Source: Strix aluco
Lineage: Eukaryota; Chordata; Aves; Strigiformes; Strigidae
Reading direction: 5' to 3'
DNA length: 64,000 nt
NCBI RefSeq assembly: GCF_031877795.1
Contig: NC_133942.1
Location: 3,224,001 to 3,288,000 of the forward strand
Of the stretch, positions 1-64,000 are shown piece after piece (within the stretch, counting starts at the first letter, position 1; each line of letters starts with the position of its first letter). The position numbers and the translations under genes are program-made. The notes under the pieces are model-generated. The model was not told the origin of the DNA and did not search any database. It saw only the letters and a list, made by a program, of their open reading frames with translations.

Positions 1-423
1 TCCGAAAGGCCGAACTGAGACTGATTGCAATGATCGCCATGGAAACAAAGCTATAAAACAAAGAAGAGGGAGATGTGAGAATTAAGAACTGGTAGTTAGA
101 AATATGTAAACTGACACTGAGGTTAGAAGAATGATTTTGGGAAACTGAGGTAGCATTATGTAACACCATGTTTTGTGAAAAACAGCAGTAAAAAACACCA
201 CCTGCAGAGCGTGGTGAGCATGTAAGTAATAAACAAGCACAACCTGAAGGTCAGTAGGATGTAAAAGTAAAAACGAACCAATGTAAACAGGTGGAAATAA
301 ATTGGGAGCTTGCACATTGTGCAGCAGTGTTTGCTCTTGGCAATGCCCCCCCTTCAACAAACTGGTGTGAGTTTGTCTTTCTTCTGTGCGTCGCCAATCC
401 TGGCTGGACTGAGACTGACAGCA
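1..423 (+). mobile_element. Probable ERVK-like LTR remnant
   Basis: The segment has an LTR-like layout, with A-rich sequence, an AATAAA signal near 296 and a U5-like tail. It ends where an ERVL-type LTR begins part-way through its length at about 424. I infer that one LTR was inserted into, or recombined with, the other. The left end lies outside the window. The family assignment is tentative. Confidence 0.4.
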
Positions 424-956
424 TTCTGTTCCTGAAGGAGCGCACCCCATGGAAAAGTCCCATGCTGAAGCAGTTCATGAAGAAGTGCAGCCCATGGGAA
501 GGACCCACACTCCATAAGTTCATGGAGAACTGTCTTCCATAGCTGGGACCCCATGCTGGAGCAGGGGAAGAAAGTGAGGAGGAAGGAGCAGCACAGACAA
601 TATGTGATGAATTGACCACAACCCCCACTCCATATCCCCCTCTGCTGCTTGGGGGGAGGAGGTAGAGAAATAGGGAGTGAAGATGAGCCCAGGAAGAAAG
701 AAGGGGTGGGGAGAAGGTGTTTTAAGATTTGTTTTCATTTCCAATGATCCTACTCTGGTGTGATTGGTAGTAAATTACATTTATTTCCCCAGGTGGAGTC
801 TGTTTTTCCCGTGGTCTTAAGTGGTGAATGTCTTTCCTGTCCTTATCTCTACCCACAAACCTTTTGTTATATTTTCACTCCCCCTGTCCAGTGGAGGAGG
901 GGGAGTGACAGAGCAGCCTAGTGGGCACCTGGCAGCCAGCCAAGATCAACCCACCA
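424..956 (+). mobile_element. Partial ERVL-type LTR (same insertion as 35164-36276)
   Basis: The sequence matches the 3' half of the complete LTR at 35164-36276, and both are followed by the same target sequence gagcagc and the same 3' flank. It is therefore a duplicated copy of one ancestral insertion, not a separate one. It is partial. Confidence 0.75.
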
Positions 957-1258
957 GAGCAGCTGTAGTTTCAGGTGTAGGGAAGAGAAGCTGGTGGGGA
1001 TGTGCTGCTTGGGATGTGTGGTAAAGGTCAGTTTCTTAAGTTCACCTCAAGAACTAACAAGATTGGACCTCTTAACGCTCCCTTTTGTCTTCATTTAACT
1101 TGCTTGTCTTGTAAATAGAAGAATTTCCCATCCATGCAGGCATTTCTGGAGGGAGGCAAGAACCAGTATGGCAGGCACAGGAGTGGCCAGTTCAGGTAGC
1201 TGGAGTACCATGACTGCAGTGTGGCCAATTGCAGGCAGCCCAAAAAGGGACTATGCCA
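957..1258 (+). other. Flank shared with 36277-36587
   Basis: The stretch is paralogous to the DNA between the LTR and tRNA-Ser at 36277-36587. I see no gene in it. Confidence 0.7.
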
Positions 1259-1340
1259 CATAGTTGGCAGGATTCGAACCTACAAGGGGAAACCCCAATG
1301 ACTTTTTAGTCCATCGTCTTCACCACTCAGCCACAACTAC
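1259..1340 (-). pseudogene. tRNA-Ser(AGA)-derived pseudogene
   Basis: These 82 bases align with the intact tRNA-Ser copies at 36588 and 43765 and keep the acceptor ends and the GGTTCGAATCC T-arm. The anticodon arm is damaged: the loop reads CTAAAAA instead of CTAGAAA, and its 3' stem no longer pairs fully with ATGGA. A mutated serine tRNA with an AAA anticodon and a mismatched stem is unlikely to work. It marks an older copy of the tRNA-Ser, keratin-flank and keratin unit. Confidence 0.75.
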
Positions 1341-3535
1341 CTGCTCCAGCACTCTCTGCACTGCTGATCACAAGCCCTGTACACTGACACCAGGCTCCCT
1401 GGCAGATTCAGGGCAATGTGCCAGTTGAATGTTTGCAGCTGGGACCTGCACTGAGCATGACAGACACCCAATATAAGGCTTCCAGGGGCCCTAAGAGGTG
1501 CAGTCACAGGGATTACACAGGTAAGAAGGGAAGGCAGCTGGTAGAGACAACCAGGCACAATGAGAGTTGGAGGGATATAAGAAGGGTGAGGACATTCCTG
1601 CAGGGAAGACTGTGATATCCTGTTATCACCAAGAGCCCCACGGAGATGCAGGGTGGGGTCAAGCCTTGATCAAAGGCCACAACTGCTGTGCATGTTCTTG
1701 GAGTGTATGGGGGACGGTTTGCGAGAGTGGGAGAGTTCTATGGAAAGCGCAAGGTAGAGCCTGGCTGAGGAAAAGTGTGGAGGGGCAAAGTGAGAATAAA
1801 TGGGAGGTGTGGATGACTTGGAGGGAGACAGGAGACAGCTTGTGTCGGTGGAATAGGTTTGTCTGGATGGTTTTGCCAGCTCTGGCAAGCACTGTGCAAT
1901 GCCTGAGCATGGACCAAAATGCCAAACGGCCTGCAAAACCGATCATTTCCATCACTAGATGAAAATAGCTCTGATTCCCTTTTGGCTCTGGAGGAGGAGA
2001 GTGGTGCTGAGTAGATGGTATGGAGGTGGTACATGTGGCAGGGCCTGTCTGCATGCAGGGCAAGGGTGGGAGGTAGTTGCGGTGGAGATGGCGAGCACAA
2101 GGAGCGGCTTGAGGAACGGTGTGTGCAGGTGGCTGGAGGGAGGAGGCCGGCCAGTCTGTGAAGTGGAGGAGCAGGAGGCCGTCCAGGCTCTGATCTGGAG
2201 GAGCAGGAGGCAACACTGCCCACAGGTGCGCTGGTGGAATAGTGCTGAGCACAGCTGCCTTCCAAGCAGTTGTCCCGTCTTCGTGATTCCTGGCCAATGC
2301 TGGCAAACGGCTCTTCAGCCTGGCTCCAGGACGGGTGCCTTCACATCTTCTGCAGGCAGGCTCTTCTGCTCAGAAACCACCCAGCTTTCCCCTGGGGTTT
2401 CAAGCCACGGCCCTCGCCTCCCTGCAGCCTTGAGACCAGCTGAGACCAGTGCTTTCTGCCTGCTGGGAGGGCTCCAGGCTTGAGTCTTCACTGCAGTGCT
2501 GGTACGGGAGCCAGGAGAGAGGCTTTTTTGGCCTGGCACAGAGCTGGTCCTGCTGCTGCCGCTGCTGTGGCTGGTTGCACCTGGCGAGGAAAGCGTGCTG
2601 CCGTGGCAGGGTGCAGATGAAGATCAATAATGCCTGGGTGGTGCTCAAGGGACAGACTGTGCTTCATGAGGCCGGGTATGCAATTTGGCTGTGTGGTGAG
2701 AGGAGGCCTATTCTTTGTGCGATGGCTCAAAGGCCTGTCCGTCTGAGCTGAAGTCACCCTGGAGACGCTGACCTACCCTCTCCAGGCTCCGGCATCGCAG
2801 AGACACCCTGAAGTTTACTGGAACTGCGTGTAACAATGCTCCTGGAAACTAAGAACTGAGACACCCTCATTGCTCTTGCAGCTTACGGCCTGTGGGCCAA
2901 GGCAAACACAAGGCGCCTCTCATAACTGGATTCTCTACCGAACGGGGACAAAGCTTCTCAAGTCTCTCACTCCAGGGTTGCTTAAAGGAAAAAAAGCCAT
3001 GCTCTTTGCTGTGCTGACAGTCAAAAACCATCCTGGGCAGTGGGGTTGTATGTGGGGTTTGTGTTAGCACACGAGTTACAGACTCCCACTCTGTCATCAG
3101 CAGTCCTACGAGTAGGTGGAGTTAAGAACGGGAGGATCATGATTGCGCATGTCAGTTCCCTATGGAAATGCCCACCCTAACCTCATCTGGCAGTCTCACT
3201 GCCTACGTCCAGCCATGAAAAGAGGTGCTTTTCTCCTTTCCTCTCCATACGCATGCCCTGGAATTTATTCCCACAGCACCATAGAAAAAGAGAGAAGTGC
3301 CATGACTGTTTTTCATACGATGTTTGTGAGCAAAAATTAAGAGGACCAAAATGCTCATTCAAACTATCTGTATTAAATACCTCAAGGAACAATGTGGCAA
3401 CTGGCCCCACAGGCCCATGATCAGCAGGTTACAGATTCATGCACAACGACTCTGAGGCTTTTTGGTGCTCTGCTATCAGTTGAGGGAGCTCTATCCCCAA
3501 CTGGTGGTGAGCTCAGGACAGAAGTCAGTGCTCTT
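1341..3535 (-). repeat. Keratin 3' flank block, copy A
   Basis: About 1.9 kb (1630-3535) recurs downstream of keratins B (9940-11830), D (20550-22450), F (37090-39560, interrupted) and D' (58010-59880). It contains degenerate repeats of gcctcctgctcctcca and reading frames of up to 215 codons. Those frames overlap on both strands and match no family I know, so I treat the block as non-coding. The part from 1341 to 1630 resembles 36670-37090. Confidence 0.8.
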
Positions 3536-3615
3536 CCTTGCAGAGCAGAGGGTTAACTGAGGCAGGAGGAGAACAAACCACCACAGGACTCCACACAGCT
3601 CTGCTGCACAAAGTC

Positions 3616-3621
3616 TTTAAT
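3616..3621 (-). terminator. Poly(A) signal of keratin A
   Basis: ATTAAA on the minus strand is followed about 15-20 bases on by the likely cleavage site and then by GT-rich DNA. The 3'UTR is about 430-450 bases. The same signal is present in B, C, D, D', E and E'. Confidence 0.75.
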
Positions 3622-4046
3622 GAGAAGGAAGAAACGCAGTGGCACAGAACAGAGACCAAGAAACACATCTGCAGGGTTCAGGGAGGCACAGAGAATGGCC
3701 CGTTTCCCAAGGACAAGCTCCACACAAAGCGCTTGCCTTTTCCCATTCTGCTCTACCTGCTGGCCATCCCAGACCACCAAGAGCAGTCCCTAACTCCGGC
3801 ACCCTCCCCCCAGCAGCAGGAGGTTCAGCAAAGCAGAAGAGAACGAGCCCTTTCTCGAGGAGCTCAGAGCGAAGCAGAACCATAGGAGACATGACGAGGC
3901 CTGCCGTGCAGTGAGGAGAAGTGGGCACAGGTCTCTTGCACCAAGTGGGAGGAGGACACCCAGCCCATCTGCAAGCCAGGGCCACGCTCCTGCTGCTGCA
4001 AGGTCCCTGTCTTCCATCCTGCTCCAAAGGACACGATCCACCAGCT

Positions 4047-4364
4047 TCAGCAGTTCATACTGCAGCGGGGGGGAGGCAGACACAGCCCTGACCCTCCCAG
4101 GCCAAGGGAGCCCCCAGAAGAGATGGGAACCCCCCCGGAGCTGAGGGAGCTCCCAACAGCAGCCGACAGAGAGGATCCCACGGCTGTGCTCTGGGGGAAA
4201 GAGGTGAGGATGGGGCCCGGCAGGGTCACCACCACCGGGGAGGCCTCGATGAACACCGTCGAGTCAGCGCAGCGGGCGACACAGGGCTCAGTGCAGCTGC
4301 TTGCCAGTGGGGTTGGGCCAGAGGCACCGCAGGGGCGTGGGGGACAGGGTCTGCAGCAAGACAT
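4047..4364 (-). CDS. Feather-type beta-keratin A
   Basis: This is a structural corneous beta-protein of feather cells, expected to polymerise into the 3-4 nm filaments of barbs and barbules. The 105-residue product has a Cys-rich N-terminus (Cys 3, 4, 7, 12, 24, 28, 32), a beta-sheet core at about 32-65 containing [12 protein letters not shown] and AVGSS, a Ser/Gly-rich tail and three C-terminal Cys (95, 101, 105). Classic feather keratins are about 97-100 residues. The whole CDS lies in exon 2. The chosen ATG follows the splice acceptor by 21 bases (exon 2 starts at 4385). The intron is 4386-4924 (539 bases, GT-AG) and exon 1 ends at 4925. A poly(A) signal lies at 3616-3621. The protein is identical to B, C, F and D'. 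The gene points away from B. Confidence 0.93.
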
Positions 4365-4924
4365 CTCTCAGTGAGGGAGGCAAACCTGAAACACAGAGCA
4401 GGCAGGAAGCACCAAATTCAGTATCAGCCTGTCTTTCTTTTCCTCAGCTCTCTCTGTGGACACTGTATGCTTTAAAAGCTCAGACTGTGCCTACATCTCC
4501 CATGACCCTCATTGTGCCCTCCAAGTGGCACGGTACAGGAAGGCTGACCCACGTAGGGATAGGACCCAGCACAGTGGGTTTGAAGCACCCGTGGAAACAC
4601 TGATCACAGCCCACCTCCAGAACGTGCAGTGCTGATCTTGAAGGCACTGGATGCACCTGGCCGTTTGGTTAGAGACCATCTGCTGCAGGTGCAAATTCTG
4701 GTGGGCAGGCCTCCCTGCAGCTGAGCCCCATTGATTCCCTTCTGCTTGGAAGAACCCCCTCTTCCCAGGCCTCCCCAGCCACCTCCGCCAAAAGGGAAAG
4801 AGGTGACAGCCCTTCAACTGTTCTATTGCAGGGCCAAGCCGAGGCAGCCCAAGTGTCAACCTGAGCAGCCACCATGACAGCAGTTCAGCCCACAGAGAGA
4901 GAGATGCAGCAGACTCAGGCTTAC

Positions 4925-5115
4925 CTCGTTCCTCGAGGAAAGAGAGGCAAGAGAGGAGGATGCAGAGCCTGGAGCAGTGCAGGCTTTTATGCTGTGTCCC
5001 CGAGCCCCGTGGGGCCACAAACATTCCTTGCTCATGAAGCATCTGAACACCTAGCAGTTGTCGCTTGCCGAGGACTCGCTGGTGATTCAGCCCTTGCCTC
5101 TTTCATCTGAAATAT
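4925..5115 (-). promoter_or_regulatory. Promoter and exon 1 of keratin A
   Basis: A TATA-like box (cataaaag, 4984-4991) sits about 30 bases before the inferred start of a short non-coding exon 1, which ends at the donor gag|gtaag (4925/4924). Upstream sequence to about 5115 is nearly identical to the B, C, D and D' promoters. Beyond 5115 the match to the B side stops abruptly. The transcription start is inferred. Confidence 0.8.
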
Positions 5116-8100
5116 TTTGCTCCTGCTGCATATCATCTAATATCAATATAACTAAGTTGTGTTCACACCTGCTAAGACCAATTTCCTCAGAGCTCTCAGT
5201 CTAGCTGTGCAGAGATTTTAAGCGGCTTTCCATGACGTGGATCAGTTCCTTACATCGCCTTCTTCACCGTGAGGCTGGCAACCAGTCACGGTGAAATTCA
5301 GTTTCAGGGACACCCCAAGTCAGCTCTGAAGTGCTTTCAGTGCATGGCGTCACGCCAACACTGGGAGACATCTCTCTCCCAGCGGGTCATGGTAGGGTCG
5401 CAGGAGATGGTGGGAGAAGAGACTCACGTCTCCAGAGATGCGGTAAAGCTCAACGACAAGGAAGCACCATTGTGGTCTGTGGGGATGCCCCTTGTAGGCA
5501 GGTGGCATGTAGGCAGGAAGTCTTTGATTACGCTCATCAGGCTCTGCCACAGACTGGTGTTGCGATCAAAGACATGTCCGCGTCCTTGCCCCTTCCCTGA
5601 AAGAGACCCACACCCAGCGTGGCCTGTTTGGCTCAGGGAGTTCATCCCAGACGCCAGAGGCCACCATGGCCTGCTTTTGAGGAGAGGCTCGGGGCACGGA
5701 GCCAAGAGCTCCTGGCCCTTTACACTGGGTCAGGGATGGGGTGGCCCATTCCATGCATTTCCCATTTCAAAGGGACATTGGATCAGTCTCCCAGAGCACT
5801 GGGAGTCATCATGATGTGGAAGAGTTGGGAAAAACCCTGAGCTCCTGGCAAACATGAGTCAGCCTGCTGTGGACTTCAGTGGACATGGTGGCCTGGCCTC
5901 AGGCATGCCAGGGATACCATAGCCCATAGCCTCATTCCTCCAATACATCTGCTTTCCCCAAGGACTTTGCCACACATTTTAGCACCGTTCCTGAAACAAG
6001 TGGAACTTTTATGCTGGCCTGTTCTGCTGCTGCTACCTTGCAAGGTGTTGCTTTTGGTGGCTGCTCAGGGGCCCATGAGACCCAGTGCACCCCAGAGTAA
6101 TGAAGGTCAGACGGGACCGCTGGTAGTCCTCTGCTCCTGCTCGGAGCAGACCAAACTTCCCAGTTACCTCAGGAAGCACTGGGCCTTGTGCCATTGACGA
6201 CTGAACACTGCCGCTGTCAGAGAGGTCACTGTCTCTTGTGCAGCTCTTCCCGGGTTGAATGGCAGTTTTCATGTGGTGCGTGTGATGACACGTCAAGGAT
6301 GCCCACTTGTCTACCTCGTTCTCAGCAGGGTTGTTTCATCCCACTTTAAAACCCACCTAGTTCTAGGTTTGATCTGCTTGAGCTAAGAGGTTGGAGAGCA
6401 CAAGGGCTGGGTGTGTGCGAGGCATGCCGCCGTCTCTGCGTTTCATTTTTATGCCACTGACTAGAAATCCCTTCTGGGCAGAAGGGCTGGAGAGAGGAGA
6501 GAAAATCTGTCCCAGCACGGCTTTCACTGTAAATGGCGGGGGGAGCCTTCACTCCTAATCCTGATAGTTACTTCCTGTCCATCTCCAGACCTCACCCCAT
6601 AACCCTGGCATCTGCTCACCAGTGCTGCTGGCACCCTCAGTGTCATCTGGTGGCCCACTTGTGGGAGGCTCAGCTGTGAGAGCCTCTGGCTGGTAGGGTG
6701 GGGAGCAGGCCTCAAGCCCCTGTTCAGGTGAAAGCAGACCTGTTTGGTGGATCCATGGTTGGCGTGGGTCATCTCAAAAGGGCCTTTCCAACTCAAGCTG
6801 TTTGTCGAAAGCTGAGGAGAGGGAGGGTTGCCCTTCCCTTGCCTCTGCAGAGGACACATCTGGATTGGTGTGCCCCATTTTGCATCCCCAGGGGCAAGAG
6901 AGGTGGTGGTGATGATCTCTCATGGAGAGAGGTACTGGCAGAGGAGCAGGCGGGACGTAAGGGCTGGAGCGAGGGACGTATGGGGTGAGGCCGAGGGCAC
7001 TAGGTTTGTGGAGCCTGGCGGAGATGAGCAAAGTGGGGAGGAGGGAATGGAACAGCTGTCTCCCATCAGCTCCAGGAGGTTAGAGAGAGGATGGAGCCAG
7101 ACTCTCCTGAGAGGTGCACTGCTAAAGGGCAAGGGGCAACAACCACAAGTTGCAACAAGGGAAATGTCTTTTTGGGAAAAGCAGTGACACAGCTCATGGT
7201 GCAGCCCTGGAAGAGCTACTCAAGAGACAGGGACCTCTCTGACAGTGGCAGTGTTCAGAAGTCAACAGGACAAGGCCCAGAGCCTGCGGAGGTACCTGGG
7301 AAGTTTGGTCTGCACAGAGCAGTGGATCGGAGCAGAAGACCTCCAGAGGCCCATTGCAACCTTTGTTGTTCTGGGGGACACTGCGTCACACGAGCCCCTG
7401 AGCAGCCACCAAAAGCCACCATGCCACGGAAGACAAAAAATGCAGGAGATTGCAGAGAAGCACCAGTTGATTCAGGAATGGTGCTAAAATGTGTGGAAAT
7501 ACCCTTGAGGAAGGCGGCACTTTGGGGCTATGAGCTCTGGTATCCCTGGCACGCATGGGAACCAGGCCACCGTGTCCACTGAAGTCCACAGCAGGCTGAC
7601 TCATGTTTGCCAGGAGCTCAGGGTTTTTCCTGACTCTTCCACATCACGATGACTCCCAGTGCTCTGGGAGACTGATCCAATGTCCCTTTGAAATGGGAAA
7701 TGCATGGAATGGGCCAGCCCATTCCTGACCCAGAGTAAAGGGCCAGGAGCTCTTGGCTCTGTGCCCCGAGCCTCCCCTCAAAAGCAGGCCATGGTGGCCT
7801 CTGGCCTCTGGGATGAACTCCCTGAGCAGAACAGGTCAATTTGCGTGTGGGTCTCCTTCAGGGAAGGACGTGGGCACGGCTTTGCTCACATCACCCTCTG
7901 TGGCAGATGAGCGTAAGCAAGGTCCTCACGGCCATCAGTCCTGCCCGCAGGGGACATCCTTCCAGCCCACAATGGACTTTGCCGTTGAGTTGAGCTTTGC
8001 CTCACCCCTGGTGAGATGAGTCTCTTCTCCCACCATAGGGGATTGTGCCGTCTTGCCCTGCTGCCTGAACTTACTCACAGTGTGTCTACGTGACCCGTGG

Positions 8101-8359
8101 GGGGAAATGTCTCTCAGGGTTAACCGGAGTGCCTGCACTGACAGCACTTGACTTGAGGTGTCCCTCAAAGCTGAATTTCACTGTGACTGGTGGCCATGCT
8201 CGCCATGAAGAAGGCAAAGTGACAAAGGCAATCTGTATCATGCAAACCCACTTCAAATCCCCTTGTACACTAGCCTGAGACCGCTGAGTTGATTGGACTT
8301 AGGAAGCTGGGACACAGATGAATCATTTCGATGTTCAGTGGTGTGAAGCGGGATCACAA
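5116..8359 (+). repeat. Intergenic region between keratins A and B (diverged inverted repeat)
   Basis: The two halves (about 5200-6300 and 7150-8270) are inverted copies of each other. By eye they are roughly 75% alike, against near identity of the genes outside. A non-repeated centre of about 0.8 kb lies at 6340-7100. I recognise no gene. It probably holds the shared regulatory DNA of the divergent pair. A nearly identical direct copy lies at 15720-18960. Confidence 0.75.
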
Positions 8360-8549
8360 CATTTCAGATGAAAGAGGCAAGGGCTGAATCACCAGCGAGT
8401 CCTCGGCAAGCGACAACTGCTAGGTGTTCAGATGCTTCATGAGCAAGGAATGTTTGTGGCCCCACGGGGCTCAGGGACACAGCATAAAAGCCTGCGCTGC
8501 TCCAGGCTCTGCATCCTCCTCTCTTGCCTCCCTTTCCTCGAGGAACGAG
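8360..8549 (+). promoter_or_regulatory. Promoter and exon 1 of keratin B
   Basis: A TATA-like cataaaag lies at 8483-8490. Exon 1 (starting at about 8512, inferred) ends at 8549 before gtaag. The sequence mirrors the keratin A promoter, and the shared tract ends near 8360. Confidence 0.8.
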
Positions 8550-9109
8550 GTAAGCCTGAGTCTGCTGCATCTCTCTCTCTGTGGGCTGAACTGCTGTCAT
8601 GGTGGCTGCTCAGGTTGACACTTGGGCTGCCTCGGCTTGGCCCTGCAATAGAACAGTTGAAGGGCTGTCACCTCTTTCCCTTTTGGCGGAGGTGGCTGGG
8701 GAGGCCTGGGAAGAGGGGGTTCTTCCAAGCAGAAGGGAATCAATGGGGCTCAGCTGCAGGGAGGCCTGCCCACCAGAATTTGCACCTGCAGCAGATGGTC
8801 TCTAACCAAACGGCCAGGTGCATCCAGTGCCTTCAAGATCAGCACTGCGCGTTCTGGAGGTGGGCTGTGATCAGTGTTTCCACGGGTGCTTCAAACCCAC
8901 TGTGCTGGGTCCTATCCCTACGTGGGTCAGCCTTCCTGTACCATGCAACTCGGAGGGCACAATGAGGGTTGTGGGAGATGTAGGCACAGTCTGAGCTTTT
9001 AAAGCATACAGTGTCCACAGAGAGAGCTGAGGAAAAGAAAGACAGGCTGATACTGAATTTGGTGCTTCCTGCCTGCTCTGTGTTTCAGGTTTGCCTCCCT
9101 CACCGAGAG

Positions 9110-9427
9110 ATGTCGTGCTGCAGACCCTGTCCCCCACGCCCCTGCGGTGCCTCTGGCCCAACCCCACTGGCAAGCAGCTGCACTGAGCCCTGTGTCGCCC
9201 GCTGCGCTGACTCGACGGTGTTCATCGAGGCCTCCCCGGTGGTGGTGACCCTGCCGGGCCCCATCCTCACCTCTTTCCCCCAGAGCACAGCCGTGGGATC
9301 CTCTCTGTCGGCTGCTGTTGGCAGCTCCCTCAGCTCCGGGGGGGTTCCCATCTCTTCTGGGGGCTCCCTTGGCCTGGGAGGGTCAGGGCTGTGTCTGCCT
9401 CCCCCCCGCTGCAGTATGAACTGCTGA
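9110..9427 (+). CDS. Feather-type beta-keratin B
   Basis: A 105-residue feather-type beta-keratin, a structural filament protein of feather cells, with the same protein sequence as A, C, F and D'. The N-terminus [16 protein letters not shown] leads into the core [12 protein letters not shown], and ten cysteines are available for disulphide cross-links. Exon 1 ends at 8549, the intron is 8550-9088 (539 bases, same length as in A), exon 2 starts at 9089 and the ATG lies 21 bases later. A longer open frame upstream of this ATG runs through the intron and is not coding. The poly(A) signal is at 9853-9858. B is transcribed away from A. The two genes and their outer flanks are nearly identical, but their intergenic halves are not, which suggests recent gene conversion. 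Confidence 0.93.
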
Positions 9428-9852
9428 ATGCGGCAGGTCATCCCTTTTGGAGCAGGATGGAAGACAAAGACCTTTCAGCAGCAGGATCATGGCCCTGGCT
9501 TGCAGATGGGCTGGGTGTGCTCACCTCACCTGTCAGGAGGGATCTGTGCCCACTTCTCCTCACTGCACAGCAGGACTCGTCATGTCTCCTGTGGTTCTGC
9601 TTCGCTCTGAGCTCCTCGAGAAAGGGCTCGTTCTCTTCTGCTTTGCTGAACTTCGTGCTGCTGGGGGGAGGGTGCCAGAGTTAGGGACTGCTCTTGGTGG
9701 TCTGGGATGGCCAGCAGGTAGAGCAGAATGGGAAAAGGCAAGCGCTTTGTGTGGAGCTTGTCCTTGGGAAACGGGCCATTCTCTGTGCCTCCCTGAACCC
9801 TGCAGATGTGTTTCTTGGTCTCTGTTCTGTGCCACTGCGTTTCTTCCTTCTC

Positions 9853-9858
9853 ATTAAA
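9853..9858 (+). terminator. Poly(A) signal of keratin B
   Basis: ATTAAA is followed by a likely cleavage site near 9875 and a GT-rich element. Confidence 0.75.
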
Positions 9859-9879
9859 GACTTTGTGCAGCAGAGTGGT

Positions 9880-11840
9880 GTGGAGTCCTGTGGTGGTTTG
9901 TTCTCCTCCTGCCTCAGTTAACCCTCTGCTCTGCAAGGAAGAGCACTGACTTCTGTCCTGAGCTCACCACCAGTTGGGGATAGAGCTCCCTCAACTGATA
10001 GCAGAGCACCAAAAAGCCTCAGAGTCGTTGAGCATGAATCTGTAACCTGCTGATCATGGGCCTGTGGGGCCAGTTGCCACATTGTTCCTTGAGGTATTTA
10101 ATACAGATAGTTTGAATGAGCATTTTGGTCCTCTTAATTTTTGCTCACAAACATCGTATAAAAAACAGTCATGGCACTTCTCTCTTTTTCTATGGTGCTG
10201 TGGGAATAAATTCCAGGGCATGCGTATGGAGAGGAAAGGAGAAAAGCACCTCTTTTCATGGCTGGACGTAGGCAGTGAGACTGCCAGATGAGGTTAGGGT
10301 GGGCATTTCCATAGGGAACTGACATGCGCAATCATGATCCTCCCGTTCTTAACTCCACCTACTCGTAGGACTGCTGATGACAGAGTCTGTAACTCGTGTG
10401 CTAACACAAACCCCACATACAACCCCACTACCCAGGATGGTTTTTGACTGTCAGCACAGCAAAGAGCATGGCTTTTTTTCCTTTAAGCAAGCCTGGAGTG
10501 AGAGACTTGAGAAGCTTTGTCCCCGTTCGGTAGAGAATCCAGTTATGAGAGGCGCCTTGTGTTTGCCTTGGCCCACAGGCCGTAAGCTGCAAGAGCAATG
10601 AGGGTGTCTCAGTTCTTAGTTTCCAGGAGCATTGTTACACGCAGTTCCAGTAAACTTCAGGGTGTCTCTGCGATGCCGGAGCCTGGAGAGGGTAGGTCAG
10701 CGTCTCCAGGGTGACTTCAGCTCAGACGGACAGGCCTTTGAGCCATCGCACAAAGAATAGGCCTCCTCTCACCACACAGCCAAATTGCATACCCGGCCTC
10801 ATGAAGCACAGTCTGTCCCTTGAGCACCACCCAGGCATTATTGATCTTCATCTGCACCCTGCCACGGCAGCACGCTTTCCTCGCCAGGTGCAACCAGCCA
10901 CAGCAGCGGCAGCAGCAGGACCAGCTCTGTGCCAGGCCAAAAAAGCCTCTCTCCTGGCTCCCGTACCAGCACTGCAGTGAAGACTCAAGCCTGGAGCCCT
11001 CCCAGCAGGCAGAAAGCACTGGTCTCAGCTGGTCTCAAGGCTGCAGGGAGGCGAGGGCCGTGGCTTGAAACCCCAGGGGAAAGCTGGGTGGTTTCTGAGC
11101 AGAAGAGCCTGCCTGCAGAAGATGTGAAGGCACCCGTCCTGGAGCCAGGCTGAAGAGCCGTTTGCCAGCATTGGCCAGGAATCACGAAGACGGGACAACT
11201 GCTTGGAAGGCAGCTGTGCTCAGCACTATTCCATCAGCGCACCTGTGGGCAGCGTTGCCTCCTGCTCCTCCAGATCAGAGCCTGGACGGCCTCCTGCTCC
11301 TCCACTTCACAGACTGGCCGGCCTCCTCCCTCCAGCCGCCTGCACACACCGTTCCTCAAGCCGCTCCTCGTGCTCGCCATCTCCACTGCAACCACCTCCC
11401 ACCCTTGCCCTGCATGCAGACAGGCCCTGCCACATGTACCACCTCCATACCATCTACTCAGCACCACTCTCCTCCTCCAGAGCCAAAAGGGAATCAGAGC
11501 TATTTTCATCTAGTGATGGAAATGATCGGTTTTGCAGGCCGTTTGGCATTTTGGTCCATGCTCAGGCATTGCACAGTGCTTGCCAGAGCTGGCAAAACCA
11601 TCCAGACAAACCTATTCCACCGACACAAGGTGTCTCCTGTCTCCCTCCAAGTCATCCACACCTCCCATTTATTCTCACTTTGCCCCTCCACACTTTTCCT
11701 CAGCCAGGCTCTACCTTGCGCTTTCCATAGAACTCTCCCACCCCTACACACCAAGAACGTGCACAGCAGTTGTGGTCTTTGATCAAGGGTTGACCCCACC
11801 CTGCGTCTCCGTGAGGCTGGAGGTGCTGCCAGGAGGTCAC
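9880..11840 (+). repeat. Keratin 3' flank block, copy B
   Basis: This is an inverted copy of 1630-3535 and a direct copy of 20490-22450. It holds the same gcctcctgctcctcca-like repeats and the same overlapping open frames of up to 206 codons. No gene is recognised. Confidence 0.8.
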
Positions 11841-12239
11841 CATCTTCCCTGCAGCAATGTCCCCACCCTACTGCTCTCAGCAGGCTTGGAGTCCCCCTCA
11901 GCTAAGTTTGAGAAGCAAAGGGGGGGCTATTAGCCCACCCCACAACTGCCACCATGCCTGGTTGTCTCCACACAGCTGCCTTCCCATCCTCCCTTCTTTA
12001 CCTGGTGCCCAGGGAAACAGTAAAGCCCCCTTCCCTACAACACTGCTAGGCAACTTGTTTGGGGAACAAACACTGCCTAGGACTAAGAGGTTTTACCTCA
12101 GGGTCAATGTGACCTGAAGTCCCAACCTAAATCTAAGCTGGCAGTGGCTGAGAACACCCCGTGCAGACAATAAAACAATAGGAGATTTGTCTTTCAAAAA
12201 CACCGCGGCCATGTGACCGTGGCCAGAAGAGCAATGGAC
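11841..12239 (+). other. Intergenic DNA shared with 22451-22870, partly with 33180-33330
   Basis: It is a direct copy of 22451-22870. Its right part resembles 33180-33330 in diverged form, which lacks the LTR, so the LTR at 12240 entered an older duplicated segment. No gene is seen. Confidence 0.6.
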
Positions 12240-13251
12240 CTGAGACCATGCAGCCATTCCCTAAGCCCTTCCCCGCCAGCACGGGGAAGGAGAAAACAAA
12301 GAAAAAGGGTCAGGAATCGAGATAAGGACAGGGAGGGGTGTCTCACTCATTATGGTCAAGGGTAAAACACAGGCTCGTTAGGGGAAGAAAACAAAGAACA
12401 TCACTTTAATTCGAAACACTAACCACAACACTTAACGGACAGAATGGGATGGTGAGAAGCATTACCACATCTTAAAAACATCTTCCCCCATGCTTCCCTT
12501 CTTCCTGGGCTCAATTTTGTTCCTGGTATCTCTACCTCCTCGCTCCAGCGGTGCAGGGGCAGGGGATGGGGGGTGTGGTCAGTCCGCCGCTTGTTCAAAA
12601 CGGGAGAGGGGGGAAAGCACTCTTCTGCATTCTTCCCTCTGCTCCATGTGGCTCCCCTGTCATGGGAGACAGTCCTTCATGAAATTTCTCTGGCATGAGT
12701 TCTTGCCATGGGATGCAGCCGTTCCTGGGCTGCTCGGCATGAGTCCCCCGCCGCGTGTTGCAGTCCTCCCAGCACCAAAATACAACAGTGGGGTCTTCTT
12801 CCCTCAGAGTCTCGGCCTTCTTCGTGCGCAGCCGCCTACTCTGGTGTGAGGTCCTCCACAGGCCGCAGGCAGATCTCTGCTCCACCAGTGACCTCCATGG
12901 TTGGCGGGTCGGGGCGGGGGGGTCGTGGCCCTGCCGTCTCACCAGGGGATACAGGGGGGCTCTCTGCTCCGGTGCGCCTCCTCTGCTTCCTCCTCCTTCC
13001 TCCACTGGCCTCGGTGTTTGCACAGGGGTCCTCCTCGAAACTCCTCCTCGTGAGTCCCAACCCCCTCTCAGATTCCCCTTCTTAGATACGGTATCGCAGA
13101 CGTGCAGCCACTGTCGCTGATTGGCTCGGCCTTGGCCAGAGGCAGGTCTGAGCTGGAGGCGGAAGAGCTTTAGAGAAGCTTCACACAGGGGGCCACCACT
13201 GTAGCCCCCTCCTCCCGCTACCAAAACCCCCCGCCACACAAACCCAGCACA
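12240..13251 (-). mobile_element. GC-rich ERVL-type solo LTR
   Basis: On the minus strand the element starts with tgtgctgggtttgtgtgg, has a TATA-like tatttaag before a purine-rich stretch and AATAAA-like signals, and ends near 12240. It follows the ground plan of the LTR at 35164 but is GC-richer. No internal retroviral region is seen, so it is a solo LTR. A partial copy is at 22872-23770 and the mirror of that at 56665-57564. The 3' edge is approximate. Confidence 0.7.
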
Positions 13252-13900
13252 GTGGCGCAGCACTGAGGAGAGAAATGCATCATCTGTGAGACTGAGCAGG
13301 GACACTGGATATTTCTTTGTGCTTGGCTGCACACTTGCATGTAGGAGGCCTTGCTTTTCTGCTGAGCAGCTTAGGTGCTTTTTTCCTCCAAAACACCTGT
13401 GAGCAGCAAGGTGCATCACCAAAACAAAAGGAGGAATAAACCTGACTTCCAAATGGCCCGGCTCTGGCTGAGATTCAGGTTCAGAAAGGCAACTTGTCCC
13501 TGCCTGTTTCTGAAGGAGCCCTCCACAACTCAGCTGAGCACACGTGTCCATTTTGTCCTGCCACCTCAAGGAGTGTTGTCATCTCAGCCCAGTTCATAAG
13601 CCTGCTTCTCTCCTCTGCTGGGGGTACTCAGGGCACGCAGTGAAAAGTCACTGCTTCCTGACCATACATGCAAAGATGCGCCGGGTACACTGGCAGAAGA
13701 ACTGAGATCAGCTCTTGAGTGCTTTCAGTGGCCAGACTCAAGGCTGACCATGAGAGGTATCACAGGGATGAGATCACCACGTTAGACGCTCACTCTCCGT
13801 TTTGCCAAGGCTTTCTGGTCTTTCTCTTGCCTGCTTGCTTACTTTCGGTGCATTGGAACTCCACTCTCAACTGGGCGTAAGCTCGGCACAGAGGCCACTT
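13252..13900 (+). other. Relic of a keratin F-type 3' flank
   Basis: 13252-13445 is a diverged match to 40115-40315, the DNA downstream of keratin F. 13860-13900 is a diverged match to the DNA just downstream of keratin A. I recognise nothing between them. Confidence 0.55.
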
Positions 13901-13986
13901 GCTCTTCCTTGCAGAGCAGAGGGTTAACTGAGGCAGGAGGAGAACAAACCACCACAGGACTCCACACAGCTCTGCTGCACAAAGTC

Positions 13987-13992
13987 TTTAAT
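13987..13992 (-). terminator. Poly(A) signal of keratin C
   Basis: ATTAAA on the minus strand, in the same context as in keratin A. Confidence 0.75.
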
Positions 13993-14417
13993 GAGAAGGA
14001 AGAAACGCAGTGGCACAGAACAGAGACCAAGAAACACATCTGCAGGGTTCAGGGAGGCACAGAGAATGGCCCGTTTCCCAAGGACAAGCTCCACACAAAG
14101 CGCTTGCCTTTTCCCATTCTGCTCTACCTGCTGGCCATCCCAGACCACCAAGAGCAGTCCCTAACTCTGGCACCCTCCCCCCAGCAGCACGAAGTTCAGC
14201 AAAGCAGAAGAGAACGAGCCCTTTCTCGAGGAGCTCAGAGCGAAGCAGAACCACAGGAGACATGACGAGTCCTGCTGTGCAGTGAGGAGAAGTGGGCACA
14301 GATCCCTCCTGACAGGTGAGGTGAGCACACCCAGCCCATCTGCAAGCCAGGGCCATGATCCTGCTGCTGAAAGGTCTTTGTCTTCCATCCTGCTCCAAAA
14401 GGGATGACCTGCCGCAT

Positions 14418-14735
14418 TCAGCAGTTCATACTGCAGCGGGGGGGAGGCAGACACAGCCCTGACCCTCCCAGGCCAAGGGAGCCCCCAGAAGAGATGGGAA
14501 CCCCCCCGGAGCTGAGGGAGCTGCCAACAGCAGCCGACAGAGAGGATCCCACGGCTGTGCTCTGGGGGAAAGAGGTGAGGATGGGGCCCGGCAGGGTCAC
14601 CACCACCGGGGAGGCCTCGATGAACACCGTCGAGTCAGCACAGCGGGCGACACAGGGCTCAGTGCAGCTGCTTGCCAGTGGGGTTGGGCCAGAGGCACCG
14701 CAGGGGCGTGGGGGACAGGGTCTGCAGCACGACAT
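14418..14735 (-). CDS. Feather-type beta-keratin C
   Basis: A 105-residue feather-type beta-keratin with the same sequence as A and B. Exon 2 starts at 14756 and exon 1 ends at 15530 at the usual gag|gtaag donor. The intron is 14757-15529 (773 bases), 234 longer than in A, B, D and D'. The extra DNA (about 14835-15070) and the acceptor-side intron match keratins E, E' and F, while the donor-side intron, exon 1 and promoter match A. The gene is therefore a mosaic of two intron lineages, best explained by gene conversion or unequal crossing-over within the intron. The frame is complete and all expected cysteines are present. A longer open frame upstream of the ATG lies in the intron and is not coding. 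Confidence 0.93.
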
Positions 14736-15529
14736 CTCTCGGTGAGGGAGGCAAACCTGAAACACAGAGCAGGCAGGAAACACAGACCCCAAGATCAACC
14801 TGTCAATCATTTCCTCAGCTCTCTCTGCAGATACACTTTGCTGCCCTCCACCTCCATTTCTAGCTCCATGTGGAGAAAGGGCCTGCACGTGATCTTGCTA
14901 ACACGCACAACAGCGTGACATCCTGCGTTAAGGCTGGATTGGAAGGACTGCAGCAGAGATATGCCTAACTGCCTGCTGATTCCAACAGGACCTTCTGCTG
15001 CATTTCCCGGTACAAGAGTAGGGAGGAAGATTGATGTAATTACCCCAGCACAAACAGGTGCCTCGGAAAACACCTCTTAGAAACACACAGTGTGCCGACA
15101 GCTCCCACGACCCTCATTGTGCCATCCAAGTGGCACGGTACAGGAAGGCTGACCCACGTAGGGATAGGACCCAGCACAGTGGGTTTGAAGCACCCGTGGA
15201 AACACTGATCACAGCCCACCTCCAGAACGTGCAGTGCTGATCTTGAAGGCACTGGATGCACCTGGCCGTTTGGTTAGAGACCATCTGCTGCAGGTGCAAA
15301 TTCTGGTGGGCAGGCCTCCCTGCAGCTGAGCCCCATTGATTCCCTTCTGCTTGGAAGAACCCCCTCTTCCCAGGCCTCCCCAGCCACCTCCGCCAAGAGG
15401 GAAAGAGGTGACAGCCCTTCAACTGTTCTATTGCAGGGCCAAGCCGAGGCAGCCCAAGTGTCAACCTGAGCAGCCACCATGACAGCAGTTCAGCCCACAG
15501 AGAGAGAGATGCAGCAGACTCAGGCTTAC

Positions 15530-15720
15530 CTCGTTCCTCGAGGAAAGAGGCAAGAGAGGAGGATGCAGAGCCTGGAGCAGCGCAGGCTTTTATGCTGTGT
15601 CCCTGAGCCCCGTGGGGCCACAAACATTCCTTGCTCATGAAGCATCTGAACACCTAGCAGTTGTCGCTTGCCGAGGACTCGCTGGTGATTCAGCCCTTGC
15701 CTCTTTCATCTGAAATATTT
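15530..15720 (-). promoter_or_regulatory. Promoter and exon 1 of keratin C
   Basis: A TATA-like cataaaag lies at 15587-15594 and exon 1 ends at 15530. The sequence is near-identical to the keratin A promoter. Exon 1 is two bases shorter in an AG-rich run. Confidence 0.8.
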
Positions 15721-18700
15721 TGCTCCTGCGGCATATCATCTAATATCAATATAACTAAGTTGTGTTCACGCCTGCTAAGACCAATTTCCTCAGAGCTCTC
15801 AGTCTAGCTGTGCAGAGATTTTAAGCGGCTTTCCATGACGTGGATCAGTTCCTTACATCGCCTTCTTCACCGTGAGGTTGGCAACCAGTCACGGTGAAAT
15901 TCAGTTTCAGGGACACCCCAAGTCAGCTCTGAAGTGCTTTCAGTGCATGGCGTCACGCCAACACTGGGAGACATCTCTCTCCCAGCGGGTCATGGTAGGG
16001 TCGCAGGAGATGGTGGGAGAAGAGACTCACGTCTCCAGAGATGCGGTAAAGCTCAACGACAAGGAAGCACCATTGTGGTCTGTGGGGATGCCCCTTGTAG
16101 GCAGGTGGCATGTAGGCAGGAAGTCTTTGATTACGCTCATCAGGCTCTGCCACAGACTGGTGTTGCGACCAAAGACATGTCCACGTCCTTGCCCCTTCCC
16201 TGAAAGAGACCCACACCCAGCGTGGCCTGTTTGGCTCAGGGAGTTCATCCCAGACGCCAGAGGCCACCATGGCCTGCTTTTGAGGAGAGGCTCGGGGCAC
16301 GGAGCCAAGAGCTCCTGGCCCTTTACCATGGGTCAGGGATGGGGTGGCCCATTCCATGCATTTCCCGTTTCAAAGGGACATTGGATCAGTCTCCCAGAGC
16401 ACTGGGAGTCATCATGATGTGGAAGAGTTGGGAAAAACCCTGAGCTCCTGGCAAACATGAGTCAGCCTGCTGTGGACTTCAGTGGACATGGTGGCCCGGC
16501 CTCAGGCATGCCAGGGATACCATAGCCCATAGCCTCATTCCTCCAATACATCTGCTTTCCCCAAGGACTTTGCCACACATTTTAGCACCGTTCCTGAAAC
16601 AAGTGGAACTTTTATGCTGGCCTGTTCTGCTGCTGCTACCTTGCAAGGTGTTGCTTTTGGTGGCTGCTCAGGGGCCCATGAGACCCAGTGCACCCCAGAG
16701 TAATGAAGGTCAGACGGGACCGCTGGTAGTCCTCTGCTCCTGCTCGGAGCAGACCAAACTTCCCAGTTACCTCAGGAAGCACTGGGCCTTGTGCCATTGA
16801 CGACTGAACACTGCCGCTGTCAGAGAGGTCACTGTCTCTTGTGCAGCTCTTCCCGGGTTGAATGGCAGTTTTCATGTGGTGCGTGTGATGACACGTCAAG
16901 GATGCCCACTTGTCTACCTCGTTCTCAGCAGGGTTGTTTCATCCCACTTTAAAACCCACCTAGTTCTAGGTTTGATCTGCTTGAGCTAAGAGGTTGGAGA
17001 GCACAAGGGCTGGGTGTGTGCGAGGCATGCCGCCGTCTCTGCGTTTCATTTTTATGCCACTGACTAGAAATCCCTTCTGGGCAGAAGGGCTGGAGAGAGG
17101 AGAGAAAATCTGTCCCAGCACGGCTTTCACTGTAAATGGCGGGGGGAGCCTTCACTCCTAATCCTGATAGTTACTTCCTGTCCATCTCCAGACCTCACCC
17201 CATAACCCTGGCATCTGCTCACCAGTGCTGCTGGCACCCTCAGTGTCATCTGGTGGCCCACTTGTGGGAGGCTCAGCTGTGAGAGCCTCTGGCTGGTAGG
17301 GTGGGGAGCAGGCCTCAAGCCCCTGTTCAGGTGAAAGCAGACCTGTTTGGTGGATCCATGGTTGGCGTGGGTCATCTCAAAAGGGCCTTTCCAACTCAAG
17401 CTGTTTGTCGAAAGCTGAGGAGAGGGAGGGTTGCCCTTCCCTTGCCTCTGCAGAGGACACATCTGGATTGGTGTGCCCCATTTTGCATCCCCAGGGGCAA
17501 GAGAGGTGGTGGTGATGATCTCTCATGGAGAGAGGTACTGGCAGAGGAGCAGGCGGGACGTAAGGGCTGGAGCGAGGGACGTATGGGGTGAGGCCGAGGG
17601 CACTAGGTTTGTGGAGCCTGGCGGAGATGAGCAAAGTGGGGAGGAGGGAATGGAACAGCTGTCTCCCATCAGCTCCAGGAGGTTAGAGAGAGGATGGAGC
17701 CAGACTCTCCTGAGAGGTGCACTGCTAAAGGGCAAGGGGCAACAACCACAAGTTGCAACAAGGGAAATGTCTTTTTGGGAAAAGCAGTGACACAGCTCAT
17801 GGTGCAGCCCTGGAAGAGCTACTCAAGAGACAGGGACCTCTCTGACAGTGGCAGTGTTCAGAAGTCAACAGGACAAGGCCCAGAGCCTGCGGAGGTACCT
17901 GGGAAGTTTGGTCTGCACAGAGCAGTGGATCGGAGCAGAAGACCTCCAGAGGTCCATTGCAACCTTTGTTGTTCTGGGGGACACTGCGTCACATGAGCCC
18001 CTGAGCAGCCACCAAAAGCCACCATGCCACGGAAGACAAAAAATGCAGGAGATTGCAGAGAAGCACCAGTTGATTCAGGAATGGTGCTAAAATGTGTGGA
18101 AATACCCTTGAGGAAGGCGGCACTTTGGGGCTATGAGCTCTGGTATCCCTGGCACGCATGGGAACCAGGCCACCGTGTCCACTGAAGTCCACAGCAGGCT
18201 GACTCATGTTTGCCAGGAGCTCAGGGTTTTTCCCAACTCTTCCACATCACGATGACTCCCAGTGCTCTGGGAGACTGATCCAATGTCCCTTTGAAATGGG
18301 AAATGCATGGAATGGGCCAGCCCATTCCTGACCCAGAGTAAATGGCCAGGAGCTCTTGGCTCTGTGCCCCGAGCCTCCCCTCAAAAGCAGGCCATGGTGG
18401 CCTCTGGCCTCTGGGAAGAACTCCCTGAGCAGAACAGGTCAATTTGCGTGTGGGTCTCCTTCAGGGAAGGACGTGGGCACGGCTTTGCTCACATCACCCT
18501 CTGTGGCAGAGCCTGATGAGCGTAAGCAAGGTCCTCACGGCCATCAGTCCTGCCCACAGGGGACATCCTTCCAGCCCACAACAGACTTTGCCGTTGAGTT
18601 GAGCTTTGCCTCACCCCTGGTGAGATGAGTCTCTTCTCCCACCATAGGGGATTGTGCTGTCTTGCCCTGCTGCCTGAACTTACTCACAGTGTGTCTGCGA

Positions 18701-18962
18701 TGACCCATGGGGGGAAATGTCTCTCAGGGTTAACCGGAGTGCCTGCACTGACAGCACTTGACTTGAGGTGTCCCTCAAAGCTGAATTTCACTGTGACTGG
18801 TGGCCATGCTCGCCATGAAGAAGGCAAAGTGACAAAGGCAATCTGTATCATGCAAACGCACTTCAAATCCCCTTGTACACTAGCCTGAGACCACTGAGTT
18901 GATTGGACTTAGGAAGCTGGGACACAGATGAATCGTTTCGATGTTCAGTGGTGTGAAGCGGG
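15721..18962 (+). repeat. Intergenic region between keratins C and D
   Basis: It is a direct, near-identical copy of 5116-8359: two diverged inverted halves around a single-copy centre near 17330. From 16436 on it also forms the outer part of the giant palindrome. No gene is recognised. Confidence 0.75.
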
Positions 18963-19159
18963 ATCACAACATTTCGGATGAAAGAGGCAAGGGCTGAATC
19001 ACCAGCGAGTCCTCGGCAAGCGACAACTGCTAGGTGTTCAGATGCTTCATGAGCAAGGAATGTTTGTGGCCCCACGGGGCTCGGGGACACAGCATAAAAG
19101 CCTGCGCTGCTCCAGGCTCTGCATCCTCCTCTCTTGCCTCTCTTTCCTCGAGGAACGAG
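18963..19159 (+). promoter_or_regulatory. Promoter and exon 1 of keratin D
   Basis: A TATA-like cataaaag lies at 19093-19100 and exon 1 ends at 19159 before gtaag. The layout is the same as for keratin B. Confidence 0.8.
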
Positions 19160-19719
19160 GTAAGCCTGAGTCTGCTGCATCTCTCTCTCTGTGGGCTGAA
19201 CTGCTGTCATGGTGGCTGCTCAGGTTGACACTTGGGCTGCCTCGGCTTGGCCCTGCAATAGAACAGTTGAAGGGCTGTCACCTCTTTCCCTCTTGGCGGA
19301 GGTGGCTGGGGAGGCCTGGGAAGAGGGGGTTCTTCCAAGCAGAAGGGAATCAATGGGGCTCAGCTGCAGGGAGGCCTGCCCACCAGAATTTGCACCTGCA
19401 GCAGATGGTCTCTAACCAAATGACCAGGTGCATCCAGTGCCTTCAAGATCAGCACTGCGCATTCTGGAGGTGGGCTGTGATCAGTGTTTCCACGGGTGCT
19501 TCAAACCCACTGTGCTGGGTCCTATCCCTACGTGGGTCAGCCTTCCTGTACCGTGCAACTCGGAGGGCACAATGAGGGTCGTGGGAGATGTAGGCACAGT
19601 CTGAGCTTTTAAAGCATACGGTGTCCACAGAGAGAGCTGAGGAAAAGAAAGACAGGCTGATACTGAATTTGGTGCTTCCTGCCTGCTCTGTGTTTCAGGT
19701 TTGCCTCCCTCACCGAGAG

Positions 19720-20037
19720 ATGTCGTGCTGCAGACCCTGTCCCCCACACCCCTGCGGTGCCTCTGGCCCAACCCCACTGGCAAGCAGCTGCACTGAGCCC
19801 TGTGTCGCCCGCTGTGCTGACTCGACGGTGTTCATCGAGGCCTCCCCGGTGGTGGTGACCCTGCCGGGCCCCATCCTCACCTCTTTCCCCCAGAGCACAG
19901 CCGTGGGATCCTCTCTGTCGGCTGCTGTTGGGAGCTCCCTCAGCTCCGGGGGGGTTCCCATCTCTTCTGGGGGCTCCCTTGGCCTGGGAGGGTCAGGGCT
20001 GTGTCTGCCTCCCCCCTGCTGCAGTATGAACTGCTGA
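19720..20037 (+). CDS. Feather-type beta-keratin D (variant)
   Basis: A 105-residue feather-type beta-keratin that differs from the common product at two sites: His for Arg at residue 10 (CPPHPC), and Cys for Arg at residue 100 ([10 protein letters not shown]), which makes an extra adjacent cysteine pair in the C-terminus. The extra cysteine could change cross-linking. This is inference. Exon 1 ends at 19159, the intron is 19160-19698 (539 bases), exon 2 starts at 19699 and the poly(A) signal is at 20463-20468. The gene is paired divergently with C. Its mirror D' (60399-60716) encodes the common sequence, so the two arms are not identical here. Confidence 0.93.
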
Positions 20038-20462
20038 AGCTGGTGGATCGTGTCCTTTGGAGCAGGATGGAAGACAGGGACCTTGCAGCAGCAGGAGCGT
20101 GGCCCTGGCTTGCAGATGGGCTGGGTGTGCTCACCTCACCTGTCAGGAGGGATCTGTGCCCACTTCTCCTCACTGCACAGCAGGACTCGTCATGTCTCCT
20201 GTGGTTCTGCTTCGCTCTGAGCTCCTCGAGAAAGGGCTCGTTCTCTTCTGCTTTGCTGAACTTCGTGCTGCTGGGGGGAGGGTGCCAGAGTTAGGGACTG
20301 CTCTTGGTGGTCTGGGATGGCCAGCAGGTAGAGCAGAATGGGAAAAGGCAAGCGCTTTGTGTGGAGCTTGTCCTTGGGAAACGGGCCATTCTCTGTGCCT
20401 CCCTGAACCCTGCAGATGTGTTTCTTGGTCTCTGTTCTGTGCCACTGCGTTTCTTCCTTCTC

Positions 20463-20468
20463 ATTAAA
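20463..20468 (+). terminator. Poly(A) signal of keratin D
   Basis: ATTAAA about 425 bases after the stop codon, in the conserved 3'UTR context. Confidence 0.75.
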
Positions 20469-20489
20469 GACTTTGTGCAGCAGAGCTGT

Positions 20490-22450
20490 GTGGAGTCCTG
20501 TGGTGGTTTGTTCTCCTCCTGCCTCAGTTAACCCTCTGCTCTGCAAGGAAGAGCACTGACTTCTGTCCTGAGCTCACCACCAGTTGGGGATAGAGCTCCC
20601 TCAACTGATAGCAGAGCACCAAAAAGGCTCAGAGTCGTTGTGCATGAATCTGTAACCTGCTGATCATGGGCCTGTGGGGCCAGTTGCCACATTGTTCCTT
20701 GAGGTATTTAATACAGATAGTTTGAATGAGCATTTTGGTCCTCTTAATTTTTGCTCACAAACATCATATGAAAAACAGTCATGGCACTTCTCTCTTTTTC
20801 TATGGTGCTGTGGGAATAAATTCCAGGGCATGCGTATGGAGAGGAAAGGAGAAAAGCACCTTTTTTCATGGCTGGAGGTAGGCAGTGTGAGTGCCAGATG
20901 AGGTTAGGGTGGGCATTTCCATAGGGAACTGACATGCGCAATCATGATCCTCCCGTTCTTAACTCCACCTACTCGTAGGACTGCTGATGACAGAGTGGGA
21001 GTCTGTAACTTGTGTGCTAACACACACCCCACATACAACCCCACTGCCCAGGATGGTTTTTGACTGTCAGCACAGCAAAGAGCATGGCTTTTTTTCTTTT
21101 AAGCAAGCCTGGAGTGAGAGACTTGAGAAGCTTTGTCCCCGTTCGGTAGAGAATCCAGTTATGAGAGGCGCCTTGTGTTTGCCTTGGCCCACAGGCCGTA
21201 AGCTGCAAGAGCAATGAGGGTGTCTCAGTTCTTAGTTTCCAGGAGCATTATTACACGCAGTTCCAGTAAACTTCAGGGTGTCTCTGCGATGCCGGAGCCT
21301 GGAGAGGGTAGGTCAGCGTCTCCAGGGTGACTTCAGCTCAGACGGACAGGCCTTTGAGCCATCGCACAAAGAATAGGCCTCCTCTCACCACACAGTCAAA
21401 TTGCATACCCGGCCTCATGAAGCACAGTCTGTCCCTTGAGCACCACTCAGGCATTATTGATCTTCATCTGCACCCTGCCACGGCAGTACGCTTTCCTCGC
21501 CAGGTGCAACCAGCCACAGCAGCCGCAGCAGCAGGACCAGCTCTGTGCCAGGCCAAAAAAGCCTCTCTCCTGGCTCCCGTACCAGCACTGCAGTGAAGAC
21601 TCAAGCCTGGAGCCCTCCCAGCAGGCAGAAAGCACTGGTCTCAGCTGGTCTCAAGGCTGCAGGGAGGCGAGGGCCGTGGCTTGAAACCCCAGGGGAAAGC
21701 TGCGTGGTTTCTGAGCAGAAGAGCCTGCCTGCAGAAGATGTGAAGGCACCCGTCCTGGAGCCAGGCTGAAGAGCCGTTTGCCAGCATTGGCCAGGAATCA
21801 CGAAGACGGGACAACTGCTTGGAAGGCAGCTGTGCTCAGCACTATTCCATCAGCGCACCTGTGGGCAGCGTTGCCTCCTGCTCCTCCAGATCAGAGCCTG
21901 GACGGCCTCCTGCTCCTCCACTTCACAGACTGGCCGGCCTCCTCCCTCCAGCCGCCTGCACACACCGTTCCTCAAGCCGCTCCTCGTGCTCGCCATCTCC
22001 ACTGCAACCACCTCCCACCCTTGCCCTGCATGCAGACAGGCACTGCCACATGTACCACCTCCATACCATCTACTCAGCACCACTCTCCTCCTCCAGAGCC
22101 AAAAGGGAATCAGAGCTATTTTCATCTAGTGATGGAAATGATCGGTTTTGCAGGCCGTTTGGCATTTTGGTCCATGCTCAGGCATTGCACAGTGCTTGCC
22201 AGAGCTGGCAAAACCATCCAGACAAACCTATTCCACCGACACAAGGTGTCTCCTGTCTCCCTCCAAGTCATCCACACCTCCCATTTATTCTCACTTTGCC
22301 CCTCCACACTTTTCCTCAGACAGGCTCTACCTTGCGCTTTCCATAGAACTCTCCCACTGTCGCAAACTGTCCCCCCTACACACCAGAACGTGCACAGCAG
22401 TCGTGGTCTTTGATCAAGGGTTGACCCCACCTTGCGTCTCCGTGAGGCTG
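20490..22450 (+). repeat. Keratin 3' flank block, copy D
   Basis: It is a direct copy of 9880-11840 and mirrors 58000-59940. No gene is recognised. Open frames of up to 211 codons are present on both strands and are probably incidental. Confidence 0.8.
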
Positions 22451-22871
22451 GAGGTGCTGCCGGGAGGTCACCATCTTCCCTGCAGCAATGTCCCCACCCT
22501 ACTGCTCTTAGCAGGCTTGGAGTCCCCCTCAGCTAAGTTTGAGAAGCAAAGCCGGGGCTAATAGCCCACCCCACAACTGCCACCATGCCTGGTTGTCTCC
22601 ACACAGCTGCCTTCCCGTCCTCCCTTCTTTACCTGGTGCCCAGGGAAACAGTAAAGCCCCCTTCCCTACAACACTGCTAGGCAACTTGCTTAGGGGAACA
22701 AACACTGCCTAGGACTAAGAGGTTTTACCTCAGGGTCAATGTGACCTGAAGTCCCAACCTAAATCTAAGCTGGCAGTGGCTGAGAACACCCCGTGCAGAC
22801 AATAAAACAATAGGAGATTTGTCTTTCAAAAACACCGCGGCCATGTGACCGTGGCCAGAAGAGCAATGGAC
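22451..22871 (+). other. Intergenic DNA shared with 11841-12239
   Basis: It is near-identical to the corresponding stretch after keratin B and mirrors about 57565-57985. No gene is seen. Confidence 0.6.
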
Positions 22872-23770
22872 CTGAGACCATGCAGCCATTCCCTAAGCCC
22901 TTCCCCGCCAGCACGGGGAAGGAGAAAACAAAGAAAAAGGGTCAGGGATCGAGATAAGGACAGGGAGGGGTGTCTCACTCATTATGGTCAAGGGTAAAAC
23001 GCAGGCTCGTTAGGGGAAGAAATCAAAGAACATCACTTTAATTCGAAACACTAACCCCAACACTTAACTGACAGAATGGGATGGTGAGAAGCATTACCAC
23101 ATCTTAAAAACATCTTCCCCCATGCTTCCCTTCTTCCTGGGCTCAGTTTTATTCCTGGTATCTCTACCTCCTCGCTCCAGCGGTGCAGGGGCAGGGGATG
23201 GGGGGTGTGGTCAGTCCGCCGCTTGTTCAAAACGGGAGAGGGGGGAAAGCACTCTTCTGCATTCTTCCCTCTGCTCCATGTGGCTCCCCTGTCATGGGAG
23301 ACAGTCCTTCATGAAATTTCTCTGGCATGAGTTCTTGCCACGGGATGCAGCCGTTCCTGGGCTGCTCGGCATGGGTTCCCCCCATACGTGTTGCAGTCCT
23401 CCCAGCACCAAAATACAACAGTGGGGTCTTCTTCCCTCAGAGTCTCGGCCTTCTTCGTGCGCAGCCGCCTACTCCGGTGTGAGGTCCTCCACAGGCCGCA
23501 GGCAGATCTCTGCTCCACCGGTGACCTCCATGGGTGGCGGGTCGGGGCGGGGGGGTGGTGGCCCTGCCGTCTCACCAGGGGATACAGGGGGGCTCTCTGC
23601 TCCGGTGCGCCTCCTCTGCTTCCTCCTCCTTCCTCCACTGGCCTCGGTGTTTGCACAGGTGTCCTTCTCGAAACTCCTCCTCGGGAGTCCCAACCCCCTC
23701 TCAGATTCCCCTTCTTAAATACGGTATCGCAGATGCGCAGCCACTGTCGCTGATTGGCTCGGCCTTGGCC
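22872..23770 (-). mobile_element. Partial GC-rich ERVL-type LTR next to keratin E
   Basis: It is a copy of the LTR at 12240-13251. It joins keratin intron sequence directly at about 23771 and is antisense to keratin E. The element is partial. Because it is shared with the tandem unit containing A and B, the join probably arose by recombination between a keratin unit and the LTR. Confidence 0.75.
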
Positions 23771-24379
23771 ATCAATGGGGCTCAGCTGCAGGGAGGCCTG
23801 CCCACCAGAATTTGCACCTGCAGCACATGGTCTCTATCCAAATGGCCAGGTGCATCTAGTGCCTTCAAGATCAGCACTGCACGTTCTGGAGGTGGGCTGT
23901 GATCAGTGTTTCCACGGGTGCTTCAAACCCACTGTGCTGTGGGTCCTATCCCTACATGGGTCAGCCTTCCTGTACCGTGCCACTTGGATGGCACGATGAG
24001 GGTCGTGGGAGCTGTAGGCACACCGTGTGTTTTTTTAAGAGGTGTTTTCCGAGGCACCTGTTTGTGCTGGGATAATTACATCAATCTTCCTCCCTGCTCT
24101 TGTACCGGGAAATGCAGCAGAATGTCCTGTTGGAATCAGCAGGCAGTTAGGCACATCTCTGCTGCAGTCCTTCCAATCCAGCCTTAACGCAGGATGTCAC
24201 GCTGTTGTGCGTGTTAGCAAGATCACGTGCAGGCCCTTTCTCCACATGGAGCTAGAAATGGAGGTGGAGGGCAGCAAAGTGTATCTGCAGAGAGAGCTGA
24301 GGAAATGATTGACAGGTTGATCTTGGGGTCTGTGTTTCCTGCCTGCTCTGTGTGTCAGGTTTGCCTCCCTCACCGAGAG

Positions 24380-24697
24380 ATGTCTTGCGGCAGACCCTGT
24401 CCCCCACGCCCCTGCGGTGCCTCTGGCCCAACCCCACTGGCAAGCAGCTGCACTGAGCCCTGTGTCGCCCGCTGCGCTGACTCGACGGTGGCCATCCAGG
24501 CCTCCCCGGTGGTGGTGACCCTGCCGGGCCCCATCCTCACCTCTTTCCCCCAGAGCACAGCCGTGGGATCCTCTCTGTCGGCTGCTGTTGGCAGCTCCCT
24601 CAGCTCCGGGGGGGTTCCCATCTCTTCTGGGGGCTCCCTTGGCCTGGGAGGGTCAGGGCTGTGTCTGCCTCCCCCCCGCTGCAGTATGAACTGCTGA
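24380..24697 (+). CDS. Feather-type beta-keratin E (divergent core, no own exon 1)
   Basis: An intact 105-codon feather-type beta-keratin with a second sequence type: Gly for Cys at residue 4, and Ala-Ile-Gln instead of Phe-Ile-Glu at residues 38-40, inside the beta-sheet core. The acceptor AG is at 24357-24358. Keratin intron sequence of the long type runs upstream only to about 23771, where it meets an antisense LTR. The usual exon 1, donor and TATA-like box are absent within that distance. Transcription would need a new start, perhaps from the LTR (inference), or else the gene is silent. The 3'UTR is complete, with a poly(A) signal at 25121-25126. The reading frame is undamaged, so promoter loss may be recent. 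The mirror copy is E'. Confidence 0.85.
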
Positions 24698-25120
24698 ATG
24701 CGGCAGGTAATCCTCTTTGGAGCAGGATGGAAGACAAGGACCTTTCAGCAGCAGCATCATGGCCCTGGCTTGCAGATGGGCTAGGTGTCCTCACCTCACC
24801 TGACAGGAGGGATCTGTGCCTAATTCTCACTGCACAGCAGGCCTCTTTTTTTCTCCTCTGCTTGTCCTTGTACTCTGAGCTCCTCGAGAAAGGGCTCATT
24901 CTCTTCTGCTTTGCTGAACTTCGTGCTGCTGGGGGGAGGGTGCCAGAGTTAGGGACTGCTCTTGGTGGTCTGGGATGGCCAGCAGGTAGAGCAGAATGGG
25001 AAAAGGCAAGCGCTTTGTGTGGAGCTTGTCCTTGGGAAACGGGCCATTCTCTGTGCCTCCCTGAACCCTGCAGATGTGTTTCTTGGTCTCTGTTCTGTTT
25101 CACTGCATTTCCTCCTTCTC

Positions 25121-25126
25121 ATTAAA
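25121..25126 (+). terminator. Poly(A) signal of keratin E
   Basis: ATTAAA in the conserved keratin 3'UTR context. Confidence 0.7.
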
Positions 25127-25384
25127 AACTTTGTGCAACACAGCTGGAGACCCGTGATGGTTTGTTCTCATCCTTCCTCAATTGGCCACGACCTCTGCAA
25201 GGAAATGGTAGAACCTCCTCTCTCCCATGACACAAATCTCTCTCCATTCTTGGGGTACTGTTAGTTGTCAGTGGATCTCCTTGGGCCGATACCAGAGCAG
25301 CAAAAATAAACAAGCAGGCAAAATAGAGACAGAAAGTTCTCCAGGAATTGGAGAGATCACGAAGCAATGGACAAGGTTGGAAAT
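25127..25384 (+). other. 3' flank of keratin E
   Basis: It is a diverged match to the first 130 bases or so of the keratin 3' flank, then unrecognised sequence. Confidence 0.5.
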
Positions 25385-25575
25385 ACAAGTAAAGCTACAC
25401 ACAGTAACCCTGTCTTAGTCTGAGAGTGGTCAAACATGGGAAACGTGTTGCCCAGGGACTATTGTATAGTCTCCATGTTTGGAGATGTCTAGTATCCAAC
25501 TAGACAAGGCCCTGAATTGCCTCCTCTACTTGACTCTGCTTTGTGCCGGGCTTGGACTGCATCATCTCCAGCTCA
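25385..25575 (+). mobile_element. CR1 LINE 3' fragment
   Basis: It resembles the CR1 3' region, including the gtgttgcccaggga and ctccatgtttggaga segments. It is old and partial. The mirror copy is at 54860-55050. Confidence 0.55.
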
Positions 25576-25859
25576 GGTGTTGTGTGATTGGGTGAGGCTC
25601 TGCTGGATGCCCTCAGCCAGGAGCAGCCATCAAGCACAGTGGAGCAGAGGTGGGCTGGGGACCAGTGCTCAGGAAAGCTGCAGAGGTTTGGTGGTCAAAG
25701 GGTAGGAGAAGGGGCACTGATGTCAGTCCCAGGGCTGGGAGCACAGGAAAGGAAGGAAGATCAGAGTGCATTATAAAGAATTGACCCAACAGAAAGGCTG
25801 TTAAGCCTTTCTTAAGCTGTAAGCATGCTGAGGAAAAGCTTGAGGGAGCCAAAAGGTTG
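25576..25859 (+). other. No feature recognised
   Basis: Single-copy intergenic DNA apart from its mirror. I see no gene in it. Confidence 0.5.
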
Positions 25860-25931
25860 AGGTCCCACTGAGATTTGAACTCAGATCGCTGGATTCAGAG
25901 TCCAGAGTGCTCACCATTACACCATGGGACC
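25860..25931 (-). tRNA. tRNA-Gln(CTG), left-arm copy
   Basis: These 72 bases on the minus strand form a full cloverleaf. The acceptor is GGTCCCA/TGGGACC, the D-arm is TGGTGTAATGGTGAGCA, the anticodon loop is CTCTGAA (CTG) between CTGGA and TCCAG, and the T-arm is CTGAG/TTCAAAT/CTCAG. All stems pair. It closely matches vertebrate glutamine tRNAs, with a compensated change in the acceptor and T stems. The A and B boxes look usable by RNA polymerase III. CCA is not encoded, as expected. The mirror copy is at 54504-54575. Confidence 0.95.
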
Positions 25932-27699
25932 TCTTGCACAGATGCTGCTATTCCCCTGAGCCCACCATCGCTGAGCCTTATACTCCTGGCTGAACCTGCC
26001 ACTCTCTCCATCTCCCTGGCCATCACAAAGTACAGTCTCACAGGGCCTTTCAAGGGAGTGGCAGAGCTCTTTGTGCAAGCTTGGCATGCCCTCTCATACA
26101 AGACTCAGGCTGGTAACCTCTGAGAATCTTGATTTTGCCTAATTAGATCCAGTTATGAAGTTTCCAGTAGAACTTCTTCAAGCTTGCATCTCACAGGGTA
26201 TTTTCATGGCCCAGCAATCGGTGGTTCAATCCTTGCATTTGCGGTCTCTGCTGCTGACTCTCTTCACCCCCATGGTGGACGGTCTGTCAATCTGCCTGTG
26301 TAACTTACTAGCTCTCCTGTTTCTCACCTTGTAGCTCATACTAAGCAGCCATTAACCAGATATCCTTACTCTTGGTTGCCGTCCTAACTGAGCTCCTGAC
26401 CTTGCTGAACAAGGCAACCAAACGAGAGGGCAGGGGATGAGGTTCAGCAGAGGGAAGAGCTGGCAGGAAGAGGACCCATAGTAGCTTGTTAAGGATTGCA
26501 CGAGCTGGACTGCCTTCCTCTGCTGGGACAGTCTTGGCTGATTTCAAACCCAGGTCCTTTCTTCCAGGACATGCTCTCCCCTTGTGCACCAAAGTGGCCT
26601 CTCCCTCAGTGAGAACATCATTTTCTCTCCTGAGGCTGCTCCAGACTCAGTACATTGCACTGTGAGCCTGAGGGAACTTTCCCTCATGCCCTGGGACCAG
26701 CACACTGTCTGCCCCAGAAGGGTCCATGCACACATCCGGGTAAAGCTGCACTGGTGCGATCCTCCTTCTGCCATGGTTTGAGTCTGTGTGTTGAGAGCAG
26801 GACCCTTCCTCCCAGCAGTCAGACAGGAGGAAAGACATGCGGGGACACTCTATCGGATCTCAGACTTAGCCTGGGACACTGAGGACACAACCTCCTGGTA
26901 CCTTTGCACTGCCCAAAGCACTGGGCTGGCATCTGGTACTTCTGAACCCACAAGACAGACCACGCTGCCATGCCCAAGCCTAAGACATCAACTGGCAGGT
27001 TATATTCAGAGGGCGCATGAGAAACACCTAGTTGCTGGAGAAGGGTTAAATCTCTACAGAGTCACAACTCTGAAAGCATGTCCCGGAGAAGCAGCATTGC
27101 TGAGGGCTTTCCTCATCCATCCCTGTGGTCTGCAGGACTGAGCAGTGTGGGAGGAGTGTCTGGGAGCAGCAAGAGCAGGGCTGGACAGCCCTACCCCATG
27201 CAGATGCTCTGCTGCAGCAGGAGGAGGGATGTATCTTTTGGGGCTGAGACAGTGTTTCCCCAAGCAATGGAAGGTTTTCCTGGGGCTCTGCTAGTCTTGC
27301 CCAGCACTCGGGGAGAAAGGATTCTGGTTGTGTGGGCCAGTGCAGGCAGCTTCCCTGCTCAGGCCATTTTGTCCTTGGTTTCCCTCCTGGCAGCATGGCT
27401 TGCTGGGGTGGGGCTGCTGTGGTCCCCAACCTGTTTGCTTCCCCGTGGGCATGGCAAATGTTCCTCCCACTGCAGCCTTCAATGCCGCTCCTCCGTGTAG
27501 GACACTGCAGGTAGGACTTTCCGTGTCCCCCTTACAGGCTTCAGTGGGCAGCCAGAGATCTCCCAGAGATCCCCAGCCCCTGGGAGCTGCAGCTCAGGCC
27601 CCACCAGCTCACACAGGAGGCCAGGCCACTCCTGGGTCCTGCACTCCCGAGGTCTTTCTGGCTGAGGACAGGCCTTGGAAAGCCAGAGAGCCACCTTCA
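25932..27699 (+). other. No gene recognised
   Basis: The stretch is intergenic. Weak B-box-like motifs near 26222 and 26540 hint at decayed tRNAs but do not form a cloverleaf. It mirrors 52736-54503. Confidence 0.5.
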
Positions 27700-27810
27700 C
27701 ACAGCGGAAGCCCCCTCACTTTCTCTTCTCCAGGCTGAACAAACCCAGATCATTCAGCACCTCCCTCAATCATGATGTGCTTGGGCATGCTCTTGTACCA
27801 CCTTGTGCAT
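27700..27810 (-). mobile_element. CR1 LINE fragment
   Basis: On the minus strand it includes the typical CR1 segment ttcagcctggagaagagaa. It is short and old. The mirror copy is at 52625-52735. Confidence 0.65.
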
Positions 27811-28974
27811 GTCCCCTCCTCCTGATAAGTGTCCTGACTGCGGTCCTTCTGAAAAATGCCATCAGTGCTCATGCAGCCTGTGGTGGAATGGTGTGGGGTT
27901 TCCCTGTCCAGTCAGAAACGTTGGAGAGAAATGTCCCAGAGCCTGTGATGTCCCTGTTGGCTTCATAGGGGTGGGCCTTTACTCCCACCTGCCCCTCTTC
28001 CCACAGGTTGCTGGTTGCATTTGGTGGTGAGGAGCTGCCAGTTCAGGGAAACTTGCTGGGTTGAAACCCTGCTGCTCAATGCCACCTCCTGGACTGGCAG
28101 CCATAGACTGTGCCACGGAGTCTGAAAGAGGGAAGGATGCATCTCAGGGGCTCTTCAGCTCGGGGATCAGAGGGCAGGGTAGCTCCCTGATGACTAAAGA
28201 GAGGGAAAAGTTACCCCAGTTTCCAGAAAAGGGGAAGAAGGTCTCCCTGGGGAACCAAGTAAAGGTGCTGATAAAGTGGAGCAAGTTCAGTGGAGCTGCC
28301 CTAGGATAGACCTGGCCTTGTGAGGAGGGGCTGAGGACAAGAGGCTTGCTTAGCTGGGAGAAGGAAATGCTTAGTGGGGATCTGATAGGAGCCTCCCAGA
28401 GCCTACAAGGATACTACTGTGATGGCTGGAGAATGAGAGTCAGAAATTGAACAGGCAGTTTGTAACTTGCTACATGAAGAAAAATGATCACCCTGAGGGT
28501 GCCTAAGCATGGGAACAGGGGTCCAGAGGAGCTGTGAAATGTCTGTCCTCAAGGTGCTTTAGGACCTGAAAGGACAAGGCACTGATCAGCTGTTGTGAGC
28601 TTATTGAAGCAGGAGGACCAGAAGGGCTGTCGGAGGGTGAAGTGAAAGCAGTGAGAGAGGATTTTGTGGGGGCTGCCTCCTGGATGGTTCCTGGCACAGC
28701 AAGGGTGCTTCCTTCTTCCCTGTTTGGGGCCAGGAAGGCTGGGCAAGGAGGGCTCTGCCACAGCAGGTCCTGGGCCAATGCTGTGCTGCTCTCAAGGAGT
28801 CAGTGTGTGGGAAAGGGGCTGGAGAGTCAATGAGAAAGGACAGGAGAGGTGCCAAGTGCTGAGCAATGGCTGAGCTCCAGTTCCTGTGGGGAAGAGTCTC
28901 ACTTACTGCCCATGGTGCAGAGGAAGGAAGTCAAATCTCTCTCTGGGCCTTGGTGCTTCATGGAAGGAGCTAGA
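27811..28974 (+). other. No gene recognised
   Basis: Intergenic DNA with short overlapping open frames only. It mirrors 51461-52624. Confidence 0.5.
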
Positions 28975-29130
28975 CTGCAAGGCATCTCAGGATGTCACTA
29001 GCCCAAATGCCTGCTCAAAGCAGGGCTAGCCCAAAAGCTTGAAATTTGAGTGTGATACCCAGTCATGGACAATTCCAAAGGTCTCTGGGCACCTGCTCCA
29101 GTGCTTCAACACTCCCCAGAGTCTCTGAAC
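28975..29130 (-). mobile_element. CR1 LINE 3' fragment
   Basis: It matches the antisense CR1 3' region (cctgctcaaagcagggcta, then tctgggcacctgctccagtg). It is old. The mirror copy is at 51305-51460. Confidence 0.6.
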
Positions 29131-29891
29131 GGTCCAAACAGCCCCCACAGTTTGCTTTTGCCAAGGCAGGCCTGTGTGTGCTGGTCTAGGGGGTGCCCAG
29201 AGGCCTGGCCATGAGTCAAGGCTGTGGGGGAAGTCTAGGGGAGTGGCTAGACTGCCCTATGGGAGCTGAAATTGCTGAGGGAAGCTGGGGTTTTGGGGCA
29301 GGAGAGGCAAGGCACTTGTGGAGAGCAGCCGAAGAAAGGTTTGTCTATACTGGCCAGCAATTGTATCCAGGTGAACTGCTGAGAAGGCAGCTATGGTCAC
29401 CACTCTACCACCAATGCTCCTGGGGCCGTTCTGCCTCCTGCTCCTCCACTTCCCAGCCTGGCCGGCCTCCTCCTGCCAGGCCCCTGTCCACACAGACAAC
29501 CTCAAGCTACTTGGCACTGGGTGTTTTCTGAGTGTGTGAGATGTTGGCTAGGGAACCTCAAGCTGCACTAGGTGACTAGGGGAGCTCAGCATCAGGGGCT
29601 GCCGAGGGTGGGAGCAGGACACTGGACAACTGGGAACTGTGCTCGGGGCATGGACTCTGCAGAGACCTATGGTATGGCCCAGGGTTTGAGGGATCTTAAG
29701 ACATGGGTCTGTATCCAGCACTGATTTCCAGCCCTAAGCAGCTGGAGGGAAAGAAAAGGGCCCACTCTCTTGTTCATGCCTGTATGAGGGCTGGTGGTGC
29801 TTCTGTGGGTGCCTCTTCCCATCTGCAGCCATACGTGTGCCCCATGTGCATGTACTACACAAGTGTCTGTGTGTTTGTGTGTATGTACCTG
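29131..29891 (+). other. No gene recognised
   Basis: 29350-29500 weakly resembles part of the keratin 3' flank block, with the same gcctcctgctcctcca repeats. A short GT-rich run lies at 29855-29890. It mirrors 50544-51304. Confidence 0.5.
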
Positions 29892-30450
29892 TGGTGGTAT
29901 ATGCACAGACAAACACCCACCCAGCTGCTCACCCCATTCCCCACCTTCACTGAAAACTGGATGAGAAGGCTCATGGGTCGAGATAAACACAAGGACATGG
30001 CTTAGCAGAAGCTGTTGTGGGCCAACCTGACTTGACTTGGGATAAAATCACCTTTTGCCAGTAAAACCAGATTCACGTAGTGAGAAACAATAACACAAAC
30101 ATACAGAGACCTTCTTTCCTCTCCCCTGTCCCACTCTCAAGTTTGTTCCTTCACACCAGACTCCTTTACCTGCCCAAGTGGGATGCGTCTGTCTTCCCTC
30201 TGCTCTTTCCCACTCTTTTTGTTCCTTCCTACTCTCTCTGTCTGGTGTTTTCTGCCCTTTCTAGAATATGTTTACACAGAGGGGCCACAAACTTTGCTGA
30301 TGGCTCAGCTTGTCGTACGGTGGGTCCACTGTGGAGCTGGAACTGGCTGTTTGGCACACCCAGCAGCCCCTTACCTCGTCTGACAGAGGCCAGCGTGCAG
30401 CACCCCCTAACCCCTCCACTACCAAAGCCTTGCCATACGTAGCCAATACA
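29892..30450 (-). mobile_element. ERVL-type LTR, shorter variant
   Basis: On the minus strand it starts with tgtattggctacgtatgg and keeps the segments order of the LTR at 35164 (tctcgaccc near 29980, end accacca), but it is about 560 bases instead of 1.1 kb. It looks like an old solo LTR. The mirror copy is at 49985-50543. Confidence 0.6.
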
Positions 30451-31644
30451 GTGGCCATTGGGAATACCATAGGGCATAACACAGGTCTCCACCTGGCCCA
30501 GCCCGAGACACATTCACTCTGCCCTGGGCTAACATGGGCTTGCATGGTGTGCCCTTTGGTTCAATTCAAAAGGCACAGCAACCTGCCTGGGTTTCTTCTT
30601 AGGCAAGGGACATGTCCATATCTGGTACACTTCTCTAGTATCAGCTCAGCAGTCGGTGAGTGAAAAGCAGCCAATGCTAAGGTAATGATTATTTTTCCTA
30701 TTGTATAGTGTGGAGATAGGCCAGGTGGAGCATTTCTAGGACAGATTTCTTGGTCTACAGAACTTGGTTGGATATGAGCAACTGCCACACTCCATGCTGC
30801 ATTCCCGTGAGCAATTTGTTCTGCAGGACTCTATCCATTATCTGTTCCTGGGCTAAAATCTGCCTTGTGCTGCTACTGGTTTTGGCAGTGAATGATGGCT
30901 TTGGTGAATCCCCGTGGCAGCCCTGATGAATGACGAAGTACATCTGACCACAGCACACCTTCCCCTACATACATGGAGGGCACCATTTTCATTCAGCTGC
31001 CATTTTCTTATTAAACATCACAACCAAGATGTTTCCCTACTGCTCTGTGACTGGCTGAAAGCCATTTCTTGATCCCCTCATGCCCATCTGCTCTCAGGCA
31101 GACCTGCGGTTGTCTGTCAGCACCAGCCACCCTACCCGTGTACCCAGATGCACATCAGGCCAGAAAGCCCCCTCAGGAAAGAGGCAACTTTTGGCAGTGT
31201 CATTCCCCATGGGTTCTCATATTGCTTTGTGATTGCCTGATGACCGCTTTTGACACTGTCATGCCCGCATGTTCTCAGATCTCCCTCTGATGGGCTGTCT
31301 GCTTCCTTTGGACCAAGAAATGTTTGAGTATAAAAAGGTGTACCATACAGTGATAGCCACTGTTGAATGAAGACACACACCTAGCACCAGATGGCCCATC
31401 ACCTGCAGAAGCAGAGGTGACCTCACAGTCAACACCCAAGCTATCTTCTGGCTTCTGGCTCATCAAGTACTCCGGTATCAGGGAGCTCCCTTGCCAATAC
31501 CCATGCCATGTTCCTGCTGCCAGGTCATGGAAGCACTCAGACAAGGAGGGCTTCTGGAAGAATCCATGGTTGAATGTATTTGAAGGGTCATTACAATTGC
31601 AAGGTGATGGCCTAGAAAGGCAAGGAGCAACTCATGCTGCAGCT
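30451..31644 (+). other. No gene recognised; imperfect direct repeat inside
   Basis: 31041-31100 and 31222-31280 are imperfect copies of each other, about 180 bases apart (gctctgtgactggctga against gctttgtgattgcctga, both leading to tgcccat or tgcccgc and a tctca run). Otherwise nothing is recognised. It mirrors 48791-49984. Confidence 0.45.
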
Positions 31645-31825
31645 CCATCACAGGTGCTGCCCATGCCAGAAACTTGACAGAGGGATCATGCTGTGGAGGC
31701 AGCTGGAACCAGCTGTGTGTGGAACAGGGCAGCGCCTTAGCTCTTCCCACAGAGGCCACACCGCAGCACCTCCTCTCCCCTCCACACCAACACCTAGCCA
31801 CATGGAGACAACGCAGTGCCCATTG
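31645..31825 (-). mobile_element. ERVL-type LTR fragment
   Basis: It is a diverged match to the first part of the LTR at 29892-30450. It is a fragment. The mirror copy is at 48610-48790. Confidence 0.45.
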
Positions 31826-32301
31826 GGAATACCTGCTCAGCCCTGCACCTGGATGGACCTGCGGGTGGGCACGGCAGCAAACACACTAGGACGAAGAAAG
31901 TCCCCAGGTGTTCAAGCGGATCACATTGGTGTTTCCCAAAGTAGCAGCAGCCGAGTTACTCTTCCCCACCTGCAGATTCCTGGAGGTCCCTATCTGCAGC
32001 TGGGAAGTTGGGACTGAGCTTCATGATGGGAAGGGAGAAACACACCTGTGTCCCCAGGACAGCCACTTCCTTGTGTGGGGAGCTCTGCCTGCTGCTCCAC
32101 ACCCACCCATCTGCCTTGCTGAGGGACACTTTGGGAGTGCTGTCTCCTAAGAAGGCAAAGGAGAAAGAAGGTGTCAGTGGCAGAGAGAAGGAACTGAGGG
32201 AGCAGGAGGGCCATGGCCATGGGTGCCCAGACTGATAGAGAAGTGTGGATTAAAACTTACTGGGAGAGGCGGCAGCTGTCAGGAGCATAGAAAAAAGCAA
32301 T
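31826..32301 (+). other. No gene recognised
   Basis: Intergenic. It mirrors 48133-48609. Confidence 0.45.
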
Positions 32302-32372
32302 TAACAGAGGAGGTTCTGATCCATCGACCTCTGGGTTATGGGCCCAGCATGCTTCCACTGCGCTACTCTGCT
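32302..32372 (-). pseudogene. Initiator tRNA-Met(CAT)-like, damaged, left-arm copy
   Basis: The minus strand matches vertebrate initiator tRNA-Met over the D-arm, the anticodon arm (TGGGC CCATAAC CCA) and the GATGGATC start of the T-arm. The T-arm is damaged: it reads GATGG-ATCAGAA-CC-TC with one base missing, so the stem no longer closes and the element is 71 bases instead of 72. It is probably non-functional. The mirror copy at 48062-48132 shares the damage, so decay came before the palindrome formed or was copied by conversion. Confidence 0.75.
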
Positions 32373-34392
32373 CCACCCAGTATTCCAGCTGGGACCTCCT
32401 ACAGCTTGATGCTCCCTGGTACTGCCAGCACTCATGCCTCCTTCCCTTCCTCTATCCCATGCCCTTGCCCAGGCTGCATAAATGTCTCCCTGGAAACCTC
32501 ACTGGTAGTGGGCCTGGGAAGGGAAGCGCAAGGCCCTTCTCTTGCCCTTCTCCCCACATCTCCTGTCCATGACCCTGGATGGGGACTTCCTCTTTGGCCA
32601 CCTGAGCTGGCTCTGGAGGAGTTGAAGGAAACTCCGGAGCAACAGGGCAGCCTTGTTGCTTTGCAGGATGGAGAGGAGCTTCTCCACAACGAGCTCATGA
32701 GGGCTGTAACCCTGCCCTGAAATCAAGCTTCCAGGGTGCTGCAGGGCTTTGCCCGGCACAAACATCTGTTCTTTGTCGGCCGAGGAGGGAGACAAGGATG
32801 CTTAGCATGGAATCGCCAAGGGAATTAATTCTCCTATTTTAGCGGTGCACATAGTGCTGCCCTAGCCTAATGCGTGGAGGACACCAATATAGAGGAAAGC
32901 ACTGTTTATATATGTTTACAATACAGAGGAAAGCAGGGTTTACATATGTTTACAATACAGTTATGTCAACCAATCAAATTACTTATGTTAAGGATGGGCT
33001 AATTAGTTGCTATCAACAATGTAAGAAGTATGTGCTTCTCCCAGGCAGCTCTTGTGGACGTATGGTCAGTGGGGTGTCAATCTTCATTGTTCTGAGCCCA
33101 TGTCCATTCCAGGTGTAGCGGTTTTATACTAGATTCTGGTCTGTTGCTGTTCTGCCCGTGGTTATATGCTTGCAGTTTTTTTGAAAGACAATCTTCTATT
33201 GTTTTATCACCTGTACTTGTAGTTCTCATCCAGTGAGAGCTGATTTAAGGTAGATCTTCAGGTGACCCTGAGGTAAAAGCTCTTAGTCCTAGGCAGTGTT
33301 CATTTCTCTAAGCAAGTTCTATAGCAGTTAGGGCCTTGCCTTTCACAGCGGCTGCAAGGACCTTGCCCTGCCCGTGCTGTGCTGTGCTGTGCTCCCCCAG
33401 AGCTCCTGGCTTGTCCTCCCTCCTGGCGCAGCCCTGCCCTTGCTTCTCCCCAACAGCCCAGGGCTGCCCCTCTCACCTCGCAGGGTGCCAGAGAGACAGA
33501 GAAAACCCTCCTCACTGTGCCCGGTGCCACGCCTGTTCTGCCCAACACTGCTCAGGGTGGAAGTGGCTCCCGCTCACCCCAGGGCAGGACTGGACCAGCA
33601 GGACTGAGTGCTCACCAAACTTAGATCCTGTGAGATGTTCCAGAAAGGCTCTGGACTGGATTATCTGGTAGAACCTGTTGGGAAGTAGGATGAACGAGGT
33701 GGCAGTGTTGAGGCCTGCATGTTTGTGCTGTCTGCTGGTTCCCTGTCCCATCCACAGGCCAGAGCATGCAGAAACCAGAGAGAGGAGACAAAAGCAAAAA
33801 CGGGATGTAGATCGCTGGCATGTGGGTGAAGAAGGGAGTGTGGTGAGCATGGCTCCACCTGCCTGCTACAGGGGCTACTGCCCAAGACAGAGAATTTGAC
33901 TGCAGATCAAGTGGTCCCTTGATCAGCTCCACATGCCCTCTCCACTGCCCCTTTCCTTCTTCATCCATGGTGTCAACTTGTCTCTGACATTCTTTTTCCC
34001 TTGCACTGCTTCCCCCACACCCAGTGGCATGCACCAGCAATGGGATGTGTCTCCTAATCCTCTGGGCTCTTTTCTGCATGCGCTCCTCAGGGTTTCCCTT
34101 GTCCTTAAGATGCTGCACCATCCAGGCAGGGTAACAGCAGTCCCTCTTCCTCTCAGGGACTGTGAGAGTGTAAACCCATCAGGGTCTCTGATGGCAGGGG
34201 GTGGTCTCCTGATGCCAGTCACCACCATGTCCTCTTCTACACTCTCATGTCTTTTCCAGAAGAGGAGTAGACAGGAGAGACCCAGCCCTCATCATCTCAT
34301 CCTTAAGCCAAATTTGGGAAAGCCCCCTGGAAAAAGGTGTCCATATGTGCAAGGGCTGGGGATGAGCAGGCAGAATACCCCCAGGACCAGAG
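32373..34392 (+). other. No gene recognised; paralogous segment at 33180-33330
   Basis: 32860-32960 holds two short related units around tatatgtttacaatacagagg. 33180-33330 is a diverged copy of 12020-12210. A short gtgct run lies at 33375-33395. It mirrors 46042-48061. Confidence 0.5.
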
Positions 34393-34979
34393 TGATGCGT
34401 GGAAACAAACTCTGCAACTCGGGGAGAGTTATAAAGCAGGTATGTTTATTCCGGCACTGGGGTGCAAGGGGATTTCTCCACAAAGCTTGCACCCCAACAG
34501 CACATTTTACCAGAAACTTATAGAGTGTGGATATACATATTCATTCGATTACATAATACAAATAGACATATGCATAAGTGAGGCTGGGTTAGCTCTAGAG
34601 GCTGGTGTCAGCAGTTTATGTTCTCTTTGCACCTGCACATTGCCTCCTGGTGGTCGTCTTCGGGGGTCTTTTGGAGGAAGACTCACAGTCTTCTTCACCT
34701 TGTACTTTTCCTCGGAGCATGCGCAGATTCTCTTAGCCAATTTCTTGAACAACAAGAGTGGTTCCAGCCGGTTTACCACCTCTATCTTATCTAAAAGCAC
34801 TAGCTTATTAGTTTCTACTGTCCATATATAGTCTACAAAGACTCAATTTGTTAGAACACATCTGCTTTCCAAGGACATGTCTCTTATTTTTTCCGAACAT
34901 AGTAGTTCTTGGTAAGTTTCCACAGAAATCTGCTTTGTTTTGATGAACACAGTAGCCCTTGGTAAGCTTCCACAGAACA
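34393..34979 (-). mobile_element. ERVK-like solo LTR
   Basis: On the minus strand it runs from tgttctgtgg to cgcatca, with an AATAAA signal and a U5 that ends gtttgtttccacgcatca, as in avian ERVK/alpha-like LTRs. It is about 587 bases. No internal region is seen on either side. I could not see a clear target-site duplication. The mirror copy is at 45455-46041. Confidence 0.6.
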
Positions 34980-35163
34980 GTCAGGGCAAGCAGGATTATT
35001 AAGCAATATTCAGAAATCGTTATAAGTTGCTATAGGTAAATAAGTTGCAAAGCAGGTGATCATTTCCTTGTATCAACAGGCAAGATCTCAAATCCATGAG
35101 GAATCTTTCCTTCCTTGTTATCAGTGGCCCTGTGCTTGCAGGCTCTCTTTGGAGATGAGCAGC

Positions 35164-36276
35164 TGTATTGGGTTTATGTGGCAAAGTTTTGGTAACAGGG
35201 GTGCTGCAGGTATGGCTTCTATGAGAATATGCCAGAAGCTTCCCCCATTTCTGACAGAGCCAATGCCAGCTGATTCCAAGACCAACCCACCGCTGGACAA
35301 AGCTGAGCCAATCAGCAGTGGTGGTAGTGCCTCTGTGGCAACATATTTAAGAAGGGGGAAAAGCTGCTGCACAACAGCAGCTGGAAGAGAGGAGTAAGAA
35401 TATGTGAGAGAAACAACTCTGCAGACACCAAGGTCAGTGAAGAAGGAGGGGGAGGAGGTGGCTCCAGTCACCAGGGCAGAGATTCCCTTGCAGTCCATGG
35501 TGAAGACCATGGTGAGGAAGGCTGTCCTTCTGCAGCACATGGATGTCCACAGTGGAGTGGATGTCATTTGCAGCCTGTGGAGAACGCCAAGCCAAAGCAG
35601 GTGGATGTGCCCAGAGGAAGCTGTGACCCCAGGGGAAGTGCACGCTGGAGTAGGTTCCTGGCAGGACCTCTGACCCCATGGAGAGAGGAGCCCATGCTGG
35701 AGCTGGTTTTCTGGCAGGACTTGTGACCCTGTGGAGGATCCACACTGGAGCAGTCTGTTCCTGAAGGAGTGCACCCCATGGAAAGGACCCACGTGGGAGC
35801 AGTTCATGAAGAAGTGCAGCCCATGGGAAGGACCCACACTGCATAAGTTCATGGTCCCCGTAGCTGGGACCCCATGCTGGAGCAGGGGAAGAAAGTGAGG
35901 AGGAAGGAGCAGCACAGGCAACGTGAGATGAACTGACCACAACCCCTACTCCATATCCCCTTTGCTGCTTGGGAGGAGGAGGCAGAGAAATCAGGAGCGA
36001 AGTTGAGCCCAGGAAGAAGGGAAGGGTGGTGGGAAGGTGTTTTAAGATTTGTTTTTATTTCTCATGATCTTACTCTGGTGTGATGGGTAGTAAATTACAT
36101 TTATTTCCCCAGGTGAAGTCTGTTTTTCCCGTGGTCTTAAGTGGTGAACATCCTTCCTGTCCTTATCTCGACCCACAAACCTTTTGTTACATTTTCACTC
36201 CCCCTGTCCAGTGGAGGAGGGGGAGTGACAGAGCAGCCTGGTGGGCACCTGGCAGCCAGCCAAGATCAACCCACCA
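35164..36276 (+). mobile_element. ERVL-type solo LTR with flanking target repeat
   Basis: The element runs from tgtattgggtttatgtgg to cccacca. It has the avian ERVL-type layout: a TATA-like tatttaag near 35345, runs of ccatggg units and a tctcgaccca block near 36170. The direct repeat gagcagc flanks both ends (35157-35163 and 36277-36283), so it looks whole as a solo LTR. Copies of the same insertion are at 424-956 (partial) and 44158-45270 (mirror). Confidence 0.85.
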
Positions 36277-36587
36277 GAGCAGCTGTAGTTTCAGGTGTAG
36301 GGAAGAGAAGCTGGTGGGGATGTGCTGCTTGGGATGTGTGGTAAAGGTCAGGTTCTTAAGTTCTGCTCAAGAACCAACAAGAGTGGACCTCTTACTGCCC
36401 CCTTTTGTCTTCATTGAACTTGCCTATCTTGTAAATAGGAGAAGAATTCCCCATGCCTGCAGGCATTTCTAGAGGGAGGCAAGAACCAGCATGGTAGGCA
36501 CAGGGGTGCCCAAATCCAGGCACCTGGAGTCCCACGGCTGCAGCGTGGGGCCAACTGCAGGCAGCCCAAAAGGAGACTGCAACACCC

Positions 36588-36669
36588 CATAGTTGGCAGG
36601 ATTCGAACCTGCACGGGGAAACCCCAATGGATTTCTAGTCCATCGCCTTGACCACTCGGCCACAACTAC
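36588..36669 (-). tRNA. tRNA-Ser(AGA), left-arm copy
   Basis: These 82 bases on the minus strand have a type II long variable arm. The anticodon loop is CTAGAAA (AGA) between ATGGA and TCCAT, the variable arm is TTGGGGTTTCCCCGTGC and the T-arm is CAGGTTCGAATCCTG. The acceptor GTAGTTG/CAACTAT pairs, with one G-T. It is close to vertebrate tRNA-Ser(AGA). One base in the variable arm differs from the right-arm copy (CCCCGTGC against CCCCGCGC). It is probably functional. Confidence 0.92.
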
Positions 36670-37089
36670 CTGCTCCAGCTCTCTCTGCCCTGCTGATCAC
36701 ATGCCCTGTGCACTGACACCCGGCTCCCTGGCAGATTCAGGGCAATGCTCCAGTTGAACATTTGCAGCTGGGACCTGCACTGAGCATGACGGGCACCTGG
36801 TGCCAGACTTCCAGAGACCTTGAGAGGCAGGAGCCCAAGGGCTACAGCTGCAGCTCCCAGAGCCTTGTCCTCATCCGGCCATCAGTGACATGCTGCCCCG
36901 GGGGGATGGTTTCACTCCCCAGATGGCATCTTTGCTGCTTCCAGGGGAGAAGGGAAGGCAGCTGTGTGGAGACAACCAGGCATGGTGGCAGTTGTGGGGT
37001 GGGCTATTAGCCCCCCCTTTGCTTCTCAAACTTAGCTGAGGGGGACTCCAAGCCTGCTGAGAGCAGTAGGGTGGGGACATTGCCGCAGG
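36670..37089 (-). other. Flank between tRNA-Ser and the keratin block
   Basis: It is partly homologous to 1341-1630 and to 11850-11990. No gene is recognised. It mirrors 43345-43764. Confidence 0.5.
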
Positions 37090-38586
37090 GAAGACGGTGA
37101 CCTCCCAGCAGCACCTCCAGCCTCACGGAGACGCAGGGTGGGGTCAACCCTTGATCAAAGACCACGACTGTTGTGCACGTTCTTGGTGTATAGGGGGGAT
37201 GCTTTGCGAGAGTGGGAGTGTTCTATGGAAAGCGCAAGGTAGAGCCTGGCTGAGGAAAAGTGTGGAGGGGCAAAGTGTGAATAAATGGGAGGTGTGGATG
37301 ACTTGGAGGGAGACAGGAGACAGCTTGTGTCGGTGGAATAGGTTTGTCTGGATGGTTTTGCCAGCTCTGGCAAGCATTGTGCAATGCCTGAGCATGGACC
37401 AAAATACCAAACGGCCTGCAAAACCGATCATTTCCATCACTAGATGAAAACAGCTCTGATTCCCTTTTGGCTCTGGAGGAGGAGAGTGGTGCTGAGTAGA
37501 TGGTATGGAGGTGGTACATGTGGCAGTGCCTGTCTGCATGCAGGGCAAGGGTGGGAGGTGGTTGCAGTGGAGATGGCGAGCACGAGGAGCGGCTTGAGGA
37601 ACAGTGTGTGCAGGCGGCTGGAGGGAGGAGGCCGGCCAGTCTGTGAAGTGGAGGAGCAGGAGGCCGTCCAGGCTCTGATCTGGAGGAGTGGGAGGCAACG
37701 CTGCCCACAGGTGCACTGGTGGAATAGTGCTGAGCACAGCTGCCTTCCAAGCAGTTGACCCGTCTTCATGATTCCTGGCCAATGCTGGCAAACGGCTCTT
37801 CAGCCTGGCTCCAGGACGGGTGCCCTCACATCTTCTGCATGTAACCTCTGCAGCTCAAATACAACCCATATTTCCCCTGATGTTGAAGTTGCTTCCCTCG
37901 CCTCTCTGCAGCCTTGAGACCAGTTGAGACCAGTGCTTTCTGCCTGCTGGGAGGGCTCCAGGCTATGCTTCTGACAGTGATCCTGTTACAGGAGCCAGGA
38001 GAGAGGCCTTTTTGTCCTGGAACTGCTGGTGTGCCAGCTGCAACTGGCAGGACAAGCATGCTGCCATTGCCAGGTACAAATTAAGAGCCATAATGCCTAG
38101 GGTGTCATCAAGAAACACTGAGGCCAGGTGCAATCTGGATGTGTTGTGGTATGAGGCTTGTTCTTTATATAATGGCTCAAAGACCTGTTTCTCTGAGCTG
38201 AAATCACCCTGGAGACACTGACCTACCCTCTCCAGGTTCCAGCACTGCAGAGACTTCCTGAAGATTAGTGGAAATTGATGTAACGATGTTCCTAGTAACT
38301 TAAAACTGAGACACCCTCATCACTCTTGCAGCTTATGGCCTCTGAGCCCACAGTGCACAAAGCTTCTCAAGTCTCTCATTCCAGGGTTGCTTAAAGGAAA
38401 AAAAGCCATGTTCTTTGCTGTGTTGATAATCCAAAAACATTCTGGGCAGTGGGGTTTTATGTGGAGTTTGTGTTAGCACAGTATTTACAGACTCCCACTC
38501 TGTCATCAGCAGTGTTACCAGTAGGTGGAGTTACAAAGAGGGGAATCATGACTGTGCATGCTCAGTTCCCTACTGAAATGCCCACA
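37090..38586 (-). repeat. Keratin 3' flank block, copy F (first part)
   Basis: It is homologous to 1630-3180 and more diverged towards 38586. It runs across the inner boundary of the palindrome at about 37474, so 37475-38586 has no mirror. It stops where the solo LTR at 38587 is inserted and resumes at 39357. Confidence 0.75.
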
Positions 38587-39356
38587 TGTAAGAATAGGTC
38601 AGAAGATCAGCATTATCTCAACATTATCATCAGGGACATGGACAGTAAGGTAGCCAACAACAGCCTGTTTGGTATACAGTTGCCGATCCCAGGAGCGGAA
38701 TGTGGTGCAAAGCCTCTTGAATACTGAACCGTGTGGTACAAAGAGTGCTGTGCTATTTTTCGGTACCTGAGCCTAACCGGAGCTGTTAGAGATGACCGCA
38801 TAGCTACTGTCAAAAAAGATGGATCGCAACTGTTGCCATAACATCTATGAATAAATCATGAACTTTAGACGAACTTCGCTTCATTATAATACCAAAACAC
38901 ACCTGCTGGTTGAAGGCTACCCACCTCTAAGAACAACCACGCCTTGGACATTCCTCTCGTGCATGCATAGCAGCCTCGCTCGAGAAGGGTGGAGATCCCT
39001 GAGGCAGAGGAGGAGTAAGGTGTGTCACTAAGCATAAAAGCTGACTTCTGGACAATGAAAATTTGAAGTTTCCCCACCAAGGATCACGATGACGGACGAC
39101 GGAGCGCTGGCTGGACCTGGGATGTCTTGAGATCAGCGGTGGTAGCTATAACCTCTCCTTCTCTTCTCTCTAAACTTAACTTTACTTTTCCCCTTTCTTT
39201 CACCCATTTATAACTATCGTGTGTCGCTTCACAGGCAACACAATAAAGTTTCACTGTTTGATTGATGCAATCCCCTTTGGTGTTGGTTGCCTTAATTTTG
39301 CACTTTTGAGATCATAGTAAACTAACCATCACTAGTCCACTGAGTGGACCGTGACA
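38587..39356 (+). mobile_element. ERV1-like solo LTR in the spacer
   Basis: The element is 770 bases, from tgtaagaatagg to gtgaca, with a TATA-like cataaaag near 39036, AATAAA near 39242 and about 110 bases of U5. It splits the keratin 3' flank: the uninterrupted block in copy A reads across this site at about 3176. A short ccac repeat lies at both edges, which fits a 4-base target duplication. It looks whole as a solo LTR. No other copy is in the window. The family is tentative. Confidence 0.7.
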
Positions 39357-39559
39357 CCACCCTAACCTCATCTGGCAGTCACACTGTCTACATCCAGAGC
39401 TAAAAGCCAGTGCTTTCCTCCTTTCCACTCCATATACTTCCTCTGGCATTTATTCCCACACCACCAATCAAAGCGAGAATTGCAATGGCTCTTTTTCACA
39501 TGGCGTTTGCAAACAGCAGCTGAGAGGACCTACCGAAAGGTCTGTATTAACATTCACAT
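39357..39559 (-). repeat. Keratin 3' flank block, copy F (second part)
   Basis: It continues the match to 3176-3370 after the inserted LTR. Confidence 0.7.
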
Positions 39560-39880
39560 TTGACCAATTGGGACACTGGTCTTTGACCACACTCACAGTA
39601 AAACAGGGTTACTGTGTGTGGCTTTTCTTGTACTTGCACCTCTGTCAATCACTTCTTGCCCACTGGGCACCACTGACAAGAGGATGGCTCTCTATTCATT
39701 AATCCACCTGTCCACCCTCCCATCCCAAGTGTATGAAAAGATGCATAAGATGCCACCTCAGCATTCCCTTCCCCAGGCTAACCAACCCCAGCTCTCCCAG
39801 CCTGTTCTTATATGGCAGCTGAACCAAGTCCTTGATCACCTCAGTGTCCCTTTGGCAGGGCTGACAGAGTCCCTAGATGT
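39560..39880 (-). mobile_element. CR1 LINE 3' fragment
   Basis: Antisense CR1-like segments are visible: a cactcacagtaaaa stretch, then caggctaaccaaccccagctctcccagcctg. It is old and partial. Confidence 0.6.
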
Positions 39881-40318
39881 GCAGAAGTGGGAATAGGCCA
39901 CAGAAGGGCACCCATGGAGTCCTCATACGGGCACTTGGCATGCAGATATCCAGGTCTCCTGCAGAGGAAGGAAATCTTGCAGAAGTCTTTCTGCTTGCTG
40001 CTGGGAGCAGATTAGACCAAGAGAGAAGGCAGAAGCAACAGCATTCAGTTAGGGGAATACTTCTACCTGCTCCAGAGTTCATGTACCTCGAGCACAGGGG
40101 GTGCTGAGAGGTTTTGGTGGCACAGCATTGAGAAGAGAAATACATCATTCGTGAGACCAAAGAGAGATGCTGCTAGCTTTGTGCTTGACTGCATGCTTGG
40201 ATGTAGGCAGCCTTGCTTTCATGCTGAGCAGCTTACGTGTTTTTTTCTTCCAAAACACCTGTGAGTACCAAGGTGCATCATCAAAAGGAAAGGAGGCATA
40301 AACCTGACTTTGAAAGCA
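39881..40318 (-). other. Non-standard 3' region of keratin F
   Basis: From 40318 downward the sequence is unrelated to other keratin 3'UTRs except for the relic at 13252-13445. I see no AUUAAA signal in the usual context. Confidence 0.5.
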
Positions 40319-40493
40319 AAGCAGAGCCAGAGGAGACACGACAAGGCCTGCTGTGCAGTGAGGAGAAGTGGGCACAGGTCCCTCCTGACAGGTGAGGTGA
40401 GGACACCCAGCCCGTCTGCAAGCCAGGGCCATGCCCCCACTGCTGCACGGTCCCTGTCTTCCATCCTGCTCCAAAGGACATGATCCACCAGCT

Positions 40494-40811
40494 TCAGCAG
40501 TTCATACTGCAGCGGGGGGGAGGCAGACACAGCCCTGACCCTCCCAGGCCAAGGGAGCCCCCAGAAGAGATGGGAACCCCCCCGGAGCTGAGGGAGCTCC
40601 CAACAGCGGCCGACAGAGAGGATCCCACGGCTGTGCTCTGGGGGAAAGAGGTGAGGATGGGGCCCGGCAGGGTCACCACCACCGGGGAGGCCTCGATGAA
40701 CACCGTCGAGTCAGCACAGCGGGCGACACAGGGCTCAGTGCAGCTGCTTGCCAGTGGGGTTGGGCCAGAGGCACCGCAGGGGCGTGGGGGACAGGGTCTG
40801 CAGCAAGACAT
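40494..40811 (-). CDS. Feather-type beta-keratin F (both gene ends rearranged)
   Basis: An intact 105-codon frame with the common protein sequence (as A, B, C, D'). Exon 2 starts at 40832 after a normal acceptor. Long-type intron sequence continues to about 41455, where it is replaced by an inverted keratin 3'UTR, so exon 1, donor and promoter are missing. On the 3' side the standard 3'UTR stops at about 40319, and the rest of a keratin 3'UTR lies in the opposite orientation at 41456-41710. With no promoter and no recognised poly(A) signal, it is probably a recent pseudogene despite the clean frame, or it was kept clean by gene conversion from its relatives. Confidence 0.7.
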
Positions 40812-41455
40812 CTCTCGGTGAGGGAGGCAAACCTGAAACACAGAGCAGGCAGGAAACACAGACTCCAAGATCAACCTGTCAATCATTTCCTCAGCTCTCT
40901 CTGCAGATACACTTTGCTGCCCTCCACCTCCATTTCTAGCTCCATGTGGAGAAAGGGCCTGCACGTGATCTTGCTAACACACACAACAGTGTGACATCCT
41001 GCGTTAAGGCTGGATTGGAAGGACTGCAGCAGAGATGTGCCTAACTGCCTGCTGATTCCAACAGGACCTTCTGCTGCATTTCCCGGTACAAGAGCAGGGA
41101 GGAAGATTGATGTAATTATCCCAGCACAAACAGACTGGGTTGAACATGTGTCTCAGAAATCACCTCTTAGAAACACACAGTGTGCCTACAGCTCTCACGG
41201 CACTCATCATGCTCTCCAAGTTGTGCAGCGCAGGAGTGCTGACCCACCTATGGATAGGACCCAGCACAGTGGGTTTAAAGCACCTGTGGAAAGCCTGATC
41301 ATACCCTAATGTCTGGAACCAACATAGTCATGTTAAAGATGGCACTGGGTGCACTTGGTTAGAGACCATCTGCTGCAGGTGCAAATTCTGGTAGGCAGAC
41401 CTCCCTGCAGCTGAGCCCCATTGATCCCCTTCTGCTTGAAAGAACCCCCTCTCAG

Positions 41456-41710
41456 GCTCATTCTCATCTGTTTTGCTGAACCTCCTGCTGCTGGGAGGAG
41501 GGTGCCGGAATTAGGTATTGTTCTGGGTGAGTTGGCATAGCCACCAGGTAGAGCAGAATGGGAAAAAACAAGTGCTTTGTGTGGAGCTTGTCCTTGGGAA
41601 ATGGGTCATTCTCTGTGTCTCCCTGAACCCTGCAGATGTGTTTCTTGGTCTCTGTTCTGTGCCAGTGTATTTCCTCCTTCTCATTAAAAACTTTGTGCAA
41701 CACAGCTGGA
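41456..41710 (+). pseudogene. Displaced keratin 3'UTR with poly(A) signal
   Basis: The piece matches the second half of a keratin 3'UTR, starting about 15 bases after the point where the 3'UTR of keratin F breaks off, and it includes ATTAAA near 41681. It lies upstream of F in the opposite orientation and continues straight into CR1 sequence at about 41711. A local inversion involving F, or a remnant of another keratin copy, would explain it. Confidence 0.7.
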
Positions 41711-42957
41711 CACTCATGATGGAGAATGTTGTGGAAAAGTCCTTATTAATGTCAAGGTAGACAACATCCACAGCCTTTCCCTCATCCAATAAGCAGGTCA
41801 CCCTGTCATAGAAGGAGATCAGGTTTGTCATTCAGGACCTGCCTTTCATAAACCCATGCTGACTGGGCCTGATCATCTGGTTGTTCTGCACGTGTTGTAT
41901 GACGGTACTCAGGATGAGCTGCTCCATCAGCTTCCAGGGCACCGACGTCAAGCTGACAGGCCTGTAATTTCCCGGATCATCCTTCCGAACCTTCTTATCT
42001 ATGGGTGTCACATTGGCCAAATTCCAATCTGTCGGGACATCCCCGGTCAGCCAGGACTGCTGGGAAAGGATGGAAAGTGGCTTGGCGAGCACCCCAGCCA
42101 GCTCCTTCAGCACCCTCGGGTGTATCCCATCTGGTCCCATAGACTTGTGTATGTCTATGTGATGCAGTAGGTCACTGACTATCTCCTCCTGGATTGCGGG
42201 GGGGTCGTTCTCCCAGCCTCTGTCTTCTGGCTGAGGAGGTTGGATTGCCTCAGTACAACTAGTCTTCTTATTAAAGACTGAGGCGAAGAAGGCATTAAGC
42301 ACCTCAACCTTTTCCTCATCACTCATCACTATGTTTCCTTCTGCATCTAGCAGGGGATGGAGACTCTCCCTGGTCTTTCTTTTGCTGTTGACATACTTAC
42401 AGAAACATTTCTTGTTATCCTTGATTGCTGAAGCCAAATTAATTTCTAGCTGGGCATTAGACGTCCTGATTTCCACCCTGCATAGCCTCACAGCCTCTTT
42501 GTAATCACTGTGAGTTGCTATCCCCTTCTTCTAAAGGCTGTAAACTCTCCTTTTCTCCCCGAGTTGCAGCAAAAGCTCCCTGTTTAGCTAGGGTGGTCTT
42601 CTCTGCTGCTGACTTCTCTTACAGCCACTGGAGACAGCCTGCTGCCGTGCAATTAAGACTTTCTTCTTAAAGAGTGTCCAGCCTTCCTGGAACCCTATGC
42701 CCCTCAGGACCATCTCACAAGGGATTCTGTGAAGCAGTTGCCTAAACAAGACAAAGTCAGCCCTTTGGAAGTCCAGGATGTCAGTTCTGCTGCCCCCTCT
42801 CCTGGCCTCTCTAAGAATAGACAACTATCATTTCATGATCACTGTGCCCTAGTAGGCCTCCAACCACCACATCATCCACCAGTCCTTCTCTGTTCAGAAG
42901 GAGGAGGTCCAGCAGGGAACCAACTGCTCAGTGCCATTTGCCATAAGAGTACTGCTG
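41711..42957 (-). mobile_element. CR1 LINE, truncated, with reverse transcriptase region
   Basis: On the minus strand the end of the endonuclease-RT linker (about 42850-42500) is followed by RT. Recognisable CR1 motifs are MGPDGIHPRVLKEL, DWNLANVTPI and GNYRPVSLTSVPWKLME, then QHGFMKGRS, one in-frame stop at 41832-41834, and TNLISFYDRVTCLLDEGKAVDVVYLD. It ends soon after, within RT, at the keratin 3'UTR junction. Both ends are missing, so it cannot move itself. Its 5' side touches the inner end of the right palindrome arm. Confidence 0.9.
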
Positions 42958-43764
42958 CAGAGCCAAAAGGGGATCAGAGCTACTTTCATCTAGTAATGGA
43001 GAGTGATTGGTTTTGCAGGCCGTTTGGTATTTTGGTCCATGCTCAGGCATTGCACAATGCTTGCCAGAGCTGGCAAAACCATCCAGACAAACCTATTCCA
43101 CCGACACAAGCTGTCTCCTGTCTCCCTCCAAGTCATCCACACCTCCCATTTATTCACACTTTGCCCCTCCACACTTTTCCTCAGCCAGGCTCTACCTTGC
43201 GCTTTCCATAGAACACTCCCACTCTCGCAAAGCATCCCCCCTATACACCAAGAACGTGCACAACAGTCGTGGTCTTTGATCAAGGGTTGACCCCACCCTG
43301 CGTCTCCGTGAGGCTGGAGGTGCTGCTGGGAGGTCACCGTCTTCCCTGCGGCAATGTCCCCACCCTACTGCTCTCAGCAGGCTTGGAGTCCCCCTCAGCT
43401 AAGTTTGAGAAGCAAAGGGGGGGCTAATAGCCCACCCCACAACTGCCACCATGCCTGGTTGTCTCCACACAGCTGCCTTCCCTTCTCCCCTGGAAGCAGC
43501 AAAGATGCCATCTGGGGAGTGAAACCATCCCCCCGGGGCAGCATGTCACTGATGGCCGGATGAGGACAAGGCTCTGGGAGCTGCAGCTGTAGCCCTTGGG
43601 CTCCTGCCTCTCAAGGTCTCTGGAAGTCTGGCACCAGGTGCCCGTCATGCTCAGTGCAGGTCCCAGCTGCAAATGTTCAACTGGAGCATTGCCCTGAATC
43701 TGCCAGGGAGCCGGGTGTCAGTGCACAGGGCATGTGATCAGCAGGGCAGAGAGAGCTGGAGCAG

Positions 43765-43846
43765 GTAGTTGTGGCCGAGTGGTCAAGGCGATGGACTAGA
43801 AATCCATTGGGGTTTCCCCGCGCAGGTTCGAATCCTGCCAACTATG
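43765..43846 (+). tRNA. tRNA-Ser(AGA), right-arm copy
   Basis: It is the mirror of 36588-36669 with one difference in the variable arm (C for T). The anticodon AGA, the T-arm GGTTCGAATCC and the paired acceptor are intact. It is followed by non-homologous flank without an evident T-run close by, so termination is unclear. Confidence 0.92.
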
Positions 43847-44157
43847 GGGTGTTGCAGTCTCCTTTTGGGCTGCCTGCAGTTGGCCCCACGCTGCAGCCGT
43901 GGGACTCCAGGTGCCTGGATTTGGGCACCCCTGTGCCTACCATGCTGGTTCTTGCCTCCCTCTAGAAATGCCTGCAGGCATGGGGAATTCTTCTCCTATT
44001 TACAAGATAGGCAAGTTCAATGAAGACAAAAGGGGGCAGTAAGAGGTCCACTCTTGTTGGTTCTTGAGCAGAACTTAAGAACCTGACCTTTACCACACAT
44101 CCCAAGCAGCACATCCCCACCAGCTTCTCTTCCCTACACCTGAAACTACAGCTGCTC
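43847..44157 (-). other. Flank between tRNA-Ser and LTR, right arm
   Basis: Mirror of 36277-36587. No gene is seen. Confidence 0.6.
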
Positions 44158-45270
44158 TGGTGGGTTGATCTTGGCTGGCTGCCAGGTGCCCACCAGGCTG
44201 CTCTGTCACTCCCCCTCCTCCACTGGACAGGGGGAGTGAAAATGTAACAAAAGGTTTGTGGGTCGAGATAAGGACAGGAAGGATGTTCACCACTTAAGAC
44301 CACGGGAAAAACAGACTTCACCTGGGGAAATAAATGTAATTTACTACCCATCACACCAGAGTAAGATCATGAGAAATAAAAACAAATCTTAAAACACCTT
44401 CCCGCCACCCTTCCCTTCTTCCTGGGCTCAACTTCGCTCCTGATTTCTCTGCCTCCTCCTCCCAAGCAGCAAAGGGGATATGGAGTAGGGGTTGTGGTCA
44501 GTTCATCTCACGTTGCCTGTGCTGCTCCTTCCTCCTCACTTTCTTCCCCTGCTCCAGCATGGGGTCCCAGCTACGGGGACCATGAACTTATGCAGTGTGG
44601 GTCCTTCCCATGGGCTGCACTTCTTCATGAACTGCTCCCACGTGGGTCCTTTCCATGGGGTGCACTCCTTCAGGAACAGACTGCTCCAGTGTGGATCCTC
44701 CACAGGGTCACAAGTCCTGCCAGAAAACCAGCTCCAGCATGGGCTCCTCTCTCCATGGGGTCAGAGGTCCTGCCAGGAACCTACTCCAGCGTGCACTTCC
44801 CCTGGGGTCACAGCTTCCTCTGGGCACATCCACCTGCTTTGGCTTGGCGTTCTCCACAGGCTGCAAATGACATCCACTCCACTGTGGACATCCATGTGCT
44901 GCAGAAGGACAGCCTTCCTCACCATGGTCTTCACCATGGACTGCAAGGGAATCTCTGCCCTGGTGACTGGAGCCACCTCCTCCCCCTCCTTCTTCACTGA
45001 CCTTGGTGTCTGCAGAGTTGTTTCTCTCACATATTCTTACTCCTCTCTTCCAGCTGCTGTTGTGCAGCAGCTTTTCCCCCTTCTTAAATATGTTGCCACA
45101 GAGGCACTACCACCACTGCTGATTGGCTCAGCTTTGTCCAGCGGTGGGTTGGTCTTGGAATCAGCTGGCATTGGCTCTGTCAGAAATGGGGGAAGCTTCT
45201 GGCATATTCTCATAGAAGCCATACCTGCAGCACCCCTGTTACCAAAACTTTGCCACATAAACCCAATACA
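44158..45270 (-). mobile_element. ERVL-type solo LTR, right-arm copy
   Basis: Mirror of 35164-36276, with the same gagcagc flanking repeat on the minus strand. It looks whole as a solo LTR. Confidence 0.85.
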
Positions 45271-45454
45271 GCTGCTCATCTCCAAAGAGAGCCTGCAAGC
45301 ACAGGGCCACTGATAACAAGGAAGGAAAGATTCCTCATGGATTTGAGATCTTGCCTGTTGATACAAGGAAATGATCACCTGCTTTGCAACTTATTTACCT
45401 ATAGCAACTTATAACGATTTCTGAATATTGCTTAATAATCCTGCTTGCCCTGAC

Positions 45455-46041
45455 TGTTCTGTGGAAGCTTACCAAGGGCTACTGTGTTCATCAAAACAAA
45501 GCAGATTTCTGTGGAAACTTACCAAGAACTACTATGTTCGGAAAAAATAAGAGACATGTCCTTGGAAAGCAGATGTGTTCTAACAAATTGAGTCTTTGTA
45601 GACTATATATGGACAGTAGAAACTAATAAGCTAGTGCTTTTAGATAAGATAGAGGTGGTAAACCGGCTGGAACCACTCTTGTTGTTCAAGAAATTGGCTA
45701 AGAGAATCTGCGCATGCTCCGAGGAAAAGTACAAGGTGAAGAAGACTGTGAGTCTTCCTCCAAAAGACCCCCGAAGACGACCACCAGGAGGCAATGTGCA
45801 GGTGCAAAGAGAACATAAACTGCTGACACCAGCCTCTAGAGCTAACCCAGCCTCACTTATGCATATGTCTATTTGTATTATGTAATCGAATGAATATGTA
45901 TATCCACACTCTATAAGTTTCTGGTAAAATGTGCTGTTGGGGTGCAAGCTTTGTGGAGAAATCCCCTTGCACCCCAGTGCCGGAATAAACATACCTGCTT
46001 TATAACTCTCCCCGAGTTGCAGAGTTTGTTTCCACGCATCA
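45455..46041 (+). mobile_element. ERVK-like solo LTR, right-arm copy
   Basis: Mirror of 34393-34979. It runs from tgttctgtgg to cgcatca, with AATAAA near 45984. Confidence 0.6.
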
Positions 46042-48061
46042 CTCTGGTCCTGGGGGTATTCTGCCTGCTCATCCCCAGCCCTTGCACATATGGACACCTT
46101 TTTCCAGGGGGCTTTCCCAAATTTGGCTTAAGGATGAGATGATGAGGGCTGGGTCTCTCCTGTCTACTCCTCTTCTGGAAAAGACATGAGAGTGTAGAAG
46201 AGGACATGGTGGTGACTGGCATCAGGAGACCACCCCCTGCCATCAGAGACCCTGATGGGTTTACACTCTCACAGTCCCTGAGAGGAAGAGGGACTGCTGT
46301 TACCCTGCCTGGATGGTGCAGCATCTTAAGGACAAGGGAAACCCTGAGGAGCGCATGCAGAAAAGAGCCCAGAGGATTAGGAGACACATCCCATTGCTGG
46401 TGCATGCCACTGGGTGTGGGGGAAGCAGTGCAAGGGAAAAAGAATGTCAGAGACAAGTTGACACCATGGATGAAGAAGGAAAGGGGCAGTGGAGAGGGCA
46501 TGTGGAGCTGATCAAGGGACCACTTGATCTGCAGTCAAATTCTCTGTCTTGGGCAGTAGCCCCTGTAGCAGGCAGGTGGAGCCATGCTCACCACACTCCC
46601 TTCTTCACCCACATGCCAGCGATCTACATCCCGTTTTTGCTTTTGTCTCCTCTCTCTGGTTTCTGCATGCTCTGGCCTGTGGATGGGACAGGGAACCAGC
46701 AGACAGCACAAACATGCAGGCCTCAACACTGCCACCTCGTTCATCCTACTTCCCAACAGGTTCTACCAGATAATCCAGTCCAGAGCCTTTCTGGAACATC
46801 TCACAGGATCTAAGTTTGGTGAGCACTCAGTCCTGCTGGTCCAGTCCTGCCCTGGGGTGAGCGGGAGCCACTTCCACCCTGAGCAGTGTTGGGCAGAACA
46901 GGCGTGGCACCGGGCACAGTGAGGAGGGTTTTCTCTGTCTCTCTGGCACCCTGCGAGGTGAGAGGGGCAGCCCTGGGCTGTTGGGGAGAAGCAAGGGCAG
47001 GGCTGCGCCAGGAGGGAGGACAAGCCAGGAGCTCTGGGGGAGCACAGCACAGCACAGCACGGGCAGGGCAAGGTCCTTGCAGCCGCTGTGAAAGGCAAGG
47101 CCCTAACTGCTATAGAACTTGCTTAGAGAAATGAACACTGCCTAGGACTAAGAGCTTTTACCTCAGGGTCACCTGAAGATCTACCTTAAATCAGCTCTCA
47201 CTGGATGAGAACTACAAGTACAGGTGATAAAACAATAGAAGATTGTCTTTCAAAAAAACTGCAAGCATATAACCACGGGCAGAACAGCAACAGACCAGAA
47301 TCTAGTATAAAACCGCTACACCTGGAATGGACATGGGCTCAGAACAATGAAGATTGACACCCCACTGACCATACGTCCACAAGAGCTGCCTGGGAGAAGC
47401 ACATACTTCTTACATTGTTGATAGCAACTAATTAGCCCATCCTTAACATAAGTAATTTGATTGGTTGACATAACTGTATTGTAAACATATGTAAACCCTG
47501 CTTTCCTCTGTATTGTAAACATATATAAACAGTGCTTTCCTCTATATTGGTGTCCTCCATGCATTAGGCTAGGGCAGCACTATGTGCACCGCTAAAATAG
47601 GAGAATTAATTCCCTTGGCGATTCCATGCTAAGCATCCTTGTCTCCCTCCTCGGCCGACAAAGAACAGATGTTTGTGCCGGGCAAAGCCCTGCAGCACCC
47701 TGGAAGCTTGATTTCAGGGCAGGGTTACAGCCCTCATGAGCTCGTTGTGGAGAAGCTCCTCTCCATCCTGCAAAGCAACAAGGCTGCCCTGTTGCTCCGG
47801 AGTTTCCTTCAACTCCTCCAGAGCCAGCTCAGGTGGCCAAAGAGGAAGTCCCCATCCAGGGTCATGGACAGGAGATGTGGGGAGAAGGGCAAGAGAAGGG
47901 CCTTGCGCTTCCCTTCCCAGGCCCACTACCAGTGAGGTTTCCAGGGAGACATTTATGCAGCCTGGGCAAGGGCATGGGATAGAGGAAGGGAAGGAGGCAT
48001 GAGTGCTGGCAGTACCAGGGAGCATCAAGCTGTAGGAGGTCCCAGCTGGAATACTGGGTGG
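46042..48061 (-). other. No gene recognised, right arm
   Basis: Mirror of 32373-34392. It contains the copy of the segment paralogous to 12020-12210. Confidence 0.5.
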
Positions 48062-48132
48062 AGCAGAGTAGCGCAGTGGAAGCATGCTGGGCCCATAACC
48101 CAGAGGTCGATGGATCAGAACCTCCTCTGTTA
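48062..48132 (+). pseudogene. Initiator tRNA-Met(CAT)-like, damaged, right-arm copy
   Basis: Mirror of 32302-32372 with the same shortened, non-pairing T-arm. The anticodon arm TGGGC CCATAAC CCA is intact. Confidence 0.75.
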
Positions 48133-48609
48133 ATTGCTTTTTTCTATGCTCCTGACAGCTGCCGCCTCTCCCAGTAAGTTTTAATCCACACTTCTCTATC
48201 AGTCTGGGCACCCATGGCCATGGCCCTCCTGCTCCCTCAGTTCCTTCTCTCTGCCACTGACACCTTCTTTCTCCTTTGCCTTCTTAGGAGACAGCACTCC
48301 CAAAGTGTCCCTCAGCAAGGCAGATGGGTGGGTGTGGAGCAGCAGGCAGAGCTCCCCACACAAGGAAGTGGCTGTCCTGGGGACACAGGTGTGTTTCTCC
48401 CTTCCCATCATGAAGCTCAGTCCCAACTTCCCAGCTGCAGACAGGGACCTCCAGGAATCTGCAGGTGGGGAAGAGTAACTCGGCTGCTGCTACTTTGGGA
48501 AACACCAATGTGATCCGCTTGAACACCTGGGGACTTTCTTCGTCCTAGTGTGTTTGCTGCCGTGCCCACCCGCAGGTCCATCCAGGTGCAGGGCTGAGCA
48601 GGTATTCCC
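48133..48609 (-). other. No gene recognised, right arm
   Basis: Mirror of 31826-32301. Confidence 0.45.
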
Positions 48610-48790
48610 AATGGGCACTGCGTTGTCTCCATGTGGCTAGGTGTTGGTGTGGAGGGGAGAGGAGGTGCTGCGGTGTGGCCTCTGTGGGAAGAGCTAAGGC
48701 GCTGCCCTGTTCCACACACAGCTGGTTCCAGCTGCCTCCACAGCATGATCCCTCTGTCAAGTTTCTGGCATGGGCAGCACCTGTGATGGA
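48610..48790 (+). mobile_element. ERVL-type LTR fragment, right-arm copy
   Basis: Mirror of 31645-31825. Confidence 0.45.
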
Positions 48791-49984
48791 GCTGCAGCAT
48801 GAGTTGCTCCTTGCCTTTCTAGGCCATCACCTTGCAATTGTAATGACCCTTCAAATACATTCAACCATGGATTCTTCCAGAAGCCCTCCTTGTCTGAGTG
48901 CTTCCATGACCTGGCAGCAGGAACATGGCATGGGTATTGGCAAGGGAGCTCCCTGATACCGGAGTACTTGATGAGCCAGAAGCCAGAAGATAGCTTGGGT
49001 GTTGACTGTGAGGTCACCTCTGCTTCTGCAGGTGATGGGCCATCTGGTGCTAGGTGTGTGTCTTCATTCAACAGTGGCTATCACTGTATGGTACACCTTT
49101 TTATACTCAAACATTTCTTGGTCCAAAGGAAGCAGACAGCCCATCAGAGGGAGATCTGAGAACATGCGGGCATGACAGTGTCAAAAGCGGTCATCAGGCA
49201 ATCACAAAGCAATATGAGAACCCATGGGGAATGACACTGCCAAAAGTTGCCTCTTTCCTGAGGGGGCTTTCTGGCCTGATTGTGCATCTGGGTACACGGG
49301 TAGGGTGGCTGGTGCTGACAGACAACCGCAGGTCTGCCTGAGAGCAGATGGGCATGAGGGGATCAAGAAATGGCTTTCAGCCAGTCACAGAGCAGTAGGG
49401 AAACATCTTGGTTGTGATGTTTAATAAGAAAATGGCAGCTGAATGAAAATGGTGCCCTCCATGTATGTAGGGGAAGGTGTGCTGTGGTCAGATGTACTTC
49501 GTCATTCATCAGGGCTGCCACGGGGATTCACCAAAGCCATCATTCACTGCCAAAACCAGTAGCAGCACAAGGCAGATTTTAGCCCAGGAACAGATAATGG
49601 ATAGAGTCCTGCAGAACAAATTGCTCACGGGAATGCAGCATGGAGTGTGGCAGTTGCTCATATCCAACCAAGTTCTGTAGACCAAGAAATCTGTCCTAGA
49701 AATGCTCCACCTGGCCTATCTCCACACTATACAATAGGAAAAATAATCATTACCTTAGCATTGGCTGCTTTTCACTCACCGACTGCTGAGCTGATACTAG
49801 AGAAGTGTACCAGATATGGACATGTCCCTTGCCTAAGAAGAAACCCAGGCAGGTTGCTGTGCCTTTTGAATTGAACCAAAGGGCACACCATGCAAGCCCA
49901 TGTTAGCCCAGGGCAGAGTGAATGTGTCTCGGGCTGGGCCAGGTGGAGACCTGTGTTATGCCCTATGGTATTCCCAATGGCCAC
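48791..49984 (-). other. No gene recognised, right arm
   Basis: Mirror of 30451-31644. One base is inserted near 49275 relative to the left arm. Confidence 0.45.
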
Positions 49985-50543
49985 TGTATTGGCTACGTAT
50001 GGCAAGGCTTTGGTAGTGGAGGGGTTAGGGGGTGCTGCACGCTGGCCTCTGTCAGACGAGGTAAGGGGCTGCTGGGTGTGCCAAACAGCCAGTTCCAGCT
50101 CCACAGTGGACCCACCGTACGACAAGCTGAGCCATCAGCAAAGTTTGTGGCCCCTCTGTGTAAACATATTCTAGAAAGGGCAGAAAACACCAGACAGAGA
50201 GAGTAGGAAGGAACAAAAAGAGTGGGAAAGAGCAGAGGGAAGACAGACGCATCCCACTTGGGCAGGTAAAGGAGTCTGGTGTGAAGGAACAAACTTGAGA
50301 GTGGGACAGGGGAGAGGAAAGAAGGTCTCTGTATGTTTGTGTTATTGTTTCTCACTACGTGAATCTGGTTTTACTGGCAAAAGGTGATTTTATCCCAAGT
50401 CAAGTCAGGTTGGCCCACAACAGCTTCTGCTAAGCCATGTCCTTGTGTTTATCTCGACCCATGAGCCTTCTCATCCAGTTTTCAGTGAAGGTGGGGAATG
50501 GGGTGAGCAGCTGGGTGGGTGTTTGTCTGTGCATATACCACCA
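49985..50543 (+). mobile_element. ERVL-type LTR, shorter variant, right-arm copy
   Basis: Mirror of 29892-30450. It is followed by a short CA-rich run (50548-50575). Confidence 0.6.
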
Positions 50544-51304
50544 CAGGTACATACACACAAACACACAGACACTTGTGTAGTACATGCACATGGGGCACAC
50601 GTATGGCTGCAGATGGGAAGAGGCACCCACAGAAGCACCACCAGCCCTCATACAGGCATGAACAAGAGAGTGGGCCCTTTTCTTTCCCTCCAGCTGCTTA
50701 GGGCTGGAAATCAGTGCTGGATACAGACCCATGTCTTAAGATCCCTCAAACCCTGGGCCATACCATAGGTCTCTGCAGAGTCCATGCCCCGAGCACAGTT
50801 CCCAGTTGTCCAGTGTCCTGCTCCCACCCTCGGCAGCCCCTGATGCTGAGCTCCCCTAGTCACCTAGTGCAGCTTGAGGTTCCCTAGCCAACATCTCACA
50901 CACTCAGAAAACACCCAGTGCCAAGTAGCTTGAGGTTGTCTGTGTGGACAGGGGCCTGGCAGGAGGAGGCCGGCCAGGCTGGGAAGTGGAGGAGCAGGAG
51001 GCAGAACGGCCCCAGGAGCATTGGTGGTAGAGTGGTGACCATAGCTGCCTTCTCAGCAGTTCACCTGGATACAATTGCTGGCCAGTATAGACAAACCTTT
51101 CTTCGGCTGCTCTCCACAAGTGCCTTGCCTCTCCTGCCCCAAAACCCCAGCTTCCCTCAGCAATTTCAGCTCCCATAGGGCAGTCTAGCCACTCCCCTAG
51201 ACTTCCCCCACAGCCTTGACTCATGGCCAGGCCTCTGGGCACCCCCTAGACCAGCACACACAGGCCTGCCTTGGCAAAAGCAAACTGTGGGGGCTGTTTG
51301 GACC
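50544..51304 (-). other. No gene recognised, right arm
   Basis: Mirror of 29131-29891. Confidence 0.45.
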
Positions 51305-51460
51305 GTTCAGAGACTCTGGGGAGTGTTGAAGCACTGGAGCAGGTGCCCAGAGACCTTTGGAATTGTCCATGACTGGGTATCACACTCAAATTTCAAGCTT
51401 TTGGGCTAGCCCTGCTTTGAGCAGGCATTTGGGCTAGTGACATCCTGAGATGCCTTGCAG
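51305..51460 (+). mobile_element. CR1 LINE 3' fragment, right-arm copy
   Basis: Mirror of 28975-29130. Confidence 0.6.
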
Positions 51461-52624
51461 TCTAGCTCCTTCCATGAAGCACCAAGGCCCAGAGAGAGAT
51501 TTGACTTCCTTCCTCTGCACCATGGGCAGTAAGTGAGACTCTTCCCCACAGGAACTGGAGCTCAGCCATTGCTCAGCACTTGGCACCTCTCCTGTCCTTT
51601 CTCATTGACTCTCCAGCCCCTTTCCCACACACTGACTCCTTGAGAGCAGCACAGCATTGGCCCAGGACCTGCTGTGGCAGAGCCCTCCTTGCCCAGCCTT
51701 CCTGGCCCCAAACAGGGAAGAAGGAAGCACCCTTGCTGTGCCAGGAACCATCCAGGAGGCAGCCCCCACAAAATCCTCTCTCACTGCTTTCACTTCACCC
51801 TCCGACAGCCCTTCTGGTCCTCCTGCTTCAATAAGCTCACAACAGCTGATCAGTGCCTTGTCCTTTCAGGTCCTAAAGCACCTTGAGGACAGACATTTCA
51901 CAGCTCCTCTGGACCCCTGTTCCCATGCTTAGGCACCCTCAGGGTGATCATTTTTCTTCATGTAGCAAGTTACAAACTGCCTGTTCAATTTCTGACTCTC
52001 ATTCTCCAGCCATCACAGTAGTATCCTTGTAGGCTCTGGGAGGCTCCTATCAGATCCCCACTAAGCATTTCCTTCTCCCAGCTAAGCAAGCCTCTTGTCC
52101 TCAGCCCCTCCTCACAAGGCCAGGTCTATCCTAGGGCAGCTCCACTGAACTTGCTCCACTTTATCAGCACCTTTACTTGGTTCCCCAGGGAGACCTTCTT
52201 CCCCTTTTCTGGAAACTGGGGTAACTTTTCCCTCTCTTTAGTCATCAGGGAGCTACCCTGCCCTCTGATCCCCGAGCTGAAGAGCCCCTGAGATGCATCC
52301 TTCCCTCTTTCAGACTCCGTGGCACAGTCTATGGCTGCCAGTCCAGGAGGTGGCATTGAGCAGCAGGGTTTCAACCCAGCAAGTTTCCCTGAACTGGCAG
52401 CTCCTCACCACCAAATGCAACCAGCAACCTGTGGGAAGAGGGGCAGGTGGGAGTAAAGGCCCACCCCTATGAAGCCAACAGGGACATCACAGGCTCTGGG
52501 ACATTTCTCTCCAACGTTTCTGACTGGACAGGGAAACCCCACACCATTCCACCACAGGCTGCATGAGCACTGATGGCATTTTTCAGAAGGACCGCAGTCA
52601 GGACACTTATCAGGAGGAGGGGAC
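51461..52624 (-). other. No gene recognised, right arm
   Basis: Mirror of 27811-28974. Confidence 0.45.
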
Positions 52625-52735
52625 ATGCACAAGGTGGTACAAGAGCATGCCCGAGCACATCATGATTGAGGGAGGTGCTGAATGATCTGGGTTTGTTCAG
52701 CCTGGAGAAGAGAAAGTGAGGGGGCTTCCGCTGTG
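52625..52735 (+). mobile_element. CR1 LINE fragment, right-arm copy
   Basis: Mirror of 27700-27810, with ttcagcctggagaagagaa on the plus strand. Confidence 0.65.
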
Positions 52736-54503
52736 TGAAGGTGGCTCTCTGGCTTTCCAAGGCCTGTCCTCAGCCAGAAAGACCTCGGGAGTGCAGGACC
52801 CAGGAGTGGCCTGGCCTCCTGTGTGAGCTGGTGGGGCCTGAGCTGCAGCTCCCAGGGGCTGGGGATCTCTGGGAGATCTCTGGCTGCCCACTGAAGCCTG
52901 TAAGGGGGACACGGAAAGTCCTACCTGCAGTGTCCTACACGGAGGAGCGGCATTGAAGGCTGCAGTGGGAGGAACATTTGCCATGCCCACGGGGAAGCAA
53001 ACAGGTTGGGGACCACAGCAGCCCCACCCCAGCAAGCCATGCTGCCAGGAGGGAAACCAAGGACAAAATGGCCTGAGCAGGGAAGCTGCCTGCACTGGCC
53101 CACACAACCAGAATCCTTTCTCCCCGAGTGCTGGGCAAGACTAGCAGAGCCCCAGGAAAACCTTCTATTGCTTGGGGAAACACTGTCTCAGCCCCAAAAG
53201 ATACATCCCTCCTCCTGCTGCGGCAGAGCATCTGCATGGGGTAGGGCTGTCCAGCCCTGCTCTTGCTGCTCCCAGACTCTCCTCCCACACTGCTCAGTCC
53301 TGCAGACCACAGGGATGGATGAGGAAAGCCCTCAGCAATGCTGCTTCTCCGGGACATGCTTTCAGAGTTGTGACTCTGTAGAGATTTAACCCTTCTCCAG
53401 CAACTAGGTGTTTCTCATGCGCCCTCTGAATATAACCTGCCAGTTGATGTCTTAGGCTTGGGCATGGCAGCGTGGTCTGTCTTGTGGGTTCAGAAGTACC
53501 AGATGCCAGCCCAGTGCTTTGGGCAGTGCAAAGGTACCAGGAGGTTGTGTCCTCAGTGTCCCAGGCTAAGTCTGAGATCCAATAGAGTGTCCCCGCATGT
53601 CTTTCCTCCTGTCTGACTGCTGGGAGGAAGGGTCCTGCTCTCAACACACAGACTCAAACCATGGCAGAAGGAGGATCGCACCAGTGCAGCTTTACCCGGA
53701 TGTGTGCATGGACCCTTCTGGGGCAGACAGTGTGCTGGTCCCAGGGCATGAGGGAAAGTTCCCTCAGGCTCACAGTGCAATGTACTGAGTCTGGAGCAGC
53801 CTCAGGAGAGAAAATGATGTTCTCACTGAGGGAGAGGCCACTTTGGTGCACAAGGGGAGAGCATGTCCTGGAAGAAAGGACCTGGGTTTGAAATCAGCCA
53901 AGACTGTCCCAGCAGAGGAAGGCAGTCCAGCTCGTGCAATCCTTAACAAGCTACTATGGGTCCTCTTCCTGCCAGCTCTTCCCTCTGCTGAACCTCATCC
54001 CCTGCCCTCTCGTTTGGTTGCCTTGTTCAGCAAGGTCAGGAGCTCAGTTAGGACGGCAACCAAGAGTAAGGATATCTGGTTAATGGCTGCTTAGTATGAG
54101 CTACAAGGTGAGAAACAGGAGAGCTAGTAAGTTACACAGGCAGATTGACAGACCGTCCACCATGGGGGTGAAGAGAGTCAGCAGCAGAGACCGCAAATGC
54201 AAGGATTGAACCACCGATTGCTGGGCCATGAAAATACCCTGTGAGATGCAAGCTTGAAGAAGTTCTACTGGAAACTTCATAACTGGATCTAATTAGGCAA
54301 AATCAAGATTCTCAGAGGTTACCAGCCTGAGTCTTGTATGAGAGGGCACGCCAAGCTTGCACAAAGAGCTCTGCCACTCCCTTGAAAGGCCCTGTGAGAC
54401 TGTACTTTGTGATGGCCAGGGAGATGGAGAGAGTGGCAGGTTCAGCCAGGAGTATAAGGCTCAGCGATGGTGGGCTCAGGGGAATAGCAGCATCTGTGCA
54501 AGA
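52736..54503 (-). other. No gene recognised, right arm
   Basis: Mirror of 25932-27699, with a handful of substitutions. Confidence 0.45.
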
Positions 54504-54575
54504 GGTCCCATGGTGTAATGGTGAGCACTCTGGACTCTGAATCCAGCGATCTGAGTTCAAATCTCAGTGGGACCT
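54504..54575 (+). tRNA. tRNA-Gln(CTG), right-arm copy
   Basis: Mirror of 25860-25931 with identical tRNA sequence and all stems paired. The immediate 3' DNA differs slightly between arms: this copy has caatcttttggc, with a T4 run that could end RNA polymerase III transcription, while the left copy reads caaccttttggc. Confidence 0.95.
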
Positions 54576-54859
54576 CAATCTTTTGGCTCCCTCGAGCTTT
54601 TCTTCAGCATGCTTACAGCTTAAGAAAGGCTTAACAGCCTTTCTGTTGGGTCAATTCTTTATAATGCACTCTGATCTTCCTTCCTTTCCTGTGCTCCCAG
54701 CCCTGGGACTGACATCAGTGCCCCTTCTCCTACCCTTTGACCACCAAACCTCTGCAGCTTTCCTGAGCACTGGTCCCCAGCCCACCTCTGCTCCACTGTG
54801 CTTGATGGCTGCTCCTGGCTGAGGGCATCCAGCAGAGCCTCACCCAATCACACAACACC
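54576..54859 (-). other. No feature recognised, right arm
   Basis: Mirror of 25576-25859. Confidence 0.45.
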
Positions 54860-55050
54860 TGAGCTGGAGATGATGCAGTCCAAGCCCGGCACAAAGCAGA
54901 GTCAAGTAGAGGAGGCAATTCAGGGCCTTGTCTAGTTGGATACTAGACATCTCCAAACATGGAGACTATACAATAGTCCCTGGGCAACACGTTTCCCATG
55001 TTTGACCACTCTCAGACTAAGACAGGGTTACTGTGTGTAGCTTTACTTGT
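54860..55050 (-). mobile_element. CR1 LINE 3' fragment, right-arm copy
   Basis: Mirror of 25385-25575. Confidence 0.55.
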
Positions 55051-55308
55051 ATTTCCAACCTTGTCCATTGCTTCGTGATCTCTCCAATTCCTGGAGAACT
55101 TTCTGTCTCTATTTTGCCTGCTTGTTTATTTTTGCTGCTCTGGTATCGGCCCAAGGAGATCCACTGACAACTAACAGTACCCCAAGAATGGAGAGAGATT
55201 TGTGTCATGGGAGAGAGGAGGTTCTACCATTTCCTTGCAGAGGTCGTGGCCAATTGAGGAAGGATGAGAACAAACCATCACGGGTCTCCAGCTGTGTTGC
55301 ACAAAGTT

Positions 55309-55314
55309 TTTAAT
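55309..55314 (-). terminator. Poly(A) signal of keratin E'
   Basis: ATTAAA on the minus strand. Mirror of 25121-25126. Confidence 0.7.
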
Positions 55315-55737
55315 GAGAAGGAGGAAATGCAGTGAAACAGAACAGAGACCAAGAAACACATCTGCAGGGTTCAGGGAGGCACAGAGAATGGCCCGTTTCC
55401 CAAGGACAAGCTCCACACAAAGCGCTTGCCTTTTCCCATTCTGCTCTACCTGCTGGCCATCCCAGACCACCAAGAGCAGTCCCTAACTCTGGCACCCTCC
55501 CCCCAGCAGCAGGAAGTTCAGCAAAGCAGAAGAGAATGAGCCCTTTCTCGAGGAGCTCAGAGTACAAGGACAAGCAGAGGAGAAAAAAAGAGGCCTGCTG
55601 TGCAGTGAGAATTAGGCACAGATCCCTCCTGTCAGGTGAGGTGAGGACACCTAGCCCATCTGCAAGCCAGGGCCATGATGCTGCTGCTGAAAGGTCCTTG
55701 TCTTCCATCCTGCTCCAAAGAGGATTACCTGCCGCAT

Positions 55738-56055
55738 TCAGCAGTTCATACTGCAGCGGGGGGGAGGCAGACACAGCCCTGACCCTCCCAGGCCAAGGGA
55801 GCCCCCAGAAGAGATGGGAACCCCCCCGGAGCTGAGGGAGCTGCCAACAGCAGCCGACAGAGAGGATCCCACGGCTGTGCTCTGGGGGAAAGAGGTGAGG
55901 ATGGGGCCCGGCAGGGTCACCACCACCGGGGAGGCCTGGATGGCCACCGTCGAGTCAGCGCAGCGGGCGACACAGGGCTCACTGCAGCTGCTTGCCAGTG
56001 GGGTTGGGCCAGAGGCACCGCAGGGGCGTGGGGGACAGGGTCTGCCGCAAGACAT
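55738..56055 (-). CDS. Feather-type beta-keratin E' (right-arm copy of E)
   Basis: An intact 105-codon frame with the E-type residues Gly4, Ala38 and Gln40. It differs from E by Ser for Thr at residue 25 (SSCSEPC). Exon 2 starts at 56076, and long-type intron sequence runs to about 56664, where an LTR in the opposite orientation begins. As in E, exon 1, donor and TATA-like box are missing, so its transcription is doubtful unless the LTR or another upstream start drives it. The 3'UTR and poly(A) signal (55309-55314) are present. Confidence 0.85.
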
Positions 56056-56664
56056 CTCTCGGTGAGGGAGGCAAACCTGACACACAGAGCAGGCAGGAAA
56101 CACAGACTCCAAGATCAACCTGTCAATCATTTCCTCAGCTCTCTCTGCAGATACACTTTGCTGCCCTCCACCTCCATTTCTAGCTCCATGTGGAGAAAGG
56201 GCCTGCACGTGATCTTGCTAACACGCACAACAGCGTGACATCCTGCGTTAAGGCTGGATTGGAAGGACTGCAGCAGAGATGTGCCTAACTGCCTGCTGAT
56301 TCCAACAGGACATTCTGCTGCATTTCCCGGTACAAGAGCAGGGAGGAAGATTGATGTAATTATCCCAGCACAAACAGGTGCCTCGGAAAACACCTCTTAA
56401 AAAAACACACGGTGTGCCTACAGCTCCCACGACCCTCATCGTGCCATCCAAGTGGCACGGTACAGGAAGGCTGACCCATGTAGGGATAGGACCCACAGCA
56501 CAGTGGGTTTGAAGCACCCGTGGAAACACTGATCACAGCCCACCTCCAGAACGTGCAGTGCTGATCTTGAAGGCACTAGATGCACCTGGCCATTTGGATA
56601 GAGACCATGTGCTGCAGGTGCAAATTCTGGTGGGCAGGCCTCCCTGCAGCTGAGCCCCATTGAT

Positions 56665-57564
56665 GGCCAAGGCCGAGCCAATCAGCGACAGTGGCTGCGC
56701 ATCTGCGATACCGTATTTAAGAAGGGGAATCTGAGAGGGGGTTGGGACTCCCGAGGAGGAGTTTCGAGAAGGACACCTGTGCAAACACCGAGGCCAGTGG
56801 AGGAAGGAGGAGGAAGCAGAGGAGGCGCACCGGAGCAGAGAGCCCCCCTGTATCCCCTGGTGAGACGGCAGGGCCACCACCCCCCCGCCCCGACCCGCCA
56901 CCCATGGAGGTCACCGGTGGAGCAGAGATCTGCCTGCGGCCTGTGGAGGACCTCACACCGGAGTAGGCGGCTGCGCACGAAGAAGGCCGAGACTCTGAGG
57001 GAAGAAGACCCCACTGTTGTATTTTGGTGCTGGGAGGACTGCAACACGTATGGGGGGAACCCATGCCGAGCAGCCCAGGAACGGCTGCATCCCGTGGCAA
57101 GAACTCATGCCAGAGAAATTTCATGAAGGACTGTCTCCCATGACAGGGGAGCCACATGGAGCAGAGGGAAGAATGCAGAAGAGTGCTTTCCCCCCTCTCC
57201 CGTTTTGAACAAGCGGCGGACTGACCACACCCCCCATCCCCTGCCCCTGCACCGCTGGAGCGAGGAGGTAGAGATACCAGGAATAAAACTGAGCCCAGGA
57301 AGAAGGGAAGCATGGGGGAAGATGTTTTTAAGATGTGGTAATGCTTCTCACCATCCCATTCTGTCAGTTAAGTGTTGTGGTTAGTGTTTCGAATTAAAGT
57401 GATGTTCTTTGTTTTCTTCCCCTAACGAGCCTGTGTTTTGCCCTTGACCATAATGAGTGAGACACCCCTCCCTGTCCTTATCTCGATCCCTGACCCTTTT
57501 TCTTTGTTTTCTCCTTCCCCGTGCTGGCGGGGAAGGGCTTAGGGAATGGCTGCATGGTCTCAGG
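56665..57564 (+). mobile_element. Partial GC-rich ERVL-type LTR, right-arm copy
   Basis: Mirror of 22872-23770. It is antisense to keratin E' and joins its intron at about 56664. The element is partial. Confidence 0.75.
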
Positions 57565-57985
57565 TCCATTGCTCTTCTGGCCACGGTCACATGGCCGCGG
57601 TGTTTTTGAAAGACAAATCTCCTATTGTTTTATTGTCTGCACGGGGTGTTCTCAGCCACTGCCAGCTTAGATTTAGGTTGGGACTTCAGGTCACATTGAC
57701 CCTGAGGTAAAACCTCTTAGTCCTAGGCAGTGTTTGTTCCCCTAAGCAAGTTGCCTAGCAGTGTTGTAGGGAAGGGGGCTTTACTGTTTCCCTGGGCACC
57801 AGGTAAAGAAGGGAGGAAGGGAAGGCAGCTGTGTGGAGACAACCAGGCATGGTGGCAGTTGTGGGGTGGGCTATTAGCCCCCGCTTTGCTTCTCAAACTT
57901 AGCTGAGGGGGACTCCAAGCCTGCTGAGAGCAGTAGGGTGGGGACATTGCTGCAGGGAAGATGGTGACCTCCCGGCAGCACCTCC
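57565..57985 (-). other. Intergenic DNA, right-arm copy of 22451-22871
   Basis: No gene is seen. Confidence 0.5.
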
Positions 57986-59946
57986 AGCCTCACGGAGACG
58001 CAGGGTGGGGTCAACCCTTGATCAAAGACCACGACTGCTGTGCACGTTCTTGGTGTGTAGGGGGGACGGTTTGCGACAGTGGGAGAGTTCTATGGAAAGC
58101 GCAAGGTAGAGCCTGGCTGAGGAAAAGTGTGGAGGGGCAAAGTGAGAATAAATGGGAGGTGTGGATGACTTGGAGGGAGACAGGAGACACCTTGTGTCGG
58201 TGGAATAGGTTTGTCTGGATGGTTTTGCCAGCTCTGGCAAGCACTGTGCAATGCCTGAGCATGGACCAAAATGCCAAACGGCCTGCAAAACCGATCATTT
58301 CCATCACTAGATGAAAATAGCTCTGATTCCCTTTTGGCTCTGGAGGAGGAGAGTGGTGCTGAGTAGACGGTATGGAGGTGGTACATGTGGCAGGGCCTGT
58401 CTGCATGCAGGGCAAGGGTGGGAGGTGGTTGCGGTGGAGATGGCGAGCACGAGGAGCGGCTTGAGGAACGGTGTGTGCAGGCGGCTGGAGGGAGGAGGCC
58501 GGCCAGTCTGTGAAGTGGAGGAGCAGGAGGCCGTCCAGGCTCTGATCTGGAGGAGCAGGAGGCAACGCTGCCCACAGGTGCGCTGGTGGAATAGTGCTGA
58601 GCACAGCTGCCTTCCAAGCAGTTGACCCGTCTTCGTGATTCCTGGCCAATGCTGGCAAACGGCTCTTCAGCCTGGCTCCAGGACGGGTGCCTTCACATCT
58701 TCTGCAGGCAGGCTCTTCTGCTCAGAAACCACCCAGCTTTCCCCTGGGGTTTCAAGCCACAGCCCTCGCCTCCCTGCAGCCTTGAGACCAGCTGAGACCA
58801 GTGCTTTCTGCCTGCTGGGAGGGCTCCAGGCTTGAGTCTTCACTGCAGTGCTGGTACGGGAGCCAGGAGAGAGGCTTTTTTGGCCTGGCACAGAGCTGGT
58901 CCTGCTGCTGCGGCTGCTGTGGCTGGTTGCACCTGGCGAGGAAAGCGTGCTGCCGTGGCAGGGTGCAGATGAAGATCAATAATGCCTGAGTGGTGCTCAA
59001 GGGACAGACTGTGCTTCATGAGGCCGGGTATGCAATTTGGCTGTGTGGTGAGAGGAGGCCTATTCTTTGTGCGATGGCTCAAAGGCCTGTCCGTCTGAGC
59101 TGAAGTCACCCTGGAGACGCTGACCTACCCTCTCCAGGCTCCGGCATCGCAGAGACACCCTGAAGTTTACTGGAACTGCGTGTAACAATGCTCCTGGTAA
59201 CTAAGAACTGAGACACCCTCATTGCTCTTGCAGCTTACGGCCTGTGGGCCAAGGCAAACACAAGGCGCCTCTCATAACTGGATTCTCTACTGAACGGGGA
59301 CAAAGCTTCTCAAGTCTCTCACTCCAGGCTTGCTTCAAAGAAAAACAGCCATGCTCTTTGCTGTGCTGACAGTCAAAAACCATCCTGGGCAGTGGGGTTG
59401 TATGTGGGGTTTGTGTTAGCACACAAGTTACAGACTCCCACTCTGTCATCAGCAGTCCTACGAGTAGGTGGAGTTAAGAACGGGAGGATCATGATTGCGC
59501 ATGTCAGTTCCCTATGGAAATGCCCACCCTAACCTCATCTGGCACTCACACTGCCTACCTCCAGCCATGAAAAGGGGTGCTTTTCTCCTTTCCTCTCCAT
59601 ACGCATGCTCTGGAATTTATTCCCACAGCACCATAGAAAAAGAGAGAAGTGCCATGACTGTTTTTCATACGATGTTTGTGAGCAAAAATTAAGAGGACCA
59701 AAATGCTCATTCAAACTATCTGTATTAAATACCTCAAGGAACAATGTGGCAACTGGCCCCACAGGCCCATGATCAGCAGGTTACAGATTCATGCTCAACG
59801 ACTCTGAGGCTTTTTGGTGCTCTGCTATCAGTTGAGGGAGCTCTATCCCCAACTGGTGGTGAGCTCAGGACAGAAGTCAGTGCTCTTCCTTGCAGAGCAG
59901 AGGGTTAACTGAGGCAGGAGGAGAACAAACCACCACAGGACTCCAC
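57986..59946 (-). repeat. Keratin 3' flank block, copy D'
   Basis: Mirror of 20490-22450 and homologous to 1630-3535. Scattered substitutions separate it from the left-arm copy. No gene is recognised. Confidence 0.8.
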
Positions 59947-59967
59947 ACAGCTCTGCTGCACAAAGTC

Positions 59968-59973
59968 TTTAAT
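59968..59973 (-). terminator. Poly(A) signal of keratin D'
   Basis: ATTAAA on the minus strand in the conserved context. Confidence 0.75.
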
Positions 59974-60398
59974 GAGAAGGAAGAAACGCAGTGGCACAGA
60001 ACAGAGACCAAGAAACACATCTGCAGGGTTCAGGGAGGCACAGAGAATGGCCCGTTTCCCAAGGACAAGCTCCACACAAAGCGCTTGCCTTTTCCCATTC
60101 TGCTCTACCTGCTGGCCATCCCAGACCACCAAGAGCAGTCCCTAACTCCGGCACCCTCCCCCCAGCAGCACGAAGTTCAGCAAAGCAGAAGAGAACGAGC
60201 CCTTTCTCGAGGAGCTCAGAGTGAAGCAGAACCACAGGAGACATGACGAGGCCTGCTGTGCAGTGAGGAGAAGTGGGCACAGATCCCTCCTGACAGCTGA
60301 GGTGAGCACACCCAGCCCGTCTGCAAGCCAGGGCCACGCTCCTGCTGCTGCAAGGTCCCTGTCTTCCATCCTGCTCCAAAGGACACGATCCACCAGCT

Positions 60399-60716
60399 TC
60401 AGCAGTTCATACTGCAGCGGGGGGGAGGCAGACACAGCCCTGACCCTCCCAGGCCAAGGGAGCCCCCAGAAGAGATGGGAACCCCCCCGGAGCTGAGGGA
60501 GCTCCCAACAGCAGCCGACAGAGAGGATCCCACGGCTGTGCTCTGGGGGAAAGAGGTGAGGATGGGGCCCGGCAGGGTCACCACCACTGGGGAGGCCTCG
60601 ATGAACACCGTCGAGTCAGCACAGCGGGCGACACAGGGCTCAGTGCAGCTGCTTGCCAGTGGGGTTGGGCCAGAGGCACCGCAGGGGCGTGGGGGACAGG
60701 GTCTGCAGCAAGACAT
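60399..60716 (-). CDS. Feather-type beta-keratin D' (right-arm copy of D)
   Basis: A 105-residue feather-type beta-keratin with the common sequence shared by A, B, C and F. Unlike its mirror D, it has Arg at residues 10 and 100. Exon 2 starts at 60737, the intron is 60738-61276 (539 bases), exon 1 ends at 61277, a TATA-like box is at 61336-61343 and the poly(A) signal is at 59968-59973. All parts needed for expression are present. The differences from D, together with scattered changes in the flanks, show that the outer part of the palindrome is not an exact copy. Confidence 0.93.
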
Positions 60717-61276
60717 CTCTCGGTGAGGGAGGCAAACCTGAAACACAGAGCAGGCAGGAAGCACCAAATTCAGTATCAGCCTGTCTTTCTTTTCCTCAGC
60801 TCTCTCTGTGGACACTGTATGCTTTAAAAGCTCAGACTGTGCCTACATCTCCCAAAACCCTCATTGTGCCCTCCGAGTTGCACGGTACAGGAAGGCTGAC
60901 CCACGTAGGGATAGGACCCACCACAGTGGGTTTGAAGCACCCGTGGAAACACTGATCACAGCCCACCTCCAGAACGCGCAGTGCTGATCTTGAAGGCACT
61001 GGATGCACCTGGCCGTTTGGTTAGAGACCATCTGCTGCAGGTGCAAATTCTGGTGGGCAGGCCTCCCTGCAGCTGAGCCCCATTGATTCCCTTCTGCTTG
61101 GAAGAACCCCCTCTTCCCAGGCCTCCCCAGCCACCTCCGCCAAAAGGGAAAGAGGTGACAGCCCTTCAACTGTTCTATTGCAGGGCCAAGCCGAGGCAGC
61201 CCAAGTGTCAACCTGAGCAGCCACCATGACAGCAGTTCAGCCCACAGAGAGAGAGATGCAGCAGACTCAGGCTTAC

Positions 61277-61473
61277 CTCGTTCCTCGAGGAAAGAGAGGC
61301 AAGAGAGGAGGATGCAGAGCCTGGAGCAGCGCAGGCTTTTATGCTGTGTCCCAGAGCCCCGTGGGGCCACAAACATTCCTTGCTCATGAAGCATCTGAAC
61401 ACCTAGCAGTTGTCGCTTGCCGAGGACTCGCTGGTGATTCAGCCCTTGCCTCTTTCATCCGAAATGTTGTGAT
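61277..61473 (-). promoter_or_regulatory. Promoter and exon 1 of keratin D'
   Basis: A TATA-like cataaaag lies at 61336-61343 (minus strand) and exon 1 ends at 61277 before gtaag. Mirror of 18963-19159. Confidence 0.8.
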
Positions 61474-64000
61474 CCCGCTTCACACCACTGAACATCGAAA
61501 CGATTCATCTGTGTCCCAGCTTCCTAAGTCCAATCAACTCAGTGGTCTCAGGCTAGTGTACAAGGGGATTTGAAGTGGGTTTGCATGATACAGATTGCCT
61601 TTGTCACTTTGCCTTCTTCATGGCGAGCATGGCCACCAGTCACAGTGAAATTCAGCGTTGAGGGACACCTCAAGTCAAGTGCTGTCAGTGCAGGCACTCC
61701 GGTTAACCCTGAGAGACATTTCCCCCCACGGGTCATCGCAGACACACTGTGAGTAAGTTCAGGCAGCAGGGCAAGACGGCACAATCCCCTATGGTGGGAG
61801 AAGAGACTCATCTCACCAGGGGTGAGGCAAAGCTCAACTCAACGGCAAAGTCTGTTGTGGGCTGGAAGGATGTCCCCTGTGGGCAGGACTGATGGCCGTG
61901 AGGACCTTGCTTACGCTCATCAGGCTCTGCCACAGAGGGTGATGTGAGCAAAGCCGTGCCCACGTCCTTCCCTGAAGGAGACCCACACGCAAATTGACCT
62001 GTTCTGCTCAGGGAGTTCATCCCAGAGGCCAGAGGCCACCATGGCCTGCTTTTGAGGGGAGGCTCGGGGCACAGAGCCAAGAGCTCCTGGCCCTTTACTC
62101 TGGGTCAGGAATGGGCTGGCCCATTCCATGCATTTCCCATTTCAAAGGGACATTGGATCAGTCTCCCAGAGCACTGGGAGTCATCGTGATGTGGAAGAGT
62201 CAGGAAAAACCCTGAGCTCCTGGCAAACATGAGTCAGCCTGCTGTGGACTTCAGTGGACACGGTGGCCTGGTTCCCATGCGTGCCAGGGATACCAGAGCT
62301 CATAGCCCCAAAGTGCCGCCTTCCTCAAGGGTATTTCCACACATTTTAGCACCATTCCTGAATCAACTGGTGCTTCTCTGCAATCTCCTGCATTTTTTGT
62401 CTTCCATGGCATGGTGGCTTTTGGTGGCTGCTCAGGGGCTCGTGTGACGCAGTGTCCCCCAGAACAACAAAGGTTGCAATGGGCCTCTGGAGGTCTTCTG
62501 CTCCGATCCACTGCTCTGTGCAGACCAAACTTCCCAGGTACCTCCGCAGGCTCTGGGCCTTGTCCTGTTGACTTCTGAACACTGCCACTGTCAGAGAGGT
62601 CCCTGTCTCTTGAGTAGCTCTTCCAGGGCTGCACCGTGAGCTGTGTCACTGCTTTTCCCAAAAAGACATTTCCCTTGTTGCAACTTGTGGTTGTTGCCCC
62701 TTGCCCTTTTGCAGTGCACCTCTCAGGAGAGTCTGGCTCCATCCTCTCTCTAACCTCCTGGAGCTGATGGGAGACAGCAGTTCCATTCCCTCCTCCCCAC
62801 TTTGCTCATCTCCGCCAGGCTCCACAAACCTAGTGCCCTCGGCCTCACCCCATACGTCCCTCGCTCCAGCCCTTACGTCCCGCCTGCTCCTCTGCCAGTA
62901 CCTCTCTCCATGAGAGATCATCACCACCACCTCTCTTGCCCCTGGGGATGCAAAATGGGGCACACCAATCCAGATGTGTCCTCTGCAGAGGCAAGGGAAG
63001 GGCAACCCTCCCTCTCCTCAGCTTTCGACAAACAGCTTGAGTTGGAAAGGCCCTTTTGAGATGACCCACGCCAACCATGGATCCACCAAACAGGTCTGCT
63101 TTCACCTGAACAAGGGCTTGAGGCCTGCTCCCCACCCTACCAGCCAGAGGCTCTCACAGCTGAGCCTCCCACAAGTGGGCCACCAGATGACACTGAGGGT
63201 GCCAGCAGCACTGGTGAGCAGATGCCAGGGTTATGGGGTGAGGTCTGGAGATGGACAGGAAGTAACTATCAGGATTAGGAGTGAAGGCTCCCCCCGCCAT
63301 TTACAGTGAAAGCCGTGCTGGGACAGATTTTCTCTCCTCTCTCCAGCCCTTCTGCCCAGAAGGGATTTCTAGTCAGTGGCATAAAAATGAAACGCAGAGA
63401 CGGCGGCATGCCTCGCACACACCCAGCCCTTGTGCTCTCCAACCTCTTAGCTCAAGCAGATCAAACCTAGAACTAGGTGGGTTTTAAAGTGGGATGAAAC
63501 AACCCTGCTGAGAACGAGGTAGACAAGTGGGCATCCTTGACGTGTCATCACACGCACCACATGAAAACTGCCATTCAACCCGGGAAGAGCTGCACAAGAG
63601 ACAGTGACCTCTCTGACAGCGGCAGTGTTCAGTCGTCAATGGCACAAGGCCCAGTGCTTCCTGAGGTAACTGGGAAGTTTGGTCTGCTCCGAGCAGGAGC
63701 AGAGGACTACCAGCGGTCCCGTCTGACCTTCATTACTCTGGGGTGCACTGGGTCTCATGGGCCCCTGAGCAGCCACCAAAAGCAACACCTTGCAAGGTAG
63801 CAGCAGCAGAACAGGCCAGCATAAAAGTTCCACTTGTTTCAGGAACGGTGCTAAAATGTGTGGCAAAGTCCTTGGGGAAAGCAGATGTATTGGAGGAATG
63901 AGGCTATGGGCTATGGTATCCCTGGCATGCCTGAGGCCGGGCCACCATGTCCACTGAAGTCCACAGCAGGCTGACTCATGTTTGCCAGGAGCTCAGGGTT
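61474..64000 (-). repeat. Intergenic region upstream of keratin D'
   Basis: It mirrors 16436-18962 and is homologous to 5840-8359. It contains the two diverged inverted halves and the single-copy centre near 63100. No gene is recognised. By symmetry a copy of keratin C should follow beyond the window edge (prediction). Confidence 0.75.

Follow-up and report, generated by a model that had tools for sequence, protein, structure and literature searches.

The window analysed here is a 64-kb stretch of one contig of 27,499,915 bp (C12:3224001-3288000) that contains a large palindrome, named Q, within a cluster of beta-keratin genes, which we take from their sequences to be of the feather type. Two inverted arms surround a spacer of 5,470 bp with one further keratin gene inside, and the arms carry mirrored pairs of keratin genes and of tRNA genes or tRNA-like sequences (Table 1). 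In self-BLAST of the window, positions 16436-37481 match the minus strand of 64000-42952 at 99.568% identity (21,049 columns, 88 mismatches, 3 gap openings), and BLAST on the contig places the full arms at C12:3228486-3261481 and C12:3266952-3299965 (33,015 columns, 99.228%), that is, from window position 4486 rather than 16436 on the left and past the window end on the right. An earlier note had described arms of at least 21 kb in a keratin cluster around a spacer of about 5.5 kb at 37475-42960, and had proposed aligning the window to itself for an identity profile; the alignment bears this description out, with arms that are really 33.0 kb long and spacer limits displaced by at most nine bases. 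The nearly constant coordinate sums of mirrored genes given in the same note (80434-80436) also hold, for two keratin pairs and for three tRNA pairs recognised by Rfam, one with a weak score. Q thus consists of inverted arms of many kilobases with an identity above 99% (33.0 kb, 99.23%) and a distinct spacer; judged by length and identity, a mirror repeat arising by chance is excluded, and in this assembly the palindrome is real.

Table 1. Features of the window, in positions counted from its first letter
Feature	Position	Strand	Evidence or content
Left arm, outer part; keratins in both orientations	4486..23771	+	two 10.6-kb tandem units, self-BLAST
Keratin, outer tandem unit, left arm	9110..9427	+	PF02422 E=6.8e-30, tblastn
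Keratin, opposite orientation, left arm outer part	14418..14735	-	tblastn, translation
Keratin, 105 aa, left arm	19720..20037	+	tblastn, translation
QL, inner left arm outside tandem units	23771..37481	+	keratin, tRNA-Gln(CTG), weak tRNA-like, tRNA-Ser(AGA)
Keratin, 105 aa, left inner arm	24380..24697	+	PF02422 E=1.3e-29 on longer frame 24305-24697
tRNA-Gln(CTG), left arm, mirror at 54504-54575	25860..25931	-	Rfam 68.2 bits, ARAGORN
tRNA-like, weak, mirror at 48062-48132	32302..32372	-	Rfam 30.9 bits (cut-off 29), no ARAGORN call
tRNA-Ser(AGA), ~0.8 kb from spacer, mirror at 43765-43846	36588..36669	-	Rfam, ARAGORN
Left-arm edge, putatively unconverted	37426..37481	+	mismatch list, informative sites at 37432, 37451, 37476, 37479
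Spacer	37482..42951		arm ends by BLAST; keratin, RVT-like fragment, element remainder
Keratin in spacer	40494..40811	-	PF02422 E=6.6e-30 on longer frame 40494-40886
QR, inner right arm, mirror of 23771-37481	42952..56664	-	BLAST
Right-arm edge, putatively unconverted, mirror of 37426-37481	42952..43008	-	mismatch list, informative sites
tRNA-Ser(AGA), right arm	43765..43846	+	Rfam, ARAGORN
tRNA-like, weak, mirror copy	48062..48132	+	Rfam
tRNA-Gln(CTG), right arm	54504..54575	+	Rfam, ARAGORN
Keratin, mirror of 24380-24697, 1 aa difference (T/S)	55738..56055	-	tblastn, translation
Right arm, outer part; tandem unit R1 starts	56664..64000	-	extends to C12:3299965
Keratin, mirror of 19720-20037, 2 aa differences	60399..60716	-	tblastn, translation

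Over their 33 kb the arms of Q differ by 238 mismatches and 7 indels, and the divergence rises stepwise outward. The inner arms (QL and QR) have 24 mismatches in 13,711 bp (0.18%; 19 transitions and 5 transversions), which are unevenly spaced (dispersion p=0.0008 over the inner 13.7 kb), with patchy identity and long mismatch-free tracts; the longest clean stretch measures 4,210 bp (p=0.005) and contains a 1-bp indel at window position 31153. Eight of the 24 mismatches are packed into the 56 bp of the left arm edge. The left junction cuts a repeated element whose remainder sits in the spacer, and the spacer also holds a reverse-transcriptase-like fragment (RVT_1, under the Pfam cut-off). Outside the keratin repeat units, a self-comparison of 16436-37481, a method blind to solo LTRs, gave one direct-repeat pair of at least 120 bp (30335-30468 and 31701-31833, 76%).

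Each arm consists, over its outer ~19 kb, of two 10.6-kb tandem units, which leaves only the inner 13.7 kb free of them. The two left units share 8.7-kb blocks (4486-13138 and 15091-23771), and the right-hand array amounts to about 4.5 units in total, two of them within the right arm. Between the arms there are 150 mismatches in 11950 positions over window 4486-16435; identity is 98.7% between left units L1 and L2, 99.1-99.6% among right units R1-R4 and 98.6-99.1% across the arms (R5 was excluded, the excised stretch having overrun the unit, with 87% identity to all others). Arm-to-arm conversion was considered for this outer part and rejected, as the unit identities, together with a weak tree that separates the two sides (75), point rather to homogenisation on each side separately. 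Since the outer arms behave as tandem units, their similarity is no evidence for arm-to-arm conversion.

A search with the spacer DNA returned two near-full-length copies, both on the same contig, namely Q itself and P, a second, older copy of this palindrome that lies inverted ~64 kb away (C12:~3179943 to ~3205457). The spacer copy of P (C12:3191922-3197399, in opposite orientation) differs from that of Q by 179 mismatches in 5,460 columns (3.28%), and both spacer junctions fall within one P alignment. P carries its own mirrored tRNA-Ser pair, and an arm of P has a 227-bp deletion 212 bp past the right junction. The contiguous 270 kb also includes a palindrome T (arms of 10.6 kb, 99.6%) and two inverted 6.6-kb keratin arrays. 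In 300 kb, tblastn found 33 keratin matches, one of which is a fragment, and no stop interrupts any of the alignments; among 17 keratin genes that were translated, the one in the P spacer lacks a stop and has an altered C-terminus. Pfam, run on seven proteins, gave 102-103 bits for PF02422 (cut-off 25) with three keratin frames, whereas the four other frames yielded one sub-threshold RVT_1 match and no match in three; it covered one member of the mirrored keratin pairs (24305-24697), the pairs being otherwise identified by tblastn. Most of the 33 matches (26) lie in tandem arrays, with 9 in 6.6-kb, 13 in 10.6-kb and 4 in 4.55-kb units, which indicates that tandem duplication, and not the palindrome, made most copies. 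The earlier idea of the palindrome as a route for keratin amplification is therefore unsupported as stated; the palindrome mirrors these copies. Two promoter classes suggested by the 300 bp upstream of the keratin genes were rejected, as homology resumes past a length difference of ~234 bp (about -93 to -356), i.e., an indel.

Exchange between the arms was assessed by a four-sequence site test on QL, QR and the two P arms (PL and PR), in 1,841 columns that passed a local-identity filter, from three blocks in which all four arms align. Fifty sites group QL with QR and PL with PR, four group QL with PR and QR with PL, and none gives the third grouping. All four informative sites in the last 50 bp by the spacer (ctg 161432, 161451, 161476 and 161479 in contig-piece numbering, equal to window 37432, 37451, 37476 and 37479) pair each Q arm with the positionally matching P arm, and in the tested blocks further in all 50 informative sites unite QL with QR. 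The terminal positional signal is based on few sites; the probability that all four would be outermost is 1/316,251, or 1/1,326 without the last two, at which homology may already end. At the edge, QR has a 1-bp insertion in common with PL, and QL and PR both carry a C at ctg 161451. In trees of four blocks, QL and QR split off together with SH-aLRT/UFBoot values of 96/94, 78/76, 97.1/96 and 89.2/87. At 3.75% divergence (BLAST identity 96.246%), the inner arms should show about 515 mismatches, against 24 observed, and the arms are too similar for the age of the palindrome (0.18% inside versus 3.28% spacer divergence from P). Because the edge sites are positional and the inner ones within-palindrome, the palindrome appears to be older than the P/Q split, and at the informative sites this pattern shows that the arms of Q exchanged sequence afterwards, in agreement with the arm-to-arm gene conversion that the earlier note had invoked. 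GC bias, a usual mark of gene conversion, is not seen among the changes shared by the Q arms; these are 2 W>S, 5 S>W and 1 S>S, too few to decide on a bias (n=8 in 5.5 kb). Consensus polishing could have erased true differences between the arms.

We propose, with a probability of about 0.8, that Q is a genuine palindrome of the beta-keratin cluster with a history of ancestral inverted duplication, P/Q duplication and subsequent homogenisation of the Q arms by conversion. The original event would have been one inverted duplication that broke within the repeated element at about window position 37481, giving a mirrored arm pair around a spacer of ~5.5 kb; the ancestral palindrome would then have been duplicated into P (now decayed, with its spacer reversed) and Q. 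The Q arms would since have been homogenised by gene conversion, presumably from arm to arm within one chromatid or between sister chromatids, stopping ~50 bp short of the spacer, while tandem duplication at the outer arm ends would have multiplied the keratin units, and the outcome may be an increased keratin dose. Three things can be read directly from the DNA: the anatomy, the extension of P over the two junctions, and the change from kinship by position at the arm edge to kinship within the palindrome in the inner blocks tested. Counted against the proposal are the copy of block alpha in the T spacer, which is 99.0% like Q, and the one-sidedness of the indels, all seven of which are bases missing from the left arm (one corresponds to the edge insertion that P also has, and the six others are without explanation). 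In block beta the left arm of P is closer to Q (92.8%) than to the right arm of P (82.9%), and the identities in alpha and beta together imply that exchange or duplication involves further copies as well.

A single young inverted duplication, with arms alike through recency and without conversion, would by itself fit the high arm identity, and GC bias is indeed not seen; but P, whose spacer has diverged by 3.28%, shows both junctions together with the states found at the edge of each Q arm, which places the two-arm structure before the P/Q split, and a recent event would need to re-create the same pair of junctions, so that we regard this account as improbable. An assembly artefact, in the form of a fold-back chimera or of a head-to-head join of two haplotypes, was the alternative offered by the earlier note, and we give it marginally less credence still. 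A single assembly lies behind the data, the arm indels are one-sided, and stretches of N occur on the contig, with 63 Ns within the right arm of P (C12:3202778-3202840) and 149 in the 30 kb starting at C12:3440001. Against an artefact, no N occurs anywhere in the 64-kb window, a 5.5-kb spacer is present, and the arms differ patchily and mainly by substitutions; above all, the older P, with ~3% spacer difference, spans both spacer junctions in a region free of N (C12:3191193 to 3199764), which is a strong argument against both forms of it.

Our proposal itself has a variant with overlapping odds, in which the palindrome is old and real and its arms became alike in a single episode of extended copying from one arm, by break-induced replication or template switching, and not through repeated conversion. 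The lowest divergence does form one block, with 4 mismatches between ctg 151783 and 161425, and the GC bias not seen is compatible with such an event; the divergence nevertheless steps up outward with no single sharp-ended tract, and the P arms beside the spacer group together as well (block delta, 95.9/94), implying that exchange occurred at least twice in the palindrome family. We consider a single copying event unlikely, though a good deal less so than recency or misassembly.

Palindromic arms homogenised by conversion around a spacer are described for the human Y palindromes P1-P8, and Q resembles P6 in its large inverted arms, spacer and conversion, P6 also having arm-spacer boundaries that are kept between relatives; P6, however, has GC-biased conversion and arms above 99.9%, whereas in Q bias was not detected (8 sites) and identity is 99.2% overall and 99.8% inside, and the human Y palindromes hold testis genes, whereas the genes found in Q are structural keratins and tRNAs (PMC3723533). 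Primate X palindromes share with Q the long arms and intrachromosomal conversion, which is reported to be GC-biased there as well, and their arms are clearly GC-richer than the flanks (PMC8981503); here the Q arms are richer (53.1%, with 50.8% in the Q spacer and 49.6% in the left flank), but the T arm (52.9%) is poorer than the T spacer (54.9%). Q falls in the size range of the 38 palindromes of the duck W (15.2-345.5 kb), which are reported to be built of nested repeats and seemingly to lack robustly expressed genes, unlike the Q arms with their intact keratin frames (PMC7787181). The chicken GGA27 array of 61 feather keratin genes (50 versus 11 by strand) is like the Q cluster in its blocks of opposed orientation, although the part of that account at hand mentions no palindrome (PMC2894828), and the accessible part of another paper merely mentions expanded feather keratin families (PMC10360393). 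Long inverted repeats with gene pairs in C. elegans have a structure that outlasts their sequence, read as active maintenance, and differ from Q in lineage and genes (PMC1803023). In the open-licence literature searched, we found no report of feather or beta-keratin palindromes or inverted repeats, of beta-keratin gene conversion with inverted structure in birds, or of autosomal palindromes.

Long converting palindromes are usually ascribed to demands that germline genes and non-recombining sex chromosomes impose. That the keratin genes here lie on a non-sex chromosome, in a palindrome family whose members were born, duplicated and homogenised and are decaying, is in our judgement about an even chance. 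If it holds, palindromic conversion would be a driver of concerted evolution in a somatic structural gene family, at odds with the opinion that beta-keratins very rarely undergo conversion; with an autosomal contig, palindrome maintenance would be uncoupled from the absence of recombination, and there would be a testable mechanism by which keratin copies stay similar. The decayed older sister P serves as an internal clock for Q and exposes the exchange directly.

The palindrome in a feather keratin cluster that the earlier note described (Q, with left arm QL and right arm QR) was confirmed when the window was aligned to itself: positions 16436-37481 match 64000-42952 in inverted orientation at 99.57% identity, and the mirrored tRNA and keratin pairs give coordinate sums of 80434-80436. 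With its flanks, the inverted match covers ctg 128486-161481 versus 199965-166952 (33,015 columns, 99.23%), where a ctg coordinate is the position on NC_133942.1 (C12) minus 3,100,000, or the window position plus 124,000. The DNA examined was C12:3100001-3370000, which includes the window, and C12:3440001-3470000 (300 kb in total) from an assembly of 1.41 Gb in 202 contigs. There are no Ns in the window and 149 in the C12:3440001-3470000 piece; a run of 63 at ctg 102778-102840 (C12:3202778-3202840), within the right arm of palindrome P described below, is either an assembly gap or a withheld stretch. When seven frames were submitted to Pfam, three keratins matched PF02422 with 102-103 bits; the keratins of the window are presumably of the feather type.

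Coordinates of the inverted structures and their parts
Feature	Coordinates	Description
Q arms, outer ~19 kb each		two 10.6-kb tandem units; keratins in both orientations
Q inner arm, 13.7 kb	window 23771-37481 and mirror	one keratin, tRNA-Gln(CTG), weak tRNA-like match, tRNA-Ser(AGA)
Q spacer	window 37482-42951	one keratin; reverse-transcriptase-like fragment under the Pfam cut-off
Q arm indels	window 7905, 8090, 10382, 15545, 22384, 31153, 37430
P left arm (PL)	ctg ~79943-91921
P spacer	ctg 91922-97399
P right arm (PR)	ctg 97400 to ~105457
T palindrome	ctg 229461-240073 vs 260193-249569 (C12:3329461-3340073, 3349569-3360193)	10.6-kb arms, 99.6%
A, first array	ctg 1-26886 (C12:3100001-3126886)	keratin genes on minus strand; 6.6-kb units
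A, second array	ctg 29766-60174 (C12:3129766-3160174)	keratin genes on plus strand; 6.6-kb units

The inner arms of Q differ by 24 mismatches in 13,711 bp (19 transitions and 5 transversions), eight of them within the final 56 bp before the spacer, and the longest mismatch-free stretch is 4,210 bp, containing one 1-bp indel. The mismatches are non-uniformly distributed (p=0.005 by run, p=0.0008 by dispersion), and the likeness of the inner arms could be overstated by consensus polishing. The outermost 11,950 bp (ctg 128486-140435) carry 150 mismatches; judged from the sequence, the tandem-unit part of the arms would have been homogenised within each side rather than arm to arm. The right-hand 10.6-kb array spans ctg 180664 to 229101 (~4.5 units overall), extending past the right arm. 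In each of the seven indels that separate the 33-kb arms, the left arm is the one that lacks bases; the indel nearest the spacer is an edge insertion common to QR and PL, and the other six may be due to chance, to loss on one side or to a consensus error. Within the 10.6-kb repeat, adjacent keratin genes (window 9018-9976 and 13868-14827) lie inverted to each other and have 960 bp in common at 97.5%.

To the left lies P, inverted relative to Q; their spacers are 64 kb apart and differ in 179 of 5,460 columns (3.28%). The P/Q alignment crosses both spacer junctions, continues for 212 bp past the right one, and resumes after 227 bp that are deleted from P. A mirrored tRNA-Ser pair is present within P as well, and the arms of P are 95-96% identical near the spacer and only 83% farther out; we read P as a decaying palindrome sharing descent with Q. 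The P-spacer keratin (C12:3194069-3194386) has an altered C-terminus without a stop at the usual place and is thus probably a decaying copy.

The four arms allow exchange to be assessed. Without exchange, spacer orientation predicts the pairs QL+PR and QR+PL; a flip of the spacer would instead give QL+PL and QR+PR. All four arms align in three blocks (201, 475 and 1,165 columns; 1,841 after removal of gapped columns and of those whose local identity to QL fell below 70%). Among 54 informative sites, 50 support QL+QR|PL+PR, four QL+PR|QR+PL and none QL+PL|QR+PR. Those four lie outermost, at window 37432, 37451, 37476 and 37479; at ctg 161451, QL and PR have a C that the other copies in the edge alignment lack. 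Four random sites would be outermost with a chance of 1/316,251, or 1/1,326 without the last two, at which arm homology may already stop. The edge sites therefore indicate that both arms were present, and already different, before P and Q split, and the 50 inward sites that the tested sequence inward of the edge was overwritten after that split.

Trees of four arm blocks support the QL+QR split (SH-aLRT/UFBoot: alpha 89.2/87, beta 96/94, gamma 78/76, delta 97.1/96). PL and PR group together in the delta tree (95.9/94) and cluster with another copy in the gamma tree (98/100), and in the beta tree PL is closer to Q than to PR. In the alpha block, a copy in the spacer of a second high-identity palindrome, T, right of the window, is 99.0% like Q, closer than PL (97.8%), so either sequence moved between palindromes or a recent duplication occurred. 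Eight changes shared by the Q arms comprise 2 W>S, 5 S>W and 1 S>S, with no GC bias visible in so few; GC is 53.1% in the Q arms versus 50.8% in the spacer, whereas in T the arm has less GC than the spacer (52.9% versus 54.9%). Homogenisation of Q by one long copying event, rather than by repeated conversion, is a variant within the best explanation with overlapping odds, and we consider it rather unlikely.

As far as the cited accounts go, Q works like the conversion-maintained palindromes of the human Y (PMC3723533) and primate X (PMC8981503). W chromosomes are described as a known site of avian palindromes (PMC7787181). One account of beta-keratins (PMC2894828) reports feather keratin blocks in opposed orientation on chicken chromosome 27 and judges that gene conversion may be very rare in this family. 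Keratin and autosome palindrome searches of one open-licence literature library found no earlier report of a keratin palindrome.

T has a 9.5-kb spacer and mirrored tRNA-Ser, and its right arm has a 4,554-bp keratin tandem array at its end. A keratin array in a 4,554-bp register, with at least 12 matches, spans C12:3361749-3416981, and a pair of stretches offset by one register shows 99.93% identity over 7.1 kb. Left of the window, the A arrays are inverted with diverging genes and ~99.3% alike, the nearest arm pair reaching 99.6% over 3.2 kb; the keratin that they encode is a distinct one, with 75.7% protein identity to that of the window. Together Q, P, T and the A arrays show that inverted structures are recurrent in the cluster. 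Keratin tblastn matches number 33 in the 300 kb, one a fragment, and 26 of them, counted from coordinates, lie within tandem arrays, from which copy number therefore chiefly derives. The amplified segments carry tRNA genes along. A tRNA-Phe-like match (window 1259-1340, 38.7 bits, Rfam) lies left of QL, and a tRNA-Met call is found in a related segment (C12:3187233-3187304). The keratin genes form two groups with a ~234-bp length difference ahead of the coding sequence, at about -93 to -356, past which homology resumes.
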